Below the pieces are notes generated by a model, which did no database searches, was not told the DNA's origin, and was given only the letters and a program-made list of their open reading frames with translations. From Lactarius indigo (taxonomy: Eukaryota; Basidiomycota; Agaricomycetes; Russulales; Russulaceae), in the NCBI GenBank assembly GCA_025766275.1, contig JAFKAC010000133.1, forward strand, positions 1-64,000: 64,000 nucleotides of DNA, written 5' to 3'. The number at the start of each line of letters is the position of its first letter. Position 1 is the first letter of the stretch. Both the position numbers and the translations under genes were made by a program. Shown piece by piece: positions 1 to 64,000 of the stretch.

Positions 1-538
1 GGCAATTGAAAGCCATCGTGGAGAGACACCCTTTGGAGGATCCTGGATTGTTTTAGCTGATGTCAATCAGATGACACTTGAGTTACCTTGTCAATGAGCT
101 TTCCAATCACAGGTTGTAAGAGTGTCACACTTTTCGGGACCTCGCTGAAACCTTCGGCATCTGCTGTTGGGCCGGAGGGTCCCACCATTCCTTGCTGGTG
201 TTGACCCACATCAGACTCCATTCCATTGAGGAGTTTGACCCCATTCCAGAATGCAGATCGCATCTATAGGCATCGGCTCAGCGTTCTAGTAAAGCATTAG
301 TTTTGATACACACACCGCCTCCTTGAAGCTGTTCTCCTCTGACTCATAGACACCTTGTTTCATCTCTGAGGGCTTCCCCTGCATGGTTGATAGATTGTTG
401 ATCGGATATCAGTAGATGTCCCTCACAGTATGACGTCATAAGCGCTTATGTACACATGCGGATCTATGAATCTGAAACAAGTTACATGGGGTGGCAACAA
501 TCTATATCCCCTTCTGATTAGTTGGAATGGGCCAAAAG
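1..538. other. Non-coding stretch, nothing recognised
   Basis: I see no gene, repeat or RNA here. A 66-codon open frame on the minus strand (63-263) has no recognisable domain and no visible splice partners, so I do not call it. Confidence 0.4.
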
Positions 539-648
539 CGAGAGAACTGCTGGGTTAGACATGAGAGCTGCCGGGTTAGACATGAGAGCTGCCGGGATAG
601 ACACATGAGCTGCCGAGCTGGATACAAGAGCTGCCGGGCTAGACACTG
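539..648. repeat. Short tandem repeat, about 22-bp unit, five copies
   Basis: Five degenerate copies of a unit containing GCTGCCGGGTTAGACATGAG lie head to tail. The core GCTGCCG is the reverse complement of the CGGCAGC word that recurs through 2.2-5.1 kb, so this small array belongs to the same sequence family. Confidence 0.7.
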
Positions 649-975
649 GCATAGGCCAGCCATATGTTTGTGTTTTGACTGCCGGCTGAACAAATTAAGC
701 CCACGCAAGCAGCACGCATAACACCCAATAATCTTCCCTGAAACATCTTCTGAAACGTGCCTGTGTGGGTCAATGGAATCTATGTGTGAGCTCCCAACAA
801 ACTTGCGGCAGCCCCAACAATATGCCGGCAAGTGAAGCGCTTGCCTGGCCCATATAGTACACCCACACACACTGCCGATGAAACTAGATTCCCCTAATAG
901 GATGTTTCACAATATATCTATCTGCATAGTTGATAATTATGGATGGACATACCCAGGCCACGCTCCTACTGTTTC

Positions 976-1200
976 CTCCTATATATACTCCCGACACCTC
1001 TTGCCTTCGATCCATAAGACCATTGACACCACCCTTCCTCTGTGACCATGTCAACTTCCAATCTCAGTCTAACCCAGGACGAACAAACTCTTCACCACTA
1101 TGCAGCTATGCTCGAGAAGGAACTAGAAGCCTATCATGCATGCATACCTAGAGATGAAAAGGTGTGGAGGAAGAAATTCAGAACGCACTTGGTATTCTAG
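976..1200 (+). CDS. Possible small gene, 50 codons (1048-1200), with a TATA-like box
   Basis: An ATG at 1048 opens a 50-residue frame ending in TAG at 1198-1200. The product is polar, with a glutamate/lysine-rich C-terminal half and a basic end (VWRKKFRTH). A TATATATA run about 70 bp upstream and a pyrimidine-rich leader precede the ATG, as in a compact promoter. I do not recognise the protein. It could instead be the first exon of a larger gene or part of an old mobile element, because downstream splice partners are unclear. No function is proposed. Confidence 0.3.
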
Positions 1201-1809
1201 TCTTCCTACAATCCACTTCTATAAGCTGAGCTGAGGTCTATACAGAAGACTTCAGTGGACTATTATTTCGGTGCCAATAGAAGAGGCTCTGTACCTCCCC
1301 GCATTCACCCACTGTTGTTAAGCCTCATGGAAGTGATCAGAGAGGGTGGAACCTCCGTGAAAATAAGTTCAGTCTCAGTGAAGGATCCAAGGATTTTGAT
1401 GAGCAACTATTATACTTCACCAACGGATCTCCCACCACTGAATATACATTTACCAGGCCAAAATGGTGTGGATCCTCTCTCTGACATTCATGTCTGTCGT
1501 GTAACGTTACAGTAGGAACGTTCAGCTCGGCGTGAGCAAGTCTGGTCTTTCTATGTCAATGAGCGAGGGTTCAGCCGATAATGGCAAGGTTTAAGTGGTT
1601 AACAAGGATCTCAGAGTATGACACAATACTCAAGATGTGAGAGGAGTTCAGGGGTTCAAGAGGTTCGACGGTTCAGCAGAGAGTTACCCCAAGGGAATGG
1701 GAAAACAATGTATACTGTGATGGTAAAGAAGTCGAGTCTAAGGATACAAGCTACCTAGGGCCACGACTTATATAGAAAAGGGTTTGTTTGTGCGGAACAA
1801 ACAAATGGC
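1201..1809. other. Non-coding stretch, nothing recognised
   Basis: One open frame of 86 codons overlaps 1255-1515 without a recognisable domain. No repeat or RNA gene is visible. Confidence 0.35.
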
Positions 1810-1942
1810 GCAATCCGCAGCAAGCGTGAGAAGTAACACAGCAATCCGCAGCAAGCGTGAGAAGAAAGTACAGCAATCCGCAGCAGGCACGGGAAAAAGA
1901 AGAAAGTGTGCACAGCTATCCGCAGTAAGTGTGAGAAGAAGC
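1810..1942. repeat. Degenerate tandem repeat, 31-42-bp units, four copies
   Basis: Units beginning near 1810, 1841, 1873 and 1915 share the core GCAATCCGCAGCAAGCGTGA followed by a purine-rich tail of varying length. The array gives rise to a spurious antisense open frame with repeated CCGLL-type peptides, which I left out. Confidence 0.7.
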
Positions 1943-2254
1943 GAGGATATAAAAGGCAAGTGAGACATGTCTCAAAGTTAAAAATAGAAATGAGACACCT
2001 GCCATAAAAGGGTGCATTTAGCCCAAGTATAGTAGTAATAAAGACTAATAAGGACAATGAGTGTCTCATTGTCTCACTTTGCACTAGGAGAGAATCTTAA
2101 GGCTCCTAGTGTGCAGCAAGTCCGAAAAAGGGAAAGCCAAGAAAGGAAAGACTTTCCCGCGAACGCAAGTGTAAGTAAGAAATTAAAGTAAAGTTGAAAA
2201 CAAGTCCAGTCTGTAACATGTCGACTGACATCGGCAGCTTCTTGTCAAGAATGC

Positions 2255-3436
2255 ATGGACAGTTTGGCATCAGTAGGCGGCATGATGATAAATATGCCAT
2301 CGGCAGCTTCCAGTCCAGCTCCTATAGCACCTGGGCATCAAGAAAATCCAGCAGGTGGAAACATAATGACTACCTCAGTGGCAGCTTCTGGTCTAGAACC
2401 TATGGCATCTGAACCTCAAGAGCCCTCGGCAGAGATAGGCAATCCAAGAGCCCCTATTCCCAGGAGGAAGAAGGATTCGTATGCGTCTGGTAGTGGTGTT
2501 CGCAGTGAGTCCTGAATTTTGTCATGCAGATGTGTTGAGGAATAAAATTGCCAAAGAAATTGTTACCAGATCGGCAGCAAAAAGGAGTGCTGCCGATGAC
2601 ACTGGTGAAGCAGCTATCAGCACTACATACAAGACTAGGAGGCGTGCAGGAGTTAATAATCTGAGTGCAGCTAGGCCAAATATCAAGGGTAAGGGAGAAC
2701 GGGATAAGAGGACAAGCTCAAGAAAGGGCAAGCCTCTACACCCAGAAGAGGACCCTGACAACTGGGAGGATGAAGCTCAACCTCTCAATAAACCAATGGG
2801 GGGAACCAATGAGGAGGCGTCGCCAGGTGCATTAGGTCTAGCTTCCATTGGTTCTATGCTCATCACATTTACCGGCAGCTAAAGAAATTGTTACCAGATC
2901 GGCAGCAAAAAGGAGTGTTGCCGATGGTATTGGTGAAGCAGCTATCAGCACTACATACAAGACTAGGAGGCATGCAGGAAATAATAATCCAAATGCAGCT
3001 AGGCCAAATATCAAAGGTAAGCGGAAACAGGATATGAAGACAAGCTCAAGGAAGGGCAAGCCTCTACACCCAGAAGAGGACCTTGACAACAACCGGGAGG
3101 TCGAAGCTCAACCTCTCAATAAACCAATGGAGGGAACCAATGAGGAGGCATCGCCAGGTGCATTGGGTCTAGTTTCCATTGGTTCTATGCTCACCACATC
3201 GATCGGCAGCTGAAGGCGAAGATAACAATAATATAGTTAAACAGCTCGAACGGGAGGTCCAGAGTCTAAAGGTCAGATGTGACTGGCAAGAGAAAACAAT
3301 TAAGGATCTGAAATCCAGATGCGATAGCCATGAGAAGGTCCTTGAGTCACTTCGGCAGCAAATTGTGGGTCTCCATGAGAGAGGGAAGAGCCTGAATACT
3401 ACATATTTTGGGGAGAACTATGATCTCATGCCATAG
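2255..3436 (+). CDS. Unrecognised spliced gene with a tandem exon duplication and a coiled-coil C terminus
   Basis: I do not recognise this protein. The best model starts at ATG 2255, with a Pro/Ala/Ser-rich N terminus and a basic PRRKK patch near residue 72. It then has two near-identical basic exons (about 2530-2835 and 2879-3166) and a last exon (3210-3436) encoding a charged coiled coil with heptads such as QLEREVQSLK and ESLRQQIVGL, ending at TAG 3434-3436. The two introns after the duplicated exons are each 43 nt (2836-2878, 3167-3209), begin GTCTAG and end CGGCAG. Both are phase 1, so the frame closes exactly: GCA-TTA-G|CT and GCA-TTG-G|CT. How exon 1 joins exon 2 is unclear; the obvious GTGAGT...CAG pair would give an intron of only 25 nt. 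The product is probably nuclear or cytoplasmic, as no signal peptide or membrane segment is seen. Confidence 0.5.
2553..3209 (+). repeat. Tandem duplication of about 330 bp (exon plus intron)
   Basis: Positions 2553-2880 and 2881-3211 align end to end at roughly 90% identity. The unit starts AAAGAAATTGTTACCAGATC and ends at the 3' splice site CGGCAG plus CT. The duplication therefore copies one exon with its downstream 43-nt intron and keeps the reading frame. Confidence 0.9.
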
Positions 3437-3439
3437 CTA

Positions 3440-5060
3440 CACTCCTCATACCAATATAGGCTCATCAGCAGGATGAATGCATGGGTATTGCAGGTCAATA
3501 CATGCTTGTCAGAAGAGTACAGATATGAACACTGTGAGCCAACTTCATTGGAAGAAGAAACTGCAGGCCAATACAAGCACATCGGCAGGACGCACACATC
3601 GGCAGAATGGGCCAGTACAAGCTCATCGGTAGGATACATACCTTGACACCATGGGCCAATACAAGCTATTCGGCAGAATACACACGCTTCTACCGTGGGT
3701 CAATACAAGCTCGTCGGCAGCATGTACACTTTGGCGCCATGGGCCAATATAAGCCATTCAGGAGAATAGACACACAAATTCCATGGGGCAATACAAGCTC
3801 ATCAGCAGAATATGTATATAAGTACAGCAGGCCAATACAAGCTCATCGACAGAATACACACATCGGTGGCATGGGCCAATACAAGCTGTTCGGAAAAATT
3901 CACCAATGGGCAGAATGGGCCAATACGAGCTTGTCAGCAGAATACATACATGAGCACCATGGGCCACTACAAACCCATCGGCAGCATGTACGCATCGGCA
4001 GCGTGGGCCAATACAAGCTATTCGGCAGAATTCACCCATAGGAAGAATGGGCCAATACAAGCACTTCGGCAGAATACATACATGAGCACCGTGGGCCAAT
4101 ACAAGCCCATCGGCAGCATGTACACATTGGCAGCGTGGGCCAATACAAGCTATTCGGCAGAATTCACCCATGGGAAGAATGGGCCAATATGAGCTTATCG
4201 GCAGAATACATACATGAGTACCGTGGGCCAATACAAACCCATCGGCAGCATGTACACATTGGCAGTGTGGGCCAATACAGGCTGTTCGGCAGAATTCACC
4301 AATAGGCAGAATGGGCCAATACGAGCTTATCAGCAGAATACATACCTGAGCACCATGGGCCACTACAAACCCATCGGCAGCATGTACGCATCGGCAGCGT
4401 GGGCCAATACAAGCACTTCGGCAGAATTCACTCATGGGAAGAATGGGCCAATACAAGCACTTCGGCAGAATACATACATGAGCACCGCGGGCCAATACAA
4501 GCTATTCGGCAGAATTCACTCATGGGAAGAATGGGCCAATATGAGCTTGTCGGCAGAATACATACATGAGTACCGTGGGCCAATACAAACCCATCGGCAG
4601 CATGTACACATTGGCAGTGTGGGCCAATACAAGCTGTTCGGCAGAATTCACCAATGGGGAGAATGGGCCAATACGAGCTTGTCAGCAAAATACATACATG
4701 AGCACCATGGGCCAATACAAACCCATCGGCAGCATGTGCACATTGGCAGCGTGGGCCAATACAAGCTGTTCGGCAGAATTCACCTATGGGCAAAATGGGC
4801 CAATACAAGCTCGTCGGCAGAATACATACATGAGCATCGTGGGCCAATACAAACTCATCGGTAGTATGTACACATCGGCAGTGTGGGCCAATACAAACTG
4901 TTCAGTAGAATTCACCCATGGGCAGAATGGGCCGATACAAGCTGTTCGGCAGAATTCGCTCATGCAAAGAATGGGCCAATGCAAGCTCGTCGGCAGCATG
5001 CGCACCTTGGCAGCATGGGCCGATTACAATCTCATCGGGACAAATGTCACAGGTGCATTG
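3440..5060. repeat. Satellite array: 44-bp monomers in 132-bp higher-order repeats
   Basis: A unit of 44 bp starting GGGCCAATACAAGCT and containing TTCGGCAGAATTCAC recurs about 34 times. Variants alternate, so the best match is every third unit: the marker CGGCAGCATGTAC occurs at 4111, 4243, 4375, 4595, 4727 and 4859, spaced 132 bp (once 220, i.e. 132+88). Because 132 is a multiple of 3, frames on both strands stay open for 200-245 codons; these are by-products, not genes. Every monomer carries a CCAAT word. The left edge (3440-3600) and right edge (beyond 5020) are more diverged, as expected at the flanks of an array that homogenises by unequal exchange. Confidence 0.92.
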
Positions 5061-5305
5061 TGGGCCCATGCAAGTGATTCGTTCGGCAGCTATCCTACCA
5101 GCAGTACAGATAATGTGGGCCCACACGAGACTGTTTGCAGACAAGCCTGATGGGCCCATACGAATATATGCACATTATATCTACAATGGGCCCACATGGG
5201 CTTTGCCGACTGACACGGCACAATTGCACATGGGCTTTACCGAGTCTATCGCAAGGATTTGCGTCATGGGCTCTCGATGTCCCGAGAAATCATATCACAG
5301 GATTA
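5061..5305. other. Diverged flank of the satellite, rich in GGGCCC
   Basis: Words such as TGGGCCCACA and ATGGGCCCATA recur at irregular spacing, continuing the array's composition in decayed form until the TPR-CHAT pseudogene begins near 5305. Confidence 0.5.
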
Positions 5306-5736
5306 CTCATCCAGATGTTGTGCCTTCAATTTCATCTGGGCGCCAAGGACGCGACACGGAATATGGAGGAGATAGTGGTGCTTTGTCACGAACTCAGCGC
5401 CTCGGACACTTCGACGACCTTACCCGTTGAGACCTTTTCAGCTTTGTTTGTTCCTATCTGCACAGAACTCTTTCGGGGACGGAACTTCCAGTTGGTAGAC
5501 GAAGTCGTCGCATGTCTCAGGGACGCGGCCAAGGTGTGCCCACTACATATACACCATATCTACCTCGTGCTGGCACACGCGCTCAGCGCTCGCTTCGTCG
5601 CAACTCATTCAGGAGGTGATTACGATGAGGCAAGAATGCTCTTTGAAAATGTCATCAATGCCAATCACCCTGAAGAGAACCCAAACTCGGATCAAGTTCA
5701 AGCTTTAATCGGCGTCATCGGGCTCGCAACCAGTTG
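5306..5736 (+). pseudogene. TPR-CHAT family gene, copy 1, first fragment (interrupted by the Plavaka-like element)
   Basis: The frame reads a helical, TPR-like region of the Agaricomycete TPR-CHAT family, e.g. LFRGRNFQLVDEVVACLRDA, HIYLVLAHALSARF and GGDYDEARMLFENVI. It is cut at 5736 by a transposon. Resuming at 11898 after removal of the element and one TG copy keeps the same phase (GVIGLATS, then VPYFDNPEHFEETLSRCRSM), except that the junction codon becomes TGA. The gene's own start is not identifiable because the satellite lies directly upstream. The family carries TPRs followed by a C-terminal caspase-like CHAT domain; this fragment holds only the repeat part. It is a broken gene. Confidence 0.75.
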
Positions 5737-5894
5737 CATCAGGGAAAACCTCCCAAGCTAGCGAGCGATAAATTATCAATAATTGGAGTAAGAGAGATAA
5801 TGAACTACTAATTGATGCTAAGGAACAAAAAATTACTAGCGCTGGCGTAGTCGATAATTTATCACTAGTTTATCACTAGTTTATCACGGATTAT

Positions 5895-8800
5895 CTACAA
5901 ACATAAGAGAAAGACATCTCGGTTACTAAAGGGGTTTATGTAGAAGTTACGGCATAGTTCGAGTACCGAAAATGTGTTCCATTCCAAAGTCTCCGGTCCA
6001 AAGCGAGGTAATAAATGTACACTAGAAAAGAGATGATCAACGGGGATGACGCTGGCAAGGTGCTGGCCATTTTGAGTTAACCTAGATACCTTGTAAAGGT
6101 CATTACTGTCGGGCACAGTGGGGATTGGGGAAAACCATTCCACGTAGGCAAGGTGCGTCGGTAGGGTGATGTCCGAAGATAGGAAGACTTGTTGAATCAC
6201 CTTGCTTGGTAGTTGAAATACGACACGGACCTGAGCTATTCGGGGACCTGAGTAGCAGTTAGACAGCTATAACACCAATATTACACGAACTTACCTTTGT
6301 TTCGAAGCGCACCAACTTGGGCATTACCGTGGACAATAACCGTGTCAAATCGTGATGATATCACACGACCGCGTGTGTCCCTTTGCTCCGGCCGGGCATG
6401 TACAACGTCGACAATTTCCGAGCCACGTGATGAGATGAATTTGATCTTGTGGTAAACAGGGACGGAGTGGAAGGGCAACAAAGTGTCTTCAGCTAGAGCC
6501 CTCAATGCTGTTGTGGAGGCTCGAGGGTGGTTGATCCGAGCAATAAAGTTGGCGAGTGCATCCTGGAAGTCTAACGCTCGGTATTTGTCAGCAAGGGTGT
6601 CAAAGGAAACCGCCTTCCGAGAAGGGTGTCGAGTCATTTGGATGGTACGCAGAACAGGTTTTGGGGGTCCAATTGGCATCAACTCTTGGACGGTTTCTTG
6701 TTGGGCTTGCTGCCACCATGTGACAAATGTTCCATGCTGTTGGATTTTCTCGCGGCGCTCCAGCCAAGCGGTCATCTGTGGGTACTCATCTTTATGATTA
6801 GTTGCATGGTAGGTGTCCTTCGTGAAGTCAATATGGAGCCGCTCAGTTTGCTCCGTGTTGTAATTGTCTGTGGTGCCAAATAGGGTGATTGACGATTTGT
6901 AATGCATCATGCTGTGGAACTTGGGGATATGGAAGTGTTTGCGAACACCGAGATTGACAAATACCTCTTTATTGTTGTGAAATCGAGATAGGGACTGCTC
7001 AAGGCGCAGCAATGTGTCAGTTGTGTGTGATGGAAGCTGCGCAAGGTATAAGAAATCAAGTAGCGCGCATACAGTCTTGATAATCCACGAAGAGGCTTCT
7101 CCAGAAGGAAGTGGGAGATCGAGAACGAGTCCAAGGAGGATCTTGCACATCTGTTTATGTTCGAGACCTGAGACCCGAGAAAGCATTGAGATACCCCGGA
7201 CAAAAGTTGTGATATGGTGATTTGGCGGTAAGGACCTACAGCGCGCATCGATTTTTACTGGCCCGAAGGTACTGGTGAGCCATGCAATCAAATGCTTCAT
7301 GGTGCCCTGAAGCATCTGATGCAGAATATCGGGTGTGATCGAGATGAAGACGTCGGTGAGGGGAAGTGCCTCCCAGAAAGGATGGAAGATAGGCTTGAGG
7401 CCTGCTTCACGACACGCGGCATGGAATGGAAGTACATCCCCATCCGCTAAACGAAACGTTTCCAATGCTTCATCATAATTGCGGGGAGGGAAGCTGGAAT
7501 AGTCACCGATATTGTTGCGATGCACAGTACACTTCGGGCACCGGCCGGAGTATGTGCACGTCACCAGGACCTGCTTGGGATAATCACCAACAAACACAGA
7601 AAAAATGGGATGGCACCAGCGCCAGATGCCATCCCCGCTCATCATTGCAATACCTGTTTCACCATGGGACGCAATTGGAGCCAGGATCTTTCGCATACAC
7701 AGGTGGAAGACATTGCCGAGAGCACGCCGTCGAGCGGCCTTATTGTTGATCCCTTCAAGCCGGGCAGTTGGAAGGTACCCAATTAGTATTTGAGTGCGGC
7801 GTGATGGCTTGCGACGGATATCTTTTGGAATATTTCCAATAGTTAGATAAACAGGATACGCCGTCTTGCCACAGAAAAGTGTGAGCTGAGTCTTGTCCGA
7901 AGAAATTATGACTGGGACAACAGTAGCGCCCGGTCGATGTGCCTCGAGGGACGTCTATTACAACTTGTGAGTACTCGAACCTGTCCAAAAAAAACAATGA
8001 CGCACCTGCACTGCCCACCACCAATCGCCGGTGTGCATCTCACTGTACACACGGCACGCCTGCCCGTCGTCAACATAGTGGCGCTCTGGCGCAAATGTCA
8101 GGTCATGCGCAAATTCGGGGTTGCCATATAGGGATCGAATACATTGCAGTGCATCGCGGAAATAAAATTCATAGGCATCACCAGCGATGGTTAGGTCCTG
8201 GCACTGGAATGGAGGGCACCCTGGCAACTCCTTGTCGATAATGTCATTTAGCTCTTTAGGTGTGCGATAGGACAGCCCAAGTTTGTCGGTGACCTTCCAA
8301 TTGGCGTTAGCAACACGATAAACAAAAGCAATGGTGTATGTACCTCAGGGATTGCAAGTAAATCAGCGACAGCTGACGATGACGGCCCCTGTAACTTAGC
8401 CCAACGCGCAATCTCCCAGTCACACTGAGTGCGAAAGGGGGCCCAAATAGAGGACCCGAAAAGGTCTTGACTGGACTGATATACGTTAGAACCCTGTTGT
8501 GCACCGGGTATTGGTGCACCTGGACTGCCAGATGGGAAGGTGTCGACAATCAATTTTGGTAGGCCACCTGAGTTGCCGTGCTCAGAGTGTACAGATGGTG
8601 GCAGCTCCGGGTCTGGAGACGGCGACCTGACTGGTTGAGACTGACTCGATGATGTGGGAGCACCTTGATCAGGCGCAGTGGTGGCACGAAAGTTGAAGTC
8701 TTGAGCTAGAGATTCAAGAACGTCGGCATCAATAGCATCATCTGGATCAGGGGCGTCTTCACAGTTAGCGGCCCCAGTGTCAGCACCATCGCCGGCATCT

Positions 8801-9101
8801 GAAAACAACACATTAGAAAGTCACCTGCACACGACAAGAAGATATTACCTGTATTGACTATAGGTGTTGTGCTAAGTCCAGAACTTGGGACGTCGCCAAT
8901 GCCTCTGTTGTGGTCCCATGATGTGGGAATTAAGTTTGCTGCTAATGTTGACACTGTGCGTGTTTGAAATGCGCACAGCGATTGCATAGCCGCTTGTGAG
9001 GCGCGACAGCTCAGATGCAGGGATCTGTTGACATGTTGAGAAAGGCCGCGAGGGGTAAAGACCCGATTGCAGCCACGACAACGGACTTGTACTCGGCTCA
9101 T
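5895..9101 (-). CDS. Plavaka-type transposase (spliced)
   Basis: The predicted start is the ATG at 9101 (MSRVQVRCRGCNRVF), giving an N-terminal C2H2-like finger (CRGC...H...C). An acidic/Ser/Pro-rich linker follows, then a segment with PFRTQCDWEIARWAKL, then the catalytic region with MSGDGIWRWCHPIFSVFVGD and CTYSGRCPKC, a helical region with FHSMMHYKSSI and TEQTERLHIDFTKDTYHATN, and a C terminus with LPTHLAYVEWFSPIP and FGPETLEWN. Exons lie around 8811-9101, 8248-8800, 7958-8227, 6281-7930 and 5895-6230. The order and motifs match Agaricomycete transposases annotated Plavaka (CACTA/EnSpm relatives). It cuts and pastes the element in the nucleus by binding its TIRs. The plus-strand frames over 6483-8241 are shadows. 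Confidence 0.8.
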
Positions 9102-9272
9102 GATAGTGGTGGTGAGGCAGGAAGGAGGGCGCGACACTCCAACGCGATGAGCGGGGCCCTATTAACACTTTTTAGTTAGTCCGATTGACAATTGATATAA
9201 AGAGGACTTACTTTCGCCAGGTTCCCCATTCCATCTCCTCGTTCTCGTTGCCTTCAGCTTTGAGCACCATAC
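9102..9272. promoter_or_regulatory. Divergent promoter inside the Plavaka-like element
   Basis: Only about 170 bp separate the transposase ATG (9101, minus) and the accessory gene ATG (9273, plus), so both must be driven from this interval. It is AT-rich near 9170-9200. No canonical TATA box is obvious. Confidence 0.5.
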
Positions 9273-11399
9273 ATGGCCCCATGAACCCGCCGTTCTCAGA
9301 GGGGTGGGTTGAGTGGTCGCGTGAATCCAGCGCGGAACGAAAATGTTGCTCCATTGCAAACACCGAGTACTGTTACGGTTCCATTTCAAGCAGGCGAGAA
9401 ACGTACCTCTAGCTCCATTGACACCACTACTTCCACACCCCTGGAAATGCAGGTGAGCGGGTCTAAGAGAGCCCGAATTGTTGGTAAGTATATCGCAGAG
9501 AGATGGCGTGGTAGATCTGACCTTGGTGTATAAGCAGGCCCTTCCCAGGGTCGTCCAATGCCACTCAGGATGGCCCATGAAAACAAGATGGTGAATCAAC
9601 AAGAGTCAGATAGTAGCGCGATAAAGGGTAAACAAGTTCAACTCCAACGCGGTGAGGGAAAGGATTACTAATCTGTTTGTTCCTCTAACATACGAAAAAA
9701 TTTCAGCTCCGACTTTTTACACCGGTCACTCTGATACCACCATCACCCGCACGCTGTCCTCTGATAACTTTCCCATCCCCGAAGTTGATGGTCATGATGG
9801 CTTGACAGATTCCGAGGAAGAGGATGAAGAGCAGCTGGTTGAACTCGCTCTCAAACACCCGGCTAGATTCGCTGACGCTATGGCCACCGAGGTAAGTTTG
9901 CAACGTCCATAAGCCCATTTAAGCTAATATCTACTTCACAGCGGGCCACCTGGAGTGGTACAGGTGGTATAGACGTGTCTCGCCCAATGGGTCTGAGACT
10001 TAGCCAGAGTACTGCCAGTCCTGGTGTTTCTGGTCGTGCTACCCCAGTGCCAACTACACCGACGCTGATACCTAGCCCAAGAACGCATCTGGCTGAGCCG
10101 AGACTTAGGCAGACCACCAGTCCCGGTACTCAGGGTAGTGCTACTCCTGTGCCCACTATGCCGATCACAATGCCTAGCCCAGGAATGCACCTGGCTGAAC
10201 TGTCAGGTGATTTTTCTTTTTCTTGTGCGTCTTTTCCGATGGCTGATCATTACACGTAGTTGAGACTCCATCACCAACTGTAGTACTTGCGAGGAGGCGT
10301 GTGACGCCCGAGTCACCTAAAGTCACACGTGCTGATACAGATTTAGTTTTTACTGATGGCTCCACTAAACTCTTGCTGAGACACCAGCAACCGGTAATCT
10401 GTACAATCGTTCAGAAAGCGATCGAGAATCTTCGCGCAACCCTCGTATTTCAAGATGCCTTCCCAGATGGATCTGTCGCGTTCGCCTTCTCCAGAGATGC
10501 TCTCAGTGCCGCCACTGTGAGTCACCAACTCAGTGGAGCAATTGTTCAACGCCGACTTGAAGCTGACGACGAATATGTTGCCAAGCTTGTTTCTCTTGTA
10601 CGTCTTATGTTTTTTTACGATTACTTCACTAATGGCAACTGTCAGCCACGTGCCCGGATCTCCCTTATTCGAGCCAAAGTCAAGGAATGGTGTAACGCAA
10701 TTGTTTTGGGGGGATTCTTCTCCATGGGTTCGGCAAATGTTATAGCTGAAGTTGTTGAGAGGCAGCTATCCTCGTACACCTATACTTTCCCTTGCGTAAG
10801 TGCGAAACATGCTGATGGTACATGTTAACCTAACGACATCATCAGGGCCTCATGGTCAATTCATTGGTGAGGCACTCATGGCCTTATCAAAATGATCGAA
10901 TCATCGCCGCTGTTTGGGATGTGTATTTTACTGGCGGGGCAACATCATTTGCATCTCAATTCGAACATCTTTTCCCAACTTATCAAGGTGCCAATGGGCA
11001 GGTAAATCGGGAGGTTCCTATTCCCATGGTCGCCCTGGTTGCAACTGCGGTATGTCATATGTTTCTGTTTGCCCTGTACTGCACTAACTTAATCTTTCAG
11101 CTGTATGCCACTCTGTATGAGTGGCGTACAGGTGAGCACCAGGTCTCAGAGTTTTCTCAGAATGCGTACATGGATGTCTATCAAGGCCACATGAATACCT
11201 TCAAGCACATCCAGGAGAACCGAGAAGGTGCGTTTCACATCATGATGAGTGATATATACACTCGAGCAAGGTGAGTCTTCCATGGTTAGCACCATTTGTC
11301 ATAACTGACCAGTACTCTTGTAGCTGGCCCATCGGAAATATTGGGGTGCCGCCATCGTTTGCAATTGCTGATATCGATCTCGACGAGCTTGAAGAATGA
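9273..11399 (+). CDS. Accessory gene of the Plavaka-like element, DUF6532-like region
   Basis: The ATG at 9273 begins a basic Arg-rich N terminus, but codon 4 is TGA (9282-9284); CGA there would restore MAPRTRRSQRGG. Downstream exons encode an acidic stretch (DSEEEDEEQLVELALKH), Thr/Pro/Ser-rich linkers with repeated ATPVPT blocks, and a globular C-terminal domain with ICTIVQKAIENLRATLVF, WPYQNDRIIAAVWDVYFTGG, PIPMVALVATAV and LYEWRTGEHQ. It ends at TGA 11397-11399 after a GTGAG...TGTAG intron. The C-terminal pattern matches DUF6532 proteins as I recall them; their function is unknown. Divergent pairing with the transposase suggests a role in transposition or in regulating it. The early TGA makes this copy probably null. 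Confidence 0.65.
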
Positions 11400-11897
11400 A
11401 AGTCCCCCTTGTAGGTTTCAACACCTTATCATTGAAAGCACACCCACTGTGAGTTTTGCATGTCATCATAACTGACATCGCTGATAAGATAAACAGTCAA
11501 CAGTGGGTATCATATTTGATCTCGATTGCTCCTCGTTCGGTTTGGTATCATCTACTCGGATCTGATCTCCTGCAAGATCTCCTGTTTAGTTTTGTTGTTA
11601 CATTGTCACACTCGCTACCATTGTTTTGGTTCTGGCCTCCATTCGTTACAATAGGCCAAATAAAGTTAGTTTCTAAAATGTGATAAATGTGTGCTACGGC
11701 GTGATAATCCGATGCTAAGCGGTGATAATTTTGCACCAAATTATCACCGGCCTATTAGCGAATATCAAACAATTATTGATAAATTAGTACTATTTTAGTT
11801 GTGGCAAAGAAATAAGTGATAATCTAATAATTCCGATAATTTAGCGATAATTTAGCGGAATTATCGCTCGCTAGCCCGGGAGGTTTTCCCTGATGTG

Positions 11898-12863
11898 AGT
11901 ACCCTACTTCGACAACCCAGAACACTTCGAGGAAACATTATCCCGCTGCCGTTCCATGCTCCGCTCTGCTTATCTTCCGGAACATAGCCGTTCGTTAATC
12001 ACCAGGGTTTTGGCCGTGTTCGCATATTTTCGCTTTCAACGTTACGGTCTCTCTGATGGCCTTCAAGAAGAAAACTCCATTGAATCAGAGCTCGTCAAAG
12101 TCGTATCCTCGCAAGGCCCAGCCGCATTTGAGAATCACTTCGACTTCGACGCTGTTCGAGAGACTTACTCGAAGACGGCGATAGAGCAGAAAATTCTGGA
12201 TCTTAAGGATCTAGTCTCCGAGACCAGTCCGAGGACCCTACGTCACAGCGAGTCCCTCGATCGCCTTGCAATGTGGTACAAAACCAAGTTCTCCCTTACC
12301 GACGATATAACAGACCTCGAAGAATCCATCGTGTATCACCGACTGTTACTTGATGTACCCGATTTCAATGTGTCAAGACCCATTTACATCAATCAGCTGT
12401 GTGGCATCCTCCTATTTGTGTTCGGACGTACCAACAAAATCGACTATCTCGACAAGTTAATTGCCCTTGACCGTGACCTTCTCAAGCTGAAAGGCGCAGA
12501 GGCGTTTCATTTTTACGCTATTTTCCGGCTTGTGCTATCTCTACTGATGCGCTTTCCGTTATCCCATCAAATAGAGGATCTGAATTAGGTCATACGATTA
12601 ATGCCTTCGGCTGTCGACGATCAACATAAACGGGCACCAGATCGTTTCCAACTTTCAAGCATCTGGGCTTACATTGCGCGGCACATGGGGGCACCCAACC
12701 GTCTCAGAGGCATATAAGAAGACCATGGTGTTGATGCGAGATTCCTTGTCTTTTTCACCCACAGTACCGAACCAGCATAACCGTCTCGCCGTAACGGACG
12801 ATCTAAGTAAAACAATCCCATTGGACTACGCGTCGTATCAAGTGGATTTAGGTCAACTTGAAG
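11898..12863 (+). pseudogene. TPR-CHAT family gene, copy 1, second fragment (nonsense, frameshift, then hAT insertion)
   Basis: The frame continues the repeat region (YFRFQRYGLSDGLQ, ETYSKTAIEQKILDLKDLV, DDITDLEESIVYHRLLLD, TNKIDYLDKLIALDRDLL). An in-frame TAG sits at 12586-12588, and the frame goes on after it (SSIWAYIARHMG). A run of five G (12687-12691) instead of four then shifts the frame. After correction it reads GHPTVSEAYKKTMVLMRDSL, as in the family. The sequence stops at 12863 where hAT DNA begins. The last 165 bp are nearly identical to 44,052-44,221 in copy 2. The gene is dead: two insertions, one nonsense codon and one frameshift. Confidence 0.85.
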
Positions 12864-15800
12864 TAGTGTTGCCACGAGTTAGAGTCCACACCGGTGTCAA
12901 CTCTAACTCGGACCGAACTTTTGAAACTCGGACCAACTTGAACACTCGAGTTCACACCGGTGCAACTCGGGAGTTGTCTCCAAAAAAGCCCTGCAGATTT
13001 TTCCTTTGTCGTGTACTCAATATATCTCTATCTCTCTACCAAATAATAGTTGTGTGTGGTCTCTGTACCGTGGCCATAATACTAGTGAACAAATATACTG
13101 TGATCAACGAAGACTCAGAGCCATACAAGTGAAAAACTATAGTGCGCGCTCTCTCTCTCAGCCTTCAATGAGCAGCTTTTGCTCATGCCTCAATCCGCAA
13201 AGCTGTCAATGCCGTGCTTTGCAACCTGTACCCCAGCAGGGCAACCATCCCTCAGGGTACTATCCACGGTCATCTGCTATGTTCCAGACACCATCCCGGG
13301 CTCGCACGGCAATGCTTTCAGGTCATTCACCCTTCACTCCTCGCTCAAGAGGTCCACCCACACAGCACCACTGTGACTACGCTGGTACATACAACTCTTA
13401 CAATTATAACTCCCTTGCTAATACTTTTCACAATAATCATCATTCCCGAATTGCTAATATGTATACTACACATCCATCATCACCCCATCATAATATACTA
13501 CCAAATCTAACACCTATCTGCACCTGAGAGCCTCAGCAACCTCAGCAACATATCCCTAGCCAACTACCCCTCCCCCCAGTCATTCCTGATGTGCATCTAC
13601 CCTCTGTTCCGACTAGGACTGCCAAGCGGAAAGCTGGTACCACTGGACCTGGGCCAAAGCCACATGTAAAGCGCCCTTGTGTTCCAGCATCACTTGATAC
13701 TGGGCCCGTAGCTGCTGGATGTGGGGTTGGTCCACCTGCCTCTAATGATGACCAGGCACCTGCAACAGCCTCATCACCAATCCTCCCTGCAGCAGGTCCC
13801 TCTGTCCCAGTCCCTTCCTTGTCGACCGCTCTTCCCACCACATCCTACTTGTCTCTTTCCCAAAACAGAAGGCTCACAACAAAGCAGAACTCTGCAACAG
13901 ACTGCTGGTACTTTGTATGTGCTGTTGAATCTGATGTGCGACCTCCAGGCCTACCATCTGTGACCAATCCGCCCCTCATGGAGAAGCCCCGTACATCTCA
14001 TGTGAGCTGCAAACTATGCCAGTAAGTCATTTATGATTCTTGGGGTGTGTGATACTGATGATATTTTCCAGTGAATGGAAATGTTGGAAGAATGGGGACA
14101 GTGTTGTCACGACCATTCGGAAACACCTCAAGGGAGTCCATTCTGAGGAGTATGAGCGTGTATGCAAATTACTCAACCTCAAGCATGCAGACAAACCTGT
14201 TGACTCAATGACAAACACATCTGCTGAGCCATTCAATCTCAAGGAGTGGCTGGGGTGTCTCATAAAATGGATCATAGCTGATGATCAGGTATTTTTTAAC
14301 TTGTTTCTGTATTGACCGTGCAATTTCTAATAGCCAATTTAGTCTATCAACATTGTCGAATGTCCTGAATTTCGTGACTTTATTGTCTATGGCCACTGCA
14401 ACATCAGCGAGAAAGATCTTCCTCACCATACAAAACTTACTGAGCTCATCTTTGCAGCTTACGAGCAAGAGTGCCAACACTTAAAAGTGTGTTATCAGGT
14501 TGGTTTCTATTCGCTACTTGTGTTTCTGGTATTAATATGGACCATAGAAGTCTCTGGGTCGTGTATCTTTCTCATCAGACCTCTGGAGTGACCTGAACCT
14601 GGTTTCGTTCATGGCCCTCACCTCCCACTTTCTCTCACATGATAGCTCTGGCCGCCTCCACTTAGACAATCGACTCCTTGCATTCCGAGTTGTCGATGGC
14701 AAACATGACGGAAATAACATTGCCAAAATCATATTTGACATACTCAAAGAGGCCCATTTACTCAGAAAGGTGAGGCTATGCGTTCATCAGTTCCTGGTCA
14801 TGCTTTACACCATCTCATCTTACTTGGCAGCTTGGCCAGTTCACCTTGGACAACGCGTCAAATTGTGACACTTTAATGGAATGGCTTGAGCTGTATCTAC
14901 AAAAAGAAGGAATTCCATTCGACAGAATAGGTAATCGCATCTGGTATGTGTTATCAAGGCTTCACTCTGGCATTGCAACCCACTGACTGCTTCTATTCAG
15001 ATGCTTTCCTCACATTGTCAACATCACTGTCCAGACTATGCTGAAGGAGATGAAGGGAAATTCTTTTTACCCCGTGTTAGAATGTGGTGCTGATATTCCA
15101 GCTGACGAGCTTGCTGGCTATGCTGAAGTGCTCGACTCTGATCCCGTGGGCCAAACACAAGGGATTGTAGGTGTCTGCTGTGCATCTAGAAGTTGTCGTA
15201 AGGAGCTCAAGTGTGCCATTGAGGATGGCAACAAGTCAAATACATGGGGTGAGATAATAAGGGTAGTCCAGCTACTTCGTGATTGTGAGATGCGATGGTC
15301 ATCCACATACAATATGATTGACCGCACAATGGAGCTTTATCCGGTAAGCTTTTCTTTTATTATTCAGGACTTTCCGAGTCGCTGACTTGTGTCTATGTAG
15401 CCAATACAAAACTTCCTACAATGACCCTCCATGGCTGACCATACACACCACCTCTTCACGAGCAAACAATACAAAGTCTTAGGACATATCCATCAAATAC
15501 TCCAGATCCCTCATTGGGCCCAAGAGCTACTCGCTGCTGAGAAAACACCTACTCTTGCTATGGCCCTGCCCATTTACAAAAAGCTTGTTGAACTATGGAA
15601 ATCCCTCGCACTTGCCATCCCCGAAATGTCACATTATATTGGCCTTGGTGTTGCAAAAATTATGGAATATGTTTCAAAGGGCCGTCACAACAAAATTTAT
15701 GCTCTAGCAATGAGTATGTTTACTGGGTGGGCTATGATGCTGATATGTCACTGACACATTGTTTATCTAGTTCTCAACCCCCAAACAAAGTTCCAGTGGA

Positions 15801-16076
15801 TGGAGCAGCAGTGGGATCTGAAAGAGTGCGTTGCAGCAGAAATCTGGCTCAAAGAAGCAGTACGTATTTTGAATAGCTCGTTGGCAACATATCACTAATA
15901 TTGAGATCACTGGTAGATGCTGCTCTACTCCCAGTCCACATGTCTGGAAGAGAGGGCAATGCAACAAAGACATCGAGGTCCTCGTCTACCTTGGCCAAAC
16001 ATGGTGACATCAGCTAGCCATGCACAGGCCAGAGGATTTGCGGGCCTTTCAAGCTTGTCCACTGTCCATCGCACAG
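12864..16076 (+). mobile_element. hAT-type DNA transposon, left part (cut by gypsy-2 LTR)
   Basis: The element starts TAGTGTTGCCACGAGTT at 12864, followed by subterminal AACTCG words. The matching terminus TAGTGTTGCCGCGAGTT is at 54488 in opposite orientation. The interior codes for a hAT transposase on the plus strand. The left part ends with CACAG (16072-16076), the 5-bp duplication made by the Gypsy insertion; the partner CTGTG is at 55324-55328. The right part of the same element is therefore 54488-55328, now inverted and about 39 kb away. Confidence 0.85.
13168..16076 (+). pseudogene. hAT transposase, N-terminal and central part
   Basis: The ATG at 13168 starts a Cys-rich then Ser/Pro/Tyr-rich N terminus. 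An in-frame TGA at 13525-13527 interrupts it and the same frame continues. Spliced exons then give a BED-like finger region (VSCKLCQ, EWKCWKNGD, TIRKHLKGVH), the RNase-H-like core (SSDLWSDLNLVSFMALTSHF, FTLDNASNCDTLMEWLELYL) and the helical insertion region (EMRWSSTYNMIDR, HLFTSKQYKVLGHIHQIL). The last exon here ends in LSSLSTVHR, where a Gypsy LTR interrupts it. The C-terminal dimerisation part is at 54692-55328 on the minus strand. Joining the halves through one copy of CACAG keeps the frame (VHR, then TASLPSTS). The copy is inactive. Confidence 0.8.
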
Positions 16077-16339
16077 TGTAACGCCGTCATGACGTTAGCT
16101 TGACTTGAGCTCGACAAGGCAACTGTGCAACTTAGCAGATCATGCTTGAAGGCGTATGGCACGAAGGCAACGTCTAGATGTTCGAAGACACTAGTATACT
16201 GCAACTCCTCCGTTCAAGGAGAGAGTGGAATAGAGGGGAAGAGAGACAAGTAGTGACGATTGAAGAAGACCAAGATGGCGTATCTTGGTCTTCCGCAGCT
16301 ACCTTAAATACAAGAAGAGCAGGCTTTCAAGCACTGCTA
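16077..16339 (-). mobile_element. Gypsy-2-type LTR fragment (3' portion, reverse orientation)
   Basis: Starting TGTAACGCCGTCATGACG, this is the reverse complement of the right-hand part of the gypsy-2 LTR (compare 55516-55779). It ends at the dinucleotide TA (16338-16339), where a mariner-like element begins. The left-hand part of an LTR ending at the very same TA is at 63002-63189. Together they make one complete LTR of about 450 bp. Confidence 0.88.
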
Positions 16340-16492
16340 AGGTAGAAGTCACTAGGAACGGGCACCCCTTATGTAAGCCACAAACCCTAGGGTTTGATTA
16401 TGTAAGCAGGACCAATCTTGAGGTCCGACATCAAAAAAAAATACAATTTAGATTCTGGTTAAATGAGGAGAGGGGGGAAGTAAACAATGTCA

Positions 16493-17347
16493 TTATGAGG
16501 GTACAGAAGCTCTAACTTCCTTGATCATATCTGGTGGGAGGGTACAATGGCCATGATACTTTTTATTTGCCCACACAGCCTGTGTACCTGTTAAGCCCTC
16601 TCCATATGCATGAATGAACCTTGCTGAGCAATTAGCAAACCTACAGACCCATTAGGGATTACAGAAAACAATTGCCATAGTGTGCTCACCGACAAATTTG
16701 ATCAAGGGGCACATCATCAAGACTTGCTTTCACATTCTCCTCCAACTGTTTAATGGTGGTAGCCCGACCAGCAAGGCGGAACCGAAGCTTTGCAGCTCCC
16801 CAATACTGCTCAATAAAGTTTAGCTCACAGTGATACTTGGGGTAAAAATCACAGATGTGGCCACAGTGCTCAATGAGCTCTTGAAGCTGTGACTTCTGAG
16901 AAATAAAGTCAGGCTGATTAAAGAGGAGGCGGCGACAGCAGCAGTCTGTCTGATCTTGAGGGCATTTGAAGCCTGGGCACTGAGCTGGCAAATCAGTCTC
17001 TGGCCAAAGACCACGCTCCCGTATAATCTGCTCCATCCCTTTAAACCAGCCTGGCATGGTGGGGTGGTCATCAGGAAAGTAAAAAGACTGTGGCTCCTTA
17101 GTTTGAGGATGAACACCATGGCACATCCTTGGCCCATCTTTGAAAGGTGTCCAGTGAGCTTTAGGATCTGCAAGGCAATGATTAGTTATCTAAAAGTAAG
17201 CAAAATAAAAAGAATACTTTTAGCCATGTTTCTTGCAGACAGAGCATTAGGAGCTCGCTTCTGATGTGAGGGGGCATTGTCAAAGAGGAACAGTCCCTGT
17301 ACATAGCCTTTTGTCTTGCCCTCAAAGATGTCAATTGCACCCTCAAT
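16493..17347 (-). pseudogene. Mariner-like DDE transposase, C-terminal third (M1)
   Basis: The fragment resumes exactly where the other part stops (EGAIDIFEGKTKGYVQGLF). It contains the second catalytic aspartate block (LFLFDNAPSHQKRAPNALSA) and, after an intron, the third catalytic block (FYPKYHCELNFIEQYWGAAK, with the acidic residue in NFIEQYW). A second short intron leads to the C terminus (RFIHAYGEGLTG, VWANKKYHGH), ending at TAA (16493-16495). All DDE-type blocks are thus present, but in two pieces separated by 10.9 kb of gypsy-1. Confidence 0.8.
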
Positions 17348-17925
17348 GTTACGCCCTAGCAGGGGCGTGGGTTCTAAAGGTTCTGAATCACACAAGTATC
17401 AAGCGAAGACTTCTGTTGTCTTATTGCTATGAAATACGAGTGATAAAAGTGTGGCACAAGGTGCAGCACTACTCTGTAATGTAGGACTCCTCGTCCGAAG
17501 TGTCTAACACTTCTCTACACTTGATCTTGCTAGTGCACAGAGTATAACAGGTGTAACGCGTTGATATAGTTCAACTGCAAAGACTTTGAAGTGTCCTGAT
17601 TAGGGACTGAGGTAGGGGATGCACAAGAAGAGAGGGATAAGGCAAGGTCACACCAAAGTATGGAGGCAAGGTTGCTAGATTGCAAATGAAGCCAAGTCTG
17701 GCTTCCTACGGTCTATGGTACAGGTTTATACAGGACAGGGTTCCAAACAACATGAACACAAGTCCACACAATATCAAAGAGACTAAACGGAGTAAACAGA
17801 AGTTTGGATCAAAGAAACAGCGCCACTAGTAACAGTAGCTCCTTTGGTAACAAGGTATAGTACAGAAGGGGGAAGGCAGGGTGGAGACATACTGTGACTT
17901 AGGTCCGAAGCGTCGGATCATAACA
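17348..17925 (-). repeat. Gypsy-1 3' LTR
   Basis: 578 bp, TG...CA ends, almost identical to the copies at 24446 and 27687. Several of the differences are C/T or G/A at CpG-type sites (for example CTTTG versus CTTCG). Confidence 0.93.
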
Positions 17926-17952
17926 TGAGCCCCTCTCTAAGTCAACTCTCCC

Positions 17953-20336
17953 CATCAGGAAAAACGGTATCCTAGAATTTTTAAAAATTTTAAAAACTTT
18001 TAGAAAAATGGTAATATATGAATAATTGCTATGATTTTTCAAAAGTTGTGAAAAATTGGCAAGATAAAGACCTCCCCTCTAATATCTAGTTATATTTTGG
18101 GAAATATTACCAAATATCTGCATAAATGAACACATGTTCAGTATGTTTTGACTGAATGTGTCCAAATTTACATCACATCCAGCAAAGCACTTCAGTGCAA
18201 CTTAGTGAACTGTAGCTCCATTCAAAAAACAATAATATATTTGACTGAGAAGAGTACATGTAACTACAGTTTAATTAATGTATTAAGGAAACATGGCAGT
18301 GGGGGTCTTGCGTGGCGTGTCGGGGTGGTGTGGGGGTATGCCGGTAGTGGCGGAGTCTTGAAGCCGCGTGCTGGGGCAGCGGTGGCGCCGGGGTCTTGAA
18401 GCCGCGTGGCGGGTCGGCGGTGGCGGGGTCTTGAGGCCGCGCGGTGGGGTCTTGCGTGGCGTGTTGGGGCGGCGTGGCGCAGGTGGTGGTGGGCGTACTG
18501 GGGTGGCGCGGCGGGTCGGTGGTGGCGGGGTCTTGCACGCCGCATTGGCGTAGCGTGGCAGGTCGGCGGCGACGGCAGCGGGGTCTTGCGTGATATAACG
18601 GGGCGGCGTGGTGTTAAGTTGGGGGTGGCGGGGTCTTGGACGCCAGGTTGGGGCAGCGTGGTGGCGGGTTGGCGGTCGGGGCATGGCGTGCCGCGTCGGG
18701 GGTAGCGATGAGGCCGGTATGGCCACGGCCGTGGTGGTTCATGTGCACGGGGGGTCCTGCAAACGGAAAAAAAGAATGAAAGAAAAAAAGAAAAAAAAGA
18801 AAAAAAAAAACTTATGCATTGAGCCGAAGTCCGGCTCTTCCCCAACCGCGTCTTTCCTCTGGCGTAGGCTGTGGAGGTGGCCCGCGTGTGTGGTGGGAAG
18901 AGAAGAAAAAAAAACCCCAGGTGGGGGAGCGTTGAGAGGAAATGGAGTGAGTGGGTGTTCACGCGTTCACGCCACAGATTAAGCCTCCGCTTGACGATTT
19001 TTTTCTAAGTCGCCACGCCCAGTCGCCACGTCACCTCCCTCCTACATCTTGGATACGGTAAGTCTTTTTTTTTCTCGTCTCTCATCACGCTGATATCCAG
19101 GCCACTGCACCCGCCCACACCACCACCATCTCAGCCCGGCCAGCGTGGCCTCCACTCCCACAGCCAACGCAAGATGCAGCCGACGGTACGTTTTTTTTTT
19201 TTTTGTTTTCTTTTAACGGGCCACTCAAGGATCTACCACCACACCCGCTGTACGCAAGGACGACACCCACACCTCGCTCGTCTGCGGCGAGCGCCGGCTA
19301 TGCAAGCCGCCACCTCCTTTCCTCAGCCCCAACGCCCGCCGCCGCCGTTCCTCACCACACTCATCATGAAGAGGCGGCTGACGACGAGCTGGGCTTCGGC
19401 CCAGCAGACAAGATATGTTTTTTTTTTCTCTCTTTTTCTTTTTCTTTTTCTCATCTTGCTTCTCCAGCGCATGCAATGCACCTCGCACCTCACCTCGCAG
19501 GTCCTCGCCACCGCCTCGCCACATGCAAGACAGGACAACGGCACCACGCCGTCCCCTCCAACTGCCGTGCCTCAACGACTTCGCCTTTCCACCACGCCGG
19601 TCCACGGCGACATTCCCAACATGGACGCAAGACCCCCACCACAGTGCCGACTTGCTACGTGCAAGCCCTGTCGTGACCCCACGCCCTCCTACCTCGGCTC
19701 CACAAATCTAGATAAGTTTTTCTTTTTTTCTTTTTTTTTTTTCTTTTAATGTTGAACTCGTGCAGGACCACTGTCTCCCTCGCTTACCACCACGCCGGTC
19801 GTGGCAATGTCGCCGCCACACACTTGGCTCAATATTTAGATAAGTTTTTTTTTTTATTTGATTTTTTGGTTTCGTTTTTTTTCTTATATTGAACCTGCAG
19901 GCCTATGGCAATCCATGACACTGCCGCTACCCGTCCCACTGCCACCCCGCCACACATCGGCCATTGCCATGACCATGTCACTGCCCTCACTTACCCTGTA
20001 TCAATTGTAGTTTCATGTACTCTTATTAGTTACAATATATTATTGTTTTTTTGATGCAACTATAACTGAGTGCCCTTGTTTGCAACTAAAATACTCTGCT
20101 GTTTGTGATGCAATTTTGGACATATTCACCCAATATATGCTGAGATATGTCCATTTATTCGGATATTTGGTAAGATTTTACCAAATCTAACTGGAAATTT
20201 GGAGGGAGGTTTTTATCTCACCTATCTTAACAATTTTGGAAAATCGGAAAAACAGCTTATTTCTTAACATATATTACCATTTTTCTGAAATTTGTTAAAT
20301 TTTTTAAAAAATTCTAGGATACCATTTTTCCTGATG
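17953..20336. mobile_element. Non-autonomous TIR element (2.4 kb) with Plavaka-like termini
   Basis: The ends are inverted repeats of about 70 bp: CATCAGGAAAAACGGTATCC at 17953 and its counterpart ending CCTGATG at 20336, with CC duplicated on both sides (17951-17952, 20337-20338). The terminal CATCAGG(G)AAAA matches the Plavaka-like element at 5737. No transposase is encoded. The interior is GC-rich degenerate repeats (about 18290-18720), a purine run, then C-rich blocks separated by long T tracts (19050-19900). Open frames here are low complexity (Pro/Arg/His or poly-Phe) and are not called. It lies just past the last codon of gypsy-1's zinc-knuckle region. Confidence 0.85.
18290..18720. 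repeat. GC-rich degenerate tandem repeat inside the non-autonomous element
   Basis: A unit of roughly 35-45 bp around GGGGTCTTG(A/C)AGCCGCGTGG and GGCGGGTCGGCGGTGGCGGG recurs about ten times with variable spacing. It gives long Pro/Arg/His open frames on one strand and Gly/Arg/Trp frames on the other. Confidence 0.75.
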
Positions 20337-20337
20337 C

Positions 20338-23300
20338 CTAGAGTGCTTCGAAGTCCATTAGGTCATAGACATTGTTGTCTACATCGTTGGAGGGGGTGCT
20401 TTCGCGAGGGAGGGGGCAGCGATGTTGGCGAAGGAAGTTGAAGGGACCATGGGCCCCACACTTGCGACAATTTTCATACTTGGGGCACTTGATTTCTTCG
20501 TGGCTGTTGCTAGTAAAACACTTGCCACACCACTGAGTGTGTTCTTCTGGGGCTGGCCAGAGACACTGATAGGGGAAGTGGTCAGTGCTAGAACACCTCC
20601 AGCAAAACTTCTGTTTTTGAGGGCAGGCGAAGGAGAGGTGGTCTTCAGACTGACACCTGTAACAAAGTCGAATGGTGCCAGTCTCCTTCTTGTTGGCTCT
20701 GCGCTTGCGTCTCTTCTTCCTTTCTGCAGAGGGGCTAGGTCCTTCTGGTTCGTCGTGGAGTTTTGGCATGGAGTGGTAGCGAGGTGGAGCAGGGGCAGGA
20801 ATGTGGTGGACTTCAAAGGGGTGAGTTTCTTCTTCCGGAGGAGGGGGGTGTAGTGTGAGCCATCGGTCTGCAATCCAGACATAGGCCTTGTGTTCTTGCA
20901 GCCTTCTTCGGGTGCTGGTTAGTTGCATGTCCATGTTGAGGAGGTGCCTTTTGAGGGGCTCCATCGTCTTGTACAGGCCTTCAATCTCCTTTCGGAGGGC
21001 CTTCTGATTTTGCAAGAGTCAGCGAGTCCTGGAGATTTCTGCTGTGAGGCGGTCATCTTTCAGGTCTTCTAGGACTTCATCGACTTGTCTGGCTGTGGGG
21101 GAAGCTTCGTCCAAGTTCTGCATCTGAGCTGGGGTGATGGGGGGAGCTGGATTGTGGGGGTCGTCGTCTCTGGGAAGGAGGAAAAGGGGGAGGCCATAGT
21201 GAGGGAGGTTCTTGCCCATGGTGCCGATGACATCTTCTTTGTTTTCACTGATCTTGATCCATTTGGCATCCTTTTGGATGTACGAAGTTGGGTCAGTGTC
21301 GTCAGGGATGAGGAAGTGGACATAGCGGCTGCTCCAGGGGTCATTTAAGAAGAAGGGGTAACCAGGGTCGTCGTCTTCTTCAGCAGTGATGTGCATCCTT
21401 TCATAGTTAATGGGGAGTGCGTCCATGATTGGGTCGTTGGTTATTTCGCTGAGACGAGCCATGGTCACTCTAGGATCAGGGGGGGAGGTGGTAGGTCGGT
21501 GTATCTCGGGAGTAGGGGGAGCTGTGTGTCCAGGAGGGGGAACGCGAAGGGCTATTCCTCCTCCTTCTGTTTCTATGACGCTGGGCATGGTGGGATTGAT
21601 GGGTTGTGGTTCCTGGATGAGTGAAGGCAAGGAAGGGGGTCGTGCTGGGAAGGGATAATAGCCAGAGGAGGGTGTGACAGAGGGTGTTTCATCAAAGGAG
21701 CCTCTTTCCATGGCACAAGCAACAAGACATTCTACAGAGGAGGAGCGAGAGGGCATGGTGAGGAAGCTAGTGGGGAAGGTGGTTGCTGTTCGTACTGTTA
21801 CTTCCTTTCGTTTTAACCATTGCTTTGCTCCTTCGCTTCTGGGGTTGCTTTCAAAGTGTTCCTGAATAAGTTCTGGGGCGTTGAGGTTCTTTTCTGGTTC
21901 CCAACTGTTGTGTGCATCGGAGTATCCCTTCCACTTGATTAGGAACTGTAACTGGTTCCTGTGGCATCTTGTTTCTAGTATTTTCTCGACTTCCCAGTCC
22001 TGTTCTCCATCTACTAGATCTGGGGGTGGTTCCGTAAAGTTCTTTCCATGTATGGAGGTTTCTTTGTATGGCATCAGGAGTGACGCATGGAATACTGGGT
22101 GGATCCGCCACTGATGGGGAAGTTTCAGGGCATATGTGGTGGCGGAGATCTTCTTTGTGACCCTGAAGGGTCCATATCTTTTTGGGGCTAACTTGAAACT
22201 AGGGTGCGTTGTTTTCAAGTTCCTGGCATCCAGCCACACACTATCTCCTTCTGTGTGTTGTTCGAAGCGAGAGGATCCTTTGTAGAGTGACTGTGCATGG
22301 GTAATTGCTGCTTGGGCGGTCCTTCTGGCTTCCTGGATTTGCTCCAATCTCTCTTGTGTTCCTGGTACTGTGGTCGTTCTTTCTGGTTGGTGTACTCTTG
22401 GGATGTACCCAAGGATTAATTCGTAGGGTGCCTTTTTAGTGGTTGCACTTGGCCAGGAGTTGTGGGTGTACTGTGCCAGTGGTAGTAGCTCCGTCCAATT
22501 GTCTTGTTGATGGTTTATGAACATTTGGAGGTACTGTTCTAACCACTGGTTTGTTCGCTCTGATTGTCCATCTGTTTGTGGGTGGTATGCTGTGCTGATG
22601 TTTTGTTCTATGTCAAGCACTCTGCACAGTTCTTTGATGAACTTCGCTGTGAATCTGGGGTCTCTGTCGGAGATGACCCTTCTTGGTAGTCCATAGTGTG
22701 GCAGGACAGTTTTGGCATAGAGTTTTGCCACTCCTTCTGCGTCTATTGTTTCGCTGCATGGGATAAAGAAGGCTGCTTTGGAACAGTCATGATCCGTGAT
22801 GGTGAGAATTGTGTCATTGTCTTCTGATTGGGGTAGCTTTGTGATAAAGTCTAGAGCGATGGTTTCAAAAGGGAGTGCTTCTGGGTTAGTCTTGATGGGG
22901 AATATCGGTGGTTTCGGGTTCCCAGGGAAGTTCTTGTTTGATTGGCATGTGGCACAGCCCTTTACATATGTGGATATGTCATCTTTCATGTTTGGCCACC
23001 AAAAGTCTTGTGACACTAACCACAAGGTCTTTGTTATTCCAGGGTGTCCAGCTGTTTTTGTATCGTGAAACAGGGAAATTACCCCCCTCTTTAGCGGTGT
23101 GTTGTCCACAACCACCAGTTTGTCACCTCTCCACCAGTGTTTGCCTTGTTTTACTAGGTGGAAGGGGGCGGTCCACTCGTCCAGAGTGTCTTGGTGGTCT
23201 AATTGGTGTGCCATGACCCGGTCATCTATCCTTATGGAGAGAGCGGAGTTTGCGAAGATGGTTGGGGTCAGGACCACTACATCAGTGTTATCCCCTGCTC

Positions 23301-25832
23301 CGGTGTCGTGGTCAGGGCATCTTGACAGGGCATCAGCATGGTTTTGGGGTCCAGGTTTGTGGTGAAGTTTGATGTGATAGTCTGCAAGTCTGGGGATGTA
23401 GCGCGCCACTCTCCTATTGATTTGTCGAGGGTGGCGATAATATTCTAGGTTTTTGTGGTCTGTAAACACTGTGATTTCGTGGGGGGACCCTAAAAGAAGG
23501 TGTCTCCAGTGTTCCAGTCCTCTGATTACTGCCAGGAGTTCCCTGTCATGGATGTCATAGTTGCGCTCCGCTTCTGAAAATGATTTGGAGAAGTATCCCA
23601 CAGCTTGTGGTTTGTTTCAGCTGTCTCTTTGTGTTAAGATTGCCCCTGTGGCAAAAGCGGAGGCATCTACTTCTAGTTCGAAAGGTTTGTCCATATCTGG
23701 TTGGCATAAGATGGGGTCTTTGCACACAAGCGTGATGAGAGCTTCTAAGGCTTCTGCTGCTTCCTTTGTCCATCTGAAGGGTCCTTCTGACGTCTTTATT
23801 GTGTCCGTGATGGGTCTTGCTAAGTGAGCGAAGTTGGGGATGAAGGGTCGCTGATAACTTAGTGTTCCCAACACGCTTCTTGCTTGTTTGACTGACTTGA
23901 TGTCTCTTGGCCAGTCTTTTAGTCCTTCTACCTTCTTTGGGTCAATTTTGATTTGAGACCCATCGATGACAATGCCTAGGTAGTGGATCTTTCTTTGTTC
24001 GAACACGCATTTCGACGCTTTAAGGAAATAAGATTCCTTTTCACAGATTTCCAAGAACTCATGTACAATTTGTCTGTGGCGTTCTGTATCTTCTTCTGTG
24101 GCTATCAGGACATCGTCCATGTACACAAATAGCTCTCTTGGGTATTTGTCCATAAGTGGTCGAAGTATTCTGCTCATGGTTCTTGCAAAGGTGGCTGGTG
24201 CATTTGTGAGGCCAAAGGTCATGACTCAAGGGATGAACAGCCCCCTTGGTGTCTTGAAGGCTGCCTTCCACTGGTCTTCCTCTTTTATGTGGATGTTATG
24301 GTACCCCCATCTAATATCGAACTTTGAGAACAGTGTTTTCCCATTTAAGTTGGTCAGGATGTTGGAGATGAGAGGTAGTGGGTAAGTGTCTTTTATTGTC
24401 CAGGTGTTTAGGGGTCTGTAGTCCAGGATAGGGCGCAACCCTCCATGTTACGCCCTAGCAGGGGCGTGGGTTCTAAAGGTTCTGAGTCACACAAGTATCA
24501 AGCGAAGACCTCTGTTGTCTTATTGCTATGAAATACGAGTGGTAAAAGTGTGGCACAAGGTGCAGCACTACTCTGTAATGTAGGACTCCTCGTCCGAAGT
24601 GTCTAACACTTCTCTACACTTGATCTTGCTAGTGCACAGAGTTTAACAGGTGTAACGCGTTGATATAGTTCAACTGCAAAGACTTCGAAGTGTCCTGATT
24701 AGGGACTGAGGTAGGGGATGCACAAGAAGAGAGGGATAAGGCGGGGTCACACCAAAGTACAGAGGCAAGGTTGCTAGATTGCAAACGAAGCCAAGTCTGG
24801 CTTCCTATGGTCTATGGTACAGGTTTATATAGGACAGGGTTCCAAACAACATGAACACAAGTCCACACAATATCAAAGAGGCTAAACGGAGTAAACAGAA
24901 GTTTGGATCAAAGAAACAGCGCCACTAGTAACAGTAGCTCCTTTGGTAACAAAGTATAGTACAGAAGGGGAAAGGCAGGGTGGAGACATACTGTGACTTA
25001 GGTCCGAAGCGTTGGATCATAACACTCCATCTGTTTTCTTTCTGAAGAAGAAGGAGGAAGCGTAGGGGGAGCTTCCTTCATAAATGTATCCTTTTGCTAT
25101 GTTTTCGTCAAGATATGCCTTCAACTCCTTGTCTTCTTCTGGAGTCAAGGGGTAGATTTTGCAGTTGATCTTGTTGGGTGCATCTGGTCGCAATGTGATG
25201 GGATGGTCTTCTTCTCTTTCTGGGGGAAAGCGCTGTGCTTCTTCGTCTGAGAATACTTTGTTGTGGCGCTGGTATTCTTCTGGGATTGCAGTTTCTTTTA
25301 CTGGGTCAAAGGTTGTTTTGGTTGCTGCCGCTTTCGCTTCTTGGTGTCGCTTTCTTCGGAAGCGGTACCCTCCTGTCAGGATGGTGACGGCTTCTCCTTT
25401 CAGCTCTTGTTTCTTCCAGTCTATGTCTGGGTTTTCGTGTTCAAACCAGGGGTATCCAAAGATCATTCTGTCTTCCCCTAGGCTGGTTACGAAAAACTGG
25501 AAAGGAGTTTCTTCTTCTCCTCTTTTTATCCATAGCTGGCATGTTTCTGTCATGGTGCCATCTTTGTTTAGCGATCCATCTACATTCCGGACCAATCTGG
25601 GTGGTTTCAGAGGAGTGGTTCCTAGTCCAAGTTTTTGGATTAGGTTTCGGTCGATTAGGTTGTCTGTTGCACCGCTGTCCAGCAGCACATTTATACAAGC
25701 TTCTTTGTAGTAAAGGCGAACGAGGACTTTGATTGTCATAGCACTATCGCGAACACTATACATTGAATTGGCCTCCCTGTCAGCTCTCACAGGTCGGCAT
25801 CGCAAAAATCCTGATCTAAGGCATAGTAGCAT
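20338..25832 (-). pseudogene. Gypsy-1 pol: protease, reverse transcriptase, RNase H, integrase, chromodomain, extension, zinc knuckles
   Basis: Pol overlaps the gag end (25787-25832) in the -1 frame. Domains in order: aspartic protease (VLLDSGATDNLID), reverse transcriptase (LRPILDYRPLN, then FVYMDDVLIA), RNase H (FELEVDASAFATGAILTQRD, then YDIHDRELLAVIRGLEHW), HHCC zinc region (HPGITKT...CATCQSNK), integrase core (ALDFITKLPQSEDND, VISDRDPRFT, STAYHPQTDGQSERTNQW), chromodomain (WEVEKILETRCHRNQLQFL, KWKGYSDAHNSWEPEKN), and a long extension with RYVHFLIPDDTDP. Four CCHC/CCCH-like knuckles then follow (CYRCQSEDHLSFAC, CWRCSSTDHFPYQC, CGKCFTSNSHEEIKC, CRKCGAHGPFNF). It is disrupted by a solo LTR (24446-25024) and by TGA at 24226, 23617 and 21019. 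Confidence 0.9.
24446..25024 (-). mobile_element. Solo LTR of the gypsy-1 family inserted in gypsy-1 reverse transcriptase
   Basis: This is a 579-bp copy of the gypsy-1 LTR with its own 5-bp duplication CTCCA (24441-24445 and 25025-25029). The reverse transcriptase frame is cut between KKTDG and LRPILDYRPLN. A second element of the same family must have landed here and later lost its body by LTR-LTR recombination. Confidence 0.93.
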
Positions 25833-27064
25833 CTCTTTTCATCCTCAGTCATGCCTTGGACGAGTGCATGGGCTTGTCGGACTTTATCTTCGGTTGTGGT
25901 AGCAGCCACTGATGAGGTGCTTGCTTCTGGGGTGTATGGGGGTGCAGTGTCCGCTTCTTGAGTGTCTGTGGCTCTGGCTTTGGTTTGGTTGGTGGTGTTT
26001 TGTCGTTGACAGTTCCTAGCCATGTGTCCTTGCTGTCTGCATTTGAAGCAGCATCCTTCTTTCATGAGGGCTTTCTTTTCTTCTTCAGTAAGCTTCTTAA
26101 AGGGGGTAGAGGTGGTGGCATCTACATCCATCGCATTTGGGTCTCACTTTGGTCGTCCTTGGTGGACATTCTGGGTTGGCCCTGGGTTTCTATTCCCTGG
26201 TCTGGCTTTTAGCAGCTTCCAGCGTTGGTGTTCTGCTCTGGCAGCGGTTTGCCACTCGTCCATGGTGTTTGGGATGGTGGTTCGCATAAGGCAAGCACGA
26301 TACAGTCCTGTGGGTAGTCCTCTTTTGAAGAATTCTACCGTTCCAGGGGCATCTCTTGCCCATCCTGCTATTCCTGCAAGGTGTTCGAAGTCGAGGATGT
26401 AACTGTCCAATGCTCCGCCCTGCATCGTTAAACTGATGAGCTTCTGATAGGCTCTTTCTTTGTTTAGAGTGTCGGTCCAGTCTCTGTCGAAGGTGTCGAG
26501 AAAACCATCCCAAAGATCTTTGCTGTTTTTGGTGAGGGCTTTGGTGGGGTCTGCTAGTGCCACTTCCATGTCATCTTTGGTTTGGTTGACCCACAGCTGT
26601 ACACCGGGTCCTTTGAACATTGTAAGGGCGAATAGTACCCGTGCATAAGGTTCTTTGATGAGTTCATTCTCGCTATTTAACTTGATGTATCGTAGTAGTT
26701 CTCTTTTGAACTGACCACTCTCTGTTCTATCTCCGGTGAACGGAGTAGGGGGTGCTCCTTTGAGTCCTCCTGAGCTCATTGTTGGTGTTCCTCCTGTTCC
26801 AGTGCTTGAGCTGGTACCTGTGCCAGTGCCTGTGGCGTTTATGGCTGACATGATAAGTGTTGGCTGTGGTGTGATGGGGATCTGGGGTGGTTCGACTGGG
26901 GAGGGCAATCTGATTGGTGGTAGTGGGGCTGGGAATCCTTCTTCCGCTGGGGATGGTTCTATCCAGATAGGGATAGTGGGGCTGGCTTGTGACAAAGCTT
27001 GTGTGGGTACTGTGATGTCTAGGCGGTGTTCTGAGGAGTGGGATAGTTCTGAGTGTAATTCCAC
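25787..27064 (-). pseudogene. Gypsy-1 gag with CCHC zinc knuckle
   Basis: After a Thr/Gly/Ser-rich linker (TGTGTGTSSSTGTGG) comes the capsid-like helical region (LKGAPPTPFTGDRTESGQFK, WDGFLDTFDRDW, MDEWQTAARAEHQRWKLL). An in-frame TGA lies at 26144-26146 in RPK*DPNAMDVD; CGA there would restore Arg. The zinc knuckle CFKCRQQGHMARNC then follows, with the gag stop at 25787. The same frame is open upstream to about 27478 but is closed by TAG at 27254, so the true N terminus is unclear. Pol follows in the -1 frame; a run of five T lies in the overlap but no textbook slippery heptamer. Confidence 0.82.
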
Positions 27065-27686
27065 TTCGTCTAAGCTGGGTTCTTCTGATGATGAGTCTTG
27101 TTGTAGTCCGTATGTTCCCCTAGTGTTTCTTGGTGTTGAGGATGATTGTTGTGTGGGCGTTTCTGGGTTCTGTTCGTCTTCTTCGTTCCACCAGCCTAGT
27201 CCTTCAGCAAATCTGTGTGGTGTGATGTTTATGGCTCTGGTGTGGTATGTATTCTAAAAGTATCGGAGGATGTACCAGTTGTTGTTGATGAATTCCACTG
27301 GTCTGAGTTCGCCTTTGATGAGGCACTTGTAACAAGGTGGTCTGCCTGATGTTGTGGCCCAGCGAGCTCCTTTTCCTAGTTGACTGCTTTTAACGTGGTG
27401 TGGGAGGTCGTCTTGTGTTCTGGTTGTGACTGGGGTCCAATCGTTGTCTGATTCAAAGGTGACACTGATGCTAGCCACGATTGTGGTCTGTCTTGGGTGC
27501 TGATTTGTGTAAGGGGATGGCTGAAGCGGCCTCTTGTGTCAGGGAGGATCCGTTGCCCGGCTATGCCATCGTTTCTGGGTTCTGTGGAGTGTCTGATTGT
27601 TGGCTGATGCGTCCTCTTGGATCGTCGCCCACTCTGCCATGTGGCAGTAGTGTCTTGGGTGTGTTGGGAGTTGTAGACTTGGCTTA

Positions 27687-28265
27687 TGTTACGCCCTAGC
27701 AGGGGCGTGGGTTCTAAAGGTTCTGAATCACACAAGTATCAAGCGAAGACTTCTGTTGTCTTATTGCTATGAAATATGAGTGATAAAAGTGTGGCACAAG
27801 GTGCAGCACTACTCTGTAATGTAGGACTCCTCGTCCGAAGTGTCTAACACTTCTCTACACTTGATCTTGCTAGTGCACAGAGTATAACAGGTGTAACGCG
27901 TTGATATAGTTCAACTGCAAAGACTTCGAAGTGTCCTGGTTAGGGACTGAGGTAGGGGATGCACAAGAAGAGAGGGATAAGGCGAGGTCACACCAAAGTA
28001 CGGAGGCAAGGTTGCTAGATTGCAAACGAAGCCAAGTCTGGCTTCCTACGGTCTATGGTACAGGTTTATATAGGACAGGGTTCCAAACAACATGAACACA
28101 AGTCCACACAATATCAAAGAGACTAAACAGAGTAAACAGAAGTTTGGATCAAAGAAACAGTGCCACTAGTAACAGTAGCTCCTTTGGTAACAAGGTATAG
28201 TACAGAAGGGGGAAGGCAGGGTGGAGACATACTGTGACTTAGGTCCGAAGCGTCGGATCATAACA
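27687..28265 (-). repeat. Gypsy-1 5' LTR
   Basis: 579 bp, same ends as the other two copies, followed on the plus strand by the target duplication CTCAA (28266-28270) and mariner M1 sequence. Confidence 0.93.
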
Positions 28266-28270
28266 CTCAA

Positions 28271-30371
28271 CCTGTTCACACAGGTTATTTGCATCAAAAT
28301 ACCCATCCCGATTCAGACCAGGTTTGAAAAGAATCCTGGCCTGTCTGCTCAAAAAGGTTGGTCAGCACATAGTGAGCCGGAGGGAAAATCACACAGACTC
28401 TTCGCCATCACATAAGCGACCCCAATCAGCAGTGAGGAAGTCGGAAACCATAATGGATTGACCATTTCCTTTTGGCTGTGGGGTGGGTTTATCACCCTTG
28501 TGTGCCCAGCGAGACAGTTGTAAGTCATTCTGAAAAAACATAGACTCATCATGGGTGACAAGGATAAGGCGGAAGCGACCATGGGCCTCGGGAACAGGGA
28601 AACCCTTTGGAAGTGGAAGCAGATTGCCATTGTCATCCCATATATGGAAGCGCTTTTCGTATCCCTTCCACCTTTCAACAAAAGCCTTGCGATAGTTGAC
28701 AACATCTTCACGTTCATGCCCATCTGTGTACATGCCCTTTTGAGGCTGGCCATACTGCCAGTTGAGCCTCGAGAGCCAGCGATGTGCGGTGCTTTCGGAA
28801 ATTGTCGGCTTTGTAATCCCAGACCGCGAGAAAATATCTTGCAGCTCTGGGGTGGACACAATGTCGACGACATTGGTGGCAGAGACACGCCCACTCTTCG
28901 TGCGCTCCAATAGACAAAGCTGAAGGGTTTGTTTTACGTCCTCGTCCTCAAGAACTGACCGGCCCTGGCCATAGTGATACGAGGGGAGTTCCCCAATTTG
29001 GATGAAGTCGAGGATCCACCAACGCAGATTGCGCACGTGTTTCTCCCCACTTCCCTGGATCCGTGCAATGACCAAGGACGCCCCTCTCCAGGTGTATTGG
29101 AGAGCTGGGTCCAAGTACAAGTTCAGTACGCCAAGCATTCCTGTGAGGCGAGTGCGAAGCAAAATACTGATGCGCACATCTTTGCTCTTGGCTGTGAGCG
29201 CCGTGCAGGCCCATCTGAGCTTTTCATGGTCCTTCCAGAGGTCCAGGGCTCTGTCAAAGGGTGATGTTGGGGTAAGGTAGGTGGGATCTCGACCGCAGCG
29301 CAGGGCCTGAAGGATTTCATTCACAGTATGTGTCGCGTTCCGGACCTCTACCCCCTGACCAGCAGATTTCGCCAAGTCATCGTCACCACTGATATCATCG
29401 CTATTGCCGCCCCCAAAGCCCTTCCCATGGTCATCCCAAGGGCCTTCAAGACCAAGCGTCACCATGCGAGCAACAGCTTGCGACGGGGCCAGATCGCTAT
29501 TCTCGTTGCTGGCCCCCTCCTCGAATTCCGAGGTCTTGCGCGCACTCGATTTGGTGCTAGGTGCGCAGGATTCGTCATTCTCTGTAAGTTCATCACTTTC
29601 TTCATCATTAGGCCCACCAGTCGCAAAAGACTTGGATGCTGTGGAGGGTGCAGAGCCCTTGCTGCACCAATCAAATTCACGCGCATTGGCACCTGATTCT
29701 GGCTCGGATTCAGGTGAGTCTTCTTCTTCTTCTTCCTCTGCCAGCGCCCTGACCCTCGATACGACGGAAACAGTGTGCCTCGGCGACTCGGAGGGCACAA
29801 GGACTTTGCTGCGCCAATGGACTTTGCACGCGTCGGCACTCGGTTCGGGCTCAGATTCAGGTGAGCTTTCTTCTTCCTCCTCTTCCAGTGCCATACTGAC
29901 TCTCCCTCCGGTTGTTCCAGGTACGGAAAGGACAGGGTGTGCTGGTGTCCCAGCGGGTGTAGAGCCGCTGCGCCAGTCGACCGCGTGCATATCGGAATCT
30001 GAGTCGGCACTTTTGGTGTGCACCTCTTGTGCCCCGGCTTCCTCCCTCTCGCTCTTCTTCAAGGCCGTGAACGATGTGATGTCAAGAAACCCTTGTGAGG
30101 CAAGGGCCTTCCGAGCCTTTTCACGGTGGTATTGGGACTTTTTGGAGTTGCCAAGGTAAGTCTTCGGTGTCTTTCGCTTTTTTTGCTTTTCTTCATCTTT
30201 CTTTATTTGAACAGCAAGGCGCTGTGCTTCTTGCAGCACAGATGCAAAGTGTTCGATATTGGTCTGCATGGGACCATCGACAGGATCATCGTGATCAGTG
30301 TCGCTGCTCCCGGTTTCGACAACTCGGTAAGGCCCATCTTCATCCATCCCAATGATCATGGGTGTGCTCAT
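28271..30371 (-). pseudogene. Mariner-like DDE transposase, N-terminal two thirds (M1)
   Basis: The ATG is at 30371. Regions in order: an acidic/coiled N terminus with a Lys-rich stretch (KKDEEKQKKRKTPK), a long acidic Ser-rich linker, a helix-turn-helix-like part (ITKPTISESTAHRWLSRLNW), then the first catalytic block HGRFRLILVTHDESMFFQND and GQSIMVSDFLTADWGRL. A probable intron near 28,330-28,380 leads to ARILFKPGLNRDGYFDANNL. Gypsy-1 interrupts the gene at 28270; the rest is at 16493-17342. It is a fungal IS630/Tc1-mariner-type cut-and-paste transposase. The gene is broken only by the retrotransposon insertion, as far as I can see. Plus-strand open frames over this region are shadows. Confidence 0.8.
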
Positions 30372-31239
30372 TTCTCCGTCAGCCTCAGGGAAAGGGCTGT
30401 CGTCTTCAAGGTGTGATACACTCTCTATTTTTTATATCGTCTGTTAATCGATCTTTGACGACTTGTTTGCAAACCCACCTTCGATATTCCCATCTCCCCG
30501 ATTGTCTGCCTTTTTTCTTTGTGCAAGTTCCAATGTTCTGATACGGGTGTGCTGTCGTCTAGATTTCCGCCCCATTACTGTATTATGTTGTAGTTTTAGA
30601 CACAATACATTGTCTTCATGCCTGAACCCGCATACACACACGCACATTTTTGATCACGTGACTGATTACATAACCTGGACAAATCTCACCGCTCGTTTTC
30701 ACAAAGTGCGTAGATTGACTCAATAATAATAAAAACACAAATTTCCGATAAAAAACTTGCAAGGCTAATTACTCCATCAGTTTTGAGAATACAGGAAATA
30801 TATTCTGTTCCAGCTGTAGCTACAGTTATGTACTTTAATGCTAACACAGTAGATTTTCGAATTTTGAGGATGTGGAGGAGTAATTAGGACGGCGAGGAGA
30901 AGGGCACCCTGCTTATATAAGGGGTGCCCGTTCCTAATGACTTCTACCTTAGTGCAGTAGGTTACAGCATACAGAACATGGTCTAATGACGAAACCCATC
31001 CAATGGCACGTGAGGAGGACTCGTTCGTTGAATGTACCAGGTGGCATGTGCTCATTGGGGCCATCTTCAACTGGTCCAAAAAATCGCAAAATTTCGTTCG
31101 CCTGCCTGCCGCACTCAGCAACCACAAGGGTCGACGATGAGGCCGGCGAGCCTAATCCCGGCCCGTCCACCCGTCGTGTCAGGCTCACGTTGCATTGACT
31201 CGCTCCGACCACCGACCCATGACCAGTATGACCACCACT

Positions 31240-32975
31240 ATTGACGGCTCAGCGCTCAGCGCCCGCGCTCGAGACACTCCTCGCGTTTCTACCTTATGCT
31301 CTCATACAAGCAGAATCTGTTTTTTTTAAAATCAAATGTCTGGGTCCCATGTCATTGCTTGCTAACTTATGTCGGTCTTCCCAGCAGAACGGTCCCACTC
31401 GCATGGTCCTCAGAATCCTCTTGGCCCGCCTCGCCATTTGTACCTTTCTTCAGTCCCGTACCCGACCCACATTTAACGTCACAGGAGGTCGACGAACTCG
31501 TGGGTGAATGGACACTAGACCCCCAGGTTCCTGCTCACTCTAGAAGAACAATCCAACCTCGCGTCCATACCCGTCGTCTCCGGTGCAAATGGGCCTAGAC
31601 CGAAACTCGCCAATACGGGCAAGCAAGTTGTTTTCAGTCTTTACAGCTTCACGGGTCTCGCTGGCAACGAAACTATTAAAGCGCGCGCGATAGAGAACCT
31701 CCGAAATATGGTGTCGATAGCTGTGGTCCTCCCGGATTCTATGGTACAATTGGTGCGTTCCTATTCTATCAATGCACTCTTTGATAAATGATTTCGGTTT
31801 GCAGGTGTCCAGATGGACTTTGAGCGTGACATCACAGACTTCCTCGGCACAGAGGCCTCTAATTTGTACTCGCAGGGATTCTCAACAATACTTTGCGTGA
31901 TCTCCGTCTTTGCAAAGTGTGGCGACATCACCGTTACCGACCGGAGTATCATTTTTGCTGTACAGAGGGGCTTGCAAATTTCGCATTCTACCGTTCGTCG
32001 GTTCGATCACAAGGATTTGAAGAGCCTCGCAGGTGTACTCATGAGCGTTTAAAAAGAACGTCGGAAACGTCGCGGACCACTTACAAGACGATTTATCGTC
32101 ACTGGGGGTACCTTTGAGAGGGACGCTGCCATGGTTGATCTACCAAAGCTCGTAAGTTATGCGTGATCAGAGATAGTACAGTCGCATTCTGACTGAGTGA
32201 ATAGATCGAGTTAAACACAAGTACAGGTGCCGTCTTATTCTTGATGAGAGCATCTCCTTTGGCACGGTGGGACGAACCAGACGCGGTTTTACGGAACTCT
32301 ATAACGTCCCCGTATGCGATTCCTTTGTTTTGCTTCGCATTGTGTATATTCAACTCAACCGCAAAGGCCACGCAAATAGACATGATCGTCGGATCGGTCG
32401 CCAACGGGCTCAATTTGTCAGGCGGATTCTGCGTCAGCTCGCGTATCGTCGTGGATCACCAGCGCATCAATGGGACATCCTTCGTCTTTTCTGCAGCGAT
32501 CCTGGCACCCCTTGCTATCTCCGCGTCAGAGGGTATCAACATCCCACGGAACACGCCATTGATTCCCAGCACGATGCAACTGAAAAAACATGCGCGCGGT
32601 CCGGGCCGTTATTGACCGGGTCGACGCAATCACGACCCCCTCGTATCCCGCTTTGCCGGTCATCCACATCCACGTTCTGGGACGCCATCCACACCCGCAC
32701 CTGCGAAGCCGTTGAACCCTACCACCCCTGCGCCACGCGACGCGCTTTCGTTCGACATAGCCAGTGAGGAGCGCCTGCTGTAGGATATTGTGGATGAGAC
32801 GCTCGCGCAAGGCGTGTGGATCACGCGCGCCCGGCGTCTGCGCGGACAGGAGTTCGTCGAGGCGCGTCCGAGCATCCGGCTCGCCATTACGGCTGCGCTG
32901 TTGCGTATGGAGTGCGAGCGCGCTGCTAACGTCATCAAGGCTGCCATCGTGAAGGTGCTCACGAAGCATAAATAA
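31240..32975 (+). pseudogene. Serine palmitoyltransferase subunit 1 (LCB1-like) pseudogene
   Basis: Pieces in different frames line up in order with LCB1, the long-chain-base synthase subunit of the endoplasmic reticulum. They are the N-terminal membrane part and linker (LLQSRT-like and QEVDELVGEWT), LASIPVVSGANGPRPKLANT, FTGLAGNETIKARAIENL, MDFERDITDFLGTEASNLYS, QGLQISHSTVRRFDHKDLKS, SVANGLNLSGGFCVSSRIVV, HQRINGTSFVFSAAILAPLA, and the C terminus LAQGVWITRARRLRGQEFVE plus RPSIRLAITAALLRM. It is broken by a TAA near 32050 and several frameshifts, so no functional protein can result. LCB1 lacks the catalytic lysine even when intact; it pairs with LCB2. A functional copy must exist elsewhere, since sphingolipid synthesis is essential. 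It abuts the right end of M1. Confidence 0.85.
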
Positions 32976-33349
32976 GTGCGCCTTTTACTAATCTCCCCTT
33001 ATGCCTTTGCCTTATTTTCTCCTACCCTTTACGGTTTATATCACCTCAAGTAGAGTGGTGTCTCCATTACAGTAATGCATGCAGCGTCAGTTAGGACACA
33101 TTGAACGTCTGTCACCAAGTTGTATGAACCGTGGTCGGCACGTAAGTTTCGCATCTCCGATGGGGCCATCATTCTGAGGGTATATACTGTATAGTTCATG
33201 GCATATCGACGACATGGGGGGGGGTTACTCTGCGAGGTTCATCAACTCAGCAGCGCCAAATCTGGCTTCATTTAGTAGTTTTATCATACAAAGATTCCTT
33301 ATTAGATTTCTACATATCGGTAACTGAAACGTGAACACATACGCAAAGG
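32976..33349. other. Intergenic, convergent 3' regions
   Basis: AT-rich trailer between the LCB1 relic and the NLR stop codon. It includes a run of nine or more G near 33217. No gene is seen. Confidence 0.5.
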
Positions 33350-36300
33350 CTAAGCCACGGCACCATGTTCTATCAGCAGTTTCGTCATCTCGTGGTGTCC
33401 TTTCGATAAAGCTACCTGAAATGGCGTCTTACCATTCCCATCCTTCTCATCGACGTTCGCTCCATAACTCAGTAGTACTCGAGCGACCTTGAGTAACCCC
33501 TCCAATGAGGCTTGGTGTAACGGAGTTATGTGGCCGTGGTCACATATATTCGGGTTCGCCCCGTGTTCCAATAGCCGCCGCACGACGTCAACCCTCATTT
33601 CCTCCGGAAGACCACCAAAGCGGGATATGTCATGTAACGGAGTGCCCCCATCGTCACGCCGAGAGTTGACGTCGGCGTTGTGTTCGAGTAGCACTTGGAC
33701 AGCCTCGAGTTCCGTATGGCTCGCTGCTGTGTGTAGCGGCGTCCACCCGTCATCCTTCCGAGCGTTAACATCTGCGCCGTGATTGAGTAGCCACCGCATG
33801 ACGTCGACACGTCCGTTGAATGACGCAGTGTATAACGGAGTCCTCTCACTGAGACCTCGGACATCTACGATCGCACCGTGCTTGTGGATTAGATTCGTGA
33901 CGTTGAAGTGTCCCTTGTATAAAGCTGCCAGAAGCGGGGCTACGATGCGACCACCACCCGCATTAACTTGTTCTGGATGTTTCATAATCAGCCGTTCTGC
34001 CAGGTCGTAAAATCCACAGAATGCGGCATAGTAAAGCGGGGAACCGACATCAAGTGGCGCATCGGGCGAGAACGGAGCCCAGTATTCGTCGTCCATGTCG
34101 TGCACCCGCAGCCAAGCTGCGAAATGTGGTTTGGAGCTGTCGAATAGGTTATCCATCCCGTCCTGTACACGTGATGACACCCTCTCGAATCGTGCATGGT
34201 CCACCCAGTGTCGGGCAGCGTATTCGATCAGAGGAAGCCCTCTCACATCGGCGTGTTCGTCCAGCCGGAGCAGTGTTCCCAGGCACGCCTGCGCCAGGAT
34301 AGTATGCGCAGCCTCGAGGCCAATATGAAACCGCGAAACATCTCTATCCGACCGTGCGAGTCGAGGCGACGTCAGGAATTCTTTCACCGAAAAGTGCGAG
34401 AATTGCACCACCCGCGAATCACCGCTAGGGACGACGGCAATCAAAAGCTTGAACACGTCGAAAGTACGGCCTCCTCTTGGTCGTCCCACCGCCAGTCGTC
34501 CTTCAATTTCGGGATCCCCCCGAGCTTGACGCTTGGAAATCGAACGCCAGTAGTTCCGCGAGCTCCTCGACTCGAAGCGGTCGGACAGCTACAGTAAGGC
34601 ACTGTAACAGACGATGCGCGTTATCCTTTTGGGCCTTATTTATACCCCTCAATATCCGCTCGTATGTCTCGTCCAGAGTCTCAGGCAATTCGTTAAGGAA
34701 TTGGCGGAGGTTCGGTGGGAAGCAATGTTGCAGCGTGTCCAACTGGCAAAATACCCATCTGAACCTGTATAACAACATAAGAAACCGCCACTAGCACAGA
34801 ATAACTCGACACTCTCACATTCCATCAGCTCGTTCTGTCAGTGTCTTGATCACCAGATTTCTATCATCCGCTCTCCATCTCTTCATAGCTATACTCAAGG
34901 ACGAGTCTACGACACTTTGAATGTAGTCGGCGATGTCTGTTTGTTGCCCACTTTGGTTATGCAGGGAGACCGAATGAGACGCCAGCGGGTCGAGAACAGC
35001 TCGGATGTCGACTTCTGGGCGACTGGTCGCGCAAATGTGGAGTCCATGCAGGTGGAGATCGACAAGTTCCTTCACGAGCTGAAGGACTTCATAACGTGGA
35101 GATGGAATCCCGGATGAGTCTGGACATTCGTCGAGCGCATCCAGGACAATGAAAATTGATTCCTGTCGCGGTAGTCTCAACATCTCTTTCAGGCATTCTT
35201 TCAAAGTTTCGTCACTGGGTTGATGGGCGCCGTTTTTGTGTGAAATGTAGACGTGGTTGAGAATGCCACAGCAAAGGCTAGAGGAAGTAGAAAGCTGGGA
35301 TACGAGTGAAAGTAGCAGATCGCGGCAGCTTTGCTTATTGAGATCCCTGAAGTTGAAGTAAAAGTAAGCCAAGACGGCTGATCCAGCTTCGCACGCAGCC
35401 ATAATATCCTGAATGACGGAGGAACTGGGAAAAAATAAGTTTCAAAGGAAAGCAGGCAACTGAGGGAACAAAATACCAGATAACGCTTTTCCCAGAGCCA
35501 GCTACGAAATCCGGAATCTGTCAGGAGGTGCGAACCCGAAAAATGGTGACAAACGCACGTTTTCCGTGGATCCACAAGAGGGAGCCAGTAGACTTCCATT
35601 CGAAGAAGATACTGTCTTGGAAGAACCACATGGCCATTCCCTTGTGTTGGGCCTTTCGTGCAGAGTTGTGATTTGTAGAGGGATCGGCGGGAGAGAGCCA
35701 TGCTCGTAAGGTTTGTGTTAACTGACTCCCTGTGAGTAGGTCTAAGCTCGAGCAGTGAACGGCGACGTTAGGAGATCACTAACACCTGAGTTGATCTACG
35801 CTGTATGCGGTCTGTTGGAGAATTGATTTTGCTTCCGTTGCCAGCACTCTTGACTTCTTCCCGTCTGAAAGGTGTTAGAAGGTATCGGTGACTGGTTGGA
35901 CGTGCATTACGCACCGTCAATGACTACTTTGACTTTTTCATCAACGCGTTGCACTTTGTCGCCTATATCCTCTACTTTGCCATCCACATCGTCTACTTTG
36001 TCACCGACATCGTCTACCTTGTCGCCGACGTCATCGAATTTGTCACGGATGTTGTCGACTTTGTTGTCCATGTCGTTGACTTTGTCGCCCATATTGTCTA
36101 TCTTGTCGCCCATGTCTTCTACCTTGTCGCCCATGTCTTCTACCTTGTCATCTATGCCCTCCACTTTACCATCGACTACTTTCACGTCGCCCCGGACAAT
36201 GTGTGTGATCTTCAGGACCTCCGCAAGCGCCATCCGAGCCTCTTCTTGAGTCAATCTGTCTAGCTTCTTGATCGCGTCCTCCAGATCAGTCCTTCCAGTC

Positions 36301-37005
36301 AATTTCTTCAGGAACTTTTCTACGCGCACTTCAATGGGGATTGAAAGACAGTCAATCAGAAACTAACTTGCTGATCCTCGCCTCAGCTCTTTCGTTGCAG
36401 TCCCAAAGATCGTAATCACTTCCACCATTATCTCCGTGATTATGTCTGTCATCGCCGCAGTCGGTGTCACCTCTGTATAAGTTTCGAGTCGTTTGAAAAA
36501 GAATCCGATGCGTTCGAAGAGCTCTGCGAGGGCATCTTTGCTCGCTGCAACATCCTTGGCTGCCTATAAGACCTCCAGCATCAGAACAATCTGCGTAAAG
36601 AGTAGATAGGATACTTGCCAAAAGAAAGACACCGATCCCTGCAGAGATCACTTTCGCAGGCGAAAACACCTAAAAAAAGTTACCAGGGGTTTCCATTAGC
36701 TCGATGTCGAGACTTACCAGACCGACGCCCTCAGAGACGGCGGCTGAAAACGCATACAAGACGTTCACGGTTGGGACCAACCATCTTGTCAACCTCTCAT
36801 CGCCACTACGAGCTTGGTCAAATTCGCGAACTTGGTCTTGAAGCACAGAAAGGATGGCGCTGATTGAGTCGCATGATTGTAACTGGGAGACAAGTGGATG
36901 CGCGATAAGGTCTTTCTTGGTCTGCTTTTGGCAGGATTTCAAGGCTGCATCGAAAATATCATGGAGGCGTGAGGAAGCTGCGGCTGAGGAAGTAGCCTGG
37001 GACAT
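33350..37005 (-). CDS. Goodbye-NACHT-ankyrin STAND/NLR-like protein (spliced; two homopolymer frameshifts)
   Basis: The ATG is at 37005 (MSQATSSAAASSRLHDIFD). Domain order: fungal Goodbye domain (LVSQLQSCDSISAILSVLQD, RWLVPTVNVLYAFSA, VFSPAKVISAGIG, RLETYTEVTPTAAM, FLKKLTGRTDLEDAIKKLDR, ARMALAEVLKITH), 12 heptad repeats, linker (LRAWLSPADPSTNHN, WFFQDSIFFEWKSTGSLLWI), NACHT (Walker A GKPGSGKSVI created by splicing, Walker B SIFIVLDALDECPD, CATSRPE), helical region (LPETLDETYERILRGINKAQ, VVQFSHFSVKEFLTSPRL), then about seven ankyrin repeats (GWTPLHTAASHTELEAVQVL), stopping at 33350. Such proteins sense a ligand through the repeats, oligomerise by ATP binding and trigger recognition or cell-death responses. 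Near 34,510 a G run and near 34,455 a T run each appear one base short, so the ankyrin part is out of frame with NACHT. This is either a recent pseudogene or sequencing error. Confidence 0.82.
35960..36210 (-). repeat. 21-bp coding minisatellite: 12 heptads in the NLR linker
   Basis: Tandem 21-bp units encode seven-residue repeats of the type DKVEDMG / DKVDDVG between the Goodbye and NACHT domains. The a/d hydrophobic spacing (V, M/V/I) with charged flanks predicts a long parallel coiled coil. Antisense frames over it (long Phe/Val-rich) are shadows. Confidence 0.85.
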
Positions 37006-37451
37006 AAGGAAAATGGCGATTATGGAGGAACCGAAGGTGATCTGCGTGCAGGTGGGGGTGGGAACACTGGGTAGATGGCGTACACCGCCTCGTAGTACTG
37101 GAGAAGGATAAGGTAAGGAGATGCCCGGAAACTTCATCTCATTTTCCTGTCATTTCAGTGTAGTTTTAACACGATGCATCTTACCCCACAAGATCACTCA
37201 ATTCGCTTGAGCAGTTGGTCCATTCAGTTCTCCCACGAATCTTGCCTCGCGAAATGGTACCCACCTTCCCCAGGAGTTATGGTGGATTTAGAGCGACTTG
37301 GGCCAGACGGGAGCGCATTACCTGAGCACGACGCTTGCGCGAAGGGCCATCACACTCGGTCAGCTAGATTACCACAAATCCAGCGACCAAGATATCCATC
37401 AAGAAAAAAAACGGATACAGAATGATCAGTACTATGAATCACCGTACCCCA

Positions 37452-38624
37452 CTACATCAGATTTAACGGTTGGTCGACCTCCTCACCGATGCCAAGTTCG
37501 ACCTGGAACACAATACGGTTGAACGCGAATAACGTTAGGCCCATTTGGTCGCGGATACGCGATTCCCAGCCTTCAGGTAAACGCTCCTCCGTCAAGAAAG
37601 TGTAAATGTCGTCCAAACGCCCGCCAAAGATAGTCAACAGCGTCGACCCGCTGAAATAGTACAGTACAGAATGGGCAAGGCGATTAGACGTGGGAATAGA
37701 CGACGGAAAAAGCTGCACGTACTTAGCAGAACCCACTATTTTGTGACCAGTGTCTTGAGAGTATTGTCCATTATTGGCCTTTGCCTCACGGCGGCGCTCA
37801 CCCAGTCGCCGCGACAGGTCAGCTGCTGTGAATGTGCGGTTCACATCTAAATCTGCAGTCGCTTTTGCGACATGTGCCGCGATGTTGAAATAAGGAGATT
37901 CGTTGGACGGGAGAGGCCTCTGCGAGGTGGGCTGCGGGGCCTTCTTGGGTGGAGGGCCGGTGGCCGATTTGAGCAGCGCGGCCACCAACTCACTATCCGG
38001 CAAGCCTTGGCTAGATTGATGGATTACGTCGCGGCCTGGGTAATGTAGCTCAGCTGTAATGTCTGATGCTACGAAGCCAAGGGTATCGACACGTACGGAC
38101 CAACGAGGCATCATGCTCGATGCCGTTGTGTACGTCAATATCCGCAAGATCAAAGCGCCCTGTGCTGTAAGAGCGGTTCAGGACGTGCGCGATGTAGCGC
38201 GGCACGAGTAGACAAAACGATGGAGAAAAGTTGTAGGTCGACCGAATAGTCCCAGAGAGTTCCTTAAAAGAAATATTTCGTCCATCACGCTTGATGATTC
38301 CTTGCGGACGGAGTACATAAGCTAGCCTTCTCACCAACGTCATGGGACTGGAACGACGGACGTACCGTGATTGGCCATGGCATTGAGCGCGGGGCACGAG
38401 CAGCGGCTGTCGCCGCTTTGTGGGGGAATGTACTCGGGCCAGACGCCGCTTTCACCTGGATGACCCATCGGCGTCACAGTGCCAATCTTGCGCTTAAATG
38501 TGAAAAGGTTGACGACGACAAGAGAAAGGTCCCAGGTGAGTAAGCCAGCGCAGAAAAAGGCCTCGAAAAATCTTGATACAGTGCCGCGGCCAAGGCGGCG
38601 AAGAGCGGTGAGTATGAGTGCCAT
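37452..38624 (-). CDS. Heme-thiolate peroxidase (chloroperoxidase/peroxygenase family)
   Basis: The motif DSRCSCPALNAMANHG contains the cysteine that binds heme iron in this family (usual PCP is SCP here). A short intron later comes DLADIDVHNGIEHDASLV, carrying the Glu-His-Asp acid/base and metal site. Further exons give GRDVIHQSSQGLPDSELVAA, FTAADLSRRLGERRREA and the C terminus GLTLFAFNRIVFQVELGI. I choose the ATG at 38624 (MALILTALRRLGRG) because a TATAAAA lies at 38699-38705 and CCAAT at 38709-38713 on the minus strand, which puts the upstream in-frame start (38687) too close. A hydrophobic segment (FCAGLLTWDLSLVVVNLF) precedes the motif, so the protein is probably membrane-anchored or secreted. 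It oxidises organic substrates with peroxide. At least four introns; the frame seems intact. Confidence 0.8.
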
Positions 38625-38713
38625 CAAATAGTGTCGGGAAGAAGGACTACGGCAGCAAGGAATAAAGAGCAACTTTCTCGGACCCACCCTTGTCCGGATT
38701 TTATATCTATTGG

Positions 38714-39270
38714 TTACGCGTCCATGTCATGGACAGAAGGAGATTCTCTGTGACCGCGAGCCGCTATTCGCTTGCGACCATGTCTCATGGCAAGCAAGGA
38801 AGCCCTACGTGGAGTTAAGTCGCGCAGATTCACATTGGGGGATTGTATATGCGTTCTTGTTGGGAGGGGTCGGTCTTCTGGAAGCACGGACAAAGATAGA
38901 ATTAGGAGATAGCATGCACATGATAGAGTCATACCCAGCCGGCGATAGAATGAAGGACGAGAAGGGCTGCGGGTGACCGGAGGATCTTAGACTGTGTTGA
39001 CGTTTCTCGAAACTGCTGTCGTTCAGATTAGGCAAAGTACTTACCAAATACGTACCAGAGGGGCTCATGAACTGAATAGTGTTCAGAACGCTTTAAAACA
39101 GGGTTGATTGTATGCGCCTCGAATGTTTTCTTTCCTGACTGAGGTGGGTTCCCGTTCTTGAGGCCAGTCACGCACAGTATCTCGAAGTGACCAATTCCCA
39201 GCCTCGGGGCACTGGAGGCCCGTAGTTACGTACAGTACAGTAAACAACGTGACCATCCGCTCCCCATAAT
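38714..39270. other. Intergenic between peroxidase and P450 relic
   Basis: Divergent upstream region of the two genes. No further gene or repeat recognised. Confidence 0.45.
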
Positions 39271-41656
39271 GTGTTTGACAGCATTTCACTAACATCTTCA
39301 GCGGAGGTCCTGGTAATCCTCGTTCTTCTTTTAATATCTTCACACCGATATTGCCTTCCACCTGGTCCACCTGGCAATGTCGCAGCGGGGTTCGCGAAGT
39401 CACCTATGCCCATGTGGTTTGACAGGTGGAGGAAACAATACGGTATGCAACACACCAACTCCATGCTCGATCTTATATTCTTAGGTCCGATATTCGCTTT
39501 CAAGATTGGGACAAGACTCGCAATAGGTACGATTACCAAGGACCAGTTTTACCTGATAGTCTCAACACGCAACAGTCCTGAACGACCTCAAGGCTACTTT
39601 TTGTTTTTTGGATCAATATTACCTCAATGCTACTTCTGACTTGCTAGATGAGAAGGGAGACATTTACTCAAGTAGACCGAGAGGTCGCGTACGGTTCTGT
39701 ACTATTTGTTATCTTTAATGCCCATAGGCACGATATTTTGTCGGAGGGTAAACGGGGTCTTAGTGCTCCCTATGACTACCGCTGGAGAAGATGGCGCAAG
39801 GTAAGGCCTCAGACTCGGAGATGCTCGTATGGTTCTTCTCATCTGCCCGCGATTTTTTTATAGCTTCAACACATTGGAATGAATGAGAGTGCTGCAATTT
39901 ATTATCGCGAGCAATAAACACTCGAAGCGGCTATTGTTCTACGCGACTTACTTGCCGATGGTTGGAAAGACCACGAGGAAACTATTCGGCGGTAAGCACA
40001 CCTTCATTTGCCCGCCCCCTGTGAAAGCAAACTTCCAGGTTCATGACCTCCGTCGTCCTCGGGGTATCTTATGGTTGCCGACTTCGTGATTTGAAGACTG
40101 ACGAAATGGTCAGCTACAATTACAAGATGCGCTTCTTCATGTTCTATAGTTGATGCAATGTATCACACCTCGCGACCCTCGCCTTCAGAGTATCAGCAGT
40201 GAGTTCCGATTCTCATATCCAGCAGCAAATAAGACGCAAACTATCGTCGCCGAATAGTGCTAGGTCAGCGCAGATCTCTAGGTGCATATGTAGATCGTTC
40301 ATTTCTCTATTATCATGCATCGGCGTCCCAGGAAAGTACATTGTAGAGGCTGTGAGTGACATAACTTCGGTCTTTAGCACACTCACGACTTTCTAGTGGC
40401 TTCCAAAACCGTAGTGGCCATCTCTTCTGTGGCTTCCTGTACGTACACGTCACCTAGTTCGTGATCTACGCGTCCTTTAACGTCCACTCCAGAAACCATC
40501 ATTACAATGGTTCCGTCCAGCACTGACAACGCTCGAGGAGATCCGCGCGAGAAGTACCGAGACATATCTGAACTTCTTTAACGGCGTCAAGCGACGCCTC
40601 GAAACTGGGGTCGCCAAGGAATGCATTGGAACTTACAGCTTGTCCAAAGGTGGCAACCAAGGAATGAGCGCCGTTCAGCACGGGTGCCGATACCGTATAT
40701 TGGTTTCTCGATTGCAGCTCCGTCCATAGACCAACTAGTCCTGTAGACACTCTCAACTATCCAATGGTGCCTCGGTGGGCTTGGTCTCGGTTTATGATGA
40801 TTTTGATATCTGATCGGCCTATAGTTGCTGTGGCCGCATATCCCGACATCATCATGATGACTCAAGAGGAGCTTGATGATGTCGTCGGACGGGGCCGGTT
40901 GCCGACGTTCGACGACGAGGGTTCCCTACTCTGCCTAGTCGCGTTCGTAAAGGAAGTGACAAGGCGCACCTGTTTGCTGCGGTGTCTTCCTCGCTCTTAT
41001 ACTGACGTTTACGGTTGCACCAAAAAGGTGGCGACCGGTTGTTCCATTCGCCATTCCCCACGCGACAAGCAAAGGCGACGTTTATGCAGGGTATGATATC
41101 CCGGCAAGTACGACCGTCCGTCTACGGTAACATTGAGTATGTCGTCTCCCGGTCCATTCTCGAGTGGGCTTCATACCAATTAACTCCGGGTTCAAAAGTG
41201 CACTCGTCAAGCCTCCTTATTCGAGGACCCAGAGACTTTCAACCCTTCACGGGTTCTCAAACTGCACAGCCCAGTAGGAAGTAATTGGAACGGAAAGGTA
41301 GAAGGCGAGTTTACCATGCCGTTCGGATTTGGGCGCCGTGTGTTCCTGGGAATACATATTGAGCTGCAGTCGACTTTCAATTCCATCGCTCGGTGCGTAT
41401 CGTTTCGCAAGTGTGGCGGGCCTCCCATTCCCGGTACTAAATACGGGTCTGGGTGCCGCAGAATTCTGTGGGCGCTCGACGTGCGTCCTGCCATCGATGG
41501 GAGCTGTGCCGACCCTACGAAGACCGTGAATCTCGGCTTGACGCGATGCCGACTCCGTTCCACATTAGTGAGTCCGTGCGGCACGCTGACGCACTGCACC
41601 TCATCAAGAATGAGAGTCGCGATGCCGAACTCAGACTGAGAGAATGGGAGTTTTAA
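39271..41656 (+). pseudogene. Cytochrome P450 pseudogene
   Basis: Ordered P450 segments are visible: N-terminal membrane anchor (VLVILVLLLIS) with the hinge LPPGPPG, DILSEGKRGLSAPYDYRWRR, TLEAAIVLRDLLADGWKDHE after an in-frame TAA (39915-39917), ETYLNFFNGVKRRLETGVAK, EELDDVVGRGRLPTFDDEGS, LVAFVKE, and the heme region MPFGFGRRVFLGIHIELQS. In the signature FxxGxRxC the invariant cysteine is phenylalanine (FGFGRRVF). Frameshifts and stops separate most segments. It would have been an ER-bound monooxygenase. The C-terminal pattern (PSKTVNLGLTR-like, ending in REWEF) resembles the expanded Agaricomycete P450s of the CYP5144-like type, but I do not assign a family. It is dead. Confidence 0.85.
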
Positions 41657-42627
41657 GTCAGTAATAGTGGCAGCCCGTGTTATTGACTATTTAGACGTAG
41701 GTTTCTGTGCCCCGTGATACTCGTCATTTGGACGGAACAAAAACAAAGATGGTAAAAACCCGCCTTATGCGTAACTAACTACATTTGTCTACACTTCGTT
41801 AATGCACATTCACTAGCCTCTCAAACCTCAGCGCTCGGTTCGGGGAATGCGCGTCTCGTGCCAACATCAGGATTGGCGAAGACCACGAAGCAACCTTCGT
41901 GCAGTACCAATATTCTCTCTCCCAAAGGTCTACCCCCAATTTTGTACTCTCCAATCATCTACATTGTTTCCTATTCTCGAGATTGACCACGAATCTAAAA
42001 AGCTCACCGACGTAGCCCCACTGGCACACTATTGAAGCCATCCCTTTACAGTGAACCCGATCTCATCCTGAGAGCAACAACCATAATCCCCGGTAATGGT
42101 GCAATTGTAGAGCCACGACTCTTGGAGCACCTAAATAGGAAAGTGCCCCCACCCATTTCTGCTCCCTCACCCTGCACAGAAATAGGGGGCGCGGACTGCC
42201 TCATTCGCGCCTCCTTCACGCTCAGGAGGGCGTGTATAATGGGGTGCGCAATGCGCGAATGGGGCGGCGCAGAACGGGTAGGGGCGCGCTCTTACGCCCA
42301 TTTCCGCGCCGAGTAAAACTGTATCGACCAAAACTCTTTTTTAGTTTCGAAATATCTGGACCTGGAGCTCTCATTCTTGCGCCACCCAGTTAACCTCAAG
42401 CAAACCCGAGCGTTCGAGCGCACACGATCCCATGCACTGATACTTCGCTTTCCTGGTGTAAGGTGAGGTACTCCCAAAGGAATAAAAGTTACGGTCAAGG
42501 ATCGCGAGGATATGGACACGAAAACGTGCTGGCTGTTTGATCAGCGTAGCTTGTTATAATAATAAGAAATAGACACAGACACAGACATATGTATGCACGT
42601 ACGAGTATACATAGCCTTAGCTGGAGA
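41657..42627. other. Intergenic, nothing recognised
   Basis: Short open frames (for example 41847-42035 and 42032-42316) show no domain. The stretch lies between two convergently ending genes. Confidence 0.4.
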
Positions 42628-43806
42628 TCAAGAAAAACATGACAAAACAAGGACGGTAATGGCAGCAATAGTAACTGGAACGGTGAGGACGACGCTACCC
42701 GTGTTCGACCCGCTCCCGGAAGAGGTTGCCGGGAAGTAGGGTGGGAAGTCATCAAATGGATCGGGAGGGTCGGGGAAGTCGGGGAATGGATCGATAGGCG
42801 GGATGTATGGGGTGTACTGGCGTGGGGTGAACTTGGATAAGGTGAACACAGGCAGGGCAGGCGCTGGTACGACAATGTGAGAAGAGGCGCTGGGGGTCCT
42901 GGGCGTTACACTCAATGGGGCTGGAGTGTTAATCAGTTCCCCTGGAAAGATCTCGGGGAAGTCTAAGGAAAGACGGTCTGTCAGACAGGAACCATCAAGT
43001 GAGGAGGTCTCGTTGTTCACCGCCGACGAGTTGCGCCGTGCCGGCATTCCAGAAGTTCGCATGCTATAGCAAGGGGATACCGGTTAAATTGGAATTTAGG
43101 AAGGCATCAGGTGGGGATCTAACCGTGATATCCAGAAGAGCCCACTGGGGTACGCGTGTCCCTGGAGGTACAGGGTCGGGGAATCTGCATGTGGAAATAC
43201 GTCGCTCAGGGTAAAAACCAATAAGCCAATACCGCGATGGTCTGTCGACTCACGTGGAGAATTCCATGGTATTTGTACAATTTTGCAAATGATCGGACCA
43301 TCTAAATCAAATGGAGGAAATTTGGTGTAAGGAGGGGAAACGAGGCTAGACGTACGATATCGACCGCCCTCCTTGGCATTCGCCGCAGGTACTGATGAGA
43401 TTGAATGCTACGGTGTTGCACCAGCATGAGTGTGCGTCCCGGACTTCTTACTGGGACCCAAATATGCGCCTCCGACAAACAGAGGATCTACGGCAAATAC
43501 TATCAGGGATGAGTACGCGAGGCGGTAGACACAAGACTTTTAAAAAAATACTACCACCACCGTAACATGTCGCCATCAAGTACGCCGTGACTGTACACGG
43601 ATTTTGGTCAAGAGAGTTGAATGACTGGATGTCGGTCGTAAACCAGCTCAAACGAAGAATAGGTAGTAAAACTGTACCCATTTCCACGACGACCCTACTA
43701 TGTCAGTGCAGATTGGGGCACTGATCCGAGCAACTACGGGGCCACCGGCGAAGAGGAGAAAAAGAAATGTGATCACAACGAAGCTTGATGACCCCCTCGA
43801 CTGCAT
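42628..43806 (-). CDS. Secreted cysteine-rich protein with C-terminal anchor-like tail (spliced)
   Basis: The ATG at 43806 (MQSRGSSS) starts a signal peptide (FVVITFLFLLFAGG). Exons after short introns read SFNSLDQNPCTVTAYLMATC, then CWCNTVAFNLISTCGECQGG, then a trailer with DPVPPGTRVPQWALLDITV, a long Pro/Asp/Phe-rich linker (PPIDPFPDFPDPPDPFDDFP) and a hydrophobic C terminus (VVLTVPVTIAAITVLVLSC). The Cys pattern (NPC...AYL...C, C-x-CNTV...CxxC) is that of a common Agaricomycete family of extracellular proteins with a transmembrane or GPI-type tail; function unknown. The link between the YGG exon and the CWCNT exon needs either a small extra intron or a one-base correction, so intactness is uncertain. 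Confidence 0.6.
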
Positions 43807-44011
43807 GACTGCAAGGAGGACAGAGGTAGGACCAATAGATAACGCTCAGGCCTTGCTGTGGTGACAAAACAAAGTCTGATAAGAGACCCCAGGAGGATCA
43901 GGTCTCTAAGCGCGCTCAATGTCTGTCGCCCCATATAGTATATTGGCACTTGAAACGCCAAATTCTTTTTTTGATCATCAGGAAATGAACAAAGTGCGAG
44001 GGTGACGATCC
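43807..44011. other. Short intergenic between the cysteine-rich protein and CHAT copy 2
   Basis: No gene is seen. It does not resemble the TPR region of copy 1, so copy 2 has lost its 5' part. Confidence 0.4.
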
Positions 44012-45625
44012 GTGGGCTGTAAAGTCTTCATGCTTTCCCAGCCAAGTGACACAACCGTCTCAGAAGCGTATAAGAAGACCATGGTGTTGATGCGAGATTC
44101 CTTGTCTTTTTCATCCACAGTACCGAACCAGCATAACCGTCTCGCCGCAACGGACGATCTAAGTAAAACAATCCCATTGGACTACGCGTCATATCAAGTG
44201 GATTTAGGTCAACTTGAAGTGGCCATCGAGACACTGGAGCAGGGGCGAGCGTTACTCTGGTCAGAGATGCGTAGCCTTCGTACCCCGAAAGCCGAATCTA
44301 TCGGAGAAGACATGCCATTGGCCAAGAAATTGGTAGAGATTAATCAAGAACTTGAGATGGTGACCACGTCCGTCACACCAAGTAGGAGGTTGGACATTGA
44401 AAGCGATGGAACTCGGGATGGCGATGGAATGGACGCTTTCGGGCATCTAGTCTTAAAGCAACGGAGACTCTTGGAGGAGCGCGATGCGCTGATTTTTCAG
44501 GTCCAAGGATGTCCAGGGTTCGAGCGATTCTGGAAGACGCCATCATTTGCAACTCTTCAATCTGCAGCTTCGCATGGCCCATTCATCATCATCAATCATT
44601 GCAAATGGCGCTCTGACATCCTGATCCTTCTTAGTGACGCACCTCCTTCACTTATCCCTACTCACGAAGATTTCTTTGATCGTGCAAGTAAGTTGAGAGA
44701 TAACCTATTGGGCGTACGAAACAATCAAGGTCACGGACTCGATTCGCCGGAATACGAGCTCACGTTAGGCTATGTGCTATCAGAGCTGTATGAACTCGTT
44801 GGAAAACCTGTCATCCGGCGACTGCGGGAGCTTGGTATCCCAGAGCAATCTCGAATCTGGTGGTGTCCCACATCCGTTTTTTGCTCACTTCCTCTTCACG
44901 CCATGGGTCCTATTCCATCGACGGACGACGTCGACGTCAAGCAATATATCTCGGACCTGTACATCTGCTCCTACACTCCGACCCTTTTTGCGCTTATCGA
45001 ATCTCGCGGTCGCAATTCAGACGTTTCGGATCGACCTTCACTACTCCTTGTAGCGCAGCCGAGTACATCTCTACCAAACGCAGGAGCGGAGATCGAAGTT
45101 GTACAGGCCGTACCAGCGCAAGTGACGAGCCTCATCTCAGAGGATGCGACAAGCTTAGCAGTGGTCGACGGACTCGGAAGCCACCACCTTGTTCACTTTA
45201 CATGTCACGGTACCCTCGAGGGGGGTAAACCATTTGACGCTTCGTTTGCGTTGCACGGGAATGATCGCCTCACCCTCCTTGAGATTATCCGGTCTCGGCT
45301 CCCATCTGCCGAATTCGCGTTCCTCGCAGCATGCCACACCGCGGAGCTGACTGACGAAAGCATTGCAGATGAGGGACTACACCTCGTGGCGGCGATGCAA
45401 TATTGCGGGTTCCGGAGCGTCGTCGGGACGATGTGGGCGATGGCCGATATCGACGGACCAGTCCTTGCGAAGCACTTCTACAAAGCAATGTTCTCTAAAA
45501 AGATGAAGGGCATACCGTATTGTGAGAGATCCGCAGAGGCACTCCGGGATGCTGTGCAGAAGTTGCGGAGAAAGAGGAAGATTTCACTCGAGCGATGGGT
45601 GAACTTCGTGCACTTTGGTGCATGA
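44012..45625 (+). CDS. TPR-CHAT family protein, copy 2, 5'-truncated: CHAT (caspase-like) domain intact
   Basis: One uninterrupted frame of 537 residues covers the end of the TPR part and the whole CHAT domain. It joins the family at TVSEAYKKTMVLMRDSLSF and continues with LDYASYQVDLGQLEVAIETL, RALLWSEMRSLRT, then IWWCPTSVFCSLPLHAMGPI, LVHFTCHGTLEGGKPFDASF, FAFLAACHTAELTDESIADE, LVAAMQYCGFRSVVGTMWAM and the usual family end RWVNFVHFGA. The catalytic pair of CHAT peptidases (His in FTCHG, Cys in AACHTA) is present. CHAT proteases are separase/caspase relatives; the TPR part normally receives the activating signal. Members have introns upstream, and an acceptor-like TTTCCCAG sits just before residue 12, so the gene may once have continued 5'. 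The first 165 bp duplicate 12,695-12,863. Whether it is expressed is unknown. Confidence 0.82.
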   Translation: MGCKVFMLSQPSDTTVSEAYKKTMVLMRDSLSFSSTVPNQHNRLAATDDLSKTIPLDYASYQVDLGQLEVAIETLEQGRALLWSEMRSLRTPKAESIGEDMPLAKKLVEINQELEMVTTSVTPSRRLDIESDGTRDGDGMDAFGHLVLKQRRLLEERDALIFQVQGCPGFERFWKTPSFATLQSAASHGPFIIINHCKWRSDILILLSDAPPSLIPTHEDFFDRASKLRDNLLGVRNNQGHGLDSPEYELTLGYVLSELYELVGKPVIRRLRELGIPEQSRIWWCPTSVFCSLPLHAMGPIPSTDDVDVKQYISDLYICSYTPTLFALIESRGRNSDVSDRPSLLLVAQPSTSLPNAGAEIEVVQAVPAQVTSLISEDATSLAVVDGLGSHHLVHFTCHGTLEGGKPFDASFALHGNDRLTLLEIIRSRLPSAEFAFLAACHTAELTDESIADEGLHLVAAMQYCGFRSVVGTMWAMADIDGPVLAKHFYKAMFSKKMKGIPYCERSAEALRDAVQKLRRKRKISLERWVNFVHFGA

Positions 45626-46572
45626 ACACGAACGGGTATCTGATCAGATGTGAGTAGTCTGGCGCATCTACACTTGATGTTTCCACCCACGTTCTGACTG
45701 GATGGTATAGGAAGACTGGATTTGGTCCCACCATTGTTTTTGATGTTGCGGCTGCGTGGCTGTTTTGATTCTTGGCTGATGGTTAATGTATTGGCATTCG
45801 ACAAACATGTTGCAGAATGGACTTTCTCCGTAACCACCATCACCCGAGCCGCGTCACAGCATTGCAGGTGTTAGTGGACACTAGAGTACTTCTGAGGTAC
45901 AGTGCATGCGAAGCTATATTTATGCGAGTCGGGTTAAATTTGGTTCCTGCGCCAATAGACGAGAACGTCTCCGCACCCAGTACAAAAGTGATTCGACTCT
46001 CGTCCTAATATTGCCAATGGCGTCTTCAAGAATGCGTCAGTTTCCTTTCTCACCTTCGACTTTTCAACGTTCAACACCTGCGAGCGTGGCACTCGGCAGT
46101 TCAGAGAGGTGAGGCAAGATAATCAAAGTCGATCAACAGCAGTCACGCAAACTAAGAGCGCGACGGTCATCCCTTCTGCCTAGCTCTCGGAACCAGAACA
46201 GCTAACCGGCTCTGAATCCCAGTGAGCACGAGTGAAGGCACGAATGACGCCCTTCAAGTTCTCGCCAGTACAGAATAGGCGCACGCGAGAATTACCCGTG
46301 AATGACTCGGAAATTATCCGCACATTCGGTGCGACTAGCGTTGATGGGGGAGTTACCTGCGAGCGCTAGTGAACCCGGCAAAGGCAGGGCAACTACGATA
46401 CGAGGCAACTAGACTGGTGACCGTTGAGGTCGGTGTTGGACAGGTACCCGGGTCATGTGATGTGTTACGCACGTGTCATCAAATGAGCTTGCCCCAAGCC
46501 AAGCCAAGCTCTCAACCTCGCTACCCGCTACCGAAGCTGAAGCGAAACTAGTCGCAGCCAGTGTCGCCCACC
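45626..46572. other. Intergenic, nothing recognised
   Basis: Trailer of the CHAT gene and leader of the membrane protein gene. Short open frames show no domain. Confidence 0.4.
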
Positions 46573-47088
46573 ATGGTACAAAGTTTACCATCGTCAGGGA
46601 CTTTGGGGACTACCCCTCCTCTCGCCGGTCCAACCTCTCCACCGATAGCGTCAATACTGCCATTGCTCTCCTCTGCCTTTACGACCGGGCTGTCAGCAAT
46701 TTCCTATATCTCCGGACTTATTCGCACGATCTCCGGTTCTCTTCTCTCGCCATTGCTAGTTCTCATCCCCGTTGGGTACTACCTTCTCTCCCCAATCATC
46801 ATTTCTGCCCAACTTCTTTTCGACACCTTCATCGGCATGCCCTATCGCGCCGCCGTGTATGTCTTGCAAGCCGTTTATCCGATCTACGCCTTCCTCGGAG
46901 TGGCATGTCTCTCCGGGGTAATCATCGGCCTTGGGGCGCGTCAGATTGTGAGTTTGATTGGGTGGGGATTACTTGGGGGAGATGCCCCATCGACCCAGCG
47001 GAGCGGTTCTCCCCCGCGAACACGACCGCCGAGGAAGTCGTCAATTTCCCGAGGGAAAAGGAGGGTCACTGTGAAGGCAGAGGACTGA
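46573..47088 (+). CDS. Small membrane protein, three hydrophobic segments, unknown function
   Basis: I take ATG 46573 as start because it sits in a strong context (CCCACCATGG). The 171-residue product has a Ser/Pro/Thr-rich N terminus and three long hydrophobic segments (roughly residues 26-51, 54-84 and 91-122, e.g. LLVLIPVGYYLLSPIIISAQ, FLGVACLSGVIIGLGAR). A basic cytoplasmic-type tail follows (RTRPPRKSS, SRGKRRVTV), ending at TGA. There are no introns. I do not recognise a named family; it resembles conserved hypothetical membrane proteins of basidiomycetes. Plus-strand frame 46473-47126 is a shadow. Confidence 0.7.
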   Translation: MVQSLPSSGTLGTTPPLAGPTSPPIASILPLLSSAFTTGLSAISYISGLIRTISGSLLSPLLVLIPVGYYLLSPIIISAQLLFDTFIGMPYRAAVYVLQAVYPIYAFLGVACLSGVIIGLGARQIVSLIGWGLLGGDAPSTQRSGSPPRTRPPRKSSISRGKRRVTVKAED

Positions 47089-48478
47089 ATTCCACCGAAT
47101 TCGTACGTGACCCAGGTTTTCTCTAACAGATGAGTTCCCTCATCTGTTATAGGAGGAACCCTTACTCTTGAGTACTGAACGTGCTGAACGTTCCACATCA
47201 GCCCGATGTAATTTAGAATCTCATTGTCATCAAATATGTTTGGCCCCACTCTAAAGTCCTTCCACGTTCCTAGACTGTATGTAACTGAGCGAAGAAGGAA
47301 TTCCACTCTTGTCATTCCATTGTGTATCAGGGTTAGGGTTAGGACATTGTACCGACAAAAGTTAAGGCCCGCCCAGCCCGAGGGCCGAAGCGGGACAGGA
47401 AAATATTGAGACGGTGCATGAGCCGAAGCCCATACAAACCACAAGTTCCCCCTGGGGACAAGGTCGCCGTGCTATGGGAGGCCCTCGCAGCCCATAAACC
47501 CTGGTACGTGAAGGGACTTATGCCATCAAGGTAAGTATGAAGAGTCACCTTACCCCAACCGCTAGATTATATATCGCGAGAGAGGGCGCACGGACCATCG
47601 CGCATACATCGCCTCTGTTCACGGGTGCTGATGCCGAGCGGCTTCGCCACAGCGTACTAGACATGGCGACGGCAGCCTGATCTACTGCATTACAATTGGG
47701 ATCATGTCTATTGTCAATTTTCGCCTTCAATCAGCCAGAAACTTGGGCCTCCCATTCAAGTCGAACGATACTCCCTCGCCTTTTTTTTGCAATTTTGCAA
47801 TTTTGCAATTTTTGTTCCCCGTTACGTTGTTCTATGCCTGCTCGCATCTCAACTCACTGCAAACTGCGACACCCGCGTACAACATGCAGATCTGACGTTC
47901 GCGCGTATACGGGACTGCCTCAAAGATGTGGCAAAAAAATAGAACCATAACTTCGTCTCATCGTCATGCGGCTCACTGACAATTCGGTGACATGCTTAAC
48001 AATTGGTACGCTGGCGAGGGCATCACGGTAGGGTGGACGGGACTAATTCCGTGAAGAATACTTTGAAGGGGCCTCCGCCGGGCACGGGGCGCCGCCTAAC
48101 GGAGACTTCACCGTGAACAAGGGGCAGTCTGGGAGGTTCCTTCCTCTGAATGTGTCGTGACCACGCCGCGCCATATGTCGGTTTCGTTCTACGTGTATCT
48201 TCCTCCTGATCAGATGACTCAATAATATCGTATTACCGTACCGTAGATCTAGTCAAACACTTTAGGATCTCAAAAATTAGTGACTAGTTACCAATCCCTG
48301 GTGCGCGCACATTTCACACGCGTGAGTTCGCCGAGAGTCGAAACAAGGACCACGAGGCCTTCCAGGTGAAGCACTGTTAGCGGAACACCAGGCTGTGACG
48401 GGATGCGTTTTTGAGGGGGGAAACTATGCAACGGAGATATATGCGTGTTTATCATAGTAATGTAGATAGTCTGTTGCC
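47089..48478. other. Intergenic, nothing recognised
   Basis: Convergent 3' regions of the membrane protein and uS7m genes. An AT-rich stretch near 47790-47820 repeats CAATTTTG three times. Antisense frame 46941-47444 lacks a domain and overlaps the membrane protein gene. Confidence 0.4.
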
Positions 48479-49142
48479 TTATACTCGCGTCCCCGCGTTC
48501 CCCCTGAAATGACGATTGGCATCGGAATGATACAGTCAACCTATCAACAGAGACGCACCTGTTGACCATAGCAAAAGTGTGTGCCCTCTCCTTCTCGGCC
48601 AATACCGAGCTAGTTCCCTGAAGGGTAGCGATGATCTCCCTAGCAAGCCGTTCTTCGAGGGTCTGTCCCTGACGATTCTCGCTTGCTTTGAGGATCCATT
48701 TGACGGCGTACCGTGTGCGTTGCTTCTCGCTGAGCGCAACGGGGCGAGATACGATCTTTCCGCCGCGGGTGTGCGACATGCTGCGTACTGCAGGGGCGGC
48801 GAGAAGCACAGCTTGGCGCACAATGTCGAGGGGCGGCGCGCGGGTGAGGGAATGCACCCACAGGAGCATGCGCGAGACAATGCGGGACGCACGCTTGCGC
48901 TTTCCATGACGCATTATTGTGTTTGCCATGAATTGGAGAAGGGGGTCCTCGGCTGGAGGGATGTCCAGTATGGGAGGAGGAGCATTGGGTGTGGCCAACG
49001 GTAACGAAACGGATTTAGCAAAAGCCGGAATCGGTGGCGTCTGATGGGAGGTGATGGTTGCTGCTGCGTTTGACAAAGGCCTGGTTGTGATAGCAATGGC
49101 AGAGAGCGAGCGACGCGCTGTGAAGCGGAGAGTGGACAACAT
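48479..49142 (-). CDS. RSM7: Mitochondrial small-subunit ribosomal protein uS7m
   Basis: The start ATG 49142 gives a classic matrix-targeting leader (MLSTLRFTARRSLSAI), Arg-rich and lacking acidic residues. The S7 core follows: LLQFMANTIMRHGKRKRASR, APPLDIVRQAVLLAAPAVRS, GGKIVSRPVALSEKQRTRYA, KWILKASE, ERLAREIIATL, EKERAHTFAMVNR. A 55-nt GT-AG intron (48504-48558) interrupts the last codons and the second exon adds RGNAGTRV with TAA at 48479-48481. This protein nucleates the head of the mitochondrial small ribosomal subunit by binding the 3' domain of the rRNA. An alternative read-through of the intron would add a long unrelated tail, so the spliced form is preferred. It is divergent with the F-box gene. 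Confidence 0.9.
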
Positions 49143-49354
49143 AAGGATGGTGGCGGTGCGTCGCTGGTTGGAGAACAGAACAAGCGGCAAACTCCGGACC
49201 GGGGACACGCGAGCGAGTGTTTTGTCTTTGAATTGACCAAAGAACAAAGACGATTGTTGTCGTCTTTGAAAGAAAAAAAGGATTCGTTGTCAACGCTCGA
49301 TGTGCTCTTCAATTTAATATCTCAGTCTTCAGGTTCGTCTGTGTCCAACTCGCA
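49143..49354. promoter_or_regulatory. Bidirectional promoter of uS7m and the F-box gene, with a perfect inverted repeat
   Basis: The 212 bp between the two start codons must serve both genes. At 49245-49268 it holds a perfect 9-bp inverted repeat, CAAAGACGA-TTGTTG-TCGTCTTTG, a shape typical of a dimeric factor site or a small hairpin. No TATA box is obvious on either side. Confidence 0.65.
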
Positions 49355-51815
49355 ATGTTTCCTTCTCCGAATCATCTAATACGCCGCACAGTGCAACGCT
49401 TTGCTGCTTCGCGCAGAAAAGTGACGCTCTTGTCTCTTCCGAATGACACACTCGTCGACCTCATTCTCGTTCACCTATGCGTTCGGGACATCCTCCGTCT
49501 GAGATCGGTATGGACTCTTTGCTCTCGCTCCCGCGTCGGGCTCACACTAGCTCAAGGTATGCAGGTTGTTCTACGAACTGACACACCAGCCGATGGTGTG
49601 GAAACGCATCTTGCGCAAGTTTCACCTTCCGTTACCGCCCCTTCCTCCAACCACCCGCTACTCCTTCCCTGCACTTAGCAGCCTCGAAGCAGAGCGTCTT
49701 GTGACCCGTGCCCTCGCTGCTGAAGCCAACTGGCGGAGCACCATACCCAAAGCTTACAAATCTTGGAGATTTTGTGTCTACGCTGACATACTGTCCATGA
49801 AAATAGTCCCTGGAGGAAAATACATAGTCGTCTCGGTCCGCGAAGGGACGAGTCGGTATTCGCTAATGCTCCTTATGATGGAACATCGCGTCAAGATAGC
49901 GTATCCCGTTGCAAAAATCGCCACCGTTTCCAAAGCATATAAAATTGAGGCCAAATATATGCGGTATCAAACAGAAATGGGCATCATGATCACCTATGTG
50001 CGACGCGAACCCAAACGGGCTTCAGATCGCGTGGCGGGGTAAGTCCTTTTTCTTGTCTTGTGCTGATACGGCTAACCAAACGTTCATGGCTCTAGCATAG
50101 ATGTGTCTGACTATAGCGAAGACCACGCCATAGATTACCCTGTCCCAGTGCGCTACGAGCTCAACGTTATCCACTGCCCACTTTCTGCTATCCATATCGC
50201 TGAGGATCCACGTTTCCCCCCCGGATCGAGCGCATATACCGAGCGCATCGATGCTCAAAGGTCACCCTTCAACAAAGTCACCACTATGCGCTCCAACACC
50301 ACCTTTGACTTTACCGATCTTGACGCTCTCGATAGCGCACCATACATCGTGGCCGTTCAAGGGCGAAACGTGCTCTTCAAGAACTTGATTTCACGCAACG
50401 TCCATCGCATCCGCGTTGGCGCTTTGTTTGGATATGAAGAGGAAGCGTCGGAAGTTCTCCCCAACGTGAGGTTCAACGTTGCTTTGTCGTCCCTTTCCCT
50501 AGTTAGACGCCTGTACGCTCCTGCAGGGGTTGTTTACCTACAACATCCGGGCTATCCGTATCCTTGCCCTCCAGCGGGAACTGCTCGTGGTTCGTACGGA
50601 CCGCAAGGACGTTTCGATGCCATTGGCTCTGGAACTCTACAAAATTCCCAGTGACAGCGGGACCTCCCAACCCGAAAATGCGCCGGCCGTATGGCCTCGC
50701 TCCGTCCACACCATTGCGACAGGCTCACAACTGACGCACATCACGATATCTGCCGTGCCCTCGTCGGCAGATGGGGAGGACGCGACTGCCACGCTGACGG
50801 CGCACTCGGAGCCGCCGGCCGTTTCAGTGTTCGTCGTCATGCAGGACCCATGGCACACGGTGCAATTCCGCTTATGGCCCGAGCGCATCCCCAAGACTGA
50901 AGTCGGGCAGTTCCGCCCTGACATCGGGTGGCAGGCAGAAATACAGGCAGCCCAGGCAGCTGCCGCTGGCGGCGGCGCTATGGAAGAGGAGGGTGAAGTT
51001 GAAGAGGCCATCGCTGCGGACGAGGACACAGATGCCTCTGACTCCGAGGACGGCATGGCGGTCGACGAAGAAACCCCCCCTCCCGCTACCCCCGCACCTG
51101 GTGCGGCCGAAGAGACACCCCAACAGCAATCTCCGTCTCCGCCGCCTCCAACGCCGTCCCCCATCCCCCTGGAAGACACGACGTTCCGCTTCCAGCTGTA
51201 CGGGCCATTCTTCAAGATCATCTCGTACAAGTACAGTGCGAATGCGGCGCTGGGCAACCTGCGCATCCTCGCGGGCACGACGCGGCCTCTGCTGGTGGGG
51301 ACGCAGGCGGAAGACCGGCGCGCGGCACCCGCGCTGCACGACCTGTGGGCATATGCGGACTTAGTGCCGCCGCCGTCCCCGCACGCGCGGTGGCCGGAGG
51401 ACGGTGCCCGCCGCGCGGCGGGCGAGGCGGAGCGCGGGTGGGTCGACGCGGCGCTGCGGAGGCGCGAGAGCCCCGCGGCGGTTGCACAGCTCGCGTTGCC
51501 GCCACGTGCGGTGCGTGAGCGGTTCTCGCGTGGGCTTAGTGCGATCGAATGGGACGATTGGAGCATGAGTATGTGTGGGGTATGCGCGGAGGAGCCCAGG
51601 ATGATCTATTTGTACCAGTTTGCGCCGACGCCGACGGAGAGTGAGTCGATTTCCCTTTCTGCATCCATTGGCCTGTGGACTAAACACGCACCCTAGAGCA
51701 AGATGGACACCGCTTTCCTATTCCGGTGCCTGACGTGGATGAAAGATTCCGCAACGTTTCTGAAGACGATCCGTTCGAAATGTCTGGTCTGGAGACGGCA
51801 AGTCTAAACCAATGA
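49355..51815 (+). CDS. F-box protein, about 750 residues
   Basis: Five exons with clean GT-AG introns: 49355-49507, 49557-50038, 50097-50465, 50503-51640, 51697-51815. Exon 1 and the start of exon 2 encode an F-box (VTLLSLPNDTLVDLILVHLC, VRDILRLRS-VCRLFYELTH, PMVWKRIL), which binds Skp1 in SCF ubiquitin ligases. The rest is a WD40/beta-propeller-like Agaricomycete F-box region of unknown ligand (KSWRFCVYADILSMKIVPGG, DALDSAPYIVAVQGRNVLFK, LFTYNIRAIRILALQRELLV). A disordered acidic and Pro-rich segment (GGAMEEEGEVEEA, PPPATPAPG) is followed by a short C-terminal tail ending at TGA 51813-51815. GC content is high in the disordered part, which creates long antisense shadows. It probably selects substrates for degradation. 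Intact. Confidence 0.85.
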
Positions 51816-51960
51816 GACGATCCAGGGATAGAGCCCAAAACAAAATTGTGTACCAATATGATTACACCGCTGCAGATCTGGACCTTGTACACGGACACAC
51901 CCGATTAATGCTCGAGGAGACGGGAATTCAAATGACGGTTTGAAGTAGAGTAATACAATG

Positions 51961-53122
51961 TCATCGTGTGTTGACACCTGTAGGATCACCAGGGCCGATG
52001 TTGCCGTCTATGTAATAACTAAAGAATAGAACCTTGAACAAGAGAGCCACGACCCCATGAAGTACCGCGACTACTACAATCAAAAGCCGGACCGATTTTT
52101 GGTCCGCCTGCATAAGGGTGGATGAGTGAATGATATAGAGAATCAAACTGAATTGACGCACAGATACTAAAACTGGGTAGACGTTTGCGACGAGGAAATA
52201 ACCCGATAAGCCGAATGCGATACCGGACAAAATCCAGCGAAGAAGAGCGATTGGAACAATGCAGAGAATCTGAGAAAATGGTCAAGTGTTATCTCAGGGG
52301 GGCGCACTACAAGCCGCAAGAAGGAGCACGCACCGACACCGGTATCCAGACGAACATAGCGTAGCCCCATACCGTCACAGCCTCGACCATTGTCCAGCCC
52401 TCGCTGATGCCCGCATAGCGCAGGGCGCCCCAGAGCAGCACGGGCACGCCGATGCCGTACGCATACACGAGCCCTACGGCGGTGCTGAGCAGCGCAAAGT
52501 CGTACTCGACCGGGTCGGACGACAGGTAGGAGACGATGGAGTGTGCAAGCGAGGATGTGATGAAGAGCGTGAATATGAGCGTGGTGAGCGTCCAGAATGG
52601 CCCGTAGAGGTCGGGCGCGGGCGTGAGGTGGGCAGAGGTGTACGTAGGGGACAAGGGGTTGAGCGTGTTGACGCAGCGGAGGAGGACCTAAATAAAGGAA
52701 AAGTCGAAAATTCAGGTCTCTGGATTCCCCCTTTGAACTGGTAGGATGTGCGGACGCACGGTTTTGGTGTCGACGTCGAAATGGTGTTGATAGTAGTCGA
52801 CATTCCAGAAAGACGCCTTGCTGGCGTCAGAGATGTAGCCTGCAATCGGATGAGGGCGTATATATGCTAACTAGTGAAAATAGTATCGCACCTCTCCCTT
52901 GACCCTCCCTAGGAGAAGGGTCGCCGATTTTACCAGCTGGGGGCTGGGTGAAGGCTGGAGAGTACACAGTCAACGATACGTAACTTCGATCGGTTGGGCG
53001 AAATGGCAACCTTTGTTATCGCCCTCCTCCAAGTGCTATGACGTTGTTAGTTACTGGGTATGGTCGAGCATGAAATAGGCGAATGAGCAGACCTCGTCCG
53101 ATTCTACGGCGACATACGCCAT
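51961..53122 (-). CDS. YIP1-domain membrane-traffic protein (YIPF1/YIPF2-like)
   Basis: The ATG is at 53122 (MAYVAVESDE). Several short introns follow. Exons then give AFTQPPAGKIGDPSP, the family signature ASKASFWNVDYYQHHFDVDT with TVRPHILP, VLLRCVNTLNPLSPTYTS, and then five membrane segments of the Yip1 domain (GPFWTLTTLIFTLFITSS, YDFALLSTAVGLVYAYGI, VEAVTVWGYAMFVWIPVS, ILCIVPIALLRWILSGIA, LLIVVVAVLHGVVALLFKVL), ending at TGA 51961-51963. YIP1 proteins sit in Golgi and ER-Golgi membranes and help recruit Rab GTPases and shape vesicles. The order and the FDVDT motif favour the YIPF1/2 (yeast Yip5) branch. The frame closes across all introns I checked. Confidence 0.83.
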
Positions 53123-53468
53123 GGCAGTGACCGTTGGTGTCAGTAGGTGGGAGTCGTGGTGACCGTGGGAATCGCAACGAGTCTCATTATCGACTCGCGT
53201 CTTGTTGTCGGCCTCTAACCTCTAGCATCTGAATCAACGACCCCAACACCTCTTTTCCAGCGTGAACTCTTGTTATCACATCGATCACGTTCCGATCGCG
53301 CCACACCTCCAAACTCCTGCGACGATACGATTATCAAGCCCGGGTCTTTGATTCACTAAAGATCAATACATTACACATTTTACAGAAGCGGCCTTCCTCT
53401 CATTCGGTATTAGGCCACTGGATGCTGCTTCGACGCCGATCGGGTAAACCCTTACTTCGCGACTATCA
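53123..53468. other. Intergenic, upstream of YIP1 gene
   Basis: Promoter side of the YIP1-family gene; nothing else recognised. Confidence 0.4.
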
Positions 53469-54140
53469 TTGTCCCCCGCTTCGAGAAGATCAAGGACCTC
53501 AAACGCTCGAGAAATTCTCTGCGTCCTCACGTGCATGTTTCTGAAGAAATTGATAGGTAGATACCGATATCGAGCACTCGGACTCGGTTTAATCAACCTC
53601 TTTAGCGCATTAGATGTGCTGGAGGTGTTGGATAAATTGACACGAGAGGTTGAATGGCAGAGGTCCGACAGCGTCGGCGATGGCGTAGAGGAACTGGAAA
53701 GAAAAAAGACAACAAAGTGCAGCGCGTCGACGAAAGATCCAAGTGGACATTGACGGTGAGCAAGGGGTGTCTAGTTGGTCACCTAAAACCATTTGATGAA
53801 GGTAAGGGGGCAAGAGTGATAGCAATCAAAAGCAAATTAATCGTTCAAAAAATAGCAACGGCGTAGAAGTGGGCGAAATGAAGCCTCGCTGTTTCCTTAT
53901 AGGTGTTCACAAGGAGCCAGCTACAACTCCTTTTAGCTTGGCACCCTCCCTGTGGTTCACCGACGTTTCACGACGAGCCCAACCCAAGGAAATGGTGCAT
54001 GGTTCCCCCAAGGTAGTACCCTCATTATTGACGGAATTCACTGGGTCCCTGTTGTGGTCCCACGGAAAATGTCCATTCCACTCTTCCACTTTCGTTTGCG
54101 AGGTTCACCCCTTCTGACAGTTTCTAACTCTCGTGGCTAA
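53469..54140 (+). pseudogene. Relic of a Goodbye-NACHT gene
   Basis: Two blocks match the NLR at 33.3-37 kb in order. MFLKKLIGRYRYR with LDVLEVLDKLTREVEW corresponds to the end of the Goodbye domain (FLKKLTGRTD, IKKLDRLTQEEA). AQPKEMVHGSP with LTEFTGSLLWSHGK corresponds to the pre-Walker-A linker (AQHKGMAMWFFQ, WKSTGSLLWIHGK), followed by an intron-like GTCCATTCC...CTGACAG as in the intact gene. P-loop and everything after are missing. It lies next to the hAT end at 54488. Matches are short, so the assignment rests on order and on the conserved intron position. Confidence 0.6.
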
Positions 54141-54487
54141 CACTTGTAAAAGCATCACCCGGTCATTGTTCCATGGTGGCGTCTCGTTGAATTTTTTTTG
54201 CCAATTCCTCGGTGATCAAAACGTCATGGCGTACATGAGGCTATATCGACACTTCTACTTATGGGTACCGAAAAGCAAAACCATCGCGGCTTGCTGATTT
54301 CTATTGTACCTGGCTTTCTACTCACTCTAGTCTTGCTACGAGCGTTCGAAGAGTGTGGCCTAGTGCGCGCCAAAGTCCAAGAGTAAGCGAGATAAAGGGG
54401 TCGAGATTGAAGCTTGAAGAGTGATCGACGTGCCCAATTTGGAAATTAAAAGCAGATACAAGTACAAAGTTGTTTGGTACTGGTAGC
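54141..54487. other. Non-coding stretch between NLR relic and hAT end
   Basis: Nothing recognised. The 8 bp next to the hAT terminus (CTGGTAGC) do not match the 8 bp next to its other terminus (ACTTGAAG at 12856-12863). Confidence 0.45.
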
Positions 54488-55328
54488 TAGTGTTGCCGCG
54501 AGTTGATGCGGTCCAAGTCGAGTCGGAAACTCGACAGCAACTCTAACTTGGGAGTTCACACTGGTGCAACTCGGAAGTTCAGGTCCAGATGGGAACCAAT
54601 GGGAAGCCTTCAATTCTGAAGGTTCACATGCCCCTTTCACCCAGCGTTCTAAGACAGAACACCTCGTACTCAAGTATATATGTGCTGTAACTTAGGTACT
54701 ACCATTGGGCTCATCCATGCTGCGCAACAAATCCAGAAGTTTGTCTGTTTTCCTGAGAGAAACAAGCTCATTAATTGCTGCCTCTGTTGCATACTCAATG
54801 GAGTAGTCCTCTTCAGCTGCAACCAGACCGGACATAAAGTCAAGGCGACCTTGCCTGTATACATGCTTCAAGACTTGAAGAACTTCAAGCAGTGCTGGTG
54901 AGAGGAGGTTCCAGCGTAGAGCACAAGTCTCCTTGCTTGATGAGAAAATGTGTTCACAGGAGACAGACGATGCCTGAACAGGCAAAACATCAACAGCAAC
55001 TTTAAACATGAGTGGAAAATCGGCCCCAATTGCCTATTGACACAATTCATCAGTCATCAATGTGTGATCGGGACAAGAACTTACCTCCCAAAAGCAAACT
55101 AGATCAAATTTCTCCTCCATCGTGCGCAGAGGTGCCTGTTTCCAACGATAGATCTCACTCTTTACAGCAGTGAGGTCTCGGGCAGCGTCCTCAACTTCTT
55201 GATCGGCTGTTTGTTCAGTGGTGAGAGTGGGAATTGATGGAGGGGTGGATGTTGTAGAAAATGGAGTGCTCGTGTAGGGAGATGATGAGCGACTTGATGG
55301 ATTTGAGGTGGAGGGGAGGGAAGCTGTG
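54488..55328 (-). mobile_element. hAT-type DNA transposon, right part (inverted relative to the left part)
   Basis: It starts with the terminus TAGTGTTGCCGCGAGTT at 54488, has AACTCG subterminal words, and encodes the hAT C terminus on the minus strand. It ends at 55328 with CTGTG, the reverse complement of the CACAG at 16072-16076, and is directly followed by the gypsy-2 5' LTR. Confidence 0.85.
54692..55328 (-). pseudogene. hAT transposase C-terminal part (dimerisation domain)
   Basis: The frame opens at the Gypsy junction (ASLPSTSNPSSRSSS), gives a low-complexity Ser/Thr linker, then KSEIYRWKQAPLRTMEEKFD. After a short intron comes the conserved hAT dimerisation motif: LPVQASSVSCEHIFSSSKET with LSPALLEVLQVLKHVYRQG. 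It ends near 54692. It completes the transposase begun at 13168. Confidence 0.82.
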
Positions 55329-55779
55329 TGTTACGATCTCTGCATATGGACCCTTACTGTACCGGTTGTGGCTACGGCTGTAAGGTAAATTAGTCACGGA
55401 CTCGGGGTTTATGCGGCGTTAGGAGATTACGAATGACTCAATCCTAGTACAGGTAGTAGTAGTATTAGGATTGCGGTACTTATGCGATACGTTGGACGCT
55501 ACGATACTGTGACTCATAGCAGCGCTTGAAAGCCTGCTCTTCTTGTATTTAAGGTAGCTGCAGAAGACCAAGATACGCCATCTTGGTCTTCTTCAATCGT
55601 CACTACTTGTCTCTCTTCCCCTCTATTCCACTCTCTCCTTGAACGGAGGAGTTGCAGTATACTAGTGTCTTCGAACATCTAGATGTTGCCTTCATGCCAT
55701 ACGCCTTCGAGCGTGATCTGCTAAGTTGCACAGTTGCCTTGTCGAGCTCAAGTCGAGCTAACGTCGTGATGGCGTTACA
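55329..55779 (+). repeat. Gypsy-2 5' LTR (451 bp)
   Basis: Starts TGTTACGATC and ends GGCGTTACA (TG...CA, with TGTTACG/CGTTACA inverted ends). The sequence after it (TTAAGACCAAGATACC) is not a canonical TGG tRNA-primer site. Confidence 0.92.
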
Positions 55780-55798
55780 TTAAGACCAAGATACCACC

Positions 55799-57804
55799 GT
55801 GGCGACTGTCAACACCCGTGACCAGTGGACGAGTTTCCATCCATATCATCTAGAACGAAGAGGAGATCGTAATGTACCGACCAGATTCCTGGGAGCCGCT
55901 CGGTGGAGAGACCGAGGAGACGAAACCGGATACTTTGTGGAGTTCAACGGACCTACTAGGTTCAGACCTGTTGAGTTCAATTTCGATCACCTCTGCTGGG
56001 TAGAGATTACGTGGAACCCTATAGATCATCGGTGGGACGTAGTACGACCAGCAGGAAGACAATGTCAGTGCGACATCAACGCACGAGAGCTCAATTCACG
56101 AGCTGACTGGGGACCCATCGACGGACAACTACGAGAGCACTCCACAGGAGAAGTGGTAAGTGAAGAAACCGAAGAAGGTGAGCAAAGTGAAGAAAATCGA
56201 CCAGCAAGTGTTGGACCAATCGAACAATATACTATCCAACGAGCTGAGTCCCTACATATCTTGGAACAGCCAGAAGTCATCTACGTACATTCATCGGCAG
56301 CAGAAATGGCCACAACTACCATGACGACAGAAGAAATCATAAGTGCAAGAGAACAAGCGGTGCGAGAAGCCGCTGAAGCCATCAGACAGGAGTCACAACG
56401 GAACCTCATGCCAATAAACCCAGAAACAGGACATCGCATGACTGCAGATGACGCAGCCATCTTTCGGGCAATCGGACCCGATCAAGGAGACCCCCGTCGG
56501 GAGAAGGTCGACATCAAGGACTATCACTCGACCCTCTGCCGGGCTGGGGAGGACCCCTGGGAGGAGATTTCCCCTGAAGACCTGGAGGCGGAGGAAACCC
56601 GCCAGACCTACCGAACAATCCACCCGGAGGAGGAGGAGGTCTACCCGGAGGAGGAGGAGGTCCACCCGGAGGAGGAGGAGGTCCGCCGGTAGGAGGAGGA
56701 GGACTGGGACATGAGAAACTGACTGGTGAACCTCCCAATATTTTTGACGGAGATCGTACTAAAGTGGACTCATTCCTCACGCAATGGCATGTGTACTGGG
56801 GAATGAACCTCGACACCCCGGTCATGCGCAACGACTATTGAAGGAGTCTCCTGTTCCTTTTGTACATCAAGGGGGTCTCGGTTAGCGAATGGGTGCTTTC
56901 GTACCTCAAGTGGCTCAATCGACAAATACAATGAGGAATAGACCAATATACCAGAGATCTCTGGAATGCGGTGGCAGAAGGGTTTAACCAAAGGTTCGTC
57001 AATACCCTTGAAAGAGAACAAGCTCAAGCGCTTCTGAGAAAGGGGCTCAAGATGATTGACAGGGACATTGACAAGTATGTCAATGAATTCGAAGAAGCCG
57101 CCCGAAAAGCGGGATACCACCTCAATGATCCACAAACCATCGACTTGTTCACCAAGGGATTGCCGAAGAAACTCTACAAGAAAACCTACGATTTGGATGA
57201 ACCGGAGACGTTCGACGAGTGGAAATGGGTGACACTTCGCCGACAACGAAACTACATTCACGTACGGGCGCGAGAGGATGAATATAAAGACACCAAGCCA
57301 AAGAAAACAGGAAATGCCGGTTGGACCGTTCCCCAGAACCTCGCCAACCCCTGGGCAATGGACACCTCGGCCAACAGAGCAAAGGCCCGACTCGCAGGGT
57401 CAGAAGAAATCGACTACGGCAAGCCGCCGTACACAAACTTCCCCCCTTTTCGCCAAGAGGGGGCCCGGGAGTTAGAGGACGGGGAAGGGGTGGATCATGA
57501 CGAGACCTCAGGACAGTCCTGTGCTACAATTGTAACACGCCAGGCCACCTCTCACAAAATTGTCCCCATCCCAGACAACCACGACAGTGGCAGTCACAAA
57601 ACCCCGGACCATCCAACGTCCGGGCAGCGGAGACTGACTACTACGCACAAGAACCACCGCTGGCCCAAATACAGGCCGCCTCTACCACCAAAACCGCAGA
57701 AGAACGGGCCAAAGAGTGGCTTACAGGGGTCGCAAATGCACCTGACGAAGTAAAAGACCTGATATTACAGGACTTATGGGGAAAAGAGGGTTTTCGGAGC
57801 GCCT
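55799..57804 (+). pseudogene. Gypsy-2 gag (decayed)
   Basis: The frame begins just after the LTR with HLCWVEITWNPIDHRWDVV; the first in-frame ATG is only at 56306, so the start is unclear. A Gly/Pro-rich linker is encoded by an 18-bp minisatellite (56620-56690), where the frame changes. The capsid-like part (EKLTGEPPNIFDGDRTKVDS, DLWNAVAEGFNQRFVNT, YHLNDPQTIDLFTKGLPKKL) has TGA at 56839 and 56932. A further one-base shift near 57500 is needed to reach the zinc knuckle CYNCNTPGHLSQNC. Gag ends at TAA 57804-57806, 18 nt after a G GGA AAA heptamer. Confidence 0.8.
57779..57785 (+). promoter_or_regulatory. Candidate -1 ribosomal frameshift site G GGA AAA between gag and pol
   Basis: In the gag frame the codons read TGG-GGA-AAA-GAG, so the heptamer has the X XXY YYZ pattern in the correct phase. 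Slipping back one base at AAA gives AGA-GGG-TTT, exactly the pol frame (RGFSERLNPSAWV), which is open from here into the protease. The gag stop TAA follows 18 nt downstream. Confidence 0.65.
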
Positions 57805-60247
57805 AAACCCATCGGCCTGGGTGAGGGCTTTAAATTGTAATTCTGTAATCATGACATGCTTTCGTTCTCTTCGAATTCCAGTCTCGATACGCACGAATTA
57901 CCGAATGGCTGACATAAGAGCGTTGGTGGACTCCGGAGCCACTGATAATTTCATACATCCAAGTTTCATAACAAAAATGGGAATTGGCACACAACCGCTC
58001 GCCCAACCACGGAAGATTTGGAACATAGACCAAACGGAAAACAAAGCTGGGTCTATTTCTCACTTCACCAACCTCAACGTATATGCCAAAGGATACCACA
58101 GAACGATGCGCTTCCTTGTAATGGATGTTGGAACCGAGGAAATTGTGCTGGGATACCCATGGCTGGCAACCTACGAACCGACCATCAACTGGCGTGATGC
58201 GGTAATACACGAGGAGGTTATGCCGGTGGTAATCAGTACTCAGGACAGTCTTCACCGCCACACTGTCATTGCTGCTGCCCTCACTAACGACCAAAAAGAG
58301 GAAATAATTGACGCCTTGGACGAAGAAGATGTACACCTACGCGCTACGACATCCACAGAGCTGGCGATCCTGGCTAAAGGAGACGAACCGCCAGTAGAAT
58401 TGCCAGCAGAATATCAAGCATTTCAGAAGCTCTTCAGCGAAGAAGCATCCCAGCGTTTTCCCCCCGCGAGACCGTGGGATCACGCCATCGAGTTTAAATC
58501 AAACACCCCGTCCGCAATAGATTGCAAGATATACCCACTCACGCAGGAAGAAGAGGGCAAGCTTAAAGAATTCCTAGACGAGAAACTTAAGCAGGGATAC
58601 CTCCGTCCTTCCATTTCCCCGTACGCATCATCGTTTTTCTTCGTCAAAAAGAAGGACGGAAAGCTACGCCCAGTACAGGACTACCAGGTAATCAACTCGC
58701 ACACCATACGCAATCAATACCCTCTCCCTCTCATTCAAGACCTCATCTACGATCTCAGTAATGCACACATCTACACCAAACTCGACATTCGCTGGGGATA
58801 CAACAACATTCGCATCTGAGACGGAGACCAGGAGAAAGCGGCTTTCAAAACCAAATTTGGCCTCTTTGAACCAACGGTAATGTTCTTCAGCCTCACAAAC
58901 TCGCCCGCAACCTTTCAGACGATGATGAATCATATTTATCGCGATACAATTGCGAAACACGAACAACGCGGCACTGTCATCCAAGTTTACATGGACGACA
59001 TTGGCATTGCGACGCGAGAAGGTCACAACTCCGCAGATCACATTGCGGCAGTCACGGACGTCCTTCGCATCACTCAAGACCACGACCTGTACTTCAAACT
59101 TGAAAAGTGCCTCTTCCACCAGCCTCGGATGGATTACCTGGGGGTAATCCTTGAAAAGGGGGTAACACGCATGGATCCGGTAAAAGTACGGGGCATCAAG
59201 GACTGGCCAACACCAACAAAAGTCAGGGACGTACGCTCCTTCCTAGGTTTTTGCAACTTTTACCACTTATTCATCTGAGGCTTTGCCACCCATGCCCGAC
59301 CACTGAACCGACTTACGAGAAAAGATACCGAATGGCAGTGGACGGAAGACGAAGATCGCGCATTCAAAACACTCAAATGCCTTGTCACCGAAGAACCGGT
59401 GCTGGCACACCCCAACTTGCAGGATCAATTTGAACTTGAAGTCGACGCCTCTGGGTTTGCGGTGGGTGCAGTCCTTCTACAAAAGAAAAGTGACGGGCAC
59501 AAGCACCCGATAGGATACTACTTGGCAACGCTGAGTGAAGCAGAATGGAATTACGATATTTACGATCTGGAACTCTTGGCCATCGTAAAGGCTCTTCGAC
59601 ATTGGCGCCCCCTGCTCGCAGGATCCCCACATAAGATCAAAATATTCTCGGACCACTTGAACCTGCAATACTGGAAGACACCACAAAAGATCAGTCGAAG
59701 GGTCGCCCGAGAGGTGCTAGAGCTGATGGAATACGACTTCGAGATCCATCATATCAAAGGGAAGAACAACGGTAGGGCAGACGCATTGTCGAGGCGGCCG
59801 GATTATAATCAAGGGGAAGACGACAACCAAGGTGTGGTCGTTCTACCTCCGGAAGTATTCATACGAGCCACTAATGTTGCACGCACGCTGGAAATACACC
59901 CCATGATGCAACAACCGAGGCGACAACAAGACCCCACGATGATCAAGGCATGGATCGACGCCCATTGTCTCAAGGAGATAGACGGAGAATGGTACAAGGA
60001 CGGACGATTAGTAATCATGGGACCAATGACAACATACCGTGCCATTATACAAGATCACCACGACCCACCAGTACACGGACACCTGGGAATAAGTCGGACA
60101 CAGTGAATTGTAGAACGACGCCACTGGTGGCTGAGCCTTCGCAAGGATGTCTATGAATACGTCACGGGGTGCGCGGACTGCCAACCAAACAAAGTCAATA
60201 CCAGACCAACTCGTGCCCCGTTGCACCCGATCACTGTCACGATCACG

Positions 60248-60673
60248 TGACATCACAGTCACCTGTCACGAGTCACGAATTGCCAGCGCAACCGCTGGCT
60301 CACAATTATGCCAAACCCCTTGCCCAATCACCTCAGAATAACACCTTCTTGTGTCAGAATTGTGCTAGCACTTACACGTCTCTTAGCTAGCTGATGTGGC
60401 TTAGATAACAGACCTGAAAAACCCCAGTATTGTATGACTATAAGAGTTGTAGAGTAAACAAGTAGTTACCTTGTCTACTCTTAGTCCTTTGAAACCAATC
60501 TACAGTTGCCTTGTCTTTGCTTGCCCGAATCCTCCTCTCTCGTGCGATTGCCTCTGGCTTGAGCCACGATCACCCCGACTTCAACTTAGTCGTTGACTAA
60601 GTTCCGACACTACCTGCCCTTGCCTTGGGCCCGAACTCGAACGCGTCACGGACGGTCCGTTGGTACCGTGACA
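60248..60673 (+). mobile_element. Solo LTR of a third LTR-retrotransposon family, inside gypsy-2 integrase
   Basis: The 426-bp insert starts TGACATCACAG and ends GTACCGTGACA. ATCACG flanks both sides (60242-60247, 60674-60679), and removing the insert with one copy restores the integrase frame (HPITVTITAIADAPPFHTIA). A TATA-like TGACTATAAGAG lies in the middle and a CT-rich part follows, as in LTRs. A 6-bp duplication is slightly longer than the usual 5. Confidence 0.78.
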
Positions 60674-63001
60674 ATCACGGCTATCGCAGACGCCCCTCCT
60701 TTCCACACCATTGCTCTAGACTTTATTACCAAACTGCCGATCTCACAGTCGTATGACAGTATCCTAACCGTCACGGACCACGACTGTAGCAAGGCATCAA
60801 TATTTATTCCATGCAACGAAGAGATTACAGCGGAAGGCACAGCTATCCTGTACGTTAATCACGTGTTCAAACGATTCAGATTACCGCGTAAAATCATTAG
60901 TGATCGCGACCCCCGATTTACCTCCAAATTCACAAGAGAGGTATGCCGAATACTGGGTATTCAACAAAACATTTCAACAGCCTACCACCTGCGAACGGAC
61001 GGACAATCCAAACGGACCAATCAGTGGCTTGAACAATATCTTCGATTCTGGGCCAATGAGCGTCAAGATAATTGGGCGGCCTATCTCCCCATAGCAGAAT
61101 TCGCTCACAACAATTGGCCCCATGAACATACGAAACAATCTCCATTCATGCTCTTGATGGGATATAACCCAACCACTGATTGGACGGATAAGCCATCCCC
61201 AATTCCGAACGTGATCACCAGACTGACACAATTAAAGGAAGCGTGTCAGCTGGCCCAGGACCTCATCAAAAAGGCACAAGAGAGCTGGATCCGGCACAAA
61301 GATACCCCACGATATCAAGTAGGCGACCAAGTATGGCTAGAGGGAAAACACCTGCGAACCAATCAGCCTACGGCAAAATTAGCGGCGCAACGCCACGGCC
61401 TGTTTAAGGTGGTTCAGGTGATGTCCCCTTATAATTACCACCTCGAACTTCCCACACAGTGGAGCATTCATCCAGTGTTCCACATCGATCTTCTCACGCC
61501 ATACAAACACACTAACTTTCACGGCGAGAACTTCCCATGTCCCCCACTGGATCTCGTGGAGGGAGAGGAAGAGTACAAGGTCGAGGCCATTCTGGACTCT
61601 CGGCATTTCGGAAGGAGAAAGAAACTGCAGTATCTGATCGAGTGGAAGGGGTATCCAGACTCGGAGAATCAGTGGGTCGACAAAGACGACGTGTTCACCC
61701 CAGAAGCGATAAAGGAATATCAAGCGGACCGGATGACCGCACAACATCTTAAAAGCCAGCTTGCGGAAGGACAGGGAGAGTATCCTTCCTACCTCCGATC
61801 CTCTTACACTTCCATGCCCACTTCTCCTCTCAGACATGTCACCATGGCGATCCTCCTCGACCAAGTCACACAAGACGCCACCAACCTCCTCGAAGACGAC
61901 GAAGAAACCATGGTACAACAGGTCCAGCTCACTCCGTACACACCTGCAAACGTGCGAACGGGGCATATCACCGCTCAAGAATGGGCTGGCATCTTACAGA
62001 GGTTCCCCGATCCGACCCAACAGCCCGACGACGAGCAGCAGTCTGCCGTCGCTCACATCTTCTGAGATGACAACGGTAATCGGGAGCCCATCGCCGTCAT
62101 CCCCCCAGGTGACGACCTCATCGGCACGTGGGGAATTCTCCCGGCCGACCGACCCCTCAAAGACCCAACCAGAGTTAGAAGCAGCGGAGGATTGGCGGAG
62201 AGTGGCGAAGGAGTGGGCCGAGGAACAACTGCGCTTAGCGCAGAAGAGATTGAGCGAGTTGCGGCAGCGCAGGCAGCGCTCCCTAACGACCAGGCTCACG
62301 CTGACGACGAGGATTACTACCCAGTCAGACACCCCCTCCTTCGAACGCACAGCCACCCTACTGATTCCCGAATCACCCCGTGGCTCGTCCACACCAACGG
62401 AACCCCCATGTCTCAAGGACGTGTGCAACTGCCCGGCATCGCACTTCACACCCCCATTACGCACGACGACGACCCCGCGCAGGTCCTTGCGCCTGAGGGG
62501 TTCAGGGCGAATCGACAGCCCCATTACATTCACTTCCCCATCACTGGGCCCGATGGCGTAGAGAGGAACGCCAGTCATGTTCAAATAGTCGGAGGTGCGA
62601 ATCCTTTCGTCCTGGGACTTATCCCAGGCTCCCCTCACCTTTACGGCAAACCCCTCTACGCCTTCCCCATGCTACCACCCATGGGGCGTGCCTTCATCGC
62701 CCACAAGGACTTGGTCATCCTCGCCTCTGACAAGATCATGGACCGCGCTCTACACCGCATCGGGGACGAGTCCCTGACCGCGGAGGTGATGCGCTATCGA
62801 GTGGCTGTGTATGAAGAAGAGCGGCTTGCTGCTCGCATTCGCCAACTCCAGGCAATGCGACTGTCGGCGAGGGACGATAAGAAGGACTGCATTTACTGGT
62901 TGGAGAGGGCTAACGTATTTGAGAGGATTAGCGACGAGCAGTCCACGTGGACGGCGCGAGATTTCCAGTGAGTCTGGAGTCTCACGCTGAAAAGGGGGTG
63001 A

Positions 63002-63189
63002 TGTTACGATCTCCACATACGGACCCTTACTGTACTGGTTGTGGCTACGGCTGTAAGGTAAATTAGTCACGGACTCGGGGTTTACGTGGCATTAGGAGAT
63101 TACAAATGACTTGATCCTAGTACAGGTAGTAGTAGTATTAGGATTGCGGTACTTACGCGATACGTTGGACGCTACGATACTGTGACTCA
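63002..63189 (+). repeat. Gypsy-2 3' LTR, first 188 bp only
   Basis: Matches 55329-55516 with 11 differences, all transitions at CpG-derived dinucleotides. It breaks at TA in GACTCATA, where M2 is inserted. Confidence 0.92.
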
Positions 63190-64000
63190 TAAGGTAGAAG
63201 TCATTAGGAACGGGCACCCCTTATATAAGCAGGGTGCCCTTCTCCTCGCCGTCCTAATTACTCCTCCACATCCTCAAAATTCGAAAATCTACTGTGTTAG
63301 CATTAAAGTACATAACTGTAGCTACAGCTGGAACAGAATATATTTCCTGTATTCTCAAAACTGATGGAGTAATTAGCCTTGCAAGTTTTTTATCGGAAAT
63401 TTGTGTTTTTATTATTATTGAGTCAATCTACGCACTTTGTGAAAACAAGTGGTGAGATTTGTCCAGGTTATGTAATCAGTCACGTGATCAAAAATGTGCG
63501 TGTGTGTATGCGGGTTCAGGCATGAAGACAATGTATTGCGTCTAAAACTACAACATAATACAGTAATGGGGCGGAAATCTAGACGACAGCACACCCGTAT
63601 CAGAACATTGGAACTTGCACAAAGAAAAAAGGCAGACAATCGGGGAGATGGGAATATCGAAGGTGGGTTTGCAAACAAGTCGTCAAAGATCGATTAACAG
63701 ACAATATAAAAAATAGAGAGTGTATCACACCTTGAAGACGACAGCCCTTTCCCTGAGGCTGACGGAGAAATGAGCACACCCATGATCATTGGGATGGATG
63801 AAGATGGGCCTTACCGAGTTGTCGAAACTGGGAGCAGCGACACTGATCACGATGATCCTGTCGATGGTCCCATGCAGACCAATATCGAACACTTTGCATC
63901 TGTGCTGCAAGAAGCACAGCGCCTTGCTGTTCAAATAAAGAAAGATGAAGAAAAGCAAAAAAAGCGAAAGACACTGAAGACTTACCTTGGCAACTCCAAA
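63190..64000 (+). mobile_element. Tc1/mariner-like transposon M2 (continues beyond the window)
   Basis: It begins AGGTAGAAGTCATTAGGAAC after TA and is nearly identical to the reverse complement of 30139-30949 in M1. The 580-bp leader before the ATG contains the same GT/CA-rich run (CGTGTGTGTATG) as in M1. It is cut by the window edge. Confidence 0.92.
63770..64000 (+). CDS. Mariner-like transposase, N terminus (M2, partial at window edge)
   Basis: The ATG at 63770 starts the same protein as M1 (MSTPMIIGMDEDGPYRV, VLQEAQRLAVQIKKDEEKQK). One visible change from M1 is KTLKTY for KTPKTY. No stop occurs before the window ends, so this copy could be intact and might supply transposase. Confidence 0.8.
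   Translation, partial: MSTPMIIGMDEDGPYRVVETGSSDTDHDDPVDGPMQTNIEHFASVLQEAQRLAVQIKKDEEKQKKRKTLKTYLGNSK

What the first reader, a model, noticed from the sequence alone, without database searches (positions are those of the whole stretch)
16340..63189. A ~32-kb inversion (or misassembly) between two inverted mariner copies, provable from target-site duplications
Seen: the gypsy-2 5' LTR at 55329 is preceded by CTGTG, but its 3' LTR is cut at a TA by M2. A reverse LTR piece at 16077-16339 starts after CACAG (reverse complement of CTGTG) and stops at the same TA beside M1. The hAT gene is likewise split, N part ending at 16076 (+) and C part beginning at 55328 (-). Inverting 30,950-63,189 in silico simultaneously restores (a) one complete gypsy-2 with matching 5-bp duplication CACAG, (b) a continuous hAT reading frame, and (c) a complete 3' LTR with the mariner in a TA. 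Three independent repairs from one move is strong evidence. Recombination between M1 and M2 is the natural mechanism; an assembly mis-join at the same repeats would look identical.
Basis: partly seen in the sequence, partly recalled or inferred. Interest (0 to 1): 0.88.

Follow-up and report, generated by a model that had tools for sequence, protein, structure and literature searches.

The report
A 32-kb inversion between two transposons
In a mushroom genome (likely a milk-cap, Lactarius), a 32-thousand-base stretch lies between two inverted copies of one jumping gene and sits reversed relative to its surroundings in this assembly; it likely flipped when those two copies recombined, and it gives an unusually clear sequence record of a well-known way in which chromosomes rearrange.

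Summary
M1 (16338-30951, carrying a nested gypsy element) and M2 (63190-66878, ending beyond the window) are inverted copies of one TA-flanked 3.69-kb DNA transposon. Three tests show that 30952-63189 is reversed relative to its flanks. (1) The two hAT halves abut, with exactly the 5-bp overlap expected, in all three other near-identical hAT copies found. (2) The two split LTR pieces are the two sides of one TA in a gypsy-2 LTR, with matching CTGTG duplications outside. The third test is new and strong. The likely mechanism is ectopic homologous recombination between inverted copies, a known kind of event; a mis-join during assembly cannot be excluded without reads. One expected repair fails: the reunited hAT lacks a matching 8-bp duplication, although three of three other copies have theirs, so an earlier rearrangement also lies here. 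C39 differs from C24/C272 by further large changes in a NACHT-like/CHAT gene region. New member of a known kind; modest interest.

The parts
12864..16076 (+). hAT transposon, left (N) part, starting at its terminal repeat TAGTGTTGCC in the 5' part of a CHAT gene and ending with the gypsy-2 target duplication CACAG (16072-16076)
   Evidence: continues in position into 55328-54488 in 3 of 3 other near-identical copies; CHAT gene by continuity in C24
16077..16339 (-). outer half of the gypsy-2 3' LTR, cut at TA by the mariner
   Evidence: 97% to the gypsy-2 5' LTR; next best 85% (40 of 1756 candidates scored)
16338..30951 (-). M1, TA-flanked Tc1/mariner-like element interrupted by gypsy-1
   Evidence: both arms align to M2 (98.8% and 99.5%)
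17347..28265 (-). gypsy-1 nested in M1 (LTRs about 17347-17925 and 27687-28265, 5-bp duplication CTCAA)
   Evidence: domains on its ORF 21022-23601
24446..25024 (-). solo LTR of the gypsy-1 family inside gypsy-1, with 5-bp duplication CTCCA
30952..63189 (.). segment reversed relative to its flanks (32,238 bp if taken to the inner mariner ends)
30952..37096 (+). flank X: NACHT-like/ankyrin gene region, joined directly to the sequence beyond M2 in C24 and C272
44012..45625 (+). CHAT-domain gene; 44049-44220 repeats 12693-12864, the piece cut by the hAT
54488..55328 (-). hAT transposon, right (C) part with hAT dimerisation domain, beginning with the duplication CTGTG (55324-55328)
55329..55779 (+). 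gypsy-2 5' LTR, complete
55780..63001 (+). gypsy-2 internal region (Ty3/gypsy with chromodomain)
   Evidence: domains tested on the piece 61100-62062 only
63002..63191 (+). inner half of the gypsy-2 3' LTR, cut at TA
63190..64000 (+). M2, uninterrupted mariner-like copy, inverted to M1; continues to contig position 66878

Best explanation
The segment 30952-63189 is reversed relative to its flanks in this assembly, and it was likely flipped in the living fungus by homologous recombination between two inverted copies of one mariner-like transposon. Order of events read from the nesting: a hAT element lay with one end in a CHAT gene (shown); gypsy-2 inserted into the hAT (shown by CTGTG/CACAG); one mariner copy inserted at a TA in the gypsy-2 3' LTR (shown); another inserted at a TA between flanks X and Z (shown by the empty sites in C24 and C272). 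A crossover between the two copies then exchanged their halves (inferred). It reversed everything between them and left each copy with one flank from each insertion site (the flank exchange is shown). No third target site is seen, so aberrant transposition is not needed.
For:: inverted near-identical copies exactly at both ends; M2 is 3689 bp with terminal repeats and TA. X (30950-34292) and Z (66877-68103, reversed) abut at one shared TA in C24 (L028) and C272 (L029); the N half of hAT has 4 places and the C half 4 near-identical ones (plus 13 weaker, partial matches, 71-93%); 3 are contiguous with a 5-bp overlap, so the only orphan N and the only near-identical orphan C found are the window's. 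CTGTG on both outer sides of gypsy-2; the LTR pieces share one TA; the best match of each orphan LTR piece, apart from itself and among the 40 candidates scored in each call, is the gypsy-2 5' LTR; the frame crosses the site in an intact copy. M1 and M2 differ at 33 of 3686 aligned positions (0.9%) and are closer to each other (27 of 2308 in the first part, 1.2%) than to the four other copies compared (2.8-4.2%).
Against: No reads could be examined, so an assembly mis-join at the same copies would look the same. The crossover point cannot be placed, because the two parental copies are not known separately. The hAT's own 8-bp duplication does not match after the flip, so the locus has a further break. 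C39 differs from C24/C272 in other large ways, which leaves room for a chimeric contig. No un-inverted copy with the gypsy-2 insertion appeared among the scored matches.
Confidence: 0.78

Rival explanations
1. Assembly mis-join: the chromosome is un-inverted, and the assembler crossed over between M1 and M2.
For: The signature is identical in sequence. Six close copies of the element, M1 and M2 included, were found. C39 is a short, repeat-rich contig (134 kb) in an assembly that holds two versions of some loci.
Against: M1 carries gypsy-1 and M2 does not, so the repeat to be bridged is only 1.0, 2.7 or 3.7 kb. Contigs reach megabases (C24 1.56 Mb, C1 4.0 Mb), which suggests long reads (inference). 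Two junctions must both be wrong.
Confidence: 0.17
2. Alternative (reversed-ends) transposition by the mariner transposase inverted the segment.
For: Such non-standard transposition is described for Ac/Ds, P and impala elements (PMC8225341, section read).
Against: That model needs copies in direct orientation and a new target site with its own duplication. Here the copies are inverted, both keep both ends, and every flank belongs to one of two earlier insertion sites.
Confidence: 0.03
3. No inversion: separate insertions and losses by chance left hAT and LTR halves in these positions.
For: The region is crowded with transposons and further rearranged.
Against: It would need exact base-level coincidence at hAT (5-bp overlap, 3 of 3 copies), LTR (shared TA), CTGTG on both sides, and X-Z (TA, 2 of 2 contigs).
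Confidence: 0.02

Closest known systems
Drosophila buzzatii inversion 2z3 between Galileo copies (Delprat et al. 2009, PMC2775673; abstract and outline seen)
   Same: Two copies in opposite orientation at the two breakpoints, with exchanged target duplications; non-inverted breakpoints known
   Different: Here it is a mariner-like element in a fungus; the TA duplication itself cannot show the exchange, and the nested gypsy-2 and hAT halves show it instead; small (32 kb); chimerism of the copies could not be tested
Drosophila mojavensis inversion 2s between BuT5 copies (PMC3355041; passages seen)
   Same: Exchanged flanks as proof of ectopic recombination
   Different: There the element's own 9-bp duplications are exchanged, and the inversion is fixed in the species
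TE-bordered inversions in Leptosphaeria (PMC4210507; passages seen)
   Same: Fungal intrachromosomal inversions of similar size (30 of them, 1.3 to 355 kb, median 9.5 kb), bordered by TEs in 70% of the cases
   Different: The passages seen report TEs near breakpoints; here the exact exchange of flanks is shown
Reversed-ends transposition inversions of Ac/Ds (PMC8225341; one section and passages seen)
   Same: Inversion with DNA transposons at both breakpoints
   Different: Needs direct orientation and a newly made target duplication; neither is met here

Membership tests
Inversion by ectopic recombination between inverted TE copies | Homologous copies in opposite orientation at both breakpoints | tested here: met
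Inversion by ectopic recombination between inverted TE copies | Flanks exchanged between the two copies | tested here: met
   LTR halves, hAT halves, X-Z empty site; the copies' own TA duplications are uninformative
Inversion by ectopic recombination between inverted TE copies | No newly made target duplication at a third site | tested here: met
   all four outer flanks belong to the two insertion sites
Inversion by ectopic recombination between inverted TE copies | Both copies chimeric, with a locatable crossover | tested here: inconclusive
   33 differences, no parental reference
Inversion by ectopic recombination between inverted TE copies | Inverted arrangement present in the organism | not testable with these tools
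   no reads, no second strain
Tc1/mariner superfamily | Terminal inverted repeats and TA duplication | tested here: met
   about 41-bp ends 95% alike within each copy and TA at all four ends; single TA in the two empty sites
Tc1/mariner superfamily | DDE/D transposase | tested here: inconclusive
   DDE_3 E=0.0016, 18.8 bits, below the curated cut-off 28.6, on one ORF of M2; two other M2 ORFs had no family, and M1's 660-aa ORF had only an unrelated sub-threshold match
hAT superfamily | hAT dimerisation domain | tested here: met
   PF05699 E=3.2e-07, 30.5 bits, above cut-off 21.4
hAT superfamily | 8-bp target duplication | tested here: not met
   met in 3 of 3 other near-identical copies, not met in the window copy: ACTTGAAG v GCTACCAG; the element is a hAT, its present flanks are not one insertion site
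Reversed-ends (alternative) transposition | Direct orientation of copies and new target duplication | tested here: not met
   criteria

The most novel reading that the evidence does not exclude
The locus records two stacked rounds of transposon-mediated rearrangement: first an exchange or aberrant transposition at a hAT copy, which joined a CHAT gene to a NACHT-gene fragment, left the hAT without a matching duplication and left part of the CHAT gene twice in one contig; later a mariner-mediated inversion on top. A fungal immune-receptor-like (NACHT/CHAT) cluster would thus be reshaped repeatedly by recombination between its resident transposons, leaving versions that differ by more than 170 kb.
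Probability: 0.3. Interest if true: 0.5.

Novelty: new member of a known kind. Interest (0 to 1): 0.4.

Why it matters
Inversions with transposons at their ends are reported in genome comparisons, but the causal step is often not provable. Here nested elements supply base-exact markers on both sides of each transposon, and other contigs of the same assembly supply the empty site. It shows that a single contig can reveal an inversion, or an assembly error, by target-duplication bookkeeping alone, which could be automated as a quality check. It also shows large structural variation in a fungal NACHT-like/CHAT gene region.

Tried and rejected
Reversed-ends transposition was considered and rejected (no third target site, wrong orientation). 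Chance coincidence was rejected. Placing the crossover inside M1/M2 was tried and led nowhere: differences are spread, and no parental copy is known. For that comparison I used 4 of the 6 other places (the 78% and 67% ones were left out) and only the first 2.3 kb of the element, for C263 without its middle. Identity of the 805 bp at 53680-54484 was sought: no copy elsewhere, only weak similarity (two short matches, 67% and 83%) to 35.4-36.0 kb of the window, a NACHT-like region. Placing the right end of contig C39 was tried: no allele found, and the search did not even return the query's own place, so genome-wide absences are not proof. Literature on the same event in Lactarius or Russulaceae: one search listed 8 papers, one a Lactarius evosmus genome note, none about this by its listing and none read; two searches found no paper.

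Full report
What was checked. The window is contig C39, positions 1-64000 of 134043, in a 90.3-Mb, 291-contig assembly. A mitochondrial-type ribosomal S7 gene at 48.3-49.2 kb has its best named relatives in Lactarius (93% to L. sanguifluus over 61% of the query, 89% to L. vividus, 86% to L. quietus), so the host is likely a Lactarius or close kin (inference).

Anatomy. Self-comparison shows M1's right arm (30951-30141) inverted at 63190-64000 with 99.3% identity. With 18 kb of contig beyond the window, M2 is complete at 63190-66878. Its two parts match 30951-28263 (98.8%) and 17346-16334 (99.5%), and the 11-kb gap between these in M1 is gypsy-1, whose 5-bp duplication CTCAA is intact. All four mariner ends carry TA, and within each copy the ends are about 41-bp inverted repeats, 95% alike. 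The family is small: a 701-bp piece of it has 8 matches in the genome, 6 of them at 96% or more including M1 and M2. The transposase label is weak (DDE_3, E=0.0016, below the curated cut-off, on one of the ORFs tried), so the filing under Tc1/mariner rests mainly on ends and TA.

Test 1, hAT. The N part (14800-16076) has 4 matches in the genome. The C part has 17, of which 4 are near-identical (98-100%) over 55328 to about 54485; the rest are weaker and partial. Both sets lie on the same contigs C39, C57, C1 and C93. In C57, C1 and C93 the two parts are contiguous and overlap by exactly 5 bases, which is the length of the gypsy-2 target duplication. In C57 one open frame crosses the site (ORF 2618-3067 of L012...STVRRTASLPS...), and the window's two halves carry its two sides (...STVHRT and TASLPS...).

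Test 2, gypsy-2. The 5' LTR (55329-55779) is preceded by CTGTG. The orphan piece 16077-16339, read on the minus strand, is followed by CTGTG. The two 3' pieces correspond to 55517-55779 and 55329-55518, so they share the TA at 55517-55518, as a TA insertion requires. Apart from itself, the best scored match of each piece is the gypsy-2 5' LTR: 97% against 85% for the next (40 of 1756 candidates scored), and by score 294 against 250 bits, 94% against 93% at most (40 of 1863 scored). The second comparison is weaker, because that part of the LTR is more conserved in the family.

The flank of M1 at 30,952 (X) has 68 matches, most of them partial matches to relatives at 66-81%; besides C39 itself, two close ones reach the 30,952 end, C24 (97%) and C272 (95%). 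In both, X continues without a mariner straight into the reverse complement of the sequence beyond M2 (Z, 66877-68103; 92.9% and 91.5%), the two matches sharing two bases, TA (letters). Two more distant relatives examined (L030, L032) do not reach the site. These are two empty sites for the second mariner, in the orientation that the inversion model requires. C24 and C272 are 96.7% alike over 4.87 kb and hold many related segments in a similar order; they look like two haplotypes of one region (inference).

Mechanism. The flanks of two insertion sites (gypsy-2 LTR; X|Z) are each divided between M1 and M2, the copies are inverted and keep both ends, and no third site is seen. This fits the published signature of ectopic recombination: copies bounded by exchanged target duplications (PMC3355041 passages; PMC2775673 abstract). 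It is unlike reversed-ends transposition, which needs direct orientation and makes a new duplication (PMC8225341 section). M1 and M2 differ by 33 substitutions, all transitions, 31 of them in CpG context or beside another difference, plus a one-base gap. They are more alike (1.2% in the first 2.3 kb) than either is to the four other copies compared (2.8-4.2%). In that first part, 17 of 27 differences look derived in M2, 9 in M1 and 1 is unresolved. I could not place the crossover.

Real or assembly error. Sequence alone cannot decide. In favour of a real inversion: gypsy-1 makes M1 and M2 different, so the stretches to be bridged are 1.0, 2.7 and 3.7 kb, short for long reads; contigs of 1.4-4.0 Mb suggest long reads (inference). 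Against: C39 is a small contig with further differences from C24/C272, so it may be chimeric.

What the flip does not repair. The three other near-identical hAT copies have perfect 8-bp duplications: C57 GTCTCAAC (its right end carries a second copy of the last 16 bp, and the duplication follows that), C1 ACTCAAAC, C93 GTGAGAGG. The window's hAT has ACTTGAAG on the left (12856-12863, in a CHAT gene) and GCTACCAG on the right (54480-54487). Moreover, in C24 the piece before the hAT (5274-12863, minus a Plavaka insert) runs directly into 44049-47905, so C39 holds about 172 bp of the CHAT gene twice (12693-12864 and 44049-44220). In the present, inverted, order these two pieces lie in the same direction as in C24; in the un-inverted order they would not, which also points to a further rearrangement. 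C39 also lacks about 174 kb present in C24 between the counterparts of 37096 and 37118 (about 171 kb in C272), and about 47 kb between the counterparts of 44054 and 44049. An earlier rearrangement at the hAT is therefore likely, and its route is unknown. Region 44060-53600 was found over its length only in C39 and C24 (44 matches, the rest partial), while C272 ends at 268042, about 12.6 kb past its last shared point. So C39 may be the second haplotype there, or a third copy; I cannot tell. The genome search twice failed to return the query's own place, so its absences are not proof.

Verdict. Observation confirmed, interpretation supported, mechanism of a known kind; modest interest, with a possible second layer at the hAT.

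Noticed in passing
12856-12863 and 54480-54487: The hAT's two flanks do not carry the same 8-bp duplication, although 3 of 3 other near-identical copies do: sign of an earlier rearrangement at this hAT.
   Followed up: partly
37096-37118 and 44049-44054: Two junctions where C39 lacks about 174 kb and about 47 kb that C24 has between the same neighbours; at the second the two matches overlap by 6 bases.
   Followed up: partly
12693-12864 and 44049-44220: 172 bp of a CHAT gene present twice in direct orientation; in C24 the two surroundings are one continuous stretch.
   Followed up: partly
5735-11896: A Plavaka transposase element (PF18759) with 35-bp inverted ends; C24 has the empty site.
   Followed up: partly
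M1/M2 and the LTRs of gypsy-1 and gypsy-2: All substitutions between these copies are transitions (33 of 33; 9 of 9; 20 of 20), in M1/M2 31 of 33 in CpG context or beside another difference: looks like decay of methylated cytosines.
   Followed up: partly
3493-5081: Tandem array with a unit of about 132 bp near the left end of the contig (self-matches).
   Followed up: no
53680-54484: 805 bp with no copy found elsewhere in the assembly; weakly similar to the NACHT-like region in the window (67% and 83% over short stretches).
   Followed up: partly
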